From: Trichuris trichiura
Taxonomy: Eukaryota; Nematoda; Enoplea; Trichinellida; Trichuridae
Assembly (NCBI GenBank): GCA_037903355.1
Contig: JBAJFE010000001.1
Span: 186,001-250,000, forward strand
DNA length: 64,000 nucleotides
Direction of reading: 5' to 3'
Shown here piece after piece: positions 1 to 64,000 of the stretch. Made by a program: the position numbers and the translations under genes. The notes below the pieces were generated by a model that saw only the letters and a list, made by a program, of their open reading frames with translations, searched no databases and was not told the DNA's origin. Positions within the stretch are counted from its first letter, which is position 1; every line of letters begins with the position of its first letter.

Positions 1-126
1 GGCTTAGGCTAGGGCAGGACAGGACGGCCGGCACGGTTAAAGAACGCGAACCATTGTTACTGTGACGGCGTAATCTTCACTTGACCACCCTTGATGTTGC
101 CGCGTCAACTTCAGCTGGGGGTACGA
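1..126 (+). repeat. Partial copy of TTAGGC-bearing repeat family (copy A)
   Basis: This stretch aligns by eye with 48421-48575 and with the reverse complement of 13087-13203. Shared landmarks are the opening TTAGGCT-GGGCAGG, a middle block reading about TAATCTTCACTTGACC and a closing block TTGCCGCNTCAACTTC. It is truncated by the window start. The related end sequence at 26578-26620 carries the same closing block as a terminal inverted repeat, so this is probably one half of a DNA-transposon-like element. No coding sequence is seen in it. Confidence 0.6.
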
Positions 127-199
127 TACACGGGACTCGCTAATTTCCATAGCCAAACTACGTACAGGCACGGCAGCGTGCTCTCGTCCTGCGGCACCG

Positions 200-358
200 A
201 ATACCAGGGACCCATTGGAGCTCCCCTAAGCACCCAGGGACCCCCTAAATCCCCAATCTTTCTCAGGGCCCCCTTCAAGTTTTCCAGAGCCCCCAAGGGG
301 TCCCTGGGGCCCCCGTTGGGAAGACGAGATAGAGTCTAGAATCTAGACTCTATCTCGT
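200..358. repeat. GC-rich hAT-MITE-like relic ending in a 17-bp perfect inverted repeat
   Basis: The C/G-rich runs at 200-320 resemble the interior of the hAT MITEs at 8515-8646 and 31913-32127, but no clean ends or target duplication are visible. Immediately after it, 324-340 and 342-358 form a perfect 17-bp inverted repeat around one A, with ACGAGATAGAG at the outer edge. The function of the palindrome is unknown. Confidence 0.4.
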
Positions 359-389
359 GTACTGCCGTGTAAACGATGACGTCACTGTT

Positions 390-1499
390 TTACACCAGAC
401 GAACCGCGTTGTATAGAACCCTGCGGATAACGAGGCCGCGTATAACGAGGGCCACCTGTACATAAGCGTATATAGCGTGTCGGTGAGCGTTGTCCACTAC
501 CAATAAAATCTTGAATGATAATCCTGTTTCTCCAGGTAATTTTTCACCTCTGGGATGAAACAGTGGTGGAACCATTCGGTGAATGACAATTCCGTGGCCC
601 ATGCGTTTCGATTGTGCTGCGAGAATATGGCTAGGTGCTTTTGGTTTTTCTTCTTGATGGCGCGAGGTTTCTCGCACGATAAACCAGTGCAGGATTTATC
701 ATATGTTCGGCCGCGCTGCAACATAATACCAGTGTGACTCTATTTTTGGAAGTTCTGAAGCCTGCTGCTCGCTTTTCCCTTTTATGGATAAAGATTCTAT
801 CGGGCATTCTTTTCCAAAACAGCGCTGTCTCGTCGCAGTTAAAAACTTGTTTCGGATGGTGAGACGCATCGGTATTGGTCTTCTTTAACTCATCCGAAAA
901 GTTGGCAGCTACGGAATTGTAACAGGAAATCGCTCTGCCGTTCACGGTGGTCCACATCAAGGTCATCAGACAAAACCAGTGCGCCGACTCGCAGCAGGCG
1001 GCACGGGAAGACAGTTAGGTAGAATCGCTCCGCCGCTCACGGTGGTCCGCATCAAGGTCATCAGATAAAACCAGTTGGCTCACCCGCAGTGCTGGCACGG
1101 AGCCAAGCGGAAGAACACGACAGCTATAAAAGGGGAAGACTGAAGGAGGAGGGATCTTTTCCGGCAGAACGTGCGCTGTTCTTGTCATGTCCGCTGTGCA
1201 AATGAATAAAGGTTTTCAGTCGTGCTACTGAGCGCGTGAAGTTTTACAGAATAATCCGCTAATGCGGAATCGCCCGTAGTTTTTACGCCTTTTGAATTTA
1301 GACTACTTTTGATCACGTGCAACCACCCTCTGCTTGCTGTAAACGGTTTTGCTTCTTCTCGTGTGCTTTCTTTGTCTTGTTTCTTACGCATATGCTCAAA
1401 TAAGCTCAATGCTTTTCGCCTGAACTCTTGTCCATTAACAGGTATACTTTTCTTGTTCATATCTTCGACCCAAAAATTTAACGTCTTCTTCATTTTCAC
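390..1499 (-). mobile_element. Tigger A: decayed pogo/Tigger DNA transposon
   Basis: Two parts of a Tigger-type transposase are readable on the minus strand. Residues from 1185-1499 give a CENP-B-like helix-turn-helix (FTASRGWL followed by a KTTGDSALAD stretch). Residues from 490-966 give the start of the DDE domain (VFNCDETALFWKRMP, then FIHKREK) and a later VVDNAHRH that matches the second acidic position of the catalytic triad. The two parts are separated by about 200 bp of unrelated sequence holding a local duplication, and the reading frame is broken several times. After VDNAHRH the sequence runs into a block (372-480) that matches the 5' end of Tigger D at 45978-46055, so the 3' end has been replaced or recombined. 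Tiggers cut and paste at TA dinucleotides; this copy cannot be autonomous. Confidence 0.8.
925..1200. repeat. Tandem ~96-bp duplication inside Tigger A, with LTR-like promoter signals
   Basis: The block beginning ATCGCT(C/T)(T/C)GCCG near 929 recurs near 1025: both copies contain CGGTGGTCC(A/G)CATCAAGG and (A/G)ATAAAACCAGT or GACAAAACCAGT. Just beyond lies TATAAAAGGGG at about 1125 and AATAAA at about 1205. This could be a fragment of a solo LTR that landed between the DNA-binding and DDE parts of Tigger A, but no partner LTR or target duplication was found. Confidence 0.4.
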
Positions 1500-1614
1500 T
1501 AATAGCTTGTCACGCGATATAGAAGTTACTTTTGCTTTACGCGGGGTAGCATTGAAACTACTGCAAATTTTATTTGTTCTTTACGATTTCTCGATTTGAA
1601 GATTCATTTTTCCT

Positions 1615-1617
<3 letters not shown>

Positions 1618-1658
<41 letters not shown>

Positions 1659-1681
1659 ACGCATATATATATATATATATG
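1618..1681. repeat. (TA)n microsatellite
   Basis: A nearly pure TA dinucleotide tract with one short interruption (CTACGC). It directly abuts the MITE at 1682-1850, which fits the TA target preference of pogo/Tigger elements. Confidence 0.95.
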
Positions 1682-1850
1682 CAGTAGAACCTCCATAAGT
1701 TGACCACCCAAGGGACCGGGGAAAACTGGTCAACATAGGGGGTGGTCAACATAGGAGGCTGTGGGTATATTATATTATTAACGTGCGGACCAACCAAGTG
1801 GTCAAAATTCGGTCAACTTAGGGAGGTGGTCAACTTCGGAGGTTCTACTG
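1682..1850. mobile_element. Tigger-type MITE, copy 1
   Basis: A 169-bp element with terminal inverted repeats: CAGTAGAACCTCC at the left and GGAGGTTCTACTG at the right, followed inside by multiple GTTGACCACC/GGTGGTCAAC blocks. No coding capacity. The ends match the 3' ends of Tigger B (about 14064) and Tigger C (about 62011), so it is a deletion derivative that those transposases could mobilise. A second, inverted copy lies at 9363-9548. Confidence 0.9.
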
Positions 1851-3724
1851 TATATATATTAGCCACCGCTGCATATGATTCACCTACCTTCTCTACTTAG
1901 TCGAGAATTCTCATTTTTTCATTTATATAAAGCGCACCACGGCTTCTCTTAGGTTTGTCATCAGTAGCGGCACTACTGGTCTTTCGTTTCAGCGCCATCA
2001 TTAGGATAAACAGAAGCTTCGGGACCAGATTCTCACGTTCAGTTTGGTAGCGTTCCAAGGCAGTTTTAGACAACGAGTCATGAGTTATGTTCTTCAGTAA
2101 TGCCGTAATTGCAAAAAATGGGCTTTAATTAGGAAAGCAGACACCAACTAACAAATGGACTGCTTACCAATCAAGATTTCGATGAAACGAGTGGATAGGT
2201 GTCTGAAGCAAGCGCGTCTAAGATCGGCAAGTCGTACCTTCTTTACTTAGCAAAAGCGCGATGGTACAGAGAATACGATTGGCGCCAGGATAAAGTCCGA
2301 GTGCTTGGACAGGCCAGGCTCTAATGCTTCTAATTAACGCAGTCCTTCGCACGTTATCTCAGAAGTTTCTTTGAATGAGGCTAATAATACTGTGCGGCTG
2401 TTTGCATAATGGTATGGAAATTCGACTCGTGAAATTTATTTTGCGAAGCTTTCAAGAAGCATCTGTTCTCTCATCAAGAATTTCACGGTTTGAATTTCCA
2501 TTGATACCATTACGCATTTTCACAAGCCCGTTAGAAAGAGCTTCATTCTCAATGTCATCCGCAGCAATTTACTGAGTAGGTAACGTGCACCCGCAGATCA
2601 GTAAATCATCGATAAGGAAACATACGACGCCATTAACTCGTCACCAATTAGCAATACAGAATTGCTCTGTGCTGTCGGCTACCCTTGCCTGACCACAGCG
2701 GAGAGCAGTCCTTGTCATAAAAAACCTGTGGAAACTCATAATAACTAAATAAATAAGATTATTTTTAATGAATAATTCGACTCGCGCTTGCAGAAACGTG
2801 AAGAACCGGTTTCACTTTTCATAGAAACAGCGAATTGCGTAATATTAAAACGTGTGGGCGGGCGAGAAAGAAACTGCGGATACGGAGGTTTTACTGTGTA
2901 TATCTGTGACCAGACATGCTATATTTAAACAAAAATTTCCATTTTATTCTTAAAGCTATCAGCGATGTAAAACACACCATAGAAGTTACCGTTAAAATTC
3001 CATATAAAAGAAAGAATAAGGGAATCACAGATTTTGCGCATAATACATTGGTGCTGACCTTCTTAAAACACCAAATTAACGAATTAAATTTTGGAAAGAG
3101 ATACTTTGGAAAGTACTCTGCAAGCCCAGTCTAATTTCAAAGTTCTTCAGTAATATGAAACACATATTCTATTAACGCTGAACTGATGGTACCGGTAACA
3201 TTTATTCAATTATCGAAGGGCTGGAAATGTTCTAATAAATCAGGCATTGTGAAAATAAGCGCCTGCACTTCATTTAACATTCTTTTTTGTGTCATAGATG
3301 ATACGTATAGTGAAGGAACTTGGAAATTAGACTAAAATAAACGAAGTTTAGCAAAACGTGAGTTGGTAATTCTTTAGTGCTTCTGAGCTCTTCTGGCCGG
3401 TAGCTTCTCTTCTGGATCACGTAACACATGCCCCTGTGCACCTAAAATAGGACGCTCGTGAGTTAAATGCAAATTTGCACATGCTGTTTTGCACTGAATG
3501 AGAAAAATAAGTAAAAAGTTTTTGAACTGTACAGTTCATGCAAAGGACAGTTTCCAAGGTGGAACAACTACACATTTTCTCCGGGCGAAAAGAAAGAAAT
3601 TAAAATAGTGTTAAAAGACCGCGTTTCTAACGCTACATGAGCTTTGACCACATTCTCTTAGCATCGTAACACTGAACCACTCGTACAGCTGTGTTTCACA
3701 TAAGAAACATGCCCAGAACCATAG
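1851..3724. other. Non-coding interval with one apical hammerhead-like foldback
   Basis: No gene or exon pattern was recognised here. The short ORFs are low-complexity or A/T-rich chance frames. The only structured element seen is the foldback at 2409-2510, listed separately. Confidence 0.5.
2409..2510 (-). ncRNA. Hammerhead-like motif on a long stem-I hairpin
   Basis: Read on the minus strand, 2471-2477 gives TTGATGA (core with C3 changed to T), stem II is about AGAA/TTCT around a 7-nt loop, and 2446-2453 gives GAAAGCTT. The flanks 2409-2440 and 2480-2510 are inverted repeats (ATGGTAT, GGAAATTC and GTGAAATT blocks), so the motif sits at the apex of a stem about 30 bp long. It belongs to the same family as the better preserved copies elsewhere. 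The C3 change would be expected to abolish cleavage. Confidence 0.5.
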
Positions 3725-3975
3725 ATGAAATAGCTTTATTACGGAAGGAGTCCTGTTTAATGTGCGATAAAATCTTCAATTCCCGAGCTTTCGGGTCATC
3801 TGAGACCCGTCTTCAGCGGTCTTAAATTATGAATATATATTCATAATAAATTCATAATAAATATATATTCAGAATTTGAGACCGCTGAAGACGGGTTTCG
3901 GATGACCCGAAAGCTCTGGAGCTGAAGATTTTATCGCACATTAAACGGGACTCCTTCATAACAAAGCTATTTCAT
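3725..3975. repeat. Head-to-head hammerhead-like foldback 1
   Basis: Two inverted arms, each about 100 bp, flank an AT-rich centre. The left arm carries the motif on the minus strand (core at 3810-3816, GAAAGCTC at 3785-3792). The right arm carries it on the plus strand (CTGAAGA at 3885-3891, stem II closing with ACCC, GAAAGCTC at 3909-3916). Outside the motifs both arms share ATTTTATCGCACATTAAAC-type and AAAGCTATT-type blocks, found again at 51066-51345. The right flank continues into CATTATGAAAACATACTG-type sequence shared with 33523-34030 and 51345. Confidence 0.85.
3875..3930 (+). ncRNA. Hammerhead-ribozyme-like motif
   Basis: CTGAAGA, then C, GGGT, an 8-nt loop, ACCC, then GAA-AGCT-C. 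Stem I is partly kept (ACCG before the core pairs with TGG after C17). N7 is A in this copy. Confidence 0.6.
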
Positions 3976-4500
3976 TATGAAAACATACTGTCCCGTACCA
4001 AGAGATCACATCTTCAAGAACCAGAGATAAGAAAAAAGTGGTTTTGAGAACTTACCTTCCTTAGAAATTATTTCAACATAAGATTTTGAAAGAGATATGC
4101 TAATTTCATACGTTTATTTGTTACGGAAAAGATATTATTTAACTCGTCCAAACTTTCAGAGTCTGGCACGCTCTGTCTTCAACGATAGCAAGTATGGCAT
4201 CTGTGTGCGGTGACTGATAGATCGAAAGCTCAGAAAAGTTAAAAATTGTATAAAAATAAACAACGTTTGCATCTTTTCCGTAACGTATAAACATACGAAA
4301 CTTCAAAATGCCGTTACCAAATCTTTCATTTTCGAGATATATTAATAAAATGCCGACTGAATGGCGACTCCGCTCCTTCTAATTACATTAATTTTAATAC
4401 TGCTGAGGTCGGGTCACGCGCGGCTCGAAAACTACGGACCACAATAAGATTTTTGTTTTCCAAACGGGACTTACTCCATGAGAAGAAACAATTTAATATA

Positions 4501-5636
4501 TTAATAAATAGATATACTTTTCGACGTTGTCGACTTCTCCATTTTAGAGATTGCACGACTGCGTCCAGTGGAAGGTGCCGCTTTCGCTAATTCAATGGGA
4601 CGCGCAACGGGTTTCACCTTTGGTTTGCCTGTAACAAAAACACGGGATCCGACACTATTCTTTCTCAGGTTAGGCATAGCAATAAGTCTAGTACTGATTT
4701 TCGCTGCTGCTACAGCTTCGTTCTGCGACTGGCAAGCCGTGCGCAATCGAGTCCGGCTAGAGATTGGACTGCTGTCGCCAGGAATTTCCAATTTTGCCGT
4801 ACTTATGCTTTTCGTTGCCGCCTGTTGTCGCCTTGTTCCTTTAAAATGTAAGCCTAACAGTACCAGGAATAAAAAAGAACAGCTTCCCTCCTCAACCTAC
4901 CGAAACCTTTCTTCTGCTTAGGCGGCGCAGAAGGCGCTATGACAGAAGATTCGCTTATTTTAAAGTGTACTTTTTTAGGGACCTTTTTACCATTCTTTTC
5001 AGCTTCCACAGAAAACGCTGTCTCTGCTGGATTTATCGACGAATCGTAAACCCTATCCTCAGTTGCGTGAACGGTTTTCATGACTTCAGGAAGTTCCAGC
5101 GATTTCCTACACAATGCACTCTCTCTATGTACGGATAACTCCGCAATCTCGCTCTCCGCCACGGGTAAGACTGTTTTGATTTCAGCTGAAACGTTGCGAA
5201 CGGAGTCCAAAACACAGTCAACACTACTGGAATTAAGAGAATCGTCAAGTTTCAACTCTGTTCTTGATTCAGAATGACTAGTGTGGTCAAACAAACCAGG
5301 ATTCTTCATACTATCGCGTTCGACACCTGAGATAGAAGTAGTCATGTTAGAGAACGACGAATCCTCAGGCATATCCATGTAGCTCTGTTCACTCTCTGAC
5401 CAAGTGCTGCCAAATGATTTAAGATCTATAGCGTCACTTCCTAAGCTTGGCGTTCTAGAAATCCTAGCAGCGGTGGATAGATTGTACAAATCAGTACTAT
5501 TCTCGTTGGGGGTGACAGGCAGACGCGCATCACCAGATTCATCTGATGACGGCATACTTCCTGTTGATATGCCATCTGCACGAGACATAAACATTTCTGA
5601 TTCAGAACTATCTTCAGCTGGTCGTGAGTTCTCCAT
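4501..5636 (-). CDS. Unrecognised Ser-rich protein with a KVHF (PP1-docking-like) motif, two exons
   Basis: Exon 1 is 5636-4901 and exon 2 is 4853-4501, joined across a 47-nt GT-AG intron in phase 1, giving 362 residues. I do not recognise the family. The N-terminal two thirds is rich in Ser, Asp and Glu and looks disordered. Around residues 220-230 there is KKVHFKISESS, which fits the RVxF-type docking motif for protein phosphatase 1. The C-terminal 110 residues are basic with repeated Arg/Lys/Ala (for example SRTRLRT and KPKVKPVARP), as in nucleic-acid- or microtubule-binding tails. A strong acceptor (TTTCTTGCAG) ends at 5656, only 20 nt before the ATG and in frame with it, so a 5' exon or a spliced leader may join here. 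A regulator of PP1 is only one possible reading. Confidence 0.75.
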
Positions 5637-5805
5637 TGCTCCTTTACCGGAACTGCAAGAAACAGTAATAAGTGCAAAAAAAACTTAATTCCCTCTTCTG
5701 CAAGAAACAGTAAAAAGTGGTACAAAAATGACAAACGCAGCATTGACTTCCGCTTAGCATAAATTATTTACGTAGGGAAGGTGGTCACAAAAGCTGGAAT
5801 CTATA

Positions 5806-5991
5806 TTAGGCTAATTCATCGCCTTTGTTTATTACACGAGAGCAGTAGCCCTGATCTAGTAAGGGCCTGCTCTCGTAGGGGGAGACGAACGACCAGGCAA
5901 AAATGCCAGTATTGCTGTCCGATGAAGAAAATGATGGATTAATGCGCCTACGACTTGACCTTCTGCCTTTGATGTAGCCGGAGCACCCCAT
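5806..5991 (-). CDS. Possible small ORF or upstream exon, unrecognised
   Basis: A 61-codon frame starts with ATG at 5991 and reads MGCSGYIKGRRSSRRR at its N-terminus; the MGCS start could accept myristate. It lies upstream of the 4501-5636 gene on the same strand. It could be an upstream exon spliced to the acceptor at 5656, a separate short protein, or chance. Nothing in it is recognised. Confidence 0.25.
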   Translation of the reverse strand: MGCSGYIKGRRSSRRRINPSFSSSDSNTGIFAWSFVSPYESRPLLDQGYCSRVINKGDELA

Positions 5992-6728
5992 TGTGCCTTA
6001 TATCAATTCCTCTCTTAATTTTCATGTTGCTTTTTCTCTGGCTGCCTTTTCCTTCAGCTACATTTCTCAGTTGTTGCGTGCGCTTTAATTTTCTGACAGT
6101 AAAGAATTCCGTAGAAAGAAATAGAATGAGTTTCTAAAAATAAATGAAGACTTCCGTACCCGTTATGAAATCACAAACATAAAATCATTGGTACCTGATG
6201 CAGTTTACGTACACATCTGTGCGCGTCAAAATTTTTTGAATTTGAAAATTAGTAACCCACGTAGCTGACGTAATCAGAAGTAACGCGGCCAAAGTACACT
6301 CTTGACAGGAAACTAATCGTCATCCAACTCCGATCAAAAAAGGGTTTTACTTTCAAAGTGGTGTAGACATGAAAAGGCCAATGACGTTGCTGGACTGCGT
6401 TGCTGAGTGTAACCTGGCGTCATTGTACCTCACGCTTTTCTGCAGTGACACCAGGAAGGGACGGCCGCAAGCGAAGGGGACGGCAAGAATGCTGAAGCAG
6501 GCAATTTCATGAACATGAGGAGAAAAACCAGCTGAAAGATCACCGGACGGAAACGTAAACGATGGTACTCATGGATTACAGGTTGTTCTCATGTAAAGCG
6601 CTTCCATTCATACGCGATTTTAGTGGCTGAAGTAAGAGCAAAAAACATCGCATCCAACTTAGTGCTGCCCACGCTTAGCTACCATTTTGCTAGCTTCAGA
6701 AAAAGTAACACTACTTGCTAAAAATTGT

Positions 6729-6846
6729 ATTTACGGTAGGGATCCCATTAACTGCATTTTACATCGCTGACGACGGGTGAAGGTGGAACACCTAAGAGCT
6801 CCGGCATTACTTTTCATGTTACTAACAGGATCTCTACCGTAAATAA
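6729..6846 (+). ncRNA. Decayed hammerhead-like motif in a small foldback
   Basis: CTGACGAC-GGGT at about 6772 is followed after a long loop by ACCTAAGAGCTCCGG, which corresponds to the ACCC-GAAAGCTCCGG of good copies with several substitutions. The interval is bounded by inverted arms TATTTACGGTAGGGATCC and GGATCTCTACCGTAAATA. Confidence 0.4.
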
Positions 6847-8099
6847 GATTTTCAACCTTATGAAAATTTACGGGCCCGTAAGAAAAAGCTATGTTCAACA
6901 TTATTTGTTCGTTATAAAAAATATTGCGTTTAGTACTTTTCATTGAGAACAAATGGATCGCTTGTTATACCAAAACAGCGTATCTGAATTTGGAAATTAC
7001 GAACGTGAACTGTTTCAGAGCAATTAAGATCATGTTACAGTACGTGACTAGCATCAAAGAATAAATTCAGTTTCGTAGCGGAAGACCATGAGTAAATTCT
7101 ACCGCTAACATACGGTTGAAGTCATACGTCAGCAAATAAATAGCGAAAGGAAGAAAAGTAATAATGATATGGCAGTCAATCGGTCCCATTGTCCGATATA
7201 AAGCAAACAAGTCAACACTACCAAGAAGAGTTTAACAGAGAAACCTATCGTTTGCCAAAGCGTAAAAACACAACAGATGAAAAACATGATGGCTGCAGTT
7301 CACTTTACCTGGTCAACGAACAAGCCACAGCGTGAAAAGACACCGGAAAATAGCAACGGTGGATAACGGTGGATTAACGTTGAAAATACTAGTGGGCGCA
7401 GAAGGCTTGGTGACTACATGACTTGAACTGATAGCTGTTAGCACGAAACTTACTTCGAACCTATTACAACAGAACACTGTAGAGTGTCACGCGGGTCACA
7501 GCAGCAATCGATCGTCAACTGGTCAGAAGCAGTAGAAAGATAGTGGTGGATTACGCTACAAACCGCGGTTCACTCTCACTTATTCTAGCTAAGTGGGAAT
7601 AAAACACCTGCTTCTCCTTAGAATTCGTAAAAACGCTTATGCTAAAAATATGTTCAAGTTTAGTTGTCTACTGTAACGAAAATCAAATGTACAAAACGGA
7701 AAATCCCTAAATTAGTAAACTTAGGCAACCGTCACATCAGTACTCTACAACAGAAACATGCGCTTTAGAAGCAAAGTGAAGCTTCTTTCACAAATACTTA
7801 TGATAAAATGGCTGAAAGTAGCTTTCGGAGTGCAGTACGTTTCGTCGCTTACGGTTCGGTACGTGGTCCGTACTAATGAAATCTGCTGTCTCAGTTACAA
7901 TTGTCGTCAAAGGACAATTTTCCTCTGCTTCAGAGCAGCGTACATTTTTTAGGTTATCCGTTGTTCGGAGGTTTTCTTTCAGAGGGGTTTTAGATGTCGT
8001 GATGAGCTCCTATGAGATTTTCTTGTTTATTTTGGCCTATCTCATGCTGGAAAGTTTCCCCAACGCCTCCTTTCCGTGTCGCACGTTTTGCCGCCAGGA

Positions 8100-8270
8100 A
8101 CATTTCCATGGGTGCGTTTCACGTTGTCATAGCTTTCTCTTTGCAGCACTGCATCCGGTACACAGTAAACGCTTGCATCTCGTCACTGATCGCGGGTTTA
8201 CTTTGCCCTATGTGATGGCATAAGATCCCCTTGTTTCTGCTCTAGCCGTGATTCGCCACCGTTCCTTTGG
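8100..8270. repeat. Unclassified dispersed repeat (second copy at 23457-23600)
   Basis: The block aligns with 23457-23600 over about 150 bp with many substitutions. Both contain TCTCTTTGCAGCA, CAGTGAACGCTTG or CAGTAAACGCTTG, AAAAGATCCC or ATAAGATCCC and a following TTTCTGCTCTAGCCG or TTTCTACCCTGGCCG. No protein was recognised; it may be part of a decayed retroelement because the second copy sits upstream of Penelope RT remains. Confidence 0.5.
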
Positions 8271-8514
8271 TCCATGCAACCTGTGAGCGTTTGCAACATC
8301 CAAATGGGTAATGTAACCTCGCTACCGCTGTCTAGGAGGGTGCTTGTACGGTAACGTCAGGTGCAACGAGTATCAAAGGGACGACAGGCGATAAGCATTG
8401 AGACTTCTATTCGTTACAAACGGAACCTCTAAAGAGTTTTACCTTGTTCTCGACGCGGAATTTCCAATAGACACTTCTTATCAAAGAGACACGACGCACA
8501 GAGTACCATTAGAT

Positions 8515-8646
8515 CATAGTTTCTCAACCTTTTTTGCCCCAGGGCCCCCCCCCCCCCTAGGCCTTGTCAAGGCCCACCGTTGATTGGGACAATGTCCTGC
8601 CTCATTATCCTCCAGGGGGCCCCAGGGCCCACGTTGAGAAACACTG
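8515..8646. mobile_element. hAT MITE copy 1, TSD CATTAGAT
   Basis: A 132-bp element with ends CATAGTTTCTCAACC and GTTGAGAAACACTG, flanked by perfect 8-bp direct repeats CATTAGAT at 8507-8514 and 8647-8654. Eight-bp duplications and CA(G/T)(T/A)GTTTCTC ends are typical of hAT elements. The interior is C/G-rich and non-coding. It interrupts a BEL gag relic. Confidence 0.93.
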
Positions 8647-8654
8647 CATTAGAT

Positions 8655-9330
8655 GGTGGGTGCAACCAGCTTTCGGTACAACGGCTGCGAGTATTGCACT
8701 GCTTGGCGATTTGGCCTGCTAACAGGCAACGATAACAGCACTGCTTGCTTCTGACGACTTCAGCCCGCCGTTTAGATTGCATGCCGATAAATACAGGACA
8801 CGACGGAAGCAAGTGTTCACCATTGCACAATATGCAAACGGGAACCAGGAGGTCGGCTGACGTTGTCATGGCCATTACGCTGAGTTTTTTTTCGTCGTAA
8901 GACGGATAGACTAGTTGGCAGGGACGGGGTCGGAATCATCAGTAAATACACCTGCTGCTTCCCTTCGTTCTCCGGTCCAACTGACGCATTACGGCGAACA
9001 GTTGGACCTCCGCTTTCCATATCATCGTTTCTCTTCAGGCGGCGAGCGACGCTGTGATGATCCTGGCCAACACTTATGGCCAAGATCATCGCAGTAAAAC
9101 AGGGTGTCAAAACGCGCGTACCTACTTTGATGGAAATGGCCTCCACATAATCGCTTTTGTTTATAGTTAGGGGAACGAGAAGAAGCGGGAATTCTTTCAA
9201 AGCTCGCATTGTTCCTTTACTTCTGACAAGTAGCTTTCGCAAAGACCTCTTTTGCGGGCACCCGCTGCTCCTCATTTCGTTAAGCTGGCTGCTTCTAACA
9301 CTCTCCTTTTCCTTGCTCACGTGCAAATCA
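8655..9330 (-). pseudogene. BEL/Pao gag relic (zinc-knuckle region)
   Basis: On the minus strand the frame ending near 8690 reads CILCNGEHLLPSCPVF and then CCYRCLLAGQ...C, the tandem Cys/His knuckles at the end of BEL/Pao gag proteins, like those of the intact element at about 31000-30830. Upstream frames (9326-8900) keep fragments such as LNEMRSSGCPQKR but are broken by shifts. A hAT MITE (8515-8646) sits at its downstream edge. No LTRs were found near it. Confidence 0.6.
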
Positions 9331-9362
9331 CGTTGATCCGGTCTATTGCGTTGATATAACTA

Positions 9363-9548
9363 CACTAGAACTTCCGAAATTGACCACCTCTCTATGTCGA
9401 CCACTTCCTTAAGTTGACCGAATTTTGACCACTTGGTTGGTCCGCACGTTAATAATATAATATACCCACAACCTCTTATGTTGACCACCTCCTATATTGA
9501 CCAGTTTTTCCTGGTCCCTTGGGTGGTCAACTTATGGAGGTTTTACTG
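9363..9548. mobile_element. Tigger-type MITE, copy 2 (inverted), TSD TA
   Basis: A 186-bp element flanked by TA at 9361-9362 and 9549-9550, with CACTAGAACTTCC at one end and GGAGGTTTTACTG at the other. Its interior is the reverse complement of the copy at 1682-1850, including the AACGTGCGGACCAACC block. Confidence 0.92.
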
Positions 9549-9550
9549 TA

Positions 9551-10460
9551 CTTTCATTTCATTCATGGCAAACCAGCAGCCGAATGAATTTTTGAGCGAA
9601 ACGATAATGATTACCTTTATGTCTGCTAGTGCGTAACTAGTTTTAGGACGTCCAGCTACATGTAGCAGGTTACTTAGGAAAAGCTTTTATGTGCTGGCTC
9701 AACACAGAGGGTCGATCAAAGGTAACACATTGCTTTCCTTTCTTAAATTACCTACACGCGTCTGTGATTAACGTTGAGGCAATTTTTTCTGGCTACAATG
9801 AGTACTGAAAGCCACATTAAAATTCGCCAGCTTGCCAGCCGTTCCTGTGCACTGGCGTAGGCAAACACCAAGCTTCCGCTCGAAACTACCAGCAAGCTAC
9901 TATTGCATTAAGAGATTACGGACCTTTTCCTAAGCAAACTGCAGCAGTCCGAGGGACTGCCTCGCTCTCTCTCCCTCTCTGCTTTTCGCCGCACCCCGCA
10001 GGGCTCAAATCCCCACTGGGGGGGGGGGGGGGGGAGATATCGCTCGCCTTGGATAACAAGTCTAGAGCAACATTTTGCTTTTCTCGAGGACTAGGACTAT
10101 TGCAGACTTAAAACTTTATTTCCTGCAGATTCGGAACTTTCAGCTGAAGTGATGACGGGTCCAGAAGAATCGAAAACTCCGACAAACATGTTCAAACCTA
10201 AAAAAGTTCAAATCGGAGAGAGAAGAAGTGGTAAATTTAAGTGCTAATCGTAACTCTGTCTTAGATATAGAACTAAGCTAAGCTAGTTAAAGGTGATGAT
10301 GGTGGAAGGCGAGTGCCGCGCTGAGCCGAAGCTTTAGGATACCTAATCGATCCGTGGAGCTAGCATTAAAACGCCCACGACCGAAGGGCGCGTGCGTTAT
10401 CTGGGGATGCTGGAGACGCCTAAAAAGGTCGCGTAAAAGGTTGGGTAACCGCAAACTTGC
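9551..10460. other. Non-coding interval with a 15-nt G tract
   Basis: No gene recognised. It includes a C/T-rich patch and a run of about 19 G at 10017-10035, which is a slippage-prone tract of unknown role. Confidence 0.5.
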
Positions 10461-10469
10461 ACTTACGCT

Positions 10470-10790
10470 TACGCAGCAAAAGGTAGCCTATGCTTAGGCC
10501 TGCGCTCAGGTGCAGTCGTGATCGCAAGAGACTGCCTGTAGGAGAACACTTGCGCCAAGAACGAAAGCTTCGATCCACTGAACTGTTTACTAATGTAAGC
10601 GAGTACGCGATAGAGGAAAGAGTCAGGTTGGGAAAAACAATGCCTCCTTATATAAGGCATGATGAACCCATTAGCGGGGTCACTGAGTTCACTTTGGCGC
10701 GACCTTGTCATCGGTTCGCATTTGAGGGACCACATGCCGCGGTCAGTCTCGCCCCGGACTCTGGTCATTGCATCCATTAAGGTGCGACCG
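10470..10790 (-). repeat. Solo LTR-like relic (minus orientation)
   Basis: The reverse complement of this block aligns with 24730-25060. Both contain GACTCTTTCCTCTATCG(C/T)GTACTCG, TTACAT(T/C)AGTAAACAGTTCAGT and TTCTTGGCGCAAGTGTTCTCC, with a TATATAAG box about 40 bp before the first. The layout (TATA box, then conserved R/U5-like sequence) fits an LTR, but no internal region or target duplication was found here. Confidence 0.55.
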
Positions 10791-11247
10791 CGGTTGGGCT
10801 ACACTGGTGCGAGACTATTCAGAGCGGTCTTCAAGCTGTGCGTTCTCGCTCTGTGCCCTGCGGGATTTAGGTATCTTCCTGCTGGCACTGCCACACTGCC
10901 TAATCCTCAGGATGCTGAAACAAGAGATAGCAGCGGAAAGTGAAACAGTAAGCAGCAACAGTTTAGCAGCCAGCTACCGGGAAAAGTTCGGAAATTGATG
11001 CTTAAATGAGAACAGGAAAGTAGAAGCAAGCATTTTTAAACGGCAAGCGCGCGACGGCATCTTTGCAATGGTATTGGGTGCTATATGAAATGGTTCTGCC
11101 GCCTGCCCCAACTTCCTGTTCTGGTTCACTGCATACGTTTCACTGCCTCGGGTGACTAGTTGTTATGGTTTGAGATAATTTGCTCTTTGCAACATGCGCA
11201 TTGTTTACCCATTCTACAGTATACGTTCAAGTGTTCTTGGCGCTGCT

Positions 11248-11873
11248 ATGGGAAAGAACAAAACGAAAAGTGTAAAAACACGATGGAAGTACCAATTACA
11301 TGAAGATTTAGCAATATTAAATTTTGTTGCTCGTCAGTTCAAAGCTGGAAACATAAGCGCATGTTTTCCTGCAGGAAACTCGCTCTGGCGTCGGGCGAGA
11401 GAGCAGCGTGTGACGGAACATTCTTTCCAATCAATGCGTTGCCGTTTCGTCCGTATCCTGGTGAACAAATTGGAAGACTATATGCCGTTTCTGCATAGAG
11501 ACGTTGCCGCCTCTATAGTGGACCTGTGCAAGACCTTGCACTTGAAACAGAAGCGACGCTGCCATCCCAGGCATTTTTTAAATCTCAACTGCGAATTGAA
11601 CGTCATGGAATTAAATTTAGCTCTTTGGACGATGAAACCTGCAGTTTTTCGGACAAAGACAATGAAGTTACGTTTACGGACTCAGTGGAGCAGAGTGCTT
11701 CTGTTCAAGCATTGGATGTAAGAGTGACAGAGGTATTGCTCCCTGTTTTTTTGTTGCCCCATTTAACTTCCCACATTTTAGTCACCAGTAGAAGAAGAAA
11801 ACCCAGAAATAGCGCCCACCTGTGAAGGAGTACAAAGAATAAGAATCTTTTTAAATCTTCATCGCAGTTATTA
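11248..11873 (+). CDS. Rap1/TERF2IP-like Myb-domain protein, with an apparent frameshift
   Basis: From the ATG at 11248 (an in-frame ATG also lies at 11194), residues about 12-75 read as a Rap1-type Myb/SANT domain: HEDLAILNFVARQF, then GNSLWRRAREQ, then HSFQSMRCRFVRIL. The order and spacing match the Myb domain of telomere protein Rap1/TERF2IP. After about 11500 this frame becomes basic and uninformative, while the next frame reads an acidic stretch (SSLDDETCSFSDKDNEV) ending in a GT donor at 11719. A possible acceptor at 11780 leads to PVEEENPEIAP and a stop at about 11873. So either one base is lost near 11500-11550, or the sequence has an error, or the gene is decaying. No BRCT or Rap1 C-terminal domain was seen. 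If real, it would act at telomeres or in gene regulation. Confidence is high for the domain and low for an intact product. Confidence 0.6.
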
Positions 11874-12639
11874 AAATATTTGTAGCTTCGTTCTCCAAAC
11901 GTTGTTGTAAACAGTCGTGCCTGCCAAAATCAGAGAGTGGTGAATGAAGAGAGTAATGCAACTCATTCAAACTTGGATTCCTCTGTTCACTGTAATGATC
12001 TAACTTGGAAAAGTATGTTTTCGCTTATCACTTTGAAAACCTGCGTTTTTTGCTGTGCCGTTGTTGTATTTCAGAAAAAATTAGCTATTTTATGTACGCG
12101 TTTACTACAAAAACCCTACAAAGTATTTGTCTGTACTTACTAATAAACGAGTCCTCGGAGCTTTTCGGGCCCTACGTGCTCCGTTGTCATCGATAACGAA
12201 TATAGGGTTTGTGTGCTATGATTAGTGCTGGGTCACGAGAAATTAGTTTAAGACTTTAAGACTTTAAAGAAGGGGTAATGGAAAAACGTATTTAAAGTGT
12301 ATCCTGTTGCCTGGTTTCTTCGGATGTGGCTGATTTGGAAGATTGTCCATTGTTGTTGTTGTTGTTGTCCCTGTTGTGTTAAAGTGGTAGTTCAAGTATT
12401 GTTTTTCTTGGTTCTGAAATGTAATCCCCCCTCCTTCCACCATGTGGAGGGCCGGTGAAGGGTGTTTGGCGAGATGACTGGAACGGAGTTTAAAACTGAA
12501 TTAAATTGATAGTGAAAGAGGAACTGGGTAAAAGAAACTGAAATTTGGGGTAGAAACCAAAGCAGTAAAACATTGGAAAATTCAGAGGATGCGGTGATGG
12601 CAAGGCGGGAAGTAGGGGAGAAAAAGTAGGAGGAACGAG
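11874..12639. other. Non-coding interval
   Basis: No gene recognised; contains a (TTG)n tract at about 12350-12368. Confidence 0.5.
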
Positions 12640-12793
12640 GAAGAAAGGGAAGGAAGGGAAGATATGTAAGGCTGCAACAGTTCGCGATGTTGACCACGTT
12701 CGTCAAAATGTCACTGATCTCTGTTCTTTTCTCCCGGTTTACGCTTACCGTGTGTTGTATGAAAAAGGCTTCTTGTACGCGTCTATAAGACAA
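12640..12793 (-). pseudogene. Penelope-like element relic: end of GIY-YIG region
   Basis: The minus-strand frame from 12793 reads YRRVQEAFFIQHTVSVNREK followed by ISDIL, which matches the conserved C-terminus of Penelope-like element (PLE) endonucleases (KEA-x-IQ ... NR-x-G ... ISD-x-W). Downstream is a pyrimidine-rich tail like that following the PLE relic at about 21740-21960. A hammerhead-like motif begins 50 bp away. Confidence 0.6.
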
Positions 12794-12844
12794 ACGGGAT
12801 TCTTTGCATAGGACTCGCCTGTCCCAGTACTAACCGTCGCACAC

Positions 12845-12895
12845 AGGTCCTAGTTGACGATGGAACATGTAAGGCTCCGGAAGCTCTAAGGATTT
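12845..12895 (+). ncRNA. Hammerhead-like motif, GGA variant
   Basis: TTGACGA at 12854-12860, stem II GGA.../...TCC and GGA-AGCT-C at 12879-12886. C3 is T and the GAA triplet is GGA. Stem I is supported by TCCT before and AGGA after the motif. It is followed by TTTCCGTAATAAA, shared with other family members. Confidence 0.45.
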
Positions 12896-13059
12896 GTTTA
12901 TTGGTAAGTACAAATAAACGCTTTGCGCAGTTTCCGTAATAAATGCATGAAATTTCAAAATAGCGTTAAAAAGTCATTTATTTTCAAAAAATTAGGCGTG
13001 TTGATACATATGTGGGGATTCGTCTTTTGTTGAGCAGTTCACTGATAAAAAAAAGTATC

Positions 13060-13432
13060 GGGTCTTTACCCTCAGAGCCTGAGACCGGCAACTTCGGAGG
13101 TCGAATGGAGATTAGGGAAGAATGGTACGGCTAACCAAACCGTCACACTGTAGGTTCGGCGGCCACGTTGTGCAGCCCTAGCCTAAGCCTATACGTCAAC
13201 TCAACGTACTGCGACCCCGAATTCTTCGGCAGCTATTCCGTGGGTCAATAACAGCACGTCCCGGATGTGTTAACTGATGCTCCATTGTGCTCCCCGTTAC
13301 AACTGCTCTGCATGCGTTCATCTCGCGCAGTGAACTTCCCTCACGTTGTTCCGCTAATCCCACTTCTCTACGCATTACAGCAGCGCATTACCCTTTGAAG
13401 TTGCCGGTGTCAGGCTCTGAGGGTAAAGACCC
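13060..13432. mobile_element. Terminal-inverted-repeat element of the TTAGGC-bearing family (copy B)
   Basis: A 373-bp element with about 37-bp inverted ends: GGGTCTTTACCCTCAGAGCC at the left is mirrored at 13432 on the other strand, followed by (G/C)ACCGGCAACTTC. The interior holds the TTAGGC-type block (about 13175-13190, reverse strand) and a CTCCATTGTGCT ... CGTTCA ... CCGCTAATC region shared with 26440-26560. No ORF or certain target duplication was seen. Confidence 0.75.
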
Positions 13433-14063
13433 AAAGTTTCTCCTAAGCTTTCGGTTTTTGTCTTTAGCAGAGCAAATGCAATGATTGAAATGTTGGACTG
13501 GCTTCTACAGAATGAGTAAGGTTCAAATTAAGCGGTTTAAACGAGCGGTTATTTAAAAGGGTCAATTTGCGGGTGGTGAAACGCCTGGCTGGCGGTATAG
13601 CCTCCTGGCCTAGGAAGTCGAGGGGGCAATACTGTCTTTTAATTCCCAGAACTCGACAAAAGCTCAGGAAATAGCAGCATGAAAATCCCCCCTCCCACTG
13701 ATAAATCTTTATTCGAAAATTTCTAGCGGCCTGTACAGTCGCGAGGACTGCTCGACCCTACCGCCTCTCCTTTTACGTAGCTTGATGATTCTCAACAGTG
13801 TAGTTAGGAGACGATATCGTCTTCCTACGAAGGAGATCTGCTACATAATAGGAAGGTAGGCGGCTACTTAAACGAAAGGACCATCTCTTCGTTTAAGTAA
13901 ATGCTGCTGTTGTTCTCAGGGGGTGCTTGCATTTCTGACTGGCTGGCTGCATGCGTGGTAAAGATGCAGAAGATGAGTTTGCTTTGATTTGAATGCTTTT
14001 TGAGGTCAATAATAACTTTTTAAAGGCAACGGATTTTTTCCTGAAAAAAGACAACAGATACAG
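13433..14063. other. Non-coding interval
   Basis: Nothing recognised; a short T-rich and a C-rich patch only. Confidence 0.5.
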
Positions 14064-14892
14064 TTGAACCTCCGTAAGTTAACCATCCAAGAGAGTGAGG
14101 AAAACTGGTCAACATAGAGAGGTTATGAGTATAAGGTGCTCGGCTGAACAGATTAGTATCTTTACACATTTTATTCTTTCGCACAGCATTTATTAGAAGA
14201 CTATTAAATGGCGAAGAGGCATAAAAATAGTGTCATTCTAAAATCATGCTTAAGGCTTTTCAGAGGCCAGAACGTTTCCTGAAAAAAGTGTCAATTCTAG
14301 TCTGATGCTTGTTCTTACTAGAGACCTAAGCGGCAAGGGCGGCCTTCGCGCTAGCTACCCCGCTCAGCATCTCTGGTCATTTTTCAGCAGCTCATCTGCG
14401 CTAACATGCGCCCGACGTCCTCTTCTTTCAATTTTTGTACCATTTCTCTCTCATTGTCACTTTCCTCCTCTGCTTGATCTCCAGCACAACTTGTTTCTAC
14501 GCTCATTCCCGCTTCGGCTAGTATAGTTTGGAAAAGTGCTTGTGGGTCAGGTTCGGTAGAAGTGGCCACCGCATCTTCTATTGCAACGAAATTTTCGAAA
14601 TCTACTCCTTCAGTCTCCGCCTCGCGAGTCGGGCTATCAGGCTGAAGCTCGACATCATCCTCTTCGTCTCTGACGAATCCAGCTCTCCTGAAGAACTTCC
14701 TTATTGCCTTCAGTTGAACCTTATTCCAGGAAGAGCTGATCCAAAGTACGGCGACCGAAGCATTAGTGGACGCAACATCGAAGTCGCTCTCACAAACGAC
14801 CTGGTGACTTCTGCTTTGCTAACTAACTACCCGCTGCAGAAACTGGACCCTTTATTTTGCTTTAAATGTCTTAATTGCTTCTTGATCTAGAG

Positions 14893-16387
14893 CACAGGTT
14901 CTCAAAGTGGGCGATATAGTCCACCGGGAGCAATGAGAGAACACAGGGGGCGATGGGAACCCTGTGCGGGGGCGTTGGGAATCACATAAGAAGAACTCTG
15001 ACAGAATTTTTTCTTGCGTAGGAGGGCTATCAGAGAGACCGGCGTAAGAGTGCTGGCTGTTCACACAGGCGACAGCACACCTTTATATCTCATCATTGTT
15101 GTTCACGTTGAAAAAGTACTGGCGAAGCAAAGCGCAATTGGTCTCGGAATGGTTGAATTAGCTTGCAAATTATCAACGTCTTGTTCTGATAATTTTATTC
15201 CCTGTGAGCCCAATCTTATTATTGTGAATTAGCAAACTTGTATTTTGAATTTCCAATTCGTCGCAAGTTTTTCCATGTCTAAGCGCTTTTAGTGAAAGTA
15301 TGTCCAATGATTGAAAAGTGTTCTGATGCTGTGGAATTATCAGAACAGGCAGATTCTCTTTTGATTTTGTTACTCACTATGGTTTTGAGCAAGCGGGGTT
15401 AGATCAGTCGTTCGCTGAACTCTTTCTAGACTAAATACAAGGGATGTTCGGAAGGTTTCCGGAAAGACTTTGCAGTGTCTAACGGGACGCAAACGGATGT
15501 GCCAAAACATGTTCAGTTTTGTCTCCGTTATCTTCAGACTTGTACGGAGAGGTAGCCTTATCCGACGCTGCGCCAGTGTGGTACAAGCTGCTCCTAAAGT
15601 ATTCTTTTTTTGGTGATATGGAAGATCTTCGTTTTGAGGTCAGAACTAACATCAAATTTCTATCCAAGCTTGGTTGGCAGCCGAAAAAGATTATTCAATC
15701 TTTCAGCAAGTTTACGAAAGTAGTGCACCATCTAAATTGGTTGGTTATGAGCGGATAAGACGTTTCAAGGGGGCAACGAGGTCATCGAAAACGGCCGGAT
15801 TGGAAGTCTCTGCAAAATTTTCCCACGAATAGTGATATTGCAAAAAATTTTCCCACGGGAGGCGCTGGTGCGAAAAGGTTTGAGAACCTATGCATTATAG
15901 TTTCTTTTGTATCTTCTCGCTTAAGCGTTTTCACTTCGATCTGGTTCGTTGTCATTATAATTCTGTTTGATGTGGATAAAAAACAGATAGACGCACATCG
16001 ATTGCTTTATCGGGAAAGGCTAATGAATGCTTCTTGCTTATGTGACGCTATCTTCTGAAAAATACGAGAGAAGATATGAAAGGTAAGCAGAAGTTTTCCC
16101 ATGACTAACTGGTTGGTGGAAAAGCAGGAGTAGTACAGTACGCCTTTCACGTGACGAGGAGTAGAAGTCTTTTCTGCAAAACGTTCTCACGAGTAGTGGT
16201 ATTGCAAAAATTTTCATGTCGGGGGCGATGGAGCGAAAAGTTTGAGAACCTAATAACGTCCCAGCTACCCCACGTCCTACCTTCCAGCCAATTAGCGCGC
16301 TTAAAATTGATCGGTCGGAATTGGGCGGCTCATGCGCTTGGAAACGTTCACAGGGGGCGCTGGCGACCCTGACTTTGAAAAACACTG
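14893..16387. mobile_element. hAT element, 1.5 kb, TSD ATCTAGAG, inside Tigger B
   Basis: The ends CACAGGTTCTCAAAGT and ACTTTGAAAAACACTG form inverted repeats and are flanked by identical 8-bp repeats ATCTAGAG at 14885-14892 and 16388-16395. Removing the element re-creates the transposase codons for PLDQ. Inside are two further copies of the right-end type sequence (TTTGAGAACCTA at about 15877 and 16238), each preceded by a shared TATTGCAAAAA(A)TTTTC block, so the element holds an internal duplication. No hAT transposase was recognised. Confidence 0.92.
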
Positions 16388-16489
16388 ATCTAGAGGCTGG
16401 GTTTTGGAGGAAATGTTTGGAGGCAGGAACTTCAGTGTAACGTTTTTGAGGTGCTTCACGCGTGGATGGCTCGGACAGTTGTCTACTAC

Positions 16490-17302
16490 CTATAAAATAG
16501 AACGTTTCATTCGCTTCATCTGTCGGTCGACACTTCTTACCCAATCCTCGAATATAGTGGCCGTCATCCAAGGGCATTTATTTGATTTCCAAGTGACAAG
16601 AAGGTCGTCAGGCCTCAAGTTTCTAAATGCGCAGGGTGTCGCCGATTTACCAATGACCCATGGCTTCAACTTCTCTCCATATGCGCTAGCGCAAAGAAGC
16701 ACAGTGAAGCGTTTTTTGGAGAGCTTCCCGCATTTGCATTTGTCGCCTTTTAGTACAAACCTTTTATCAGGCACAGGCTTGAAGAACAAGCTGCATTCAT
16801 TAGCATTGAAAGTGTTTTCCTCCTTGAAGCCACTGGCAAAATAGTGAAGCTTCGCGATGAAGTCATCTAAGACGTCGACGGGAACTTCGTTAAATTCGCC
16901 GCATAAGATTTTCTGGGAGATCTTATGACAGAGCTTGAACTTCTCGAGCCAACCGCTTGATGCTTGAAAACCTGTCAACCTGAATTCTACGGTGAATCTT
17001 CTAGCAACTTCCGGGACCACTGGGTCAGAGATCCGTGCATTAGCTGCTCTCATTTGCTTAATCCAGTTTAATGCTGCTTCATTGACTTGGTCGAGGGAGG
17101 TTCTCCTTTCTCGCTGCACATCTTCGCTTTACTTATCATATCTTTCCAAGTAATCACGTTTACGTCTGTGGATGTTGCTAAAGCTAGTCTTGCTGACATG
17201 GAACCGTTCTGCTATCTTCCTTTGACTGCTGGTTTCGAGAAAGCGGATAGGATCTTCTTTTTCCCGTTGTGCCAACTCTGTCGATTTTTTCCGTTCGACC
17301 AT
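16490..17302 (-). pseudogene. Tigger B transposase, N-terminal and central part
   Basis: The readable transposase runs from ATG 17302 through the HTH and CENP-B domains into the DDE domain. The 209-codon open frame (17119-16490) is the longest intact piece. It is separated from the HTH exon-like start by one in-frame TAA. The motif FNANE replaces the family's usual FNADET, so the first catalytic Asp is lost. The gene then continues to the hAT insertion at 16387. Confidence 0.8.
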
Positions 17303-17689
17303 AGTGCAAACTTTAAGCAGTTTGGTAGCTGTTGCTGCGTAAGCCGGAATATCTTTGCTCGCGAAGACACGTTAAGGCCATCCGCCGCACGGGTACAGCA
17401 AAGCGAATGAATAGAATTAAGCTGGATGCGAACGAATACAGTTAGGTTTTATTATTCATACATCACCCCATGGGCGAACGCTGGCAACGCGTAGATAGGA
17501 GGTTTTGTGATTGAGGAAACGCGCAAGCTGTGCCGGTAAGCATAAAACAAGAATCGTCAAGGCGAAGGAACCGGTTCTGCTATCAAGAATCTCCAATGCA
17601 CGGTAATGAAAAACTTCGCTACGTTGAGTAATAGCACATTGAGGCAATGACGGTTAACAACTGCTAGCGACTGACAGAGCAAACTGAGG

Positions 17690-18033
17690 CGGTCAACTTA
17701 CAGAGAGCAAACTAGCATTATGTCCATACACCACGTTACGGCTAAAGCGGTCAACTTCCTACTTACGGAGATGGTCAACGTATACAGGTTGTCCTTGCGC
17801 TTATTTACGTGCAGGCCAACCAACTTGTTATTTGATTCTCATCCTTAATCTTCTTTCGCTTTTCTAGTCCCTTTTTTCTTTTTCTTCTGGTTCTTGAATG
17901 TGAAATTCAATAAGGAAACGATGTTTACGACACTCAAAAACAACTTGAACTATTTAAGTTAAAATTCTCACCGTTAAGCGACCCTAGGCTGTGATTGCAG
18001 TCACCATATTTAGTCTGCTGAAAATGGATCAAG
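17690..18033. other. Decayed Tigger end and non-coding flank
   Basis: Blocks such as GCGGTCAACTT, GATGGTCAAC and GTGCAGGCCAACCAAC resemble the interior of the Tigger MITEs, suggesting the 5' end of Tigger B or a decayed MITE. Confidence 0.4.
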
Positions 18034-18436
18034 ATGAGCCATGAAAATTTCAGAGAACTTTTTGTCAATCAACTGTTTAACAAATGGGGTTTCCCTGCGG
18101 TTCTGATGGCCAGCGGCCGAGGGAGGGTTCTGTACCGTACCACCGGTCCGGAGATTCGAATCCTAGCTGCACCCAACAGTGACGTTAGGCTGTGCGACAA
18201 GCTGGCTGGTGAAATGACTTGATCGCACCATACTGGCCTACAGTCTGTCCATTGCTGAACACACATGTGGGACAAAAGCAAAAGAAAAAGCGAGAGTATT
18301 CGTGATGCATAACTGTTTATCACTACGAAAGCATATGTTTCCTTTACCAAAATTCACATGTCCAACGAAGTTCGTGTATACTGTACACTGTATAGGTACT
18401 GCCGGTGTTCGAGAGTTCCGTCTGTGTCTGAAGAAA

Positions 18437-18529
18437 ATGTCAAAGAAAGAGCGCAAAAATTGCGAAGAGTTGGTGCGTCTTGCTTCGGCTTGCGGCCTGA
18501 CGATGACGGATTTGCACCTGGCCTTGACG
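18437..18529 (+). CDS. Possible short coding exon, unrecognised
   Basis: An ATG at 18437 opens 31 codons (MSKKERKNCEELVRLASACG at the start) and ends at a consensus donor, ACG|GTAAGT at 18529. No downstream exon was identified and the family is not recognised, so this may be chance. A tRNA-like T-loop sequence lies 280 bp upstream (see rejected items). Confidence 0.2.
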
Positions 18530-18599
18530 GTAAGTAATGCTATGTTTTTGGAGTATTCAAGAAGACTGCTTCTTCACAGTCGTTTGTTGCTTATGATTT

Positions 18600-20617
18600 A
18601 GCAAATTGTCTTCGATTTTTGAATTGACAACTTTAAAACAAGTTTCTTCCAAATCAATTCAATTAATACGTAGTATGGAAAACAGTTTTGAAAGACTGCC
18701 TTCCAAATGCCGCACTTTATGAACTGATAACAACGATGTTGTTGCTGCGGTTTCTGTTCCTGAAGTATTGATATCTCATTCATTGGCCATTATTTTGGCT
18801 TTTTAGAAATCTTGAACTAAAGAGTCCGCATTTTTACGTGACTGCCACGGAACGGGCCGCCTTCTTGCAAAGTAAGGGAAGCCGGAACGACGACCAAAAT
18901 GTCATACACAAGTAAAACGTCTACTGGGCTCGCTCTGCGTTCTTATCGCTTTTTTACAGTATTCCGTTAGCAGAATTCTTGTCATTGAAAAAATAAGAAG
19001 TGGAAAAAAAAGAGGAGAGGAGAAGAAGAGGAAAAAAGAAGAAAAAGTTCTTATCGTTAACTTATTTTCACTATTTTAATCTGAAAGTATTATTGATTGT
19101 GATGAAATTGTCGTTGTTGCCGAACTTTTCTTCGATTTTTCAATAGTTTATTGAACCAGTTTTCCACAAAACTGAAATTTTTTATTTCCAACAAACGAGA
19201 GCAAAGCTTTGTAGATTTGAAGGTATTAATATTTGGAATAGTTAATCGAGTGGGTTACGCTGTTCTGCACTTACACATAGAATATGATTTATTCAATTAC
19301 ATTCGGCGCTGACGTCAGGAGCAAGGGGGCTCTGAACAGTTTCGTCATTTTTTGACACCATTTAATCTTGTATATCCATAAATAATGAAAGTCTTCCGGT
19401 TTATTTTTAGTGAACTATAGCTTCAGTTAAGTAAACTGAATGATATCCGTTCGTTTTTCTGTTACTTTTGTTCGGCGATGTTTTCAAAACAAATTGCGCC
19501 CCATCATCATCGCGTGCTCAACGATTATGAATTCTATTTCTTAAAAGCACAGTACGGATATTCCCCGTTTGACGAATGTTCGCTTTCACGAAGAAGCTGA
19601 ATTTGTATCTATTTTCACTTTACGAACGAATTGTCTAGGGCCTAGGGTCTAGGCGTTTCTTCGTTTTTTACGAAGAAATGCGACGGAACACTAGCAGGCT
19701 TTCGCAACTCGTGCCGTTTTCTTGCTGTCGTGTAGCGACCAGCCATTTGTCCTTCTGCGCGAGTTTATTAAGTTTGCAGCCGTCTTGCCGACAGACGAAC
19801 GAACAGGCGCTGATTGCAAGGCCCCACAGTTCTGTCCCATATCCGTAATATCATCACTTCCTCGAATTATTTCTTCATTCTCGTGACGAGCAAATCAACA
19901 CAGTTGTAGCTAATCAGTCTCCCCTGGAATCGCCTCCTACGTCAACTGCAGTAGCCGAAGAAGCTCGGCAGTCACTCTCCACAAAGGCAGACATGTAAAT
20001 CATGCAATAGTCTCCTCCAGGTTGAGCCAAACGATCCTGTGATTCTTCCCGCCAGCCATTCCTCCGCAGTTTCAGCATTCTAGTGGAGTTAGTAGCTTAT
20101 CAGTTATGTCAGTGGAAATAGACTCTACATAAGCTGTTCTTACCTAAAACGTATTCTTGTCATTCCAGTCGCTATTTTTACTATGCGTTATGGTGCGCAT
20201 GTTTCCTTGCCTTGAACCCCACCGTCAGTAATTGCAATCTGTTTTCCGCGCAGTCGTCCTTGATCTGACCTGACTAGCCTTGAATGACTTTGATGGGAGT
20301 GAGTTTTTCTACAGTTCATCAGTGCTATACTGCTGCTAACCCTTCTGAGAGTCATCTACCATCACTCTAAATCACTTCATCGGCGTTTTACTTAGCCGAA
20401 GCATCGCAGTTTTCAAAATCGCTCTGCCAATAGCATGAGAACTGTGAACTATGTAAACTTAAACCAAAGAATGGAAATAGTATCGACATATGACAGTGGC
20501 ACAGCGCACTCTCCAAAATGTCAGCAGACACTCGACAAAACAGTCTCCTTTTTGAAACTTAAGCATTTCTGTGAATCAATGTCGGCAAGGCGAACCGTCG
20601 CATAATTAACTTGACAT
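18600..20617. other. Non-coding interval
   Basis: AT-rich and pyrimidine-rich sequence without recognised exons, motifs or clear repeats. Confidence 0.5.
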
Positions 20618-20926
20618 TATGGTTCTTCTTTTTTCTTTTTTCTTCTCTCCTTTTAACGGGTGCGTTATTCAAAATAAAAATTTTTTTTACGGCTTTTGCT
20701 ACCCTTTCGTTAAAAACGTTTATTCCAAACGTATAAACCCGCGGAGCTTTCGGGCCACACCGGGGCCCGTCATCAGCTACGGGCCCCGGTGCGGCCCGAA
20801 AGCTCCGCGGGTTTATACGTTTGGAATAAACGTTTTTAACGAACGGGTAGCAAAAGCCGTAAAAAAATTTTTATTTTGAATAACGCACCCGTTAAAAGGA
20901 GAGAAGAAAAGAGAAAAAAGAAGAAT
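20618..20926. repeat. Near-perfect palindromic foldback with hammerhead-like arm
   Basis: Arms of about 150 bp are almost exact reverse complements: the left reads AACGGGTGCGTTATTC, CGTTTATTCCAAACG and GCGGAGCTTTCGGGCC, and the right reads the same blocks inverted. The apex lies at about 20772-20780. The left arm carries a full motif on the minus strand (core 20770-20776, GAAAGCTC 20744-20751). The right arm has the stem-II and GAAAGCTC half but lacks CTGATGA, so the palindrome turns around inside the core. The same arm sequence recurs at 21253-21360 and partly at 53108-53170. Confidence 0.85.
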
Positions 20927-21244
20927 CAATTTTAATGTGTGTACGGCCACCAACAACAGAGAGGGCAACGAGTGGCGGAGAAGAAGGAAGGTGAACATCT
21001 GGAAAGAAGAAAGTTTAAAGCCCGTCTGTTTAAACAGACGGGTATATCGTTTGTTTGCTCGTTTCTTCTCATTGTTAGTGCTGCCGCCGTCGTGGAAGGT
21101 CGGTTGGGTGCTCGCCGCAAAGTCTGACTGACTAGGTGGGACCAAAGCCCGACGGGTCAAGGATCGACCTGACGGCTGAGGTTCCCTCAACGGTCGGTCG
21201 GACGTAGCGGCTTGCTAACATAATGACCAACCCGACGGCGGCGC

Positions 21245-21300
21245 ACTTAGCGCTGATGACGGGCCCCGGTGCGGCCCGAAAGCTCCGCGGGTTTATACGT
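21245..21300 (+). ncRNA. Hammerhead-ribozyme-like motif (solo)
   Basis: AGCG precedes CTGATGA at 21253-21259; stem II is GGGCC/GGCCC with a 7-nt loop; GAAAGCTC is at 21278-21285 and is followed by CGC, which pairs with GCG before the core for stem I. All core positions fit the hammerhead consensus except one extra C after A9 that is shared by the whole family. Confidence 0.65.
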
Positions 21301-21402
21301 TTGGAATAAACGTTTTTAACGAACGGGTAGCAAAAGCCGTAAAAAAATTTTTATTTTGACATTATGGTACCTTTTTTCTTTATGGGTTATTAAAATTGTT
21401 TC

Positions 21403-21586
21403 TTCTAAAAATTTGTTCCCGGAATTCCCAACCGGTTTTTAATTAACGTTTTTTGCATAAACGTTCATTCCGTAGCTTTCGGGTCTTCCTATGACCCGTC
21501 ATCAGCTGCGGAATAAACGTTTTTGCAATAAACGTTAATTAAAACACGGGATGGAAATTCCGCGAACAAATTTTTAGAAGAAGCAA
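21403..21586 (-). ncRNA. Hammerhead-like motif at the apex of an ~80-bp hairpin
   Basis: On the minus strand ATTCCG-CAG precedes CTGATGA (21499-21505); stem II is GGGTC/GACCC; GAAAGCTA (21473-21480) is followed by CGGAAT, which pairs with ATTCCG. Stem I then continues outward for about 80 bp with interruptions (arms 21403-21479 and 21508-21586, sharing AACGTT(T)ATTGCA, TTAATTAACGTT, TTCCG(C/G)GAACAAATTTTTAGAAGAA type blocks). It lies downstream, on the same strand, of the PLE relic at 22030-22990, the place expected for a PLE terminal repeat. Confidence 0.7.
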
Positions 21587-22029
21587 AATGGCACGGACAA
21601 ACTACCCGTTCAACTACAATTTCGCGAAGCTTTCAGGAAACGCTGGTTCCTTCAGCGCATGAAAAGTGGCAGAGCGAATCCTGGCATAGCACTACTCAGA
21701 TCACGTGCCTTAAACCGCGAGAATCTTAGGACATTTAAAATGAGTTACAAAGTTAAAATGAGAGTTGGGGGGAGGGGCAGGTAGGAAAGTTAAGAGTAAC
21801 AGAAAGCAGGGGGCGCGGAGTTTAAAAGGCAGAGTATAAAAGAAAGGGAAAGGAAAAAAGGGAAATAAAGAAAACAGAGGAAAGGGAAAAGAAAAGAAAG
21901 AAGACAAAGAAAAAGGGGAACAAAAAACAATTTGGGGGATTGGGAAATTTCCCAAGACACCGATGAGCAGCATTATTTCTCTGTGCAGGCGATTCTTGTA
22001 AGAGGCAGCAGTTTGTGGTCCTGATGTCG

Positions 22030-22990
22030 TTAGTCCAGGAATCACTAACTGCGATGCCACTGTTGATGTTTGAATTGGACTTTATGTAAAATGCTTCTTT
22101 TATCTTTCTAATCATAAATTGTTTTTCTGTACACAGCACCTTCATACGCAGTTGACCCATGCAGTGCGCTGCGTACTGTGCTACTGCTTATGTCTGGATA
22201 GCCTGCTCCAAAGCATCTCGCGGATCAAGTTTAGGCGGACGTAAACATGACATATTGGACGATTCTCCGTTTAATCGGTTAACTGCATTCCTGTACCTCG
22301 TTAAAGACTTCATGTGCTCCTGGAACCTATGTGCTATCGTATTACATGTTTCCCCAATGTGTTAGGACGAACATCCACACTTGATTGCATAAACTACCTC
22401 AGGGCACTGGTCCAGTGGCACCTTTTCTTTGTCGTTGCGTAAGATGGAACAGAGGTTTGAGTTTCCTTTGAACGAGACCTGGAAGCCCAGTCTGTTTCCA
22501 AGCCTTTCAATTTTTTCTCCCAGGCCTGCGTAATACGGGAGGATGAGGCGTAGCCCTGAAGCAGGTCTTTTCGCTCTTGTTCTGCCCTCCAATTTCCGCT
22601 AAATTGTTGACTTAATGAGATGAGCAGGGTATCCACTTTTCTTAAATGTTTCCCGCAAATGCTCAAGTTCTTGTCCCAAGTATTCTTGGCCACAAATTGC
22701 CAATACCCGGTCTACCATGCCAGTCAATGTTCCAGTCATAACGTGTCGCAGATGATGCGACGTAAGCTCCTCATATTTGCCTGAATGCGTTGCTTTTCGG
22801 TGAACTGTGGTCTTTATACCGTCCTGTGAGGGAATGATAAGGATGTCCAGAAATGGAGTTTTTTCTACCTTCTACCTCTTTTTCAATCGTAAAGGTAAAT
22901 GCAAAACGCAAATTTTCTACTATTTTTGTTCCATGTTTCCGTACTTTGCAACATTTTTTGCTCATATCATGCTTGCTCAGCTGCTTCATT
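22030..22990 (-). pseudogene. Penelope-like element relic: RT tail plus GIY-YIG endonuclease
   Basis: Pieces in shifting frames on the minus strand line up as one PLE open reading frame. About 22900-22790 reads AFTFTIEKEVEG then, after a frameshift, PFLDILI and TTVHRKATHSGKY, the end of the PLE reverse transcriptase. Then follow LPYYAGLGEKIERL (about 22530), CPEVVYAIKCGC and HIGETCNTIAHRFQEH (about 22390-22290), the GIY-YIG nuclease with the leading YIG changed to HIG after a stop. The last part reads KVLCTEKQFMIRKIKEAFYI and GIAVSDSW (about 22130-22030). Several stops and shifts make it inactive. PLEs use this nuclease with the RT for target-primed insertion. Confidence 0.85.
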
Positions 22991-24166
22991 GTGCTACATT
23001 CCGCATGTTCATTGTTGTACCATTTTTTGTTCCAATTTGATCCAGAATTCTATTTATTCTAGTTTTTTGCCATTTTTATCTCATTATAATCTGTCCAATC
23101 ATTGTTCTGTTTTTGTCTATGCTATGTTCCGTTTTTATTCGTTCCGTTATTTCTCACTTTTTGCATCGTAACAGAAACTTCATGTTGTTTCACTTCTTTG
23201 TCCGCTTAATTTATTGTCAGCAAGCCTCCCATTGGAAATGGAACTGCACTTTGTAATTTCGATTAGGTAAGACCAAACGTCACCGACTTCCACACCTTAG
23301 TCACGGTTGTATGAGTGATATACAGATTCTTTAATTTTCCTCTTGCGTAGATGGCGTTCATGAGATAAAACTTTTCCTTGAAATGGATTATCGCGCAGTC
23401 CGCCACTGCCGATGCCTTTAGGGCTCTGTTCATAGCGACGGAAGGTCTGAGACTAGCGGGGGTGCGTTTCACTTTGCCGTAGCGTTCTCTTTGCAGCAAG
23501 ACGTCCATCACACAGTGAACGCTTGTACTTCGCCTTATACAGTGACAAAAGATCCCTTAGTTTCTACCCTGGCCGTGATTTGCTATCGTTCTTTGCTGTG
23601 AATGCGTGATTGCTCTTTGTTAGTTTTCCAGCGTTCAACTCTTTAGTTTGGTATTCAATCTTCTTGTCTCTCCGTAGGTTCATTGCCCTTGCTTTGCGGC
23701 CGTTCGTTTAACTTTCCCAATTTATCGCGCTGCAATTATCACCGTTGCTCAACCGCTTGTACGTTTTGGCATTTCGTTCAAACCTTGCTTGCCCGTTCAC
23801 TTCCATTTGTTTTCTGACCTTCAGCTGCAGCTGTTATTTTATCCCACTTGATGCAGCCCATTCGTTTCGCTGCTATTCTTTTGCTGTCGTTCAATTAATT
23901 CTTTAGCCTTTTTTGCCTTCTAATACGCCAAAGTCCCGCTTTACTTTATTTTTCCGTATATTGAACGACGGCGTTTTGCTGACACTGTCTTTACGAACTT
24001 GTTTCGTAGCCTTAGCTCACAATTATTAGACCTATTAATTGGATGCTAGTGCTGTGACACGAACAACTGTGAGATTTTCGCCAAGTACTTTTTGCGGCAG
24101 CTGAACGGATGCTTTTGCCAGTAAAAGTCATTCAAATAGTAGTTAGGGCGTGCATTTATATCATGA
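22991..24166. other. Non-coding interval, T-rich
   Basis: No PLE RT palm motif or other gene could be read. It contains the second copy of the 8100-8270 repeat (23457-23600). Confidence 0.4.
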
Positions 24167-24620
24167 AAACTGGATGTTTTGTAACGGGTTGAATTTTCAT
24201 GGTTGTAAGGTCTTCTACGGCTTTTCCCGTTTTTCGTTGTGCTGTTATCTGTAATTAAACTAAACAACTGCTCTACCAACGGATGGATGAGCCGTTACTA
24301 AGAAAAGTACAGATATCAACGCACTCAACTTTTTTGTTGTTCAAAGCTTTCGGAACGCTCTAGTTCCGTCGTCAGTGAGGTGGTGGACCACGAAACTAGA
24401 GCCTCACGAGGCAGTAATAGTCCACCACCTCACTGACGACGGAACTAGAGCGTTCCGAAAGCTTTGAACAATAAAAAAGTTGAGTGCGTTGATATCTGTA
24501 CTTTTCTTAGTAACGGCTCATCCATCCGTTGGTAGAGCAGTTGTTTAGTTTAATTACAGATAACAGCACAACGAAAAACGGGAAAAGCCGTAGAAGACCT
24601 TACAACCATGCATTTATATC
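24167..24620. repeat. Head-to-head hammerhead-like foldback 2
   Basis: Arms of more than 150 bp share CTTACAACCATG, CGTAGAAGACC, TAACAGCACAACGAAAAACG and ACCAACGGATGGATGAGCC blocks in opposite orientation. The left arm carries the motif on the minus strand (core 24369-24375, GAAAGCTT 24344-24351), the right arm on the plus strand (CTGACGA 24433-24439, GAAAGCTT 24457-24464). The centre is about 55 bp. The outer block reappears at 40470-40590 and, decayed, inside the SMC1 pseudogene at 61185-61270. Confidence 0.88.
24425..24475 (+). ncRNA. Hammerhead-ribozyme-like motif
   Basis: TCA-CTGACGA, extra C, stem II GGAAC/GTTCC around a 6-nt loop, GAA-AGCT-T, then TGA pairing with TCA. N7 is C here and stem II differs from the GGGTC/GACCC copies while staying paired, which is covariation. 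Its mirror copy is at 24338-24385. Confidence 0.65.
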
Positions 24621-24729
24621 ACGTGCAAACAGAAAACCTGACTTTGTCTCAATACATTTAAGCCTGCTTTTTCGCTCGCGCGTTTAAGATATCAGAAATT
24701 TTAGAAAAGCTTTCCATTATAACTGTGGC

Positions 24730-25060
24730 AATGCTGGCCAGTGAACCGGACCCCCCTCAGGGCATAGTGGGATGACGCCTCGCACTGCCTGGCGTCGACG
24801 TCGCCCTCCCTGTGGTGCAAGGGATGCAGCCCTATCGAGGCCGCGTCTAGCGGACGAGGTCACCTCCTTGCTGATGCGCGACCCCGCTCCAGGTTACTGA
24901 CCAACGAGCCGTTCACCCCAGAATGGCCCCATATTCGTCTATATAAGATTACGGGAGCTGGGGTGTAGCGACTCTTTCCTCTATCGTGTACTCGCTTACA
25001 TCAGTAAACAGTTCAGTAAATCGAAGCCTTCGTTCTTGGCGCAAGTGTTCTCCCACAATA
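24730..25060 (+). repeat. LTR-like relic (plus orientation)
   Basis: It aligns with the reverse complement of 10470-10790 over the TATATAAG box and the GACTCTTTCCTCTATCG ... AAGTGTTCTCC block. It lies upstream of a gypsy reverse transcriptase relic on the same strand (25740-26160), so it may be the 5' LTR of that element. Confidence 0.6.
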
Positions 25061-25739
25061 ACCAACGAAAAAGCGCGTGTAATCTAAGTAACCGTTTTTG
25101 GAATTACGCTACTGCCACGCTTCTTTTCTGCATGATCCGCTTCCACGAGTCTACTTGGTAGCATTGCATGGGGTGCATTTCTGTTGGGCTACGGACACGC
25201 GCTTTGAGAAGCCTATGTTCTGCTGGATCGGTCCTCATTAGCTTACATTTCTAACGATGGGACTGCGGTCGTCGGTCGGTCATATAACATATGCCTCGTC
25301 GGTCCCACGTGTTCGCTATGCCGTGTTATAGAATACTCATTCTCAACCGTTTTTCCCTTTTCCCCTTTCGAAATTCCTCCTTTCTTTCCTTATTGCCGTG
25401 TTGCGTTTGTCCTTCTCTCTGCAACGATCAAGTGCTTGGATCAGTCTAAGACAAGGTATATAAAACGGATAGATAATCACAAAATCATTAATTGATGAAC
25501 AGCAAAAAATATTGAGCATTCTGACAAACTGAACGAAACTTAAAAAAACCCACTGAAACAAAACCATCTATGAAAATGAATGCTGCCCTTGAGCTTGGCG
25601 CTTTTCTGCAAGTTTCATGGTGCCCGGCTCCAAACGAGGCAGTAATAGTCGCAGGACAACTCATACCGCATCATCCTTTATTTTCCTGGGTTCTCTTGAG
25701 AAAACCACCCTGGTGAATCCACTCTTCACTGTGTAAATT

Positions 25740-26160
25740 GACGGTAAGGCTGAGTCCCTTTGAGTTTTTGCGTGTACCATTTGGCCTACGTAATACTGCT
25801 CAAACGTTCCAACGTTCATCAGTTAAGTTCTCCAGGCGTCACCTTTTTGCTACGTGTATATCGATAACCTCCCGGTAGCTAGTCGTGATGGGGACGAACA
25901 CAAACAGCATTCAGTAAGTCTTTTCAAGCGCTTACAAAAATCTTCGCTTGTTATAAACCGAGACAAATGCGTCTTTGGTGCGTCTGAGTTTGATTTTCTT
26001 GGGTGCCATGTCAGCGAGCGTGATATTCAGCCTCCGTCACAAAAGACACTGACATTGTTGACTTTCCCATGGCCTTCCATTGATAAGTTACGGAAATCCT
26101 TTGGTCTGTTCAATTCTTATAATCGTTCCATTCAACATTGTGCTGCAATTTGCTAGCCTT
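25740..26160 (+). pseudogene. Ty3/gypsy reverse transcriptase relic
   Basis: On the plus strand the frames read CEFLRVPFGLRNTAQTFQR, then after a shift YVYIDNLPVASRDGDEH and CVFGASEFDFLGCHVS, the palm and thumb of a gypsy-type reverse transcriptase. The catalytic YIDD is YIDN, and there are stops and at least one frameshift. The element is cut off at the boundary of the inverted-repeat element beginning at 26210. Confidence 0.8.
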
Positions 26161-26209
26161 CGTATGAACTCTTGACAAAAGCACAGCAACATGGTATTCT
26201 CGGGTCTTT

Positions 26210-26620
26210 GATGTTGGGCCCCCACCAGAAGTTGAGGCGGCAAATTCAAAGAAGATCAAGTGGACCCAAGTGGAAGACCCACCATTGTGTTTCCCGTACC
26301 TTCAATGCATGCGCAGCTGATTAATTCCCTCACCTTCGCTCTTTCCTACAGGTCACTAACCGCATCTGTGACAATTGCAAACGCCATTACCTTGCAGTGC
26401 AGCAGAATTCTTCAGCGCTAATCCGTTGGACCGGCAACCGGGTCACTGCATGTGCCATTGATACTCCATTGTGCTGCCGCGCCAACTACTCTGCACGTGT
26501 TCACTAAACCTGACGATAACGTCCCTACCGTTGTGCCGCTAATCACAATTTATTACGCAGTAGAGTCGCGGATTATGCTTTGATGCTGCCGCCTCAACTT
26601 CCGGTGGGAGCCCAACATCA
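26210..26620. mobile_element. Terminal-inverted-repeat element (related to copy B)
   Basis: The ends 26210-26252 and 26578-26620 are inverted repeats of about 43 bp: TGATGTTGGGCCCCCACC ... TTGAGGCGGCA on the left, and the mirror on the right. The interior block CTCCATTGTGCTGCCGC ... CCGCTAATC matches copy B at 13280-13370. The BEL element inserted only 1 bp beyond its right end. Confidence 0.75.
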
Positions 26621-26621
26621 T

Positions 26622-26767
26622 TGTCACGAACGAAAGACAGTAGTAACGAGTCAGGACGAAGCGCTCGCTATCGTTTATTATTCTCTACACCCACGCACCG
26701 TAATACTGCTGTGCTCAAGAACCTAGAAATGAAATGTAAAGTGAGGATCAAATCAGCGCTCGCAACA
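26622..26767 (-). repeat. BEL 3' LTR
   Basis: Direct repeat of 32691-32828 with TG...CA ends. It contains the shared AGCGCTCGCTATCGTTTATT stretch and a small insertion (TAATA) relative to the other copy. Confidence 0.95.
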
Positions 26768-26874
26768 AATACCCGCCCCTCGATTTCCAAACGATTTGGA
26801 AATCTGGAGACCGGCTGGACAGAAAGGGGTAGCGATGTTTACGGTGGTTTCTCAACTGATTCTAGCACCGTCAG

Positions 26875-28107
26875 TCAAGTTATAGGCCGTTTATACGTTC
26901 CGGTCGTTGTTTTCACGTTCACGACACGTACTCTTCCGTCTTTACCCTTGAAAACATCAACGATCCTACCGAGTGGCCATTGACCCTTTGGCGAGTTCGG
27001 GTCTACAATGACCACTACGTCATCCACCTTTAAATTAGGATTTTCCACCATCCATTTCGTTCGTCGCTGAAGCGTTGGCAGCAGCTCCCTTTGCCACCGT
27101 CGCCAGAAGCGTTCTGCGATGACCTGAGCATGTTGCCAATGTTTCGTCCAAGTACACTGTTCGGTACATAGGATATCCGACGGCACATAAACACTGGACC
27201 GGCCGGTTAACAAATGGAACGGCGTCAATGGCGATGGGTTCGAGACATCAGAACCCATGTAAGCCAGTGGTCTGCCGTTTAAGAGTGACTCAACCTCGGC
27301 GAAAACTGTCGATAAGACTTCATCCGTAACAGCATTTCCTGACAACACGGAAACAAGAGCCTTTTTTGCCACTCTGATTAGCCTTTCCCACGTCCCGCCC
27401 ATATGGGGACCAGCAGGCGGCCAAAATTTCCACTGTATCTGGCGATCCGCTAAATAGCGGTCCACGTTCGACGAATCAAGGGCGTCTCGAAATTCGTTCA
27501 AAGTCTTTGCTGCAGCTACAAAATTGCGGCCATTATCACGGTATACCACGGATGGCTGCCCTCTTTGCGCAATGAACCTGGGTAATGCGAGAATAAACGA
27601 CTGCGTGTCTAGCGAATGCGCTACTTCCAAATGGGAAGCCCTCGACACAAGACATGTAAAAATACATCCATAACGCTTTGCATGCTTCCTACCAATCAGT
27701 ACTTCAAACGGACCGAAAAAGTCAGCGCCAACATTTGTGAATGCAGGCGCAGCACAATGTAGTCTTTCTTTCGGCAAAAGTGCCATGAATTGTTGGCATG
27801 GCTTCGCGTTCATTCGTCGACAGTAATAACACCGGTCAATTATTCGGCGCATCGTTCTTCTTCCGCCTATGATCCAATATTCCGTGCGTAGGTCGGCCAA
27901 AACTCTTTCGGTACGCGAATGCATTGGGTCAATATGACGTTGCCACACTAACCGATGTACTAATGAACAGTCTGCAGGAATAATCGCCGGATGTCGATTT
28001 ATGTCCAGCTGAATTCCTTGCCGTAAACGACCACCGACGCGAATAACTTGATCTTCGTCAAGAAACGGATCGAGTGAAATCAATTTCGACTTTGGGTTCA
28101 AACCCAT
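26875..28107 (-). pseudogene. BEL integrase (open 410-codon frame)
   Basis: The frame reads, in order, an HHCC-type zinc-binding segment (HIDPMHSRTERVLAD ... CYYCRRMNAKPC), the DDE core (NVGADFFGPFEV, then VYRDNGRNFVAA, then GPHMGGTWERLIRVAKKAL with the catalytic Glu), and a C-terminal domain (KVDDVVVIVD ... GQWPLGRIVDVF). All three acidic residues are visible and the frame is undamaged, but it belongs to a pol gene broken upstream. Confidence 0.9.
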
Positions 28108-28729
28108 GCCGTTTCTTTATAAATCATATTCTTCCGGGAGAGCAAAACGTTGAAACACATGAATACATTTTGCCAGTGCCTTCCATATTTCTCAAACTGA
28201 TAAGGTAACTGACATTGAGTTGAACGTCTTGTAATGGAGGAAACGACGGATATATGCAACAATCCTCAAGCACGTTTTAAAACGCGACACCCTATAAAAC
28301 AAGTGCATTACACAATTGACTTCCTGATGCACAACTGCTGCAACGAGCCGAGGACTGTTCATCACCTCAGGATCATCGGCATCGACAGCTATCAGTGTGC
28401 TCTGTGCTCACCGGCCACAACTGCTCATCTAATCGAAGGAAGGTAGGGCCAACAAACCATCAGTGACATCTCGACAGGGCACTAGGAGAGACCCCTCTTG
28501 AGACATCATCCGCTGGATTTAAACTTCCATTAATATGTCACCACTGACCGACGGCTGACATTTCCAACATTTCTGCTACTCGATGGGCCACGAATGCCCT
28601 CAGGCGACATCCTTCCATATTCAGCCAACGCATAACTGTCAGAGAATCAGTCCAGTAAAATATCTCGTTTTCTTCAATGTGCAGCGACGACGCTGCTACT
28701 GCTGCCAAGCGAACCGCCAGAACGGCTGC

Positions 28730-29290
28730 TTAAAATTCTAAGCGCGGAATTGTTAACGAGCGACGAGGGGCTATTCTATATTTAGCGAGCACCAACGATG
28801 AAGTAACTTTGCCGTTATCAAAGCACAGTCGAACATAACTAGCGGCACCGAACGCCTTTTCAGATGCATCGACAAACACGTGTAGTTGTGCCTTGACCAG
28901 CTTACTTGAGAATCCAAGCGAACGAGGGATAGTCAACCCTTTAAGTGACACCAAATCGTTGTACCAACGGCCAAAACGACGAAGAACACCTTCCTCAACT
29001 GGATCATCCCAACTTCCACCACTGAGTGTGGCTTCTCTCATAAGCAATTTTGCTTCCACGATGACGGGAGCGATTAGACCCAGAGGATCAAAAAGTCTTG
29101 CGATCACACCTAATAACTGTCTTTTCGATATTACTTCCGCGTCCCTGTACGTTACGGGGAAGCAAAGAGTGTCACACTGAAAGTTCCACTGGAGTCCTAA
29201 CACGCTCTCCAGCGGGGCTGACAGACTGCATTCGATCAGAGAACGAGAACACTCATCCATGCGGAATGCGGCCAGCAATCGGGGCTCCAC
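28730..29290 (-). pseudogene. BEL RT end and RNase H, broken
   Basis: The frame reads LLGVIARLFDPLGLIAPVIV, a BEL connection motif, and QLHVFVDASEKAFGAASYV, the start of RNase H with its first Asp. It ends at a stop after IPRLEF where relatives continue with QAAVLA, a likely CAA-to-TAA change. Sequence to 28110 still carries RNase H fragments in the same region but with no long frame. Confidence 0.85.
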
Positions 29291-29304
29291 TTATGGTCAC
29301 TTAA

Positions 29305-30744
29305 CTAGGGGAACCCGCCAACCGCAAGGCCACGCTTTAGCTCTTTACATACAGACAGAGCTTCATCTACTGTCTCAAACGAGTCCATATAATTATCTAC
29401 ATAGAAACTCCGTCTGACCTGCTGACCAATGACGGAGTCTACATGGTCCATTATACACTGTTTTAAAGCATACATAAATGACGCAGGGGCGGATCTTAGC
29501 CCAAACACTTGTCTGGTCATTTGAAACGTTTGTGGAGCTTCGTCGCCTTCTGTCCAGAGGAAACGTAGAAATGACTGATCATGCAACGGCACCTGCACCT
29601 GGTGAAACATCCTTTCGACATCCGCAATTACTGGTACGGCAAATCGACGGAACTGTATCAGTAATGGAATCAAATCGTTCAGCAGATCCGGACCTTTCCT
29701 TAAACAACTGTTCAACGATACACCCTCGCACACCGAAGAGGCGTCAAACACTATACGAACTTTGTTTGGCCTTGCTGGATGGCGCACACCATGGTGAGGA
29801 AGGTAACAAATCCTTCCAGCAGGTAGCCGCAACTCTTTCTGCTCTACCTTGCGTGCAATTCCCAGCTGCATTAATTCTGAAATCGCTTTAGCGTAACTGG
29901 AGCGCAGTTCATCATCAGCAGAGATCCGTTTTCTCAATGAAATGAAACGTTTCATTGCCTCATTTCGATTGTCGGGTAGTTTCACATCATCTGTCGCCCA
30001 TAGCAAACCAACTTCGTACCTACCATTCACGAACCTGGTTGAAGAGGCAAGTTGGTCCTCCTCTAATCGCCTAGGAGGCTGAACATTTGGCTTCGTACCG
30101 AAACTTTCCGTAGACCAAAACCGTTCCAAAAGACCCATTATTTCATCGTCATCTTGAGATCTCAACCGATTAATGTTATTTACCGAGCACAACGCGTTGT
30201 GACCCAACAAGGTGGTGGATCCTACAACTACCCAACCCAATGGTGTCCTCATACCAAAGGGTCGCTTCTTTGCGGATGGTTTCCGAAGTTCGAGTGGCTG
30301 GATGATATCGAAATTGTCAGCACCGATTAGTAGGTGCACTTTGCCATAATCAACCTTGGACAATGGTAGGTCCTTTAAGTGACTATACGACAATTTCTCC
30401 TTTGACCAATTAACAGAACGATGAGACAGATTCAAAATAGGAACGACCAGAGCCTTCCCGATATCATCAGCCTGCCCGTCTGAGCCACTAACATTAAACG
30501 AGACCGAAGTCAGCTCAAACGGCGGATCTCTTCCGTGGAAGGTCGACAACTGAACGTTGCACGGTTTCCGCGAAAGACAGAGCTGCCTAACCAATTGATC
30601 TGTTATCAGCGTCCCTTCGCTTCCAGGATCAATTAAGGCATACGCAGAGACACTACGACCATCTCTGGACACGATAACCGGTACAACAGAGAGACAGACA
30701 GCATCATCACCCCTTGTTTTCGCAACGTTAGCGCCAACGGTCAT
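29305..30744 (-). pseudogene. BEL protease and reverse transcriptase (479-codon frame)
   Basis: Near the N-terminus ALIDPGSEGTLIT is the DxG-type active site of an A17 retropepsin. PLGWVVVGS and LLERFWSTESFG are BEL hallmarks. The RT domain follows with VRIVFDASS, VIADVERMFHQVQV and the catalytic box FYVDNYMDS (YVDN is usual in this clade). The frame stops after GLAVGGFP, just before the thumb, because of an in-frame TAG at about 29305. Confidence 0.92.
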
Positions 30745-30801
30745 GGAGGGTGTAGCGAATGAAGCTTTCTGCGATGCGACTACTTTCTTCTCTCTCTCTT
30801 G

Positions 30802-32221
30802 CTACACCCTAGGCAATCCATGCAGTAGTCTATGATGTCTCTGTTTGCAGCCATCCACACCGCATGACACTTTAAATGGACAAAACCGTGCTCGATGACT
30901 CGCACTCAGACATGCAAAACACTGTTGCAACTCCTTTGCAATTTCTGCCCGACGTACAGGAGTAGGCTCCCTAAACTGTGGACAAGCAGAGAGAATGCGC
31001 ACTTTCTCACATAAGGCGCAACTTCGTGACTTCTCTTCAGATGACAACAATCCTATTCCTTTCTTCTGTGCAGTGAAGTTAACCTTCCGGCCCATGTGGT
31101 GATACGATGCTCGAGGGCCCAAACCTGAATCATCACGTAATTCAGTTGGTTCAAGAGTACGATTGACCACGACCAATTCTTCTAACCACTGATCCAGGTT
31201 TTCTAGCGTTGCTTGACCAGGGGACAAGTGAAATGTTTTTTTTGCCCATTTCTCCTGAAGACTCCGCGGCAACTTCTGAACAACACCTTGGAGTGTGGCC
31301 AAGGACTGCAACTCTACATTGCATCCTCTGTGCCGAAGAACATTCAAAGTTCCATGAAGTTCGAAATAGAACCGTTCGATGTCACGATTAGACCGGGGTT
31401 GAATTGGTTCAATCGTTCGCAATTTTCGAATGCATGCACCCACTACAACACTCGGACTTCCAAACAGTCGCTTCAAATCTCGCAATGCTTGCCCATACAT
31501 ATCCGGACTGCTTAGGGAAGGCGCAACGCTTGCCCTTAATTCAAGCGACAGCAGCTGTCGCAGATTGGCAATTCTTTGAGAATTTGACGGAACAACGTCA
31601 TGTACGAGCGACTTAAAGCTTCCTATAAACACGTCCCAATGAAGTGGATTTCCGTCAAACTGCTCTATCTTCACGGCTGGGGCGAAGTCGGCAAGCCACG
31701 AAGCGGGAACAGGGGAAGAGATGTTTGTCGACATGTCTACGCCAGAAATCCAGTCATCTACACTTCCGATCGCAGCAACTGTGCTCGGTGGTTGCGCTTC
31801 AATAGTGTTCGAAACTGAAGTATCATTTTGCTTCGGTGGTAGCTCACGTGATTCAGATCGGGCAGCTGCCAATTCCTTGCGCAAACCGTCAATCAAAGAT
31901 GTGGGTGTAGCCCATAGTTTCTTTTTGCCCAGGGCTCCCCTAGGCCTTGTCAGGGCCCTCCAGGGCCCCCTAGGCCTTGTCAGGGCCCCCTAGTCCTTGT
32001 AAGGGCCCACCTTTTATTGGGACAATGTCCTGCCGCATTATTCTCCAGGGCCCCCTGGCTTCCAGGGCTCTCCTAAAATCTTCCAGGGCCCCCCAGGGGG
32101 GCCCAGGGCCCACGTTGAGAAACACTGGTGTAGCCGTTAGCTGCGTTGTCAAATTGTTCACCGCTTCGATGACCTCATTATTGTTTCCTTCAGCACCATT
32201 CTTGCGATCTGCTTCTGCCAT
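30802..32221 (-). pseudogene. BEL gag, interrupted by a hAT MITE
   Basis: Gag begins at about 32221 (MAEADRKNGAEGNN) and is split by the MITE at 31913-32127. Downstream the frame resumes with IDGLRKELAAARSE and continues through a capsid-like region (EQFDGNPLHWDVFIGSFKS) to Cys/His knuckles (CALCEKVRI, CFACLSASHRARFC) at the C-terminus. The codons on each side of the MITE become contiguous if one target copy is removed, so gag was whole when the MITE arrived. Confidence 0.9.
31913..32127. mobile_element. hAT MITE copy 2 in BEL gag, TSD GTGTAGCC
   Basis: A 215-bp element with ends CATAGTTTCT and GTTGAGAAACACTG and 8-bp direct repeats GTGTAGCC at 31905-31912 and 32128-32135. The interior has tandem CCTAGGCCTTGTCAGGGCC units and the same GGGACAATGTCCTGCC block as the copy at 8515-8646. 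Confidence 0.95.
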
Positions 32222-32690
32222 CTTTTTTTTCGATAAGTAACGACGCTGTTTCCCGCTGTCCCTTTCCGACGCCGACTACGAGAGAGCATTTAATGAAAAT
32301 CGTGAACAAACAGCTTGTCGGCTGAACGGACTGACACTCCCAGCGCGACAGGCGATAACGCGGAGCAGGCGACACTGTGCAGCAAATGCTGAACACTGAA
32401 GCCAGCAGTACAGCAACACGTCAGAATGGAAAGTCAAACATGGCGATCCTTTCCAACAGACGTAAAGCGATTCAAACCGATCGAGAATGGCCAAAGCCGA
32501 CAAAGCCAACGTCATCAAGACGAAAGCGACCCAAAACTTACAAATCCGAGAGCAACGATGGGCCCCCGCCAGTGCCGACGGGAAACGAAAAGACGCCATT
32601 CTATTTAAGGGCTTCTGATGTGGTGTCAATCGATGAAACGAAGGGAGCGCGTCGAAAGATTGCGAGATCCCGGCTCGAGGCACCAGGAAC

Positions 32691-32828
32691 TGTCACGAAC
32701 GAAAGACAGTAGCAACGCGTCAGGACGAAGCGCTCGCTATCGTTTATTATTCTCTACACCCACGCACCGCTGTGCTCAAGAACCTAGAAATGAAATGTAA
32801 AGTGAGGATCAAATCAGCGCTCGTAACA
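32691..32828 (-). repeat. BEL 5' LTR
   Basis: Direct repeat of 26622-26767, TG...CA ends, followed on the plus strand by the target duplication ATCAT. Confidence 0.95.
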
Positions 32829-32929
32829 ATCATAGTTCCCAAAACGTTTGGGAACCACTGTTCTAGTCGATCAATTCTGCAGGAGATAGATACGGGAATA
32901 TCTACCCATGCTGGTATCGTCCTCAAAAA

Positions 32930-33175
32930 ATAAGTCCGCGACAAAGGAGTTGGAAGTGGACGATGTCGTGTTAGCAGTTCACGTCGCCAATTCGCGTGGT
33001 ACTTGACCATTGGGTCGAACAGTCCAGAAACATCCAGGTCCAGATGGCACCACCCGTGTAGTGGATATACAAATACAACACGGACAAATGAGACGTCCAG
33101 TATCTCGCCTGGTCAAGGTAGGCTCGCCGACTTCTGATCTTCATGAAGCGGCCGCGGAGGATGTGGTTACTTAAT
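32930..33175 (+). pseudogene. Second BEL/Pao fragment: integrase C-terminus
   Basis: On the plus strand the frame from about 33010 reads GRTVQKHPGPDGTTRVVDIQ and then RRPVSRLVKVGS, the conserved BEL integrase tail (GRV...HPG.DG..RVV...T..G...RP...L). A TGA sits where W of the PLGR motif is expected. This is from an older element of opposite orientation into which, or next to which, the 26622-32828 copy inserted. Confidence 0.8.
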
Positions 33176-33522
33176 CAAAGGGAAGGGCTACAGATCTCTC
33201 ACGTTACCTTCTCACGAGCACATGTCGAGGCTAATCTGTGATTAACCGTCCTTAACAGTACGCACTCACACTTTCGCACGAAGATCAATGTCCTCAACAA
33301 AATCCTATCGGCACCATGGCAATCTCCTATAATTGATTTACTGGTTATGGATAAATACTTTCCCACACACGCCCACATAGCGGGAAAAGGCAAGCGCACA
33401 TAAAAACTACCGCCACAGTATATAATCGCCGTCCTCTGCGCATATATGTATTGCACGATCACCATTTCTTCTGTCGTAACCGTTTCTACCGTCGTATCTA
33501 TCTTTTCCTTTACCGTTTCGTA

Positions 33523-34030
33523 TTCATAATGAAGAAATTTATTACGGATATGTCCCGTTTGTTTTGTATATAAAAAGACCCCGGAGCTTTCGGGTCATTC
33601 GAGACCCGTCATCAGCGGTCTTAAGTTGTTGATATGATTCGTGGCAGCGAGTGCCCTAATGTTTCTGAGGATTTTAAAGCGGGCATTTTTAAAGTTTTTC
33701 GTTGGTAGGTTCTGGTTTCTGGGTCTGTCAGCGCACTTCTTTTTCTTGTTCCGTATATCGTGTAGATTGTGTCTTTGCTGGGTAGTTTCGAACATTTTTT
33801 GTTGTTGGTTCACTGTTTTTTCATTTGGCATCCATTTTTCTTCCTTTCTTTCTTCTTTTTTCTTTTTCTTTCTTTGGTCTGCTCTTTCTGCTCTTTCTTT
33901 GGTTTTTTCTTTCTTTCATTCAACAACTTAAGACCGCTGATGACGGGTCTCGAACGACCCGAAAGCTCCGGAGTCTTTTCATATACAAAACAAACGGGAC
34001 ATATCCGTAATAAATTTCTTCATTATGAAA
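33523..34030. repeat. Head-to-head hammerhead-like foldback 3
   Basis: Inverted arms of about 100 bp flank a 300-bp spacer. The arms share TTCATAATGAAGAAAT, TTACGGATATGTCCCG and GAGCTTTCGGGTC blocks. The left arm has the motif on the minus strand (core 33609-33615), the right on the plus strand (33937-33968). The right flank continues with GAAAACATACTGTCCCG, which is complementary to the CGGGACAT block inside the arm. Confidence 0.9.
33929..33978 (+). ncRNA. Hammerhead-ribozyme-like motif (best plus-strand copy)
   Basis: AAGACCG precedes CTGATGA (33937-33943); one extra C; stem II GGGTC/GACCC with loop TCGAAC; GAA-AGCT-C (33961-33968). The following CGG-AG-TCTT pairs with AAGA-CCG to give a stem I of 3 bp, a two-base bulge and 4 bp. 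Stem III is only the palindrome AGCT, which would need a second molecule (dimer) to form. Its mirror copy on the minus strand (33576-33625) has the same layout with a GG bulge. Confidence 0.72.
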
Positions 34031-34273
34031 ACATACTGTCCCGCACCAAGAAACCACGTTTTCAAATACCGTTTCGTATTATACTTTGTTATCGTTGCGA
34101 GTAAAACGGCAAGCGTTACTCAATATCAAACATTTGACTAGCACAGTAATAATACGTTTCATAGTAGTTTTTAATTTTAATAAATAAACGTTTCGTGTAG
34201 CTTCGGCATAAAACAGAATGCAAAATTAGAAGACGCAGTTAAAAAGTGCTTTATTTTCGACTTAAAGCCATAC
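34031..34273. other. Short AT-rich interval
   Basis: Nothing recognised between the foldback and the LTR element; the last five bases CATAC are the target duplication. Confidence 0.5.
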
Positions 34274-36143
34274 TGTTCCGGACTCCGCAGCCATACGCAA
34301 AAATCTTTATTACAATCAATGCAGGCAAGCACGCAATCGCCAAACCATAGAAAGCGAAAAAAACCCCCGAAACAACCAAGCGTCTCCTTTTATAGACTTC
34401 TGTTGACCGTTGAGCGGCGCCTCTGTTCGAGCCGCTGCCATATTTGCATAGGAGTTGGTAAACTATGGGTCGCCCGGCGCTCGGGTGATCATTATCTTTC
34501 TCCCAACGCTCGGGCCCACAGATCCGTGCCAGGTCGCGCCCAGCTTGGGGGCCGGCAGTCGCCCCGTCATCAAAATTATCAGTCTTGCTAGAGGCAGTGC
34601 TTGGCAGGCGGTCCCTCCCGCGCACCGTCGATCGGTCGGCTGGCACACTCCCCCCTGATGACCAATCACAAGAAGGGCAGCGCCGACGTCGGCGGATTCT
34701 GACCGACCGACGGAGCATTTCCACTGGCGAAACTGCGATTTGCCCCTCCGCAGGGGTTTCTGGCTGGACCGGTCCAGAAGCGTCGGGAAGCGCGGGCGAC
34801 TCCACTTGACTTCCGTCCAGTCGTACAGGCAGGCGGACGTTCAGGCTATCGTCATTGTCAATGGCGGCTGTCTGTCTGTCCTGGTAGGTAACACAGGGTG
34901 CACGAAAGGTCATAGGAGGTGCGCGGCGACGTATATCCCGGATGTGCCGAGGCATCCCATCGATTTCAACAGCTTGGTCTGATATGACCTTCGTGACGGT
35001 GCCTTTGTCATACGGTGTGTCGCACCTTCCGGCTGGTGGCTTTACGCACACTGTATCCCCGGGAACATATGGGCATTCAGCGACTAAGGCGTCAGTTTCG
35101 ACCGGGTCTGTGGTCCGGACCCTCACTTGATAGCGATAGAGGGCGTTCGCCGGAGCCGTGGCGGCGGAGCTATCGTCACGTGGGGTCACATTGTATAGGT
35201 ATACCGCTTCCATCACTGAGCAATTCTTCCTGCAGGCGATAACTTTCACCGTACGATGGCATCTCTCTGCTATGCCATTTCCGGACGGGGCATAAGTGCA
35301 CCGGAATCGAATACGGAAGCCCCACCTTGCGGCCAGACGGGAAGCCTCCGATGCTTTTCGATCAAACATGTCATTGACGAAGCTGTTTATGATCCACATT
35401 GACTTGCTGCTTATTCCCAGTTCAGAATGGTATAACTTCAGCATTTTGTAAATGTAAATGCCGAACGACTCCTTCCAGGCGGCCGTCCAGGAGCGAGCAG
35501 CAGGATCATATGTTACCAGGAAATCCTTCTCGTCGATGCGAAGCTTGGCATCAACGCTTGCACAGATTTCTGTGCGCATCGGACCAAAGCGCACCTTTCC
35601 CTCTTTGCTCACTGCCACTCCTCCGAGGGCAGCTATTCCGGTCATACCCAATATAAAGTCGAAATCTAGCGGTCTTCTGTCCGGGACTATCACGTCGACT
35701 GTAACGCAGCCTCCTCCAGGCGGTTGCAGTGTAACCTCTCCGGCTCCAATGCACGAGAATTGCTCTCCACTCACCGTGAGCACGGTAACTCGCTGTTTCC
35801 TCCAACCCTCGCAGCAGTGGACATTGGCGATACATCTAGTGCATGCTGTATCAACGAGCACTTGGCGCCTCACACCATTCACCCACATCCATACCATCGG
35901 CAGCGCCATAGTCAGAGGCGGGAGGAGGCTGGCGCAGGTGCCTCCTCCCCCATTCCGTTTCCCTGACCCGGTTGCACACGCGTGGCTCAACGTTTCGGCT
36001 CTGGGATCCGCGACCGGCAGCAAGCGTGCGCTGCCGCGTGGGGCACTCCCGGGCGAAATGATTGACTCCGCCACAGGCGTAGCAGCGTATGTCAGAGTTC
36101 TCGTCCTGAACCCCAGAAGCCGCAGCAGGTGCCCGAGCCGCAA
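34251..36143 (-). pseudogene. Protease-integrase fusion frame (630 codons) left by an internal deletion
   Basis: The frame holds a retropepsin ([16 protein letters not shown], then [15 protein letters not shown]) and, after SWTAAWK, a diverged joint of about 45 residues, then the integrase end ([30 protein letters not shown], a GPY-like [14 protein letters not shown] stretch). In the intact relative the region after the equivalent AWTAAWK is reverse transcriptase, so about 2 kb has gone without closing the frame. It reads on through the LTR to 34251. Start unclear; the gag frame overlaps its beginning. Confidence 0.85.
34274..34647 (-). repeat. LTR (3') of the deleted gypsy-like element
   Basis: 374 bp, nearly identical to 36688-37060. 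Begins on the plus strand TGTTCCGGACTCCGCAG and ends GGCTGGCACA. Confidence 0.95.
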
Positions 36144-36714
36144 GTCCGATGTCCGTCTCGTAGTTGTCTGATTCCTTGGTTATGATGGCTCTTGCGCGTG
36201 CCACGAGTTGATTCAGGGTGAGGTCCTCCATGCGCGCTCCTGCTCGTAGCATATCTTGGACATGGTCCGGCAGGCCAACGACGAAAGCGCATCCCATGAC
36301 GCTCTCTGACACGCCACCGGCCAGCTTTGCCAACCGCTCCAGCGCGGCTAGAAAAACATTGGGTGATTCAGCGCTACCCAGCTTCCGTGTCGTAAATTGT
36401 TTGTATGCGAGAAACTTGTCCAAGGCGAAAGCGATCAACAGAGCGGCCTTAACCTTCTCGATTTTTCGTCGGTCCTCAGACGGGAGTTGCTTATAGACAG
36501 CAAAGGCACCGCCCGTTAATCGCAGAGGTAGAACACGGGCAATATCGACAACTCCGCACAGCTCGCAGACTAGCTCGACCTTCTCAAGCCATTCCGCCAC
36601 GGGCTGAGACGACCCATCGAACTCAGGGATCAGCTTCAAATCAAAAGTCTGCTCTGCGCCTGTCGCTCTCGCAGGGCCTCGATAGCTTGTTCCGGACTCT
36701 GCAGCGATACGCAA
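35851..36714 (-). CDS. gag of the deleted gypsy-like element
   Basis: The frame reads [20 protein letters not shown] and [14 protein letters not shown], capsid-like, then a single zinc knuckle [15 protein letters not shown] at about residue 215. It matches gag at 45030-44407. The track start at 36714 lies inside the LTR; translation probably starts near 36680. It overlaps the protease frame by about 290 nt, which implies a frameshift for pol. Confidence 0.85.
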
Positions 36715-37060
36715 AAATCTTTATTACAATCAATGCAGGCAAGCACGCAATCGCCAAACCATAGAAAACGAAAAAACCTGCGAAACAACCAAGCATCTCC
36801 TTTTATAGACTTCTGTTGACCGTTGAGCGGCGCCTCTGTTCGAGCCGCTGCCATATTTGCATAGGAGTTAGTAAGCTATGAGTCACCCGGCGCTCGGGTG
36901 ATCGTTATCTTTCTCCCAACGCTCGCGCCCACAGATCCGTGCCAGGTCGCGCCCAGCTTGGGGGCCGGCAGTCGCCCCGTCATCAAAATTATCAGTCCTG
37001 CTAGAGGCAGTGCTTGGCAGGCGGTCCCTCCCGCGCACCGCCAATCGGTCGGCTGGCACA
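36688..37060 (-). repeat. LTR (5') of the deleted gypsy-like element
   Basis: 373 bp; differs from the 3' LTR by scattered substitutions such as ACTCCGC/ACTCTGC and TATGGGTCGCC/TATGAGTCACC. Confidence 0.95.
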
Positions 37061-37106
37061 CATACTAGTAATGAAACTTGTTATTTAAGGTTAGTTTCTG
37101 TAGAAT

Positions 37107-37335
37107 GTCATCGAGGAACAGAAATAGTAATAAACGGTCGGCGAAAACTGACAAGCAGGACAATTTACGCTGGTTAAAAATAAATGACTACTACCGTTCT
37201 AAGACAACCTGCATTTATTTAATGTACGGAGAAATATTTTGCTTCTGCGGCTTTCTAGTTGACATAATGGCTTCAGCGAGCAACTTTAGAATAGTCTTTT
37301 TCGATCCGAAGTTGTCCGTTAAAAACGTAACGTGA
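37107..37335 (+). CDS. Hypothetical exon or short protein
   Basis: From ATG 37107 the frame gives 76 residues: a basic start (MSSRNRNSNKRSAKTDKQ) and a hydrophobic segment (CIYLMYGEIFCFCGFLVDIM) that could span a membrane, ending VFFDPKLSVKNVT. A GT donor-like site (AAC|GTAACG) lies at its end. Not recognised; it may be part of a spliced gene. Confidence 0.3.
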
Positions 37336-38003
37336 GAAATGCCGAAAGTAACGGAAGTAGACCCCCTAAAATCGTTCACGATGGAACAAGAGCAATTGCG
37401 AAACATACAGAAATGTCCTGTACCTTCTTTAACTATTTGCTATTCTCTCGCTGGTAGGGCACTTGCGCAGTTTGATAGGCATCTACTGCAACAAGAAACT
37501 GTCGGTGAAGCTCAAAATGAATGAAAACAATTAAGTTGCACGAATTCAAACGTGCACACACTGAGATTATTTCGCCTGCAGTAAAATGCATGGAATCTTT
37601 TTTAATATACACGCGCTTGCAACAATTTGTTATTGAAACTGAAACGTCAAAAGATGCGCCGTGAACTTTAGCAGCGGTTAGCAACCCTTCAAATCAAACC
37701 AGTTACTTTAAGCCGCAAAAGCAACGACGCAGATAACCTACTACCATCACATTTCGCATGCTTATTGGCGAAATACACAAGCATAGACAGCATCTACATA
37801 CACATAATAGAACAGTCAAGTGTTTCAACTTCCCCACTGGAGTTCAACCGCGCGCCTTTTTCTTTTTGCCATAAAGTGTTACGTTGCAGTTGGTTGACGC
37901 TGCAGCAAATCCTTCTAGAAACGATAAATCCAAGCAGCAATGGAACAACTCTTGCTGCTTCTGTACATATACTTCTCAAAATCGGATATCCGTAACAATA
38001 ACA

Positions 38004-38594
38004 TCACATCAAAAAGGACCTGCTAATTTTCTTTGAACTCATTGGGAAAACTTTCCATTTCGTGTTAAGACGACGATAAGCTTCGCGAATATGTTTTGGT
38101 TTCAGTGGCTCTTTAGACTCCTTCCAATTATCTCGTATGTCCAAGGCTTCCTCGACTAATTCTCCAACGAAAACTTTGGCAATTCCTGCCATAGCGATAA
38201 CAACATTCATGGTAGTTGCTGCTCCAGTGGTCTGCTGGATTACTTTGCGGATAAAAGATTTTGGGAACACACTTCGTCTATACATTTCGTAACGACTAAG
38301 TTGCTCTTTGGAAAAGTTTGACACCAGCAAACGCATTTTTAAACGGTCAAAGTCCACTGCGTCACTAGATGCTGCTACAGAATTTTGATCAGCTTCAGAC
38401 TTCTCCTCTTGAGCGTCGGCTAAATCAACTTCAGTGGTCAAATCACCCGAGGATCCCGTTTCATTATCCACAGATGTTGTAAACTGAGCTTCGGTATCAA
38501 TAAGGGACAAAGCTTTGTGAAAATCGGTCACTTCATTTGAATCAGCGTCGACTTTCGCAAGTAAAGCGCAGAAGTCGTCTTCGCCCGATATCAT
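38004..38594 (-). CDS. TAF11: TFIID subunit TAF11
   Basis: TAF11 pairs with TAF13 through a histone fold in the general transcription factor TFIID. The C-terminal half is diagnostic: [20 protein letters not shown], then [20 protein letters not shown], then [14 protein letters not shown], in the order and spacing of the TAFII28 histone-fold domain (about residues 105-185). The N-terminal 100 residues are acidic and Ser-rich, as in other TAF11 proteins. The first ATG is at 38594, giving 196 residues, close to the human length of 211; an upstream in-frame TTG at 38609 is unlikely to be used. No intron is needed. It lies 360 bp downstream of RPL12 on the same strand, but an AATAAA for RPL12 (38843-38838) argues for separate 3' ends. 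Confidence 0.94.
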
Positions 38595-38837
38595 TTCTTC
38601 CTTAAACAAACTATTTAGATGATAGCGTCTTACATAAATTCACGACGCGCGTAGCGAGCTTCGTAAGTAACATAGAGGGGAGAAACCTCAACAGATCCTG
38701 CAAAACTAATATATCACAAGTACAACATAGAACAACGCTTTCGCATTCCATTATCCTGAAAACATTACAAGTGACATTGTGATCATATAACAGGGTCAAA
38801 ATTCAACCAATGAACGCACAAAATATCAGTTTTCACA

Positions 38838-38843
38838 TTTTAT
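38838..38843 (-). terminator. Poly(A) signal AATAAA for RPL12
   Basis: TTTATT on the plus strand, 111 bp downstream of the RPL12 stop codon. Confidence 0.5.
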
Positions 38844-38953
38844 TCGTTAACATCAAAGTAGCCATTAACACAATCGTTACGGCGAACTTCGTGCACGTGC
38901 CCACTAAATACAAAAGGTGCGAGATGTTAGACATTCAGAGACAGGCGTCTACC

Positions 38954-39700
38954 TTATTCTGGAATCATTAACTCGCCCGATCGGATTTTTTCTATCAAAT
39001 CGTGTGGGTGTTGCCCATCGACCGTACACCCCACTGACTGACACGTACCAAGAATTTCCTTCACCGTTCCATTCATCCGGCGAGCCATTGAGCGGGGGCG
39101 CATGGTCTTCGCAATGTGCACTACCTGCTCCAATGACAAATTGCCACCATGCTTAACTGAAAAGTTGAACGTTTTAATAATTAAATAAATAGTAACCTTC
39201 AAATACTTACTGTTTTTCACTTTTTTGCGATCTCGTTGCGGCTCCTTGAGTTCGCGGATGATTAGAGAAGCTGCGCTGGGCACCACGTCAATTTTTGCCT
39301 GTCGATTCTGTATAGTTAGCTTAACCGTAATTTTCAAGCCTTTCCACTCGCCCGTTGCCTTTGCTATATCGTCACCAACTTTTTTTGGAGACTAGAAATT
39401 ACAAGTGAGCACGCGAAGGAAGCGCTATAAACGACGATTCTAACCAAACCAAGTGGCCCAATTTTCGGTGCTAAAGAGGTTGTTGCTCCCACCTCGCCGC
39501 CAACACAGCGCAAGTAAACTAAAAGCAAATTGTTAAGCTAATGAATGACTGAGGGCGACGGAAAATAAAACAGCCCCAAAGCGACAAGGTACAACAGCTT
39601 TCCCACTTTAAGCGAGTTGACATCCAAAATCATTGCGAACTTCAAAGAGCAAACGGTCATTACCTATTTTTATTTCGTTTGGATCAAGCTTAGGAGGCAT
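38954..39700 (-). CDS. RPL12: 60S ribosomal protein L12 (uL11), four exons
   Basis: RPL12/uL11 forms the base of the ribosomal stalk. Four exons join cleanly: 39700-39664 ([12 protein letters not shown]), 39518-39445 ([20 protein letters not shown]), 39391-39211 ([20 protein letters not shown] ... [10 protein letters not shown]) and 39156-38954 ([20 protein letters not shown] ... [20 protein letters not shown]). Introns are 145, 53 and 54 nt, all GT-AG, in phases 1, 0 and 1. The product is 164 residues against 165 in human, with the invariant [13 protein letters not shown] and QSVGC segments intact. This is a functional-looking housekeeping gene set among mobile elements. Confidence 0.98.
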
Positions 39701-40267
39701 TCTTTGACCAGTCCTGCGTCAATTCCACTCAACCCTACCGGATGCCAACGTCACTGGGTACGACGTCCATCTTACGGTGTATACTGTATTAAAAATGTAC
39801 CTGCTAATACAACTAACGTGTTAAAAATAGAAAGTTTTGATAAAATGTGCAAACAAGTTCACTTTAGCAATATTAAATTCACGCTAACTGACTTAATATT
39901 TAAAATTAAATAAAGCATTATGTGTGAGCAATCTTTTAATTGGAAATGAGTTTTTATGAATCTGCAGTGACTTGCTCTGATTTACTTTTGTTGTAATGCA
40001 GGTGAGTATTTAAGTATCTATCTGATCAAGCAGCTGCAGGTCTCTTCTTTGTATTCCTTGAGAGAGCAAACTGTTCGCTAATATGCTTAACGTCAGTGTG
40101 CTAAGAAGATGAAGCAGATTTCAACGAAACTGTTTAGTTCTGCGTAAATTTATGCCCGTTGTTCATATGGAGCTGATTTAACCAGCTACTACTTTGACCA
40201 CGACTCAGCAATTTTTGTAGTTGGTCTTCAGTTCACGGCTTTTTCTATTTTCGTCCAAGTCTCTAAT
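39701..40267. other. RPL12 upstream region and non-coding interval
   Basis: No other gene was recognised. TTTCTTT-type pyrimidine tracts are short and no TATA box is obvious near the RPL12 start. Confidence 0.4.
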
Positions 40268-40600
40268 AAAGCTTCAAAATGCCTACCAACGACCAGATGA
40301 GCAAATTGTCAGCGAAAACACAGAACAGTATATACCGTACGTATCGGAACGGTTCTTGTTTCGTCGCCAGCAGTGCTAGGGAAAACGTACGATACACATC
40401 GTTCTGTACTTTCCCTAACAGTCTGCTCATCCATTCGCTGCCAAGGCTTTTGAATTTTAATTACAGACTTATGGTTGTAAGGTCTTCTACGGCTTTTCCC
40501 GTTTTTTCGTTGTGCTGTTATCTGTAATTAAACTAAAACAACTGCTCTACCAACGGATGGATGAGCCGTTATTAAGAAAAGGTATCTCGTTATCCGCGGT
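40268..40600. repeat. Decayed PLE-type foldback with hammerhead remnant
   Basis: Inverted arms AAATGCCTACCAACG ... GATGAGCAAATTGT and ACAGTCTGCTCATCC ... GGCTTTTG flank a decayed motif on the minus strand at about 40330-40375 (CTGGCGACGAAAC ... CGTTCCGATACG, compare CTGACGACGGAAC ... CGTTCCGAAAGC). To the right, 40470-40590 repeats the outer arm of foldback 2 (GTAAGGTCTTCTACGGC ... ACCAACGGATGGATGAGCCG). Confidence 0.7.
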
Positions 40601-40970
40601 TAATTCGTCCAACATTTTGAGCATTTTACCGCGTTAAGTTGAATTCCGCGTTTTATAGGTTAGCCTATGAAAAAGGCTGAATAGCTTATATTCTAGCCAC
40701 GTATCTCGTCCTGTCCCGTTGAATTTCTTCGGGAACGTCAAGGCAGCTACGAAATCAGCCGATGCCGCTTCTCCAGTGATCTTTAAGTTCTTGAGGTTGA
40801 AGCGCTTCACGTATTTTGCTAGCCATCCTTTGCTGGCAGTAAACCTTTTTCTCTCGTTCTCTGCAACCACGCCAGAGAAGTGCTCATATAAGCTCAGCGT
40901 TTTCTCGAGGAAAACTTTCCCGTCGACGGGGACATTCTTCCGCGACATGTCCTCTATCCAAATGCTTAGC

Positions 40971-41337
40971 TGTAGTAAACGCAGTTGACAAACGCACGCA
41001 GAAAAGGGTTGTCAAACACTTTATTGTACCGACATAACACGAATCTCTCTCTCCCTACGGTACACAACAATACGAACACCGCCAACGACAGAGAAAGAGA
41101 ACAAACGCCGCCGCACGCCCCAAACGCTCTAGCCAACTCCTCGTCACGCTCTCTCGATTCTTGCCGTTGCAGCAGCCCACGCTCTCGCCACACCCTCCTG
41201 TCATCCCAAGCGGAAGCGCTCCCCAACGCCGCGCTTGTCAGTTCTTTCTCAGTAGAAGAATAACAGATTCACGGACAACCGATGACCTGCCTCGCGACCC
41301 CCATGGACATATGACCACCTACCTGTTTATTACACGC
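40971..41337 (-). repeat. LTR (3') of the gypsy-like element
   Basis: Direct repeat of 45062-45423; both contain ACACTTTATTGTACCGACA and CTCTCTCTCCCTACGG. Confidence 0.95.
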
Positions 41338-42413
41338 CCCCCTGATTTTCAAGATCACAGACCGGGCAGTGCTTCCGTCGGCGAAGTCGCTCTGAGCGGC
41401 GAAGTCTTCTGTCTTCATGATAGATCTGGAGCGATTCGGCGTCTACGCGTTGGCCGGGTTCAGCAGCCATTAGCTGAGACGTTACCTGTCGTCTTGTTGC
41501 GTCAACTTGCACAGGGAAGGTGACTAAGAGCTCGTCGTCTTCCTGTTCCTGAAGCGACATGTTGGAGGGCGTGCTCGGAGCAGAGGAGCGATGACGGATA
41601 TCTCGGACGTGGCGAGGTATTCCGTTAATTTCTACCGCCTGTTCAGACATGGTTCTTGTTGCCGTGCCTTGTTCATACTGGGTGTCGCACCTGCCAGTAG
41701 GTGTCCTTACCCAAACCATATCTCCGATTTTGTACGGACAGCTCACCATCTCATCTTCGTCAGCAACTCGGTCTACGCCGGAAACCCGTGTCACGTAGCG
41801 GTAGATTGCATTTGCTGGTGCTGTCTCTGCGGAGCAGTCATCTCGTGGGGTCATGTTGTACAAGTAAACTGCCTCGGCCACTGGGCAATTTTTCCTTGCT
41901 GCGATCACTTTTATTGTCCTATGGCATCTCTCTACTATACCATTCCCTGACGGGACATAGGCGCATCTAAACCTGAGGCGCACATCCCACCGCTTCGTTA
42001 GGCGGGCGACTAACTGACTGCGAAACGAAGGGTCATTATCGACCAATAATTCTTCCGGTGCCCCTCGTTCAAGAAAGATTTGTTCCGAGTGCTCCGCAAT
42101 ATCCATGGCGGTACAGAACCTTAAGGGTCGCCATATAGCAAACCTAGTGGGCCCGCAGGCAATGAGAGTCAAATAATGGCTACCTTCGTAGTGGGTTACA
42201 TCACAGCTTAGTCTGTGCCATGTCTTGCACACTTCGAGTTGCCCTCATCGGTGCAGGATCAGTAGACTGGCAGTTGTCGCACTGTCTAACGCACATACTC
42301 ACAACCCTCTTTAACACTGTTGGGTCCCGTCTTTTTGCAAAATAAAGGGTGCGCCGTACACCTGGGTGTCCCGCGGCATGATGAACCTCAGCCACGCCAC
42401 GACCTGCTCGCAT
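41330..42413 (-). pseudogene. Integrase of the gypsy-like element
   Basis: Two overlapping frames. The first (42413-42201) holds the HHCC zinc-binding domain, HHAAGHPGVRRTLYFAKR ... CVRQCDNC. The second (42232-41330) holds the catalytic core (PEELLVDNDPSFRSQ, then YVPSGNGIVERCHRT with the catalytic Glu) and a C-terminal YKIGDMVWVRTPTGRC segment. The shift between them lies near 42210-42240. A close match to 35400-34900 of the deleted element. Confidence 0.88.
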
Positions 42414-43503
42414 TGCGTAGTAGCCGCGGCAGCGTAGGCTAGAGCTCTATCATAGTTCAACTGAGCCAACCATTGACGCGGTACCCTAGTTAGGGCATCT
42501 GCTTTGTTTTCTGCTGACTTTACCGAGGTAACGGTCAGGTTCAAGTCGTACTCTAGTACCAGTGCCAACACTAGGGCTGCTCTTCGTCAGATGAGCATTT
42601 CGCTCGCTGCTTTGGTCTTCAGGAGGGGGCCTTTCCTGACAGCGCGTCGTCAATCCATCTGTACACTGTCAGTGAGTCGGTCATGAGCTGAAGATCTTTT
42701 AGTTGCCATGACAACGCCAGATTTAGCCCCTTGATCATGGCGTCCAGTTCTGCCATGTTAATATGGCCGGCATCGTCATGTCGTAACCATGCCCCATCTT
42801 CAATGATAGCCCCATCGACTTCCAAGGCTACGCCAAGCGCCAGCGCGCTCGCATCAACCCAAACTTTTGCTTTCTCACCTGATAAATCCCATCTTCCTCG
42901 CACGGGATCTTGAGACTTCATTGCCTTGACGACATCCAGAAGCCGATTCCGTATCTGGCCATCTCGTATAGGTTCATCCCATGTCGAGGTCGCGTTGTTC
43001 GCCTCTCTCTTGATGAGCGCCGTTGCCGTCCTCAGCCATCCGCAAACTGGGTAATGGCCTACCATTTCGCCGCAGTATGAAAACACTGTTCTCCGGGTCA
43101 ACCTCTTCGGTGGCTCGCCAAGTTCGTGACCCCTAGACCACATCACCTTATCCTGCTCCCCCCAGACTTTCAATCCTAGGACGCGTGCTCCGTTAGCCAG
43201 TCTCTCAGGTGGCTTGCAGGATAGTCCATATTTTGCTAATTGGGACTTCACTGTGTCAGCACTGGCAACGTCTTCGTTAACAAAAATATCGTCGATGTAA
43301 GCCGACGTGGCCTTCTGGACGTCGGGTGTGAGAGACAAGACATGGTTCACCACCACCTTCATGATTTTAGGGGCTACATTAAGGCTGAACCCCAAATGGG
43401 TGAGCGCATATCTGCAGCCCTTAACAATCACAGTCTGATAAGGCCAAAGAGTTTGGTCGACGTGGATCTGCAAGTAGGCCTTGCGCAGGTCTTGAATGGA
43501 CAC
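42311..43503 (-). pseudogene. RT (second half) and RNase H of the gypsy-like element
   Basis: The frame 43503-42619 reads DLRKAYLQIHVDQTLWPYQT, HLGFSLNVAPKIM and TSAYIDDIFVNED, the RT catalytic box, then RNase H with KVWVDASALALGVALE, INMAELDAMIKGL and LMTDSLTVYRWI. After a stop near 42600, 42571-42311 continues with a connector to integrase. The YIDD and both RNase H Asp residues are intact. Confidence 0.9.
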
Positions 43504-43787
43504 ATTCGTACCCTGACGACGCCATTCACGTAGCTTATGTGCACAGACGTCACTGCCGCCGTAAAATTGTCAATATATTCATTCAGTTGGCGAAAGTCCA
43601 TTACGGGACGCACTGTTCCTTTACTCCGTTGAGTGACTGCCATGAGGGGAATGAGCGCTCTGGCTGGTCTGAATCTCTTTTCATCATAGGGTACCAGCCA
43701 GCCATTATGAATCCAAAGATCCAGTTCCTGTTCATATTCTGCTATGGCTTCCACAGTGGACGAATATTCTTCTTTTGCGTTCCACAA
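43428..43787 (-). pseudogene. RT N-terminal part of the gypsy-like element
   Basis: Reads ELDLWIHNGWLVPYDEKRF, TQRSKGTVRPVMDFRQLNEY, the fingers of the RT, and then shifts frame at about 43540-43500 relative to the next part. The preceding protease frame ends just before it. Confidence 0.88.
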
Positions 43788-43811
43788 AGTCTCGGGGGCT
43801 TTGTCGTCAGC

Positions 43812-44258
43812 CTACTTCCAAGCAGCTGTCCACGCGTGTGAAATTGGGTCGTACGTCACTTTAAAATCCTTCTCATCAATTTGCATTCCGGCGTCCGTAC
43901 CTGCGCATGCCGCCAATCCGATCGGTTTGAACTGCACTTGCCCTTGGCAGTCCAATAGAGCTCCTCCGAGGAGCCGAATCCCGCTCATGCCAAGTACGAA
44001 GTCGAAGCCAAGGGGACTTTCATTGGAAACTACAACGTCCACAACTGCTGCTTTTCTCCCATGTGGTTCCAGCTTAACAGTACCCACTCCTGCGCAGCGA
44101 AGTTCATCGCCACTGATTGTGCGCAGGCAGATGGGCTGCCTCTTCCATTGACGGCAGCAAGGCGCGTAAATAACACAAGTGCTGCATCCACTATCCACCA
44201 GCACGCGACGATTCACACCATCTACCCGCAACCAAGTGAACGGTACTGCCTCGTTCAA
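43812..44258 (-). pseudogene. Aspartic protease of the gypsy-like element
   Basis: VLVDSGCSTCVIYAPCC is the retropepsin active-site loop (DSG), followed by FDFVLGMSGIRLLGG, the second conserved part, and SHAWTAAWK at the end. It is homologous to the protease at about 35900-35450. Confidence 0.9.
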
Positions 44259-44406
44259 TGAAGGAAGGGCACCGGCATCGGAGCACCCTCCCTGACTTCG
44301 TTTCCCGGAATCGCTTCGGGTCTTCTTGTTGTCTCACGATCAGACCAACGGCCGCGCGTCCGTCTTCTTCCATTGTTGCCCGCTAGTGGCCGTAGGACTC
44401 CTGACG

Positions 44407-45030
44407 TTACATCATGCAGTCTCGGGCAAAGTGATTGGGCCCGCCACAAACGTAGCAACGCCACTTGTCGCCCGAACCTCCAGCCTCAGGTGTAAAGCTG
44501 CTTGAAACGGCGACGATTGCCACATCGCTGTTTCCACTGGATGGGCCTCTTGACAGCATTGCACGAGCACGGATCAGCAGCTCATCCAGTGTTAGTGCCT
44601 CCATACGAGCTCCCGCCCGCAGCGCATCTTGAATCTGCTCTGGAAGACCGCGAACAAACGCGCTAGCCAGAACTTTCTCCGACACTCCGCCAGCGAGAAG
44701 CGCCAACTGTCGGCGAGCCGCCAGAAATGCGGCTGCCGTTTCCCCATCTCGGAGTTTTCTCATTATGAGCTCATCATAGGCGATGAATGGATCAGGGGCA
44801 AATGCAGTCAGGATTCTGTCCCTCACCTTTTCGAGCTTGCCTTGGTCCTCAACTGCCATCTGGTCGTAGGCCTTGAACGCGGCGCCAGTCAGCCTCAACC
44901 CAATGACGCGAGCAAAGTCGTCGATTCCGCATAGTCTAAGGCGGATTCAGCTTTCCGCAACCATTCGTAGGCAGAAAGAGACGAGCCATCAAATTCAGGG
45001 ATTACTTTGATGTCCATCGTTGCGACTCCA
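44407..45030 (-). pseudogene. gag of the gypsy-like element
   Basis: Reads VIPEFDGSS near 45000, then after a break LTGAAFKAYDQMAVEDQGKL, LALLAGGVSEKVLASAFVRG and a zinc knuckle CYVCGGPNHFARDC near 44415. A frame break lies at about 44925. Confidence 0.85.
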
Positions 45031-45061
45031 CTTGGGCGTTCCATCCAGGCCTCGATAGCTT

Positions 45062-45423
45062 GTAGTAAACGCAGTTGACAAACGCACGCAGAAAAGGGTT
45101 GTCAAACACTTTATTGTACCGACACAACACGAATCTCTCTCTCCCTACGGTACACAACAATACGAACACCGCCAACGACAGAGAAAAAGAACAGACGCCA
45201 CCGCACGGCCCAACGCTCTAGCCAACTGCTCGTAACGCCCTCGCGATTCATGTCGTTGCAGCAGCCCACGCTCTCGGCACACCCTCCTGTCACCCCAAGC
45301 GGAAGCGCTCCCCCACGCTGCGCTTGTCAGTTCTTTCTCAGTAGAAGAATGACAGATTCACGGCCAACCGGTGACCTGCCTCGCGACCCCCGTGGACATA
45401 TGACCACCCACCTGTTTATTACA
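45062..45423 (-). repeat. LTR (5') of the gypsy-like element
   Basis: 362 bp, TG...CA, very similar to the other LTR, with differences such as ACATAACACG/ACACAACACG. Confidence 0.95.
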
Positions 45424-45712
45424 TCAGCGCTTTCGCGGCCTTCACGAGGACTTTGTTGCGAACTACAGTAGCTCTTTCCGCCAATGAAGGGTCAGAATAC
45501 ACGTTTCCTCGAGTCTCAGCTTCCTTCAGTTTTATCCTACGAATGCTGGATTCATTCTTCCCGATCCTGCGGCCCACTTCGGCAAATGACAATCCGCTTT
45601 TCAAAAGATCAAGGACTTCTACTTTCTCATGAAGAGTAAGGACGCTACGTTGTCTCTTAGCCCTAGAGGAACCGCTTACTTGCCTTCTGTCAGCCATCTT
45701 CCTATGCGACAC
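45424..45712 (-). pseudogene. Tigger D transposase, N-terminal HTH part
   Basis: 97 codons from MSHRKMADRRQVSG through a CENP-B N-terminal HTH (LTLHEKVEVLDLLKSGLSFA, NESSIRRIKLKE). The last codons KAAKAL abut the inserted LTR. Confidence 0.85.
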
Positions 45713-46055
45713 CAGTTAAGCGACACGAACGTTCAGACCTACCATGCTGGAGGGAAACTGATGTTCGCGTAGATCGAACAGGCTCGACAACGCGCACGAA
45801 GCAATAACGAACAATCAGAAAAATGACAAAGCCTCATTAGCATTGTGCACGGTTAGAGAGCGTTGTAGGCAGAAAAAGTCTTTAGCGCCCGGGCAGGCGA
45901 TCACGCTGCTGCTCAGGCAGGCAACGACATTTTTGCAGCATAATACCAGCCAGCAGTGCGCATGTTTTTGTGAAAAGATGACGTCACTGTTTCACGAATG
46001 GCGAACCGCGCTGTATAGCACCCTGCGGATAACGAAGGCCGCCTGTATATAGTGT

Positions 46056-48420
46056 ACAATAATCGACGACCGAGATTACGTTCCTATTTCGCTGACTAGC
46101 TTCACCGTCGCCATGCGATTTCGTTTTGGCCGATTTGACTAGGGTCGAATTGTCCTTGGACAGACTGTCTGCTGGACGAATCGTCCGTTGGACGTATTTT
46201 ACTATGTCATTGACCACTAATCATAGAAATCATGTTAATGGCATGATATGTTGAACTGGGAACTAGGGATAGTAGCGAAAGCACGCGCACATGGCGGCAA
46301 GGGCATTCTCGCTTGGCAGTGTACAAGGATTAACAAATGCTTTCCTTGAAAAATCGATGAAGGCTCTCCTTTGACACGAAGGTCCCTCTGACGGTTTCCA
46401 AAAATACTGTGATGGATGTAACAACTGTCAACGGCCAGAGTTTGAAGAAATAGAATATTAGCATGTTAAAGACATTTCGGATTGTCAACGGGATGAGCTG
46501 GCCACCGAGATGCGGCAGCGGAATCAGAAGGAAATAAAGAAGCAAATGGCAGAAATCAGGAAGCTTTCCTGCCGCAGCTGACCACCAGCATATTATAAGA
46601 TGCTTCACAAACTATTGACCACCGGTTACAGCGGTTCAAAGGTAATGATTGCAACATATTCCAATCAGAATAGCCATAAGAGGTAGCCAAGCTAACTTGT
46701 GGCCATAAAAGTAACTGAAGTACGAAAGAAGATCATGTGCGAAACAAGCGAAACTGGAATCAAATTTTAGTGCAATGGAAAAACATTGTCAGGTCGACGG
46801 AACGCTACCTTATACGTCCAGTAAAACTCCCGTAAAAAACTGAGTGGAATGAACTTCCGTTCTTTTCCACTTTGACCTAATGATAATAGATAATAGAGTA
46901 GTTAAGCCATTCCTAGAGCTGAACAGTGTGTAGCCTTCAGGTTGATTCATGCAGCCAGTTTGCATCCGCTGCTTACCAACGTGGAATCAGCATTTTTTAC
47001 TTACGGAACGTTGTGTTGTTTCGTTGTTCTGCTCCATTGTTCGTGTTCCTGGGTTGTAAAATGCTAGACAGTTACAGTTAATAAGGCTGCTCGTTTGCTA
47101 GAGTTGTCTAGAATTTCGAAAGGTTCTAAGCTGTTCGCATCAGTCAAAAAAGTTGACTTGCAGTCACATTTTACGTGTTCATGTCGATGTCTAGCATTTA
47201 CGCGAAAACCTTGAAGAAGAAATGGCAGCTGATGTAAGCGAGTGTACGCTTCAGAAAGATTGGTGCACCTAAGCATGGTTTCACTTTATGCTTTATTATC
47301 AGCAGCTATCAAGAATTCATGGGCTTGTTTACGCCGTAGAAGAACGGAGGAAAGTTAAGCGACTTGGCAGTGAACAAAATGTTGAACTTAATAGATATGT
47401 TATGTATCCTAGCGTTAACGTAAAAATGCCCACCTTCGTACACGAGTAGGCTCAGTGCTCATTCTAAATCCTGCAAAGTTTCATGGAGTAGATACAATAA
47501 ATGCATTCCATGAGTCAAACACACGAATGTTATTACCCGCTATTCATCTTATCCACGGGCAGCAGTCAAGTTGCATTGGCTTTTAGTACGCGGCTGTAAG
47601 CAACAGCAGCTGACATTTATGAGTCTCAGGAAGATTACCTTTTTACTTTCACAGTGTGTTCAATGCGCAAGGAAATTTTCATCTGAACCTTAAGTACCGT
47701 GCTCGCTGCAGGATGACGTACTTGTTATGTGCTTGTTGCTTGATTTGCTTTTTATGGTGTAGCGGCAGAGGACACCGACTATCGCCTGCTGAATGATAAC
47801 GTTATGGTTTAAAACAGAACATGTAAGGCTCTGAAAACTTTGAGAAACGCGTTTAAGAGTAAGTATAAATAGACAGTTTGCGTTGCATCCGTAATAAACA
47901 AACAGATAAAAGTAACTGAGTAGTGAAATGTATTGCTTTGAGAAGGAGATTAAACTAGATTTACAGAAAGCTTTGCAATATTAGAGAACAAAGAAAGAAT
48001 CGGTAACCTTATGTTTTACCAGAAACTTATTGACAGGTACAACAGCTACTTGCGTTTCATACAGAAGAAATATTCACGTTAACGCAGTGCTTACTGCTAA
48101 ACTAGCTGCTCAGTAATCACTTTCTGCATGGTTAGAACATTGCAACACATTGCGTAACTCGAAATCCTCAATACAGTGCCAGTTACAAGCTGCTACTTCG
48201 CTCGATGCAGTTCTTTTTGGTACAGATTTCGGATCTTGCCTGCAATCTCCCTGGCCGAAGTTGAGGCATCAACTTCAAACGGTAATGCGCGACGATAGCG
48301 CAGATTAGCGGAACAACGGGAGGTACGTTTTACTGTGCGTAACTGAACACATGCCGAGCAAGTTGAACGAGGAGAACAATAGAGCATCAGTGCCACAATT
48401 GAGCCCGAACGTCAACCTAA
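46056..48420. other. Non-coding interval with a faint hammerhead-like remnant
   Basis: No gene recognised. At 47815-47900 the sequence ACATGTAAGGCTC ... CATCCGTAATAAA resembles the tail of the motif copy at 12865-12940, so this is an old family member. Elsewhere A/T-rich sequence only. Confidence 0.45.
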
Positions 48421-48575
48421 TGTTTAGGCTTAGGCTTAGGCTGGGGCAGGACAGGTTGGCCAGCAAACCTACAGTACGACGTTGGGGTGGAGCTTGCAAG
48501 CCATTGTTCACATTTACCCTTAATCTCCACTTGACCTCCTTTTAAGTTGCCGCCTCAGCTTCCGACGGGGAGATT
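48421..48575 (+). repeat. TTAGGC-bearing repeat (copy D), with three TTAGGC units
   Basis: It starts with three TTAGGC hexamers (48424-48441) and continues like copy A: GGGGCAGGACAGG, then TTAATCTCCACTTGACC, then TTGCCGCCTCAGCTTCC. TTAGGC is the nematode telomere repeat, here fixed at the same place within a dispersed repeat. Confidence 0.7.
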
Positions 48576-48739
48576 GCGGACAAGACCCCAGGTTTCAGTT
48601 AATTAAGTACTATTTCGTGGTATTTCCATTTTGTGCGTTATGGCAAATGCGAGAATGGTACGCTTTGAAAAGATACATTGGTGCACCCATGCAACGAAGG
48701 CTGCTATAGCGGAAAGTGCCAGGTATTCATTTTAGCATT

Positions 48740-50575
48740 AGTAACCCGCAGAGATTTCAAATTCTTCCAATTACTAAATGTGTAGTACTTCCAAAAGTTA
48801 TGATGAACCTTAATTTAATTACTCATTTAAAAAATTGTTCTAGGAAAGAAAACTGGGTTTATGCAAAGAATGGTCAACTGTTCGTAGAAAGGGACGCCAT
48901 TAGGAAGCATGATAGGATACACTGTACCGCACAGGTAGTACAATCTGCCTCTGTCAGTTGTTTAAAAGTGAGTAGAACCACGAAATTTGCGACTAGTTTA
49001 CGCATGGCGTCTGATTTCATGATGGTTACGTGTTCAGCTGAAGATGGCGAAAAATATTTCAATTTTCATGCATCCATTGTGCGGACGAATAAAATTGTGA
49101 GCATTCACAAAGAAGCTAAAAACCTAACCTTTACATGATTGCGATAGATGGCTTCGATGATGTTCAAGCATGAAATAACAAAACTTATCGATGCAATACC
49201 AATACACCAAATTCTATTGTATATTATTCGTTTGCCAAGACAGACGGTAATACCATGCAAAGCACGTTGTTAACTGGGGGGTTAAGGGCGGATTCAACTG
49301 CGTCAGCAAAGAATTCTAGCATTAAATCCTGTTTACCACTGCTATAGAACTACATGCAAGAGCATAACTATACAATGATGTTCGATGGAAGTGCAGAAGT
49401 GATGAACGAAGTTCGGGAAGTTTTTCTCAGCAGCTCTGCTTCTGAACGATTTGAACATGCCATGACTGCCGTCCGCTTCGGTGTGAATGAAGAATTCAAT
49501 CTTGGGGGGGGGGGCTAACCACCACTGTTTTGGCTCTGAACTGGAGCATAATGTACAGTTTTCAAATGCTCAAAAATTATTTACCTCCTATTCCGAAGAA
49601 AAATCAAAATTTGCCTTTCAATTCCTTCCTGTTTCCAGCAATAATGCAGACGGCTATTTACTTGCCAGAACAAGCAGACGAAGAAATGGTAAAGCATATG
49701 ACATTTTTGAATGGTAAATCTTAAATTATTTAAGCATGTGGATGTGATCAATCTCCTCCAAAACAAAGCTTAAAAACAGTTTTTCCAGAAATTATTTTAG
49801 ATAATAGAATTTTAAAATACACAATGACAATAATTCTGTCAGGTCGAGACTCCTAATTTCGACATTCTGGTAAAAATGAAGAATTTAGTATGGAAAACTT
49901 TTCCTTATTTTCATATTGCCTTCAAGGTCTGGCATTATTAATACTCACCATGCAGTGAACCATAGAAGCAACGGTTGGCGCTTGGTTACTCTGGCTAATG
50001 TTTACATCACGTTACTTACACTGCCACTGGTTGATAAGAGAAAGCATTTACGAAGTCTTTTGAAAAATTACTCAGTAAAAGGAAAACTATTGTTCGAAGA
50101 GCTGCTGATCTCTAGAATTTGTGCTGGCGTGGCTAAATATCTCTGTCCTTGTTTAAGGCGGTTAAGCGTATCTAACGCTACAAACCAAGCCATCCTTATG
50201 GCAAAGGCTACCGTCTGAAGGATTAACGATGAGATGGCACACGAACGGGCACTCTGTGCCCTAATTCACTTAAAGCGAATAGTTGACATTACCTTTGGAA
50301 GCTCTAACGGTTTCAATAAAAACTCAGACAAAACCGTACTTTTTGGTCTGAAAATCCAGTTGAAAGATTTAGTGTTCCAAATAACCATTGCTACAAGTCC
50401 TGGAGACGCAATTTATAAAGTGTGGACAATACTGGATAAAAGTGATTCGCTTCTACATGCAGACCTAAAAAATGTTTACCGTCTTAATGCGTATGGTCTG
50501 AACCTAGAATGCATTGTTACAAAAAATACAGGTTTAATCGACTGGTATGTATGCTATAACAAAGTTGACGGTTAA
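48740..50575 (+). pseudogene. DUF229-type (sulfatase-fold) gene, decayed
   Basis: Four plus-strand pieces follow the order of nematode DUF229 proteins, a family of secreted, sulfatase-like proteins of unknown function. 48740-49138 gives CVVLPKV, NWVYAKNGQL, IHCTAQ and SDFMMVTC. 49490-49720 gives YSEEKSKFAFQF and, in another frame, ADEEMVKHMTFLNG, the part before the usual SDHG. 49916-50218 gives GWRLVTLANVYITLLTLP and a Cys-containing segment. 50234-50575 gives ITIATSPGDAIYKVW and RLNAYGLNLEC at the C-terminus. The catalytic central region and the metal-binding Asp-His are not readable and frames shift repeatedly. Some gaps may be introns. Confidence 0.6.
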
Positions 50576-51065
50576 GCATGCAAAGTTATAAGTGTTCGTC
50601 TTACCATCAAATCATCTAACCCATAAGGATGTGGACCGTTTCCACTTTCTGAGGTGAATATCACAGAATACTCATCTTCTCTGAAGAATCTGGTCGTCAG
50701 TTGACAGGGTCGGTTTAAAACAATGTTTCTAAGTCTGTTGCGTTTGATAACAAGTCGATCAGTTACCTTATATGAAGTGCTAAAATTCGCTGTGTAAGAG
50801 TTTAGGATCTGATCATTAACAAAATATGAGTTTCGCTGACATCGCTCACGCCTAGTTTTCCCAATAAAAATTAGAAAATAAGGTACTTTAGTTTTTCATA
50901 CTTCTTGTTGTCCTACTTTCATGATTTAATGCAGAAGAAAACAGCTCACTGAGTTGCACAGAAATAACGCAGAGCTTTTTAGATAGTCAGTCGCCTCTTC
51001 TGTGCCAAGCGTTCGAATTCATGTAAACTCAACGAACAGTTTTAGTCCTACAATAAATGATAAAA
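50576..51065. other. Non-coding interval
   Basis: Nothing recognised downstream of the DUF229 pseudogene. Confidence 0.5.
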
Positions 51066-51345
51066 TTTAAAGACGAAATAGCTTTATTACGGCGAGCGTT
51101 CCGTTTAGTGTGCGATAAAAACCTTGAACTCGGAGCTTTCGGGTCACTCGAGACCCGTCTTCAGCAGTCGTAAATTATAAATAATATTATACTTATAATT
51201 AACGACCGCTGAAGAATGAATTATAAATATAATATTATTTATAATGTAAGACTGCTGAATACGGGTCTCGAGTGACCCGAAAGCTCCGGAGTTCAAGGTT
51301 TTTATCGCACATTAAACGGGACACTCCGTAATAAAGCTATTTCAT
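51066..51345. repeat. Head-to-head hammerhead-like foldback 4
   Basis: Arms share AAATAGCTTTATTACGG, TGTGCGATAAAAACCTTGAA and CGGAGCTTTCGGGTCACTCG with their inverts. Left motif on the minus strand (core 51158-51164, GAAAGCTC 51133-51140); right on the plus strand (CTGAATA 51255-51261, G8 lost; GAAAGCTC 51279-51286). A third partial core ACCGCTGAAGA lies in the centre near 51206. Closely related to foldback 1. Confidence 0.88.
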
Positions 51346-51664
51346 TATGAAAACACACTGTTCCGTACCAGGAAATCATATCTTCAAAATTTAAAGACAG
51401 TGTTATTTAAAATAATGACTTCAAAATTGCCCAGCTTTTCTTGAAAGCACCGTTCTTTGCATATAGTAAACCATCAGTAAAGGACATGCCATTAAGAGAA
51501 GATTTCCTAAAAGTATTCGCAAAAGCATAGCTGGTGGATGGTCATTTAACAAAAAATTTTGAAACTTTTCATTAACAACGTAGAAACTCTGAAGCTTGCC
51601 ATGCCAATTATGGAAACGTCCTGAGGCGGACGATGGGCCTACTTATGCCATTACGCAAAAGATC

Positions 51665-51890
51665 ACTATAAAGTTTTATTACGGTACAACCCGTTGACAA
51701 TGAAGAAAATTTTACTCCATAGCTTCCGGTTCCACTCACAACCCGTCCTCAGCGGTAAAACCTTAATGGAAATGAATCCAACCCATTAGAGCTCTACCAC
51801 TGAGGACGGGTCAAGAGCGTACCCTAAAGCTACGAAGTAAAATTTCGATTATCATCAACGAGTTGTACCGTAACAAAACTTTATAATGAG
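51665..51890. repeat. Head-to-head hammerhead-like foldback 5
   Basis: Arms share AAAGTTTTATTACGGTACAA, CGTTGA(C/T) and TTTTACT(C/T)C blocks in inverse orientation. Left motif on the minus strand (CTGAGGA, complement of 51746-51752) and right motif on the plus strand (CTGAGGA 51800-51806, with G12 changed to T). Confidence 0.85.
51710..51760 (-). ncRNA. Hammerhead-like motif with the best stem I
   Basis: TTTTACCG precedes CTGAGGA; GGA-AGCT-A is followed by TGG-AG-TAAAA. Stem I therefore pairs 3 bp, leaves AG as a bulge, and pairs 5 more. N7 is G. The GAA triplet reads GGA, so cleavage is doubtful in this copy even though the fold is well kept. Confidence 0.6.
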
Positions 51891-52151
51891 AACTTACGCG
51901 CCCGTTACAAAATGCTGTGTATTCAAAAATTACGTGAAAGAATTTTCTCACAAAAGATCTCATTCTTTATTGTTAAAAGAAGTCAATAAAGACAGATTTG
52001 TCCACAAATTGAAAAGCCAAAAAATTTATGCGTAAATGGCTTGCTCGCTTTGCAATTGAAAAGTTGTAACTCCATTCTTTGGAGGAAAACGTGACGCTTC
52101 GTTACGGTCACAGTCTTCACTTGAAGCATTATTAACTCGTTAACAATAAGA

Positions 52152-52604
52152 TCATGCGATCGGTGGTAGTACGTCTTCTTGGGTCCACACTTCCAGTTTT
52201 GTCTTCAATTGCTGACGACGTTCACGAACTTTTAAGCATTTTGCCTTAGTATTTACTCGTTTCTCACGCAGTTCCTGCTTGCGCTGCGCATTGAAACTGT
52301 TTTCCCTGTTAATCATATCGTCCAACCTTTCGGTGAGCCTTTGACGAGCAGTCACGCGGTTGTTCTGTAAAACTCGGCTTTCGTGAACCTTCACCCACAG
52401 ACCAGTGGGAACATGCTTAAGGAGAACACAGTTTTGTCTTTTGTTTACATTTTGACCACCCGGTCCACGACCAGTAATGAACTGTTCCATTAGTTCCTCT
52501 TCCTTCAACTCAGGAAATCGATACTCTTTTCTAGAAATCCAGCGCATATTCATCTTCTGGAGGAATGCCTTTCGAAGGGAGCAGCACCGGCAGTTAAACA
52601 ACAT
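52152..52604 (-). CDS. MTRFR: Mitochondrial GGQ release factor, MTRFR/C12orf65 type
   Basis: This class of small release factor frees stalled peptidyl-tRNA in mitochondria. The 150-residue product has the catalytic GGQ loop (FITGRGPGGQNVNKRQNCVL, about residues 42-62), then LKHVPTGLWVKVHESR and a long basic helical tail (QRKQELREKRVNTKAKCLKV) that contacts the ribosome. It lacks the codon-recognition domains of full release factors, as C12orf65/ICT1-type proteins do. The N-terminus (MLFNCRCCSLRKAFLQK) is basic and free of acidic residues, fitting a mitochondrial targeting peptide. Human C12orf65 is 166 residues. MTRFR is preferred over ICT1 (MRPL58) because of the spacing after GGQ, but the distinction is inference. 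Confidence 0.9.
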   Translation of the reverse strand: MLFNCRCCSLRKAFLQKMNMRWISRKEYRFPELKEEELMEQFITGRGPGGQNVNKRQNCVLLKHVPTGLWVKVHESRVLQNNRVTARQRLTERLDDMINRENSFNAQRKQELREKRVNTKAKCLKVRERRQQLKTKLEVWTQEDVLPPIA

Positions 52605-53829
52605 CTAGAAGAACGCGATCGCTTCAGCTAGTTAGTGCCACGTGAATACGATTGAACAGGGTGTCTTAGCGTAGTTTGAATAATTACTAACAAGAATTAA
52701 GTTCCATATTTAGCACCCAACGTGTCTATTTTTCACTTACTTTTCTAAGATTCTATGATACAAAAACATTCTAGCAGCTGTCACGTTCAGTGGGCCTCCT
52801 ATTTCAAAGTAAACAGAAAAACAATCGTGCTTAACCCCACCTTAATTGCCGCACAACTTAACTATGCATTCTAAACACCTCGACGTGAGCTAGAAGCTTA
52901 CTTAAAGTATGAGTTAGGTTAACCGCTGTATGCTTAATGACTTATGGTTGAAAACTAAAGTACATCTTGCCCAAGTAAGTCCCGTAACATAGAGCAAACA
53001 AACAAACAAACGAACAAATGCTTTATTTGGGAACACGGAGCTTCCGGATCTTAAGTGGTCCGTCATCAGCGGTCGTACAATAATGACAGATTAGGTAATA
53101 CTTAATGGTTACTTTTTATTTTGAATAACGCACCCGTTAGAAAGGAGAGAAGAAAAGAGAAAAAGAAAAATCAATACTTAATGGTATGGTATATTTGTCT
53201 ACTTAATGGAAAGATGAAACTTTATGGCATTGTTTCTAGCAATTTTATTTTTATTAACTAAGCAGCTCAGCAGGCAGATGCTCATCTTCGCTCTTTAAAG
53301 TTTTGAACAGTAGTTCAGGTCTTTTTTTGAAAATTATCGAACAATGTAAGCAACAAAGGGCAAAGTAGTTTAACGATATACAATGACAGGGGATGACTGG
53401 AAATCTTTGTACAGGAATTTTCCATTTAAACAGCTGAAACCAGATAAAAGGAACAGGGTGAAATGTCACTTACTTTCTTGCACATAAAAATGTTAACCAT
53501 GCAATATGTTGACAGCAACTACAACTGCTAGCGAACAGTCCAAGTATAATGGTGTATATCCCTTTTTTTACAAAAGGAACAACTAACAATTTTCGAAGAC
53601 CGCTGAGCTAGTGTCATCGGTTTCCAAAAAAACGTGAAAGCCAAGCTCAATGAGTTCTCCCAAATGACTGGCATTTACAGAATGTTGACTATTTATTAAA
53701 TACGCAAAAAGTAAGGAACAGCTGGCAAGATGATTACGTTTCCATAACAACGAACGATTGCAGCGGAAGAACCTTAGAATAGTAAATGTCAAACGGCTGA
53801 CTAAGGCTACTATACAATTCCAGAAGAGA
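52605..53829. other. Interval between MTRFR and the kinase pseudogene
   Basis: It contains the hammerhead-like copy at 53030-53078 and a stretch (53108-53170) repeating the outer arm of the 20618-20926 foldback (TTTTATTTTGAATAACGCAC ... GAGAAGAAAAGAGA). Minus-strand ORFs near 53254-53470 and 53583-53830 could be 3' exons of the kinase but are not recognisable. Confidence 0.45.
53030..53078 (-). ncRNA. Hammerhead-like motif, GGA variant
   Basis: GACCG precedes CTGATGA (complement of 53063-53069); stem II GGACC/GATCC is partly paired; GGA-AGCT-C follows (53038-53045). Flanked by (AAAC)n at 52997-53015. Confidence 0.5.
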
Positions 53830-55420
53830 AGATAGGTGAACAAAAATTTTACGAAAGCTTGGGCGGCTAGAAGGTTCAGGACGCCAGCAGGCCAGCATTA
53901 AACTATAGCTATAACGAAATGAAACTAACACCTGCAGTAGTACATACAACCTACACATCCTTTGGACTTCGGTATGGTAGACAAAGGCGTAAGCCGGTCT
54001 GCAAGGCGCTTTTGAGGTCTTGATTGTCCATGTTGGCTTAAGGTACAGCACCACGAGTGATAAGTTTCCACAAGAGAACTCCGAAGGATCACTAAAGATA
54101 GAACGGTAAACCGTGCGGCGTTTTGCAGCGAAACTGTTGCAATTACCACGTCTGTCTTTTCATTGAAAATATCACTGTTGAAGAGGCTTTCAATAGCCAT
54201 CCTTTTGACTGGTAACTTTGCTTTCTTCTCCCATTGGCATAATGCTCAGCCAAGGAGATGGTAAGGCCAAAGCCTGCAACGATAACGCGGCCATCGCTAT
54301 CCACCCTATGAATTTTGCAATTTGTTGAGGACACTTCGTGCCATTTAAAACGCGTTAATATTTACATGCAGTTACGCGCTGCCAAATCTCGATGCACGTA
54401 GCAATGGCTGGAAAGATAGCATATCCCCGCAGCAACTTGGCGTGCAAAGTGAATAAGATCAACAACGGTAGGCTCCTTTGAATAACAATTAGAATATTTC
54501 GAAAGACAGGATGTCTTTTAACAGGCTTGAATACGTTCATAGTAGATCTTCAGATTCACGGGTTTGGCCTGTTGGATGTATCTGTAAGTAAACTTCAAAA
54601 TGCCCTACCAACGGATGGATGAGCAAATTGTTCTGTATTTTCTCTTACAGTTTGCTCATCCATCCGTTGGTAGGGTATTTTGAAGTTTACTTACAGATAC
54701 ATCCAACAGGCCAAACCCGTGAATCTGAAGATCTACTATGAAACAATTAGAATAGACTAATAATTACGGAAACTATTAAAATACTCGTTTTATATCAGAC
54801 ACGAATGTACGCGAATCTCCTTTGTTCATTAACGAGAGGATCATAACGGACAAGCCGCTACGGGTCCACGAAACAGCTATAAAGTTTAGAAGGTTTGCAT
54901 AGTCCAATTGGCGCATCGAAGCAGCTTTGCGCCAGAACGTTTTTAGATCATTTGCGCTTAGGCTTCTTTCGCCTAAGAGGAAATAATAGGAATCCGAAAC
55001 CGAGTAACAAAAGGTTTATGTAATATTTCTGATTATTTTTACAGCTACAGTGTACCAACAAGCGGACGTTCGAGGCTTGTAGGATGCTTGCAACACTTGG
55101 CTGAAGTGGCCTTAAAACGAAGTGATTATGGCGGCTCTGGTAACCATTGCGTTGTACCTTTTCCGATTAAACTTTGAACATTTACATGATCGAATGGCAC
55201 TGGCAGATCGTCGACAGCCTTAAATAGATTAGAACTGATTGCTTGCAAAGAGATTCCGACGCCATGACCCCATAAACCTGCAAGAAACATCACTGCTTGC
55301 GTAACGCTTTCTTCCGAAGGCTTACTGGAGATTGAAGAATGAATGGGAAGCATAGGAGGATGTCTGGAGCTTGTTTGCGCTAGCATCTTCCATTTGCCGG
55401 AAAACGCATAGCAGGTCATC
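53830..55420 (-). pseudogene. MET/RON-like receptor tyrosine kinase, decayed but intron-containing
   Basis: The kinase domain can be followed exon by exon on the minus strand. VNVQSLIGKG (about 55180) joins across a 47-nt intron to HFSQVLQASYKPR, the glycine loop; VAVK lies near 55040. Then come the helix-C region (LKTFWRKAASMRQLDYANLL, about 54930) and the hinge-proximal [27 protein letters not shown] and [11 protein letters not shown] lie at 54480-54361, VDSDGRVIVAGFGL at 54300-54262, PVKRMAIESLFNSDIF at 54200, SFGVLLWKLITRGAVP at 54080 and LMLACWRPEPSSRPSF at 53915-53860. Damage: the DFG Asp is Gly (54266-54277), a one-base shift before PVKRMA, and a TAA at 54040-54038. A foldback sits inside it. 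The [11 protein letters not shown] and TRGA pattern favours the MET/RON family. Confidence 0.85.
54537..54741. mobile_element. Near-perfect 205-bp foldback inserted in the kinase pseudogene
   Basis: The ends CATAGTAGATCTTCAG and CTGAAGATCTACTATG begin arms of about 92 bp that are nearly exact inverts and include AAATGCCCTACCAACGGATG and TTTGCTCATCC. The apex is a short ACAGAACAATT-type spacer. The ACCAACGGATGGATGAGC block is shared with foldback 2 and 40268-40600, so it belongs to the same PLE-linked group, but this copy has no hammerhead core. No clear target duplication. Confidence 0.85.
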
Positions 55421-57000
55421 TGGCATTAAGCTGCGCAGTGAGCATGAATGGAAAAGTATAGCAAAGGTGGCCGAATCGGGAATAGAAGTGGGCCATGTAC
55501 ATGCAGCCCTTTACCGAAAGCAGTATTGAGAGGCAGTTGAACAAAGCGTTCGTTCAGGACAGGCGCGAGCAAACTCTCACGATAGGTGCTAGTTTCTTCT
55601 TGCGAATCCGGACCACGGAAAGCCTTGAAAAGGTGACGCAAACACGTGGAATGCGTTGATTAGTAACTTTACCCGTATTAACATGAGGTCGCCTAAACTG
55701 GTCAACCAGCAAGCTCGTTTGGGTTAAACAACGCTGACTAAATTTTCTAGATCCGATAGCAGTCATAAGAAACGGAAATATTTAATGGCGTGGGTCACTA
55801 TTTCATTTACATATTGCATAATTGTGGCGGAAGCTGTCGCCAAAGAAAATAGCTTCTTTGAATTGATCGAATTTAAACAAGCTGCCGGTTGAGAAAACGA
55901 CAAAGCATTTTTTGCCACTGCACAATACGAAACGAATTACACATTAGTCTTGCTAGCTTGAGAAAGGCTGCACTCTTAAGTACCGAGAAAAAGTCAAAAA
56001 GTTTAAAGTTTTAATCTGCGCCGCGTTTTGCTACCAAAACAAGCGTTTACGTAATATGGATTCGCATAATTCGTTACCTGCTGGAAGAAACGTGTTTAAT
56101 CGGTTAAAATGTTCACGTAAGACGGAAACAAAAAAATCGACAAAAATACATTTCGATATTTCACGCATACGTTTCTTACATAATTGAAAAACCTGCGCGT
56201 ATGTTACTTGGCAACCTTTTCTTTTGTATAGTGACTACACCGAATAACAAAAAGAACTATCGCTTCAACGAACTGTTCAATATGTACTGAGTGTACATTA
56301 CGTCGAAAATTAGACATTATCGAACTTATGAACTTAATTCTCGGTTATGCGAACAGGATTCCTATGACTGCGTCTCTTGTAGGCTAGGCGTTAGTTACTC
56401 TTTGTGTTTTTAACAGTTGCAACAATTGCTTTCATTCTGAACAGCACCAGTAGGTTAAAAAAATAACTTTCTGGAAAGTTCCTTGCTCAATCGTCGGCAT
56501 GCAAATATGCGACCAAACGGCAATTAAACGCAAATTGTCTGCACATTGAATTATTACACAAAACATTCACAGCTGCACCAAACGGTACATTTAAACAAGC
56601 TTTTACTTGAGCAGCTACGGGAAGCATTTAACATTTCCTGAAGCGCACGAACGATACGAAACCTTGACAGGCAACACCACTCCGAGCTCGATTTCGCCAG
56701 CTTCAAGCAAAGTAGCAAGGGCACAATGGCTGTTTTTAAGTAATCGGAACAATATACCTGCGGAATAGGCGGCAAACAAGTTCGGCTTTTCGTCAGTTAC
56801 AAAATAACAAACGTTTTGATTGTAAACAATGTTTAATCGGTACTACACAAAAAATATTGCAGCGGACATAGAAAATAATAGCTAGTATTCCGACCAACGT
56901 CTGGCGATCTTCAATTAGATTAAAAAATGGTAATCTGCAAACATTTCTATGATAAAACTTTAGGAATACTGTAAGGTCGCTTGTCATCGGTTGCGCTTGA
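55421..57000. other. Non-coding interval, possibly remains of the kinase 5' region
   Basis: Minus-strand ORFs at 55426-55641 and 55554-55766 might be remnants of the kinase ectodomain but carry no recognisable IPT or other domain. 55770-57000 is AT-rich without signals. Confidence 0.4.
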
Positions 57001-57018
57001 GCATCAATAGATTTGGGT

Positions 57019-57026
57019 ATATAAAG
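57019..57026 (+). promoter_or_regulatory. Possible TATA box for NABP
   Basis: TATATAAA lies 110 bp upstream of the NABP start codon. Position fits a TATA element; use is not shown. Confidence 0.35.
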
Positions 57027-57128
57027 AGCTCGCGGTGATGGGCATTCGTTGATCAGCGGTCTTGTTGAGAAAGAAAGTGAGGTGTGACCGTGCGGAATTC
57101 AGTTCTTATTAGCATATATTATTTTGTA

Positions 57129-58324
57129 ATGAACGAGCCAAAGTGTATGTGCATTCGAGACCTTACTGCGAATATGCGCTATATAAACCTTCAGTTTATA
57201 ATTCTCGAAATCGGTGAGACAGCTTATTGCCCCTAATGTTGCCAATACGCAGCGAGTTAAGCATGGTTTTTAAGGTCCCCCTCGACGCACCAGAGATGGC
57301 CACGACGTTCGCTTGATTCGAATAGCTGACCAAACGGGGTCTGTTAACCTGTCTGCTTGGGATGAGATCGGCAGCGCTCTAAGCGTTGGCGACATATGCA
57401 GGCTAGTGAACGGGTATGCGGGTTATCATAGAGGATGTCTGACCGTCAATTGTGGTAAACTTGGCGAATTGCGAAAAATCGGAGAGTGAGTGAACCTGCC
57501 CGCTAAAAGGGTCCTGGCGTTTTTTCCATCGCATTTACTTTTTTTTGGAGTGTGTTCGTTGTCCTACTTTGTTTACATGTCTACAAATGTCCCTGCGTTA
57601 AGCACCTTGTCATTCATGTAATATTTTCTTTGTCACCCCAAAACGTTTAAATCTATTTACAGTACGAATGAGAATTCAGGTATAACAGTATGCAGTACCA
57701 GTGTTTTTTATTTTGCGCATTTAAGAATGCTACATTTGAGATTTTTTCCTTTCCCGCTCGACTAGTGCTATCATGTTCGCATAGTTAAATTTTCACCACG
57801 ATTGACTCTGTTTCAGGTTTTGTATGCTGTTTTCTGAGTGTCCAAATATGAGCCTTCCGAATCCTGCTGAAGCTGCCAAAGCTGGTACGGAGGGCAACCC
57901 TAGAAGACTATCAGGGCATACAAATTATGAAGACAATGTGGATCACAGCGAGCCACAAAGCAAGCAAGTCCGCTTGGATCCTTCGAACGGCATGAACACG
58001 CTAGCCAGCACTTCATCCATGCGAAATTGTAATGGCGGCGCAAGAGCGCCTTCGTCGATGCATAATTCGCAACCGTTCCGGTTGGGGGCACCTAGGGATC
58101 CTCTAGGGGCTATGCGAAATCACGGACCTCAGAGGTTCTCCAGTTCTTATCGGGGAGTTCCACAGGTGAACAATACCAATGCCGCCAAACTTAATAGGGT
58201 CCAGTTCGCGAATTTCCATTCGCGTCTTCCTCCACCTCCGATATCTGCCAACGCTTCTGCAGTCGTTAACGCACGGCTACCCAGAGAATGGCATAAAGAA
58301 GCTGGTGCTGCTGCGCGAAACTAG
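57129..58324 (+). CDS. NABP: SOSS complex subunit B / NABP single-stranded DNA-binding protein, three exons
   Basis: SOSS-B (hSSB1/2) binds single-stranded DNA through one OB fold and helps double-strand break repair with the SOSS-A/Integrator and SOSS-C subunits. Exons 57129-57213, 57275-57485 and 57817-58324 join across introns of 61 and 331 nt in phases 1 and 2, giving 267 residues. Residues 1-110 form the OB fold: IRDLTANMRYINLQFIILEI, then RDGHDVRLIRIADQTGSVNL, SAWDEIG, VGDICRLVNGYAGYHRGCLT, LRKIGEFCMLFSECPNMS. The motifs WDE-G, GDI-RL-NGYA and FSE-PN-S are those of NABP1/NABP2. The remaining 150 residues are a disordered Pro/Asn/Ser-rich tail, as in human. The gene looks intact. Confidence 0.96.
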
Positions 58325-59470
58325 GCGCGTCTTTTACAAGAAGTGAATTGCTTACAAAAAGAAACAAAATGGCTCCGAACAATGTAAATAAATTCGTTAC
58401 CTGTTGTTGCGGTAATAGTTGTTATTTGTTTAATAAGAACCGGGAGTTCTAAGACGAAAAGTAATGTGTGTCTGAAAATTGTATTGGTGACATGTGTTTC
58501 ATTGATGCACCACAACTTTTGTCACGTGGGCGTAATGAGCGGTGAAACACCCCTCCAAAACCTAACCAAAAAAATTTCGTACCTTAAAAACGAGTAAACA
58601 GCCGTCGAATCTCTCATAACATACGTTCAGTACATCTACCCGTAACTAGTCCCCACTGTACATGTTAATCTTTTTCCTCTTTACCATAGGAACCAGTTTT
58701 CCTGTGCCTTCGTGTTGCGTTCGATGATTTGCTTAGTTATTTTGTAGTTTCTTGTAAATAGGAATGAGAAATGCATAGATGAACTTGTTGCGCAAAACGG
58801 TAAATTCTCGTGATAGCGTTGTGCGGGCTACATTTGGACGTTAGCTTGTTTATTTCTTTCAGTCGACATTAATCACAGCGTAGATTTGCCTAGAGAACCT
58901 CGCTTAGACTGCCTAGTTCGTTGAAATGTACTTACAATCTTAACGAACAAGTGTAGATGCGCGACGCTACGTCAAAGCAGGAAGGAAAATAACCTACGAC
59001 GTTAATATCCACGAAAATCGGCCATGCAAAGAACGCGGGCGCGACGAATACCAAAACTGGGAATGAAACGCATTGCATTTAGGGGAGCGTGCATATCAGA
59101 TAGATCGATCAGAATTTTTAGAACGTGGTTTTCTTGTTCGAGTAGTGTAATGGTTGTATGTCCAAGACAATGACTGTGCATTCTGGGGAAGTTTCGCGTT
59201 TGTATTTCTTCCCATTATACGCCTTAAACTGTAGCTGGCATTTTGTCAAGTTGACGCTGTTGCGCCAGTAGCCACTATCCTTACTGACAGTTCCGATCAA
59301 ATTGCTGAAATTGTGGGCCTTCTTGTCGCGCTTTGGAAAATTTTAAAGGAAGTTGCACCGTAGGTCCGTTTTAGCGTTTAAGGGCTATTATTTGTCCTAA
59401 TGGTTCAGGTATTTGTTGGAAGAGAGCTTTTCTGTTTTGTGCAACGAAAATGTCAAATTATAGGTAAATG
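58325..59470. other. NABP 3' flank and non-coding interval
   Basis: AATAAA occurs at about 58386-58391, 62 bp after the stop, a likely poly(A) signal. No further gene until the SMC1 remnants. Confidence 0.5.
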
Positions 59471-59494
59471 GATTTTGGAACGCTATTTTATTTG

Positions 59495-61677
59495 TTCTTC
59501 AGAAAAGATGGCCAACTAACGTGTTAAGCGCGTTGGGGCAAAATTGATTTTGGAAGACCTGCGTGTGCAGTCTTGTTGCAATTAAGATCTTATGTATGGT
59601 GTTCCAATGGGGAAGCCCATTAGCAATTGTTGCCGGATGAAAATGACATACTGCTTTGATGACGGAAAAATCTCGGTGTTTTCTCGTTCTGTGATCGGCA
59701 GCAGTGCCGAATACAGGATTGACAATGAGGTGAACAAATGGAGATTTGATTTTTTTTTTATTTTTGTTTTTAGATAGTCAGTCACGTGCGTTACGTGGAA
59801 GCCTTAGAGAACATTAATGTATTCATCCGCGCTCGCAATTTTCTCGTTTTCCAAGGAGCTGTCGAAAGTGTTGCTCTGAAAACGCCAAAGGAATTGACTC
59901 AACCTTTGGAAGAGATATCCCGGTGCAAATTTGCTAGCTCCGCGTTTTTTCATTCGTTTTCACGTTGATCGGGAGAGTTGAAGGACGACTATGAGCAGGC
60001 CAAGGCCGAAATGATGAAGGCAGAAGAAAATACTCAGTTGAATTATCGAAAGAAACGAGAAATCGCTGCCGAACGTCGAGTAGCAACATGGAAAAGGAAG
60101 GAGCTGAAAAGTACCAGAAAATGAGGGAATCTTTGGTGATTTTTGAACGCCCTTCCGTGCAACACAACCAACCATTTTTTACAGACAGACACAAAAGCGC
60201 TTCCATCTAATGTAATTGCATCGAAACGATTGCGAAACAGAACTCATTATACCCGTTGTTGGCATGTCAAGTCGGCGAACTTAAGAATAAACAAACGGAA
60301 CAGAATCTTCTTGTGTCCAAACGTTCTTGATTTAAGAACATTTGCGCGAGAAGCGAAAGCACTACAGGAAAACCTTACACGAGGTCAATAAATTGGGACA
60401 GCTAATTAGCATACAGGTGAGGTAGAGCTTCCGTTCGTCTCTTGTGAACTTCTGTTTGTTCACTTCTCCTTAATAGAAAGCCGACATAATAAGAGTGAAG
60501 CTGAATTTCATAAAAGTCAAGGAGAGTGTGCGTCACTCGGAGAGAGTTAAAGGCGTTCGAAAAGGTAAGACGAAATGTGGAAAGGTGTAATGAGCAGTTG
60601 GAGCAATTAGAGGCTCAACTTCAGGAAGCGGTCGCCTTGCTGCCTTGCTCCAGGAACCTCAAATATGAGATAGGGAACTCAGCCAACAACGGGTATAATG
60701 ATTTCCATCGTTCTGCGTTAAGAAGCTTCAGCGAGTTTTCTGAGCTTGATAAGTACAACTCCCTGAAAGGGCAAGTAGTCCGCCAGTGTGCAGCCATACA
60801 ACAAGAGCTGACGATGTTGGTTGGGGAGCAACAGATAGACCAAGAATTAATCGACAACGACGAACAATGTCAATACGATTTCACGCAGAAGGTAAAGGCA
60901 GAAGGAAGCTGAGCTAGAGACGCTTCATCGAAGATTGGAAAAACTGAACGACAACGTCCAGTGAAATGCATGGGCACCTTTGGCCCTATGAACAATCTCT
61001 CCATTGATAGATCAACGCAGAATGAAATCAGAGAACAACAGCAAAGATTACTCATCACTGAACAGAAAGTCAGCCTCGCAAACTCGCGATTAGAGCAAGT
61101 GACCCAAGAAGTGGATTTTCATGATGGTAAATTCTTCAATACTTCTTTGTTTAGCCCATTGATAATGTCTGAAATCAAATCGAAGCAAATGCCCTACCAA
61201 CGAATGAATGAACAATTATTAAGGAAAATTCAGGACAAACTTAACAGTTTCAGAGCTTTCGGGATTTAACAGTTAAGAAGCACCCAGTTTTCAAGACCTC
61301 GAAGTGGATGATATAAATCGGCAGCTCAATGAAGCGAACGTGGATACTTCTGAGAATTCGAGGCTTATGAAGAAACAGGAATTGGTCAAGAATCTGAAAC
61401 GAGTTTCCACTTGTGTTGTGGTGTGTCAACAATTTTCTTTTGTGTTAATATCTATCCTTTGTTTCCCTCCAGTACAGCCGTCTTGTCGATTTTTGTCAGC
61501 CGGTAGATAAGCGGTACCTTCTTGCCGTCACCAAAGTGCTCGGCCATTACATGAACGCTATTACTACTGATACTGAGAACACCGCATGAGAATGCGTTAG
61601 AGACATGAAGGGACAACGTATCGAACCTTCCTTCCGCTCGATTACATTGACGTTAAATCGATTGATGAGAGACTGAG
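59495..61677 (+). pseudogene. SMC1 cohesin subunit, truncated unprocessed pseudogene
   Basis: The head and first coiled-coil of SMC1 are readable in order. About 59495 gives KMAN*RVKR; 59588-59740 gives DLMYGVPMGKP and SVIGSSAEYRIDNE; after an intron 59773-59920 gives [20 protein letters not shown] and LEEISR; 59952-60120 gives GELKDDYEQAKAEMMKAEEN with a one-base shift before the KYQKM segment; 60590-60960 gives coiled-coil; 61300-61400 gives more; 61472-61677 gives YSRLVDFCQP, YLLAVTKVLG and the hinge entry LPLDYIDVKSIDERLR in a shifted frame, ending at a GTAAG donor. Stops occur near 59508 and at 61587-61589. The Walker A exon and everything after the hinge entry are absent. Introns are kept, so this is a duplicated or unitary gene remnant, not a retrocopy. 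Confidence 0.9.
61185..61270 (+). repeat. PLE-type fragment inside the SMC1 pseudogene
   Basis: GCCCTACCAACGAATGAATGA, ATTAAGGAAAA and TTCAGAGCTTTCGGG appear in the order seen at 24281-24355 and 54600. It separates two coiled-coil coding pieces of the SMC1 remnant, so it inserted after or during decay. Confidence 0.6.
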
Positions 61678-61819
61678 GTAAGCGTTCGTTTACTCTCTGC
61701 TCTTACATGTACTTCTTCCAAAGAATGAATATTACTGTCATCCAGTTTACAGTAAGTTTTTATGTATAGTAGAATTTTGCCTACGTCAGAACAAGTTTTT
61801 ATTAAAGGAAACAATATTA

Positions 61820-61868
61820 TTTCTCCGGAGCTTTCGGGTCTACTCCTGACCAGTCTTCAGCGGTCTGT
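61820..61868 (-). ncRNA. Hammerhead-like motif (solo)
   Basis: GACCG precedes CTGAAGA (complement of 61854-61860); stem II GGTC/GACC; GAA-AGCT-C at 61828-61835 (complement), then CGG pairing with CCG. Intact core apart from the family's extra bases after A9. Confidence 0.6.
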
Positions 61869-62042
61869 ATGGATGAACAGTAGGCCCAAAATGCTCCGCA
61901 AGAATAACAGAATCGCTTGTTTTTTAAAACGAGTCCTGCTGCAAATGAAATTTTACCACGAAAAATTGCGAACTTATTGCGGCAGGGGTGGAGAACGTCC
62001 GTCCCTCCCACTGTTGAACCTCCGTAAGTTGACCACCTAAGG

Positions 62043-62713
62043 CAGGGGTGGGGAACCTTTTTGGTGCCGCGGGCCTTATAGCATACTTAAACGAAAAACA
62101 GCCTGCTTTATTTGCACGTGTGTTTATTAAGTCACCCCTAATGGGATGCTCGGAACTGCTTTTCGCTGGTGAGGCAACTCCGAGATAAAAGGCAGAATTT
62201 TGAGACAATTCTACAACCCAGTTGTCAAGAACATAAGCGCTACAGAGAACAAAATAACCTTTTTGTACTTCGAAAACGTGAAGGACAGGCAGCCGGCGCA
62301 AACCGACGAGAACGCCAGCAAGAGAAGGCGAGAACGATGCCAGTGACTACTGAGAGCAAAAAAATCAGAAGTGCTCTAGCATGCTGGACAGTCGTTATCT
62401 CGAACAAAGCAATGGTCCACGCTACTTACGCGCGCGCACACACTATAGTGACGCCTACTGCTTGTCACCGAGGACTAACAATGTCGGTTTGTCGACAGAG
62501 AGCTGTCAGCAACGCAGTATTCTGAGCCAGCCTGACGCTCCCTGCTTGTTACACAAGGTTTATCTTCTTATTAGGATTCACATACAATACATTTTTCGCA
62601 TTATGAAAAATAACCTACCACAATCACATTTCACTGAATCTCGCATCCATGTGCGGTTGTCCCAGCGCGTAGGCGGAAAATGGCCTTGCGGGCCGGACGT
62701 TCCCCACCCCTGA
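62043..62713. mobile_element. hAT element, TSD ACCTAAGG, inside Tigger C end
   Basis: A 671-bp element with ends CAGGGGTGGGGAACCTTTTT and ...GTTCCCCACCCCTG, flanked by ACCTAAGG at 62035-62042 and 62714-62721. This CAGGGGT(G)GGGAACC end type is typical of one large hAT lineage. A separate CAGGGGTGGAGAACG fragment at 61983 suggests another, decayed end beside it. No transposase recognised. Confidence 0.93.
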
Positions 62714-63080
62714 CCTAAGGGACTGGAGAAAACTGGTCAACATACAGAGGTTGTGAGTATAAGGGGCTCGGCTGAATAGATTAGTATCTTTACGCATTTT
62801 ATTTTGTTGCACAGCATCTATTTTAGGTCTATTAAATGGTGAAGAGGCATAAAAATAACGCCATCGTAAAATCATGCATAAGGCTTTTCAAGAGCTAGAA
62901 TGCTTCCTGAAAAAGGCTTCAGTTCTAGTCTGGTGCTTCTTACTACAAACATAAACGGTAAGGGCGGTCTCAGCGCTAGCAACCTGGCTCAGCATCCCTG
63001 GGCAATTTTCAGCAGCACAACAACTCAGCTGTGCTAACATGTGCCTGATGACCTCTTCTTCAGCTTTTGTACATTTCCAT

Positions 63081-63520
63081 CTAATTGTCATCTTCCTCTT
63101 TTGCGTCGTCCCCTGCACAACTTGCTTCTACGCTCATTGCCGCCTCGGCAAGTATATATTGGAAAATTGCTTGTGGGTCAGGTTCGGTAGAAATGACCAC
63201 CTCTCCATCTATTGCAAAGAAATCTTGGAAATCTACTCCTTCAGTTTTTGTTTCGCGATTCCGACTATCGGATCGGAGGTCGACATCATTCTCTTGGTCT
63301 CTGATGAATCCAGCTCTCCTGAAGCACTTCCTCATTTCCTCCAGTTGAACCTTATTCCAGGAAGAACTGATCCACAGTACGGCGTCCAAAGCACTAATTG
63401 ACGCAGCAAGCAAAGTTGCTCCCAGAGATGAGCTAGTGACTTCTGCTTTGCTAACGAACCACTGCAGTAGCTGGATTCTGTATTTCGCTTTAAATGTCTT
63501 GATTACTCTTTGATCTAGAG
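63081..63520 (-). pseudogene. Tigger C transposase C-terminal part
   Basis: An uninterrupted frame encoding the C-terminal helical tail of the transposase. It continues into hAT sequence at 63521, so residues upstream of the ALDQ codons are foreign. Confidence 0.85.
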
Positions 63521-63993
63521 CTGCCACTCTCAACCGGTTCTGCGTTGGGTTCCCCCTGGAGGATGTCTTCAGGTGCCAGGCCCCCCTCTTCCTATTGGTC
63601 AATTAATTTCTGCGCTTTTTGTATAGCAGTCAATCAGCTTTCAACGGCAACCTCCTAGGATCAAGTTAATGTACTGATACAATGCGAATATACAGTCGTC
63701 AAATCATTTGAAAAGAGCACTTGGGGTTCTTCAAAACTAACAATGAAACTACTTCGTCGGGTCGAGTAAGAATTTGTTGGAGTCCTCTATAGTAGGATGT
63801 TGCTAACGGTTAACCAATCCTCTAAAGAGGATTGGCATGAATTCTCATCCTTCCGATCTACCTAACTACGCTTGTTCCAATCAAGTTTCTTAGCCCCCCT
63901 TGACGGTATCCTGCCCCCCCCCCCCACCTTCTGAAAAATTTTCCATTTTTGCCCCCCCCCTGGGGGTTCAAAGCCCCACGTTGAGAATGTCTG
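63521..63993. mobile_element. hAT MITE copy 3, TSD ATCTAGAG, at the same Tigger codon as the hAT in Tigger B
   Basis: Ends CTGCCACTCTCAACCGG and CCCACGTTGAGAATGTCTG; direct repeats ATCTAGAG at 63513-63520 and ATCTAGA at 63994-64000, where the window ends. The interior has C-rich tracts typical of this MITE group. The insertion point equals that of the 14893-16387 element in Tigger B. Confidence 0.88.
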
Positions 63994-64000
63994 ATCTAGA

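Follow-up and report, generated by a model that had tools for sequence, protein, structure and literature searches.

What are the hammerhead-ribozyme-like motifs that recur along this 64,000-nucleotide stretch of Trichuris trichiura DNA (the window), which element carries them, and how do so many come to stand back to back? A first-pass annotation had listed 19 such sites as a dispersed family. A strict core pattern, CTGANGA-C-N10-20-GAAA(GC/CG)T-H, which does not require stem pairing, occurs 11 times in the window, as against twice in total in 200 dinucleotide shuffles of it, and all five stem II pairs form in ten of these cores and four of five in the other. A covariance model (R2), built on 49 arms that all lie outside the window, scores 18 matches within it at E<2e-5. 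Among the 19 sites on the list it recovers 16 at this threshold (3780, 3875, 6772, 20738, 21245, 21464, 24338, 24425, 33576, 33929, 51126, 51247, 51710, 51792, 53030 and 61820), which establishes the dispersed hammerhead-like family as real. The list itself stands in part: site 40340 is matched weakly (E 0.0018), and sites 2409 and 12845 are without an R2 match at E<=1. Judged from their surroundings the latter two may be decayed arms, since a core with one mismatch and five stem II pairs lies near 2409 (at 2477, minus strand), and 12845 adjoins an inverted-repeat partner (12098-12189) containing a weak R2 match (12142-12204, E 0.0056). Two R2 matches were missing from the list, at 4389-4450 and, as a partial match, at 20779-20805. 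On the other side, an Rfam 15 scan of the window matched no hammerhead family, at the gathering threshold or at E<=10, and its sub-threshold matches belong mostly to microRNA-precursor families that resemble inverted repeats.

Two structural claims of the annotation also hold. Position N7 takes all four bases (T at 33937, A at 3885, C at 24433, G at 51800), and the two-base bulge of stem I is seen in the free MFE fold of 33923-33984, as 3 bp, two unpaired bases and up to 4 bp. What had gone unnoticed is that many arms form divergent inverted pairs within single insertions flanked by target-site duplications (TSDs). The features of the window are as follows (PLE, Penelope-like element).

33525..34066, plus strand: PLE-derived insertion, the best preserved in the window, with inverted hammerhead arms and the tail at the right end; on the untailed side, the start of the spacer resembles, by eye, the 3' end of the ORF in other copies
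33511-33524 and 34067-34080: TSD of insertion 33525..34066, TACCGTTTCGTATT
33568..33629, minus strand: hammerhead arm, untailed side (R2 80.8 bits, E 8.8e-25)
33923..33984, plus strand: hammerhead arm, tailed side (R2 81.6 bits, E 4.4e-25), with predicted cut after C at 33968 (AGCTC/CGG)
34025..34063, plus strand: tail, PLE ORF codons 1-13, MKTYCPAPRNHVF
3727..4016, plus strand: short inverted-pair insertion, tail 3977-4015
3715-3726 and 4017-4028: TSD of insertion 3727..4016, AGAACCATAGAT and AGAACCAGAGAT, respectively
3769..3830, minus strand: hammerhead arm (R2 E 3.6e-17)
3871..3932, plus strand: hammerhead arm (R2 E 1.9e-15)
4389..4450, plus strand: degenerate single hammerhead arm (R2 E 7.2e-9)
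6753..6817, plus strand: single hammerhead arm with longer stem II (R2 E 2e-6)
20624..21355, unstranded: insertion with arms of a GC-rich subfamily, the third (stem II GGGCC/GGCCC)
20611-20623 and 21356-21368: TSD of insertion 20624..21355, TTGACATTATGGT
20743..20777, minus strand: hammerhead arm (R2 E 1.5e-10)
20779..20805, plus strand: partial hammerhead arm, head to head with 20743..20777 (R2 E 1.4e-5)
21248..21292, plus strand: hammerhead arm (R2 E 4.7e-12)
21457..21519, minus strand: hammerhead arm (R2 E 5.4e-12)
24164..24608, minus strand: insertion belonging to a second PLE lineage with stem II GGAAC/GTTCC; its arms measure 191 nt and are 99% complementary
24151-24163 and 24609-24621: TSD of insertion 24164..24608, TGCATTTATATCA
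24164..24200, minus strand: second-lineage tail, encodes MKIQPVTKHPVF
24333..24386, minus strand: hammerhead arm (R2 E 1.6e-8)
24419..24480, plus strand: hammerhead arm (R2 E 8.4e-10)
40322..40384, minus strand: weak decayed arm, ACGU type by eye (R2 E 0.0018)
51075..51385, plus strand: inverted-pair insertion, tail 51347-51385
51062-51074 and 51386-51398: TSD of insertion 51075..51385, AAAATTTAAAGAC
51117..51178, minus strand: hammerhead arm (R2 E 3.8e-18)
51241..51302, plus strand: hammerhead arm with altered core base, CTGAATA (R2 E 1e-18)
51704..51766, minus strand: diverged hammerhead arm (R2 E 7e-9)
51786..51848, plus strand: diverged hammerhead arm (R2 E 2.9e-10)
53023..53083, minus strand: single hammerhead arm (R2 E 2.1e-7)
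61812..61874, minus strand: single hammerhead arm (R2 E 1.1e-12)

The arms contain the type I hammerhead core (CUGANGA, GAA, A15.1-U16.1, H17), stems I and II are both backed by covariation, and the free MFE fold of the arm at 33923-33984 yields both stems. From their sequence, the arms are predicted to be self-cleaving hammerhead ribozymes. Arms were selected for at least four of five stem II pairs and no more than two core mismatches, and the evidence on stem II that is free of this pairing filter comes from the strict-core searches (the window shuffle test and the first 100 listed hits). For stem I, seven of 73 distinct arms had been dropped by hand from alignment A2 (L010:1203, L027:1151, L035:163, L035:212, L036:214, L038:242 and window:20728), in most cases for a 5' flank that crosses the inner junction, and one further arm (L021:171) was omitted from alignment A3. 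Because the A2 drops favour stem I, it was recounted on all 73 arms, where the covariation score and the number of paired cells were each matched in 0/500 shuffles, pairs with double changes in 19/500 and further pair types in 68/500; the pattern by which loci L001-L008 were found, and which also steered the choice of L009-L028 and L035-L038, has CGG set in advance on the 3' strand of this stem. Helix III is not stable in a monomer, as it consists of the AGCU or ACGU tetramer, which can pair only between two RNAs.

The carrier of the arms is, on sequence evidence, a Penelope-like element with a telomerase-like reverse transcriptase (RT) and GIY-YIG motifs. PLE coding sequence lies between inverted hammerhead arms at two loci of the same genome, L029 (in two frames) and L030 (in several frames). 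The ORF matches RVT_1 (E 1e-12), the RT motif YVDD is present in 8/8 aligned sequences, and Foldseek searches with the predicted structure, in which the RT part is mostly at pLDDT 70-96, return telomerase TERT as top matches. A GIY-YIG endonuclease C-terminal to the RT is indicated by G(L/V)(I/V)Y...YIGET motifs, which align with those of tick PLEs (one of them Pfam-positive for GIY-YIG), and by a profile match to endonuclease II (2wsh, E 0.0022, profile positions 606-654); since a Pfam search of the PLE ORF does not call GIY-YIG, the domain is assigned by motif and profile only, and this part of the structure model is poor. The arms are joined to the ORF by their tails, which correspond to its first 13 codons, as 31 distinct tails encode MK...-type peptides (one with an internal stop and one ending in a stop), the tail of L032 reads into the PLE ORF without a break, and in 30 arms the predicted cut precedes the ORF's ATG by 50-71 nt. 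At the opposite end, a same-strand core was found by eye at or within 600 bp of the ORF 3' end in 6/8 scored lineage-1 ORF matches (C1 below 4.14 Mb, among the matches listed), for which the chance is 0.016 each, and no inverted arm was assignable to the ORF copy of L011.

These findings bear on the class that the annotation had given, hammerheads of PLEs or retrozymes. The PLE half stands, as arms flank PLE coding sequence and the tail is the ORF start. The host is likewise a worm nearest to Trichuris, its TAF11 being 95% identical to that of T. suis; another host ORF was uninformative on this point. Retrozymes are small non-autonomous elements spreading via ribozyme-made circular RNAs, and type I hammerheads in short animal repeats have been assigned to them in several phyla (PMC7229834, in the portion of the text available). 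This half is unsupported, because an RT/EN-coding partner exists and neighbouring arms are mostly inverted pairs, not short direct tandem repeats; tails and ends furthermore obey PLE rules, which makes a retrozyme origin very improbable. In the first sample of hits, chosen by one strict pattern, all 16 pairs of AGCT-type neighbours within 400 bp are in the (-,+) arrangement (among the first 100 matches listed), and 10/16 of them are identical over the core, compared to 5.6% for random hits. Only 32 of the 100 listed strict hits sit in such close pairs, and within 3,200 bp their neighbours are (-,+) in 20 cases, (+,-) in 4, (+,+) in 2 and (-,-) in 2. Among ACGT-type neighbours within 400 bp, 9/11 are divergent and 2 direct.

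Inverted ends of about 70-190 nt could also suggest TIR/MITE DNA transposons whose ends look like hammerheads by chance, and in L025 a transposase ORF (DDE_1, E 3e-48) does lie between two arms. This ORF is, however, nested in the spacer inside its own shorter inverted ends, and was rejected as the carrier's own gene. For the copies studied, the symmetric ends, fixed short TSD and own transposase of such transposons are refuted by TSDs of 12-18 bp, an extra 40 nt at one end and covarying stems, and this origin is scarcely credible.

The architecture of the insertions is that of PLEs: the pLTR reaches the ORF start or runs into it, one of its copies can carry a tail of 30-40 bp, and the TSDs vary in length. 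One recognised tail is present in 17 of 25 arm pairs, none in 7, and two in a single pair (L014), the arms of which come from two subfamilies. In 16 insertions with both ends scored, the tailed end lies at ATG+36..42 and the other end at -9..+5, and the target duplication measures 12-18 bp with at most one mismatch (offsets of L025, where automatic scoring misplaced the ends, are omitted). Either arm may be the longer one, the untailed in L035, L036 and the window pair 33615/33937, the tailed in L038; in this comparison the tailed-arm figure of L030 was unused, having been scored against its own sequence, and the figures of L029 are shortened by subfamily differences. In several copies the turn lies 16-21 nt before the ribozyme core, on its upstream side.

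The arms are therefore best described as probable PLE pLTRs with a predicted self-cleaving hammerhead, and their inverted pairs probably result from priming of reverse transcription at both ends of the cut DNA. The PLE protein would make a staggered cut in the target; one target 3' end would prime on the element RNA at about ATG+40, so that the tail is copied as well, and the other would prime near the ATG. Each cDNA would then extend upstream through the ribozyme to the end of the template or to a stop of the enzyme, and the two cDNA ends would join in the middle. Given where copies turn, the RNA 5' end would lie 16-21 nt upstream of the core, so that many short insertions would amount to roughly two ribozyme leaders back to back. 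The likely task of the ribozyme would be cutting read-through or tandem PLE transcripts between units.

An inverted pair could also form if a single target end primes and the cDNA then folds back at its 3' end to prime its own copying; for rotifer Penelope, self-priming has been proposed with an antisense template (PMC3846280, available part of the paper). The small loops and near-equal arms of L003, L013, L024, L026, L037 and L023 (145-nt arms and a 12-nt loop in the last, for which fold-back fits as well), the single tail of the 17 pairs and the more variable place of the untailed end all speak for it. The copies whose untailed arm exceeds the tailed one disfavour plain fold-back as the sole route, since an arm copied from the first cDNA could not outgrow its template. 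Against it also stands the grouping of untailed ends at the ATG, a position that corresponds to PAc's second RT start site. We regard self-priming as possible, though rather unlikely.

Priming from both target ends has a parallel in PAc, a Poseidon-type PLE of Anolis carolinensis, which in vitro cleaves both strands of the target and extends each, with RT beginning internally and the tail located between the two RT start sites (PMC11167929). PAc shares with the whipworm element an RT and GIY-YIG ORF, a hammerhead at the pLTR/ORF junction and a tail within the ORF beginning, bounded by both insertion-start ends. The PAc hammerhead overlaps the ORF start and cuts 26 nt after the start codon, whereas in the whipworm the predicted cut is upstream of the ATG; RT starts 111-118 nt into the PAc ORF, compared to the whipworm tail end at ATG+36..42 (PMC11167929). 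Inverted pLTRs, a one-sided tail (31-bp), a TSD (8-10 bp), palindromic junctions and ORF-start codons inside pLTR and tail are likewise described for Adineta vaga Penelope, which differs in its very low copy number, as opposed to thousands of whipworm cores (PMC3846280, available part); the words hammerhead and ribozyme are absent from that paper.

Genome-wide, 3,554 cores are of the AGCT type and 404 of the ACGT type, compared to 26 for AGGT and 37 for ACCT, thus the AGCU to ACGU switch in stem III is far commoner than its single-step intermediates. Duplex energies of short flanked strings are -3.9 (AGCU), -3.7 (ACGU), +2.0 (AGGU) and +4.3 kcal/mol (ACCU). Both the counts and the energies speak for pairing of stem III between two RNAs. 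The ACGU form may represent one ancestral change that was later amplified. Since the tetramer is self-complementary in both lineages (AGCU, and ACGU in the second), the ribozyme would act as a dimer of two RNAs; an unconstrained two-RNA fold favours another long pairing over this stem III dimer. Minimal PLE hammerheads (Cervera and de la Pena 2014, via PMC7229834 and PMC6155905) are also of type I, in PLE repeats and without helix III, and the whipworm differs in its lineage with ACGU in place of AGCU. The newt and axolotl type I hammerheads similarly combine a weak helix III with a predicted gain from dimerisation, there between direct repeats of one RNA, whereas the arms of one whipworm insertion are inverted and a dimer would need two transcripts (both comparisons as far as the available parts of these two sources go). 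In a further reading, the dimeric hammerhead would serve to pair RNAs within the PLE integration complex: two element RNAs, joined via stem III as AGCU:AGCU or ACGU:ACGU, would each feed one RT protomer. Synthesis would begin for one at the tail's 3' foot and for the other at the 5' foot, and this two-template, two-strand priming would write the one-tail inverted pairs. We consider this quite doubtful.

The hammerhead fold could also be a relic, kept as a protein-binding RNA after cutting was lost. The minimal stem III fits this, as does the PAc ribozyme, which depended on the PAc protein and without which insertion still took place in vitro (PMC11167929). A recognised core lies upstream of 55/98 arm-end motifs; the remaining 43 include many chance matches and, by eye, about five ribozyme-less arms, none of which starts at the predicted cut, so copies show little cleavage footprint. 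Against a relic, core positions are fixed while N7 and the loops drift (partly through arm selection with up to two core mismatches), and the switch seen in stem III is a double one that retains self-complementarity. Loss of cutting is unlikely on balance.

Published work already describes PLE hammerheads, inverted pLTRs and one-sided tails, and no description of a Trichuris PLE hammerhead was found in the literature searched. What the whipworm insertions add are one-tail pairs with clustered end positions, arms of independent length and the AGCU to ACGU switch. These features bear on PLE integration, on the frequent inversion of PLE repeats and on the purpose of PLE ribozymes. The pairing rule of the back-to-back repeats is worth testing, though the element class is known: insertions among some 4,000 cores record start sites, junctions and ribozyme variants, and thus make two-ended priming and dimer models testable by counting, and the AGCU/ACGU pair suits a clean compensatory-mutation experiment.

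Support for a hairpin within the tail is weak, the observed pairing being matched in 32/2000 shuffles. In the window, an arm at 21504-21574 may, by eye, begin at the predicted cut.

Hammerhead-like cores recur throughout the assembly, which was searched over 72.7 Mb in 62 contigs and contains the window at C24:186001-250000. Exact cores, with no pairing demanded, number 11 in the window versus 2 in 200 dinucleotide shuffles, and the stricter pattern CTGANGACGG-N6-20-GAAAGCTCCGG has 646 and 657 matches on the two strands of the whole genome and 0 when reversed. This pattern constrains only the two 5' G's of stem II; among the first 100 matches listed, 80 form five of five stem II pairs and 20 form four of five. 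The first-pass annotation had assigned 19 sites to one dispersed family. A covariance model built from 49 arms outside the window, arms being the end repeats (pLTRs) of Penelope-like elements (PLEs) that hold the predicted hammerhead fold, gives 18 window matches at E<2e-5; these cover 16 of the 19 sites, while site 40340 is weak (E 0.0018) and sites 2409 and 12845 have no match to this model. The Rfam scan of the window called no hammerhead, consistent with a motif that lacks helix III, and PMC6155905 describes conserved, usually minimal hammerheads lacking this helix in all available PLE sequences. No paper on Trichuris hammerheads or Penelope elements was found by title or abstract start, in a search outside which most subscription papers lie; the single match for Trichuris together with Penelope and the single match for Trichuris together with hammerhead ribozymes deal, judging by their titles, with other subjects.

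The pairing of stem I around a two-base bulge, proposed earlier from individual copies, was recovered in the free fold of the 33923-33984 copy, which contains both stems and the bulge. Arms were chosen without regard to the 5' strand of stem I, and its seven pairs in all 73 distinct arms show 46 cells with two-sided change versus 22.7 expected. The stem I covariation score of these arms is reached by 0/500 shuffles, and two coarser measures were matched in 19/500 and 68/500, the shuffles ignoring the kinship of copies throughout. Sliding the partner strand by 1-3 columns lowers the score from 0.23 to at most 0.16; covariation was also computed on a 66-arm set. In addition, unguided RNAalifold recovers stem II and the inner three stem I pairs.

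The placement of these motifs in the Penelope-like class is upheld by the coding sequence that the arms flank. In L029, a locus elsewhere in the genome, PLE coding sequence with RT and GIY-YIG motifs lies in two frames between divergent arms, and likewise in L030, where it is on the opposite strand and split into several frames; L011 holds an open frame of 779 codons followed by one arm. The L011 frame matches Pfam RVT_1 (E 1e-12) and, by profile, endonuclease II, an enzyme of the GIY-YIG type (2wsh, E 0.0022), and its YVDD and YIGET motifs are common to Trichuris and tick PLEs. Its AlphaFold model (mean pLDDT 66; RT part mostly 70-96) has telomerase TERT as the nearest structure. Of 2,843 candidate matches to the L029 frame, 78 were scored; on contig C1 below 4.14 Mb, a same-strand core lies, by eye, no more than 600 bp from the 3' end in 6 of 8 scored ORF matches of lineage 1 (AGCU in stem III), the chance of such a core being 0.016 each. 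The best database relatives of the PLE are from T. muris and T. suis, and TAF11-like host exons at window 38007-38639 are 95% identical to Trichuris suis. A short stretch that interrupts the L029 frame (1276-1445) reads by eye as an inverted repeat. At L011:961-4140, the target sequence AGAATGAAT is common to a short paired insertion and the ORF-bearing copy, as if one site had been used by two insertions or a composite had moved.

PMC3846280 describes pLTRs in inverted orientation, a tail on one side only and target-site duplications of short length. Among the first 100 strict matches listed, neighbors within 400 bp are divergent (-,+) in 16/16 pairs, and those within 3,200 bp comprise 20 (-,+), 4 (+,-), 2 (+,+) and 2 (-,-); ACGT-type neighbors within 400 bp, among 100 matches listed, are 9 (-,+) and 2 (+,+). 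Cores are identical in 10 of the 16 close pairs versus 5.6% of random pairs and 1-3 bases apart in the remaining 6 (first 100 matches listed), therefore the two arms within an insertion seem to share one source. The tail of L032, ATGAAAACATACGC...CATTTTCAAG, continues into the ORF, therefore the tail found on many arms is the ORF start. The 31 distinct tails encode MKTYGPVPRNHVF-like peptides, two of them with a stop, and in 30 arms the predicted cut lies 50-71 nt upstream of the ATG. Exactly one recognized tail is present in 17 of 25 arm pairs; 7 lack a pattern-recognized tail, a diverged one-sided tail being visible by eye in L009, L038 and window 24375/24433, and L014 combines arms of two subfamilies with their own tail on each. 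Both ends were scored in 16 pairs: the end that bears the tail falls at ATG+36 to +42, its counterpart falls at -9 to +5, and the target duplications measure 12-18 bp. This one-tail, two-start pattern, seen in a sample of insertions, is one of two testable additions to what is known of PLEs.

The inner ends differ between insertions. On the tailed and the other side, respectively, they reach 31 and 4 nt in L038, 3 and 9 nt in L035, 2 and 20 nt in L036, and 14 and at least 24 nt in window 33615/33937; in L030 the tailed arm continues through the ORF and the other arm matches it over 50 nt. Symmetric turns lie 16-21 nt upstream of the core in L003, L013, L024, L026 and L037; other copies turn at 13 nt (window 24375), at 25-36 nt (window 3816, L022, L027 and window 51164) or at 145 nt (L023). 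Fold-back of the cDNA, self-priming having been put forward in PMC3846280, accounts for equal-armed palindromes, but leaves copies with the longer untailed arm unexplained. The protein of PAc, an Anolis PLE, cuts and extends both target strands, its reverse transcription starts within the ORF beginning and not at the RNA 3' end, and its tail is the stretch bounded by two RT start sites (PMC11167929). In the insertions described here, the two ends lie on opposite sides of the tail. In the proposed mechanism, the two 3' ends of the target would both prime, at opposite sides of the tail, and the two cDNAs would meet and then be joined. Because the predicted ribozyme sits immediately before the ATG, cleavage would release an ORF RNA from any sequence transcribed ahead of it; in PAc the ribozyme step is dispensable in vitro (PMC11167929).

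A second PLE lineage shows, in its best matches, 51-57% identity with a T. muris PLE. Its tail peptides include one of 13 residues and MKIQPVTKHPVF, and ACGU replaces AGCU in some of its hammerheads.

Second PLE lineage: copies and spans

C1:5142844-5144901, second-lineage copy, then an ACGT core at C1:5142737

G000:C1:5142737-5144901 (the same genome) and others, span with core

Window 24164-24608, also second lineage

The hammerhead core requires A15.1-U16.1. AGCU cannot close the stem alone, and two RNAs can pair it. Genome cores with the same surrounding pattern number 3,554 for AGCT, 404 for ACGT, 26 for AGGT and 37 for ACCT (reversed-pattern controls 0, 2, 0 and 0). Thus, the double change ACGT is more than 10 times commoner than each single step, AGGT or ACCT, as expected if self-complementarity matters; it may instead represent one event, later amplified by a successful lineage. 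The unconstrained two-RNA fold prefers another long pairing. Hammerheads of newt and axolotl are documented to act as dimers (PMC7229834, PMC6155905). The self-complementary stem III switch is the other testable addition, to known PLE hammerheads.

A third arm subfamily, with a very GC-rich stem II, occupies window 20624-21355 as three arms in one insertion, and its tail region, which reads ..APVKR.. by eye, points to a possible third PLE lineage. The palindrome at window 54536-54742 (96-nt arms, 98% complementary; related stretch 61187-61228) has no hammerhead match and has the CTCATCCATCCGTTGGTAG motif in common with the second lineage. At L025:1004-3602, a DDE_1/Tc5-HTH transposase element of the pogo/Tigger kind is nested in a PLE inverted-pair spacer. 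Inverted repeats of 153 nt (window 1682-1834 and 9396-9548, 93% complementary) bound a 7.5 kb stretch, and their GGTTCTACTGTA-type ends resemble, by eye, those of the nested transposase element. Furthermore, long frames at window 26875-31989, 34251-36720 and 41330-44946 resemble, by eye, gag/pol pieces of LTR retrotransposons, and window 52155-52562 contains host exons for an RF-1 domain (PF00472) protein.
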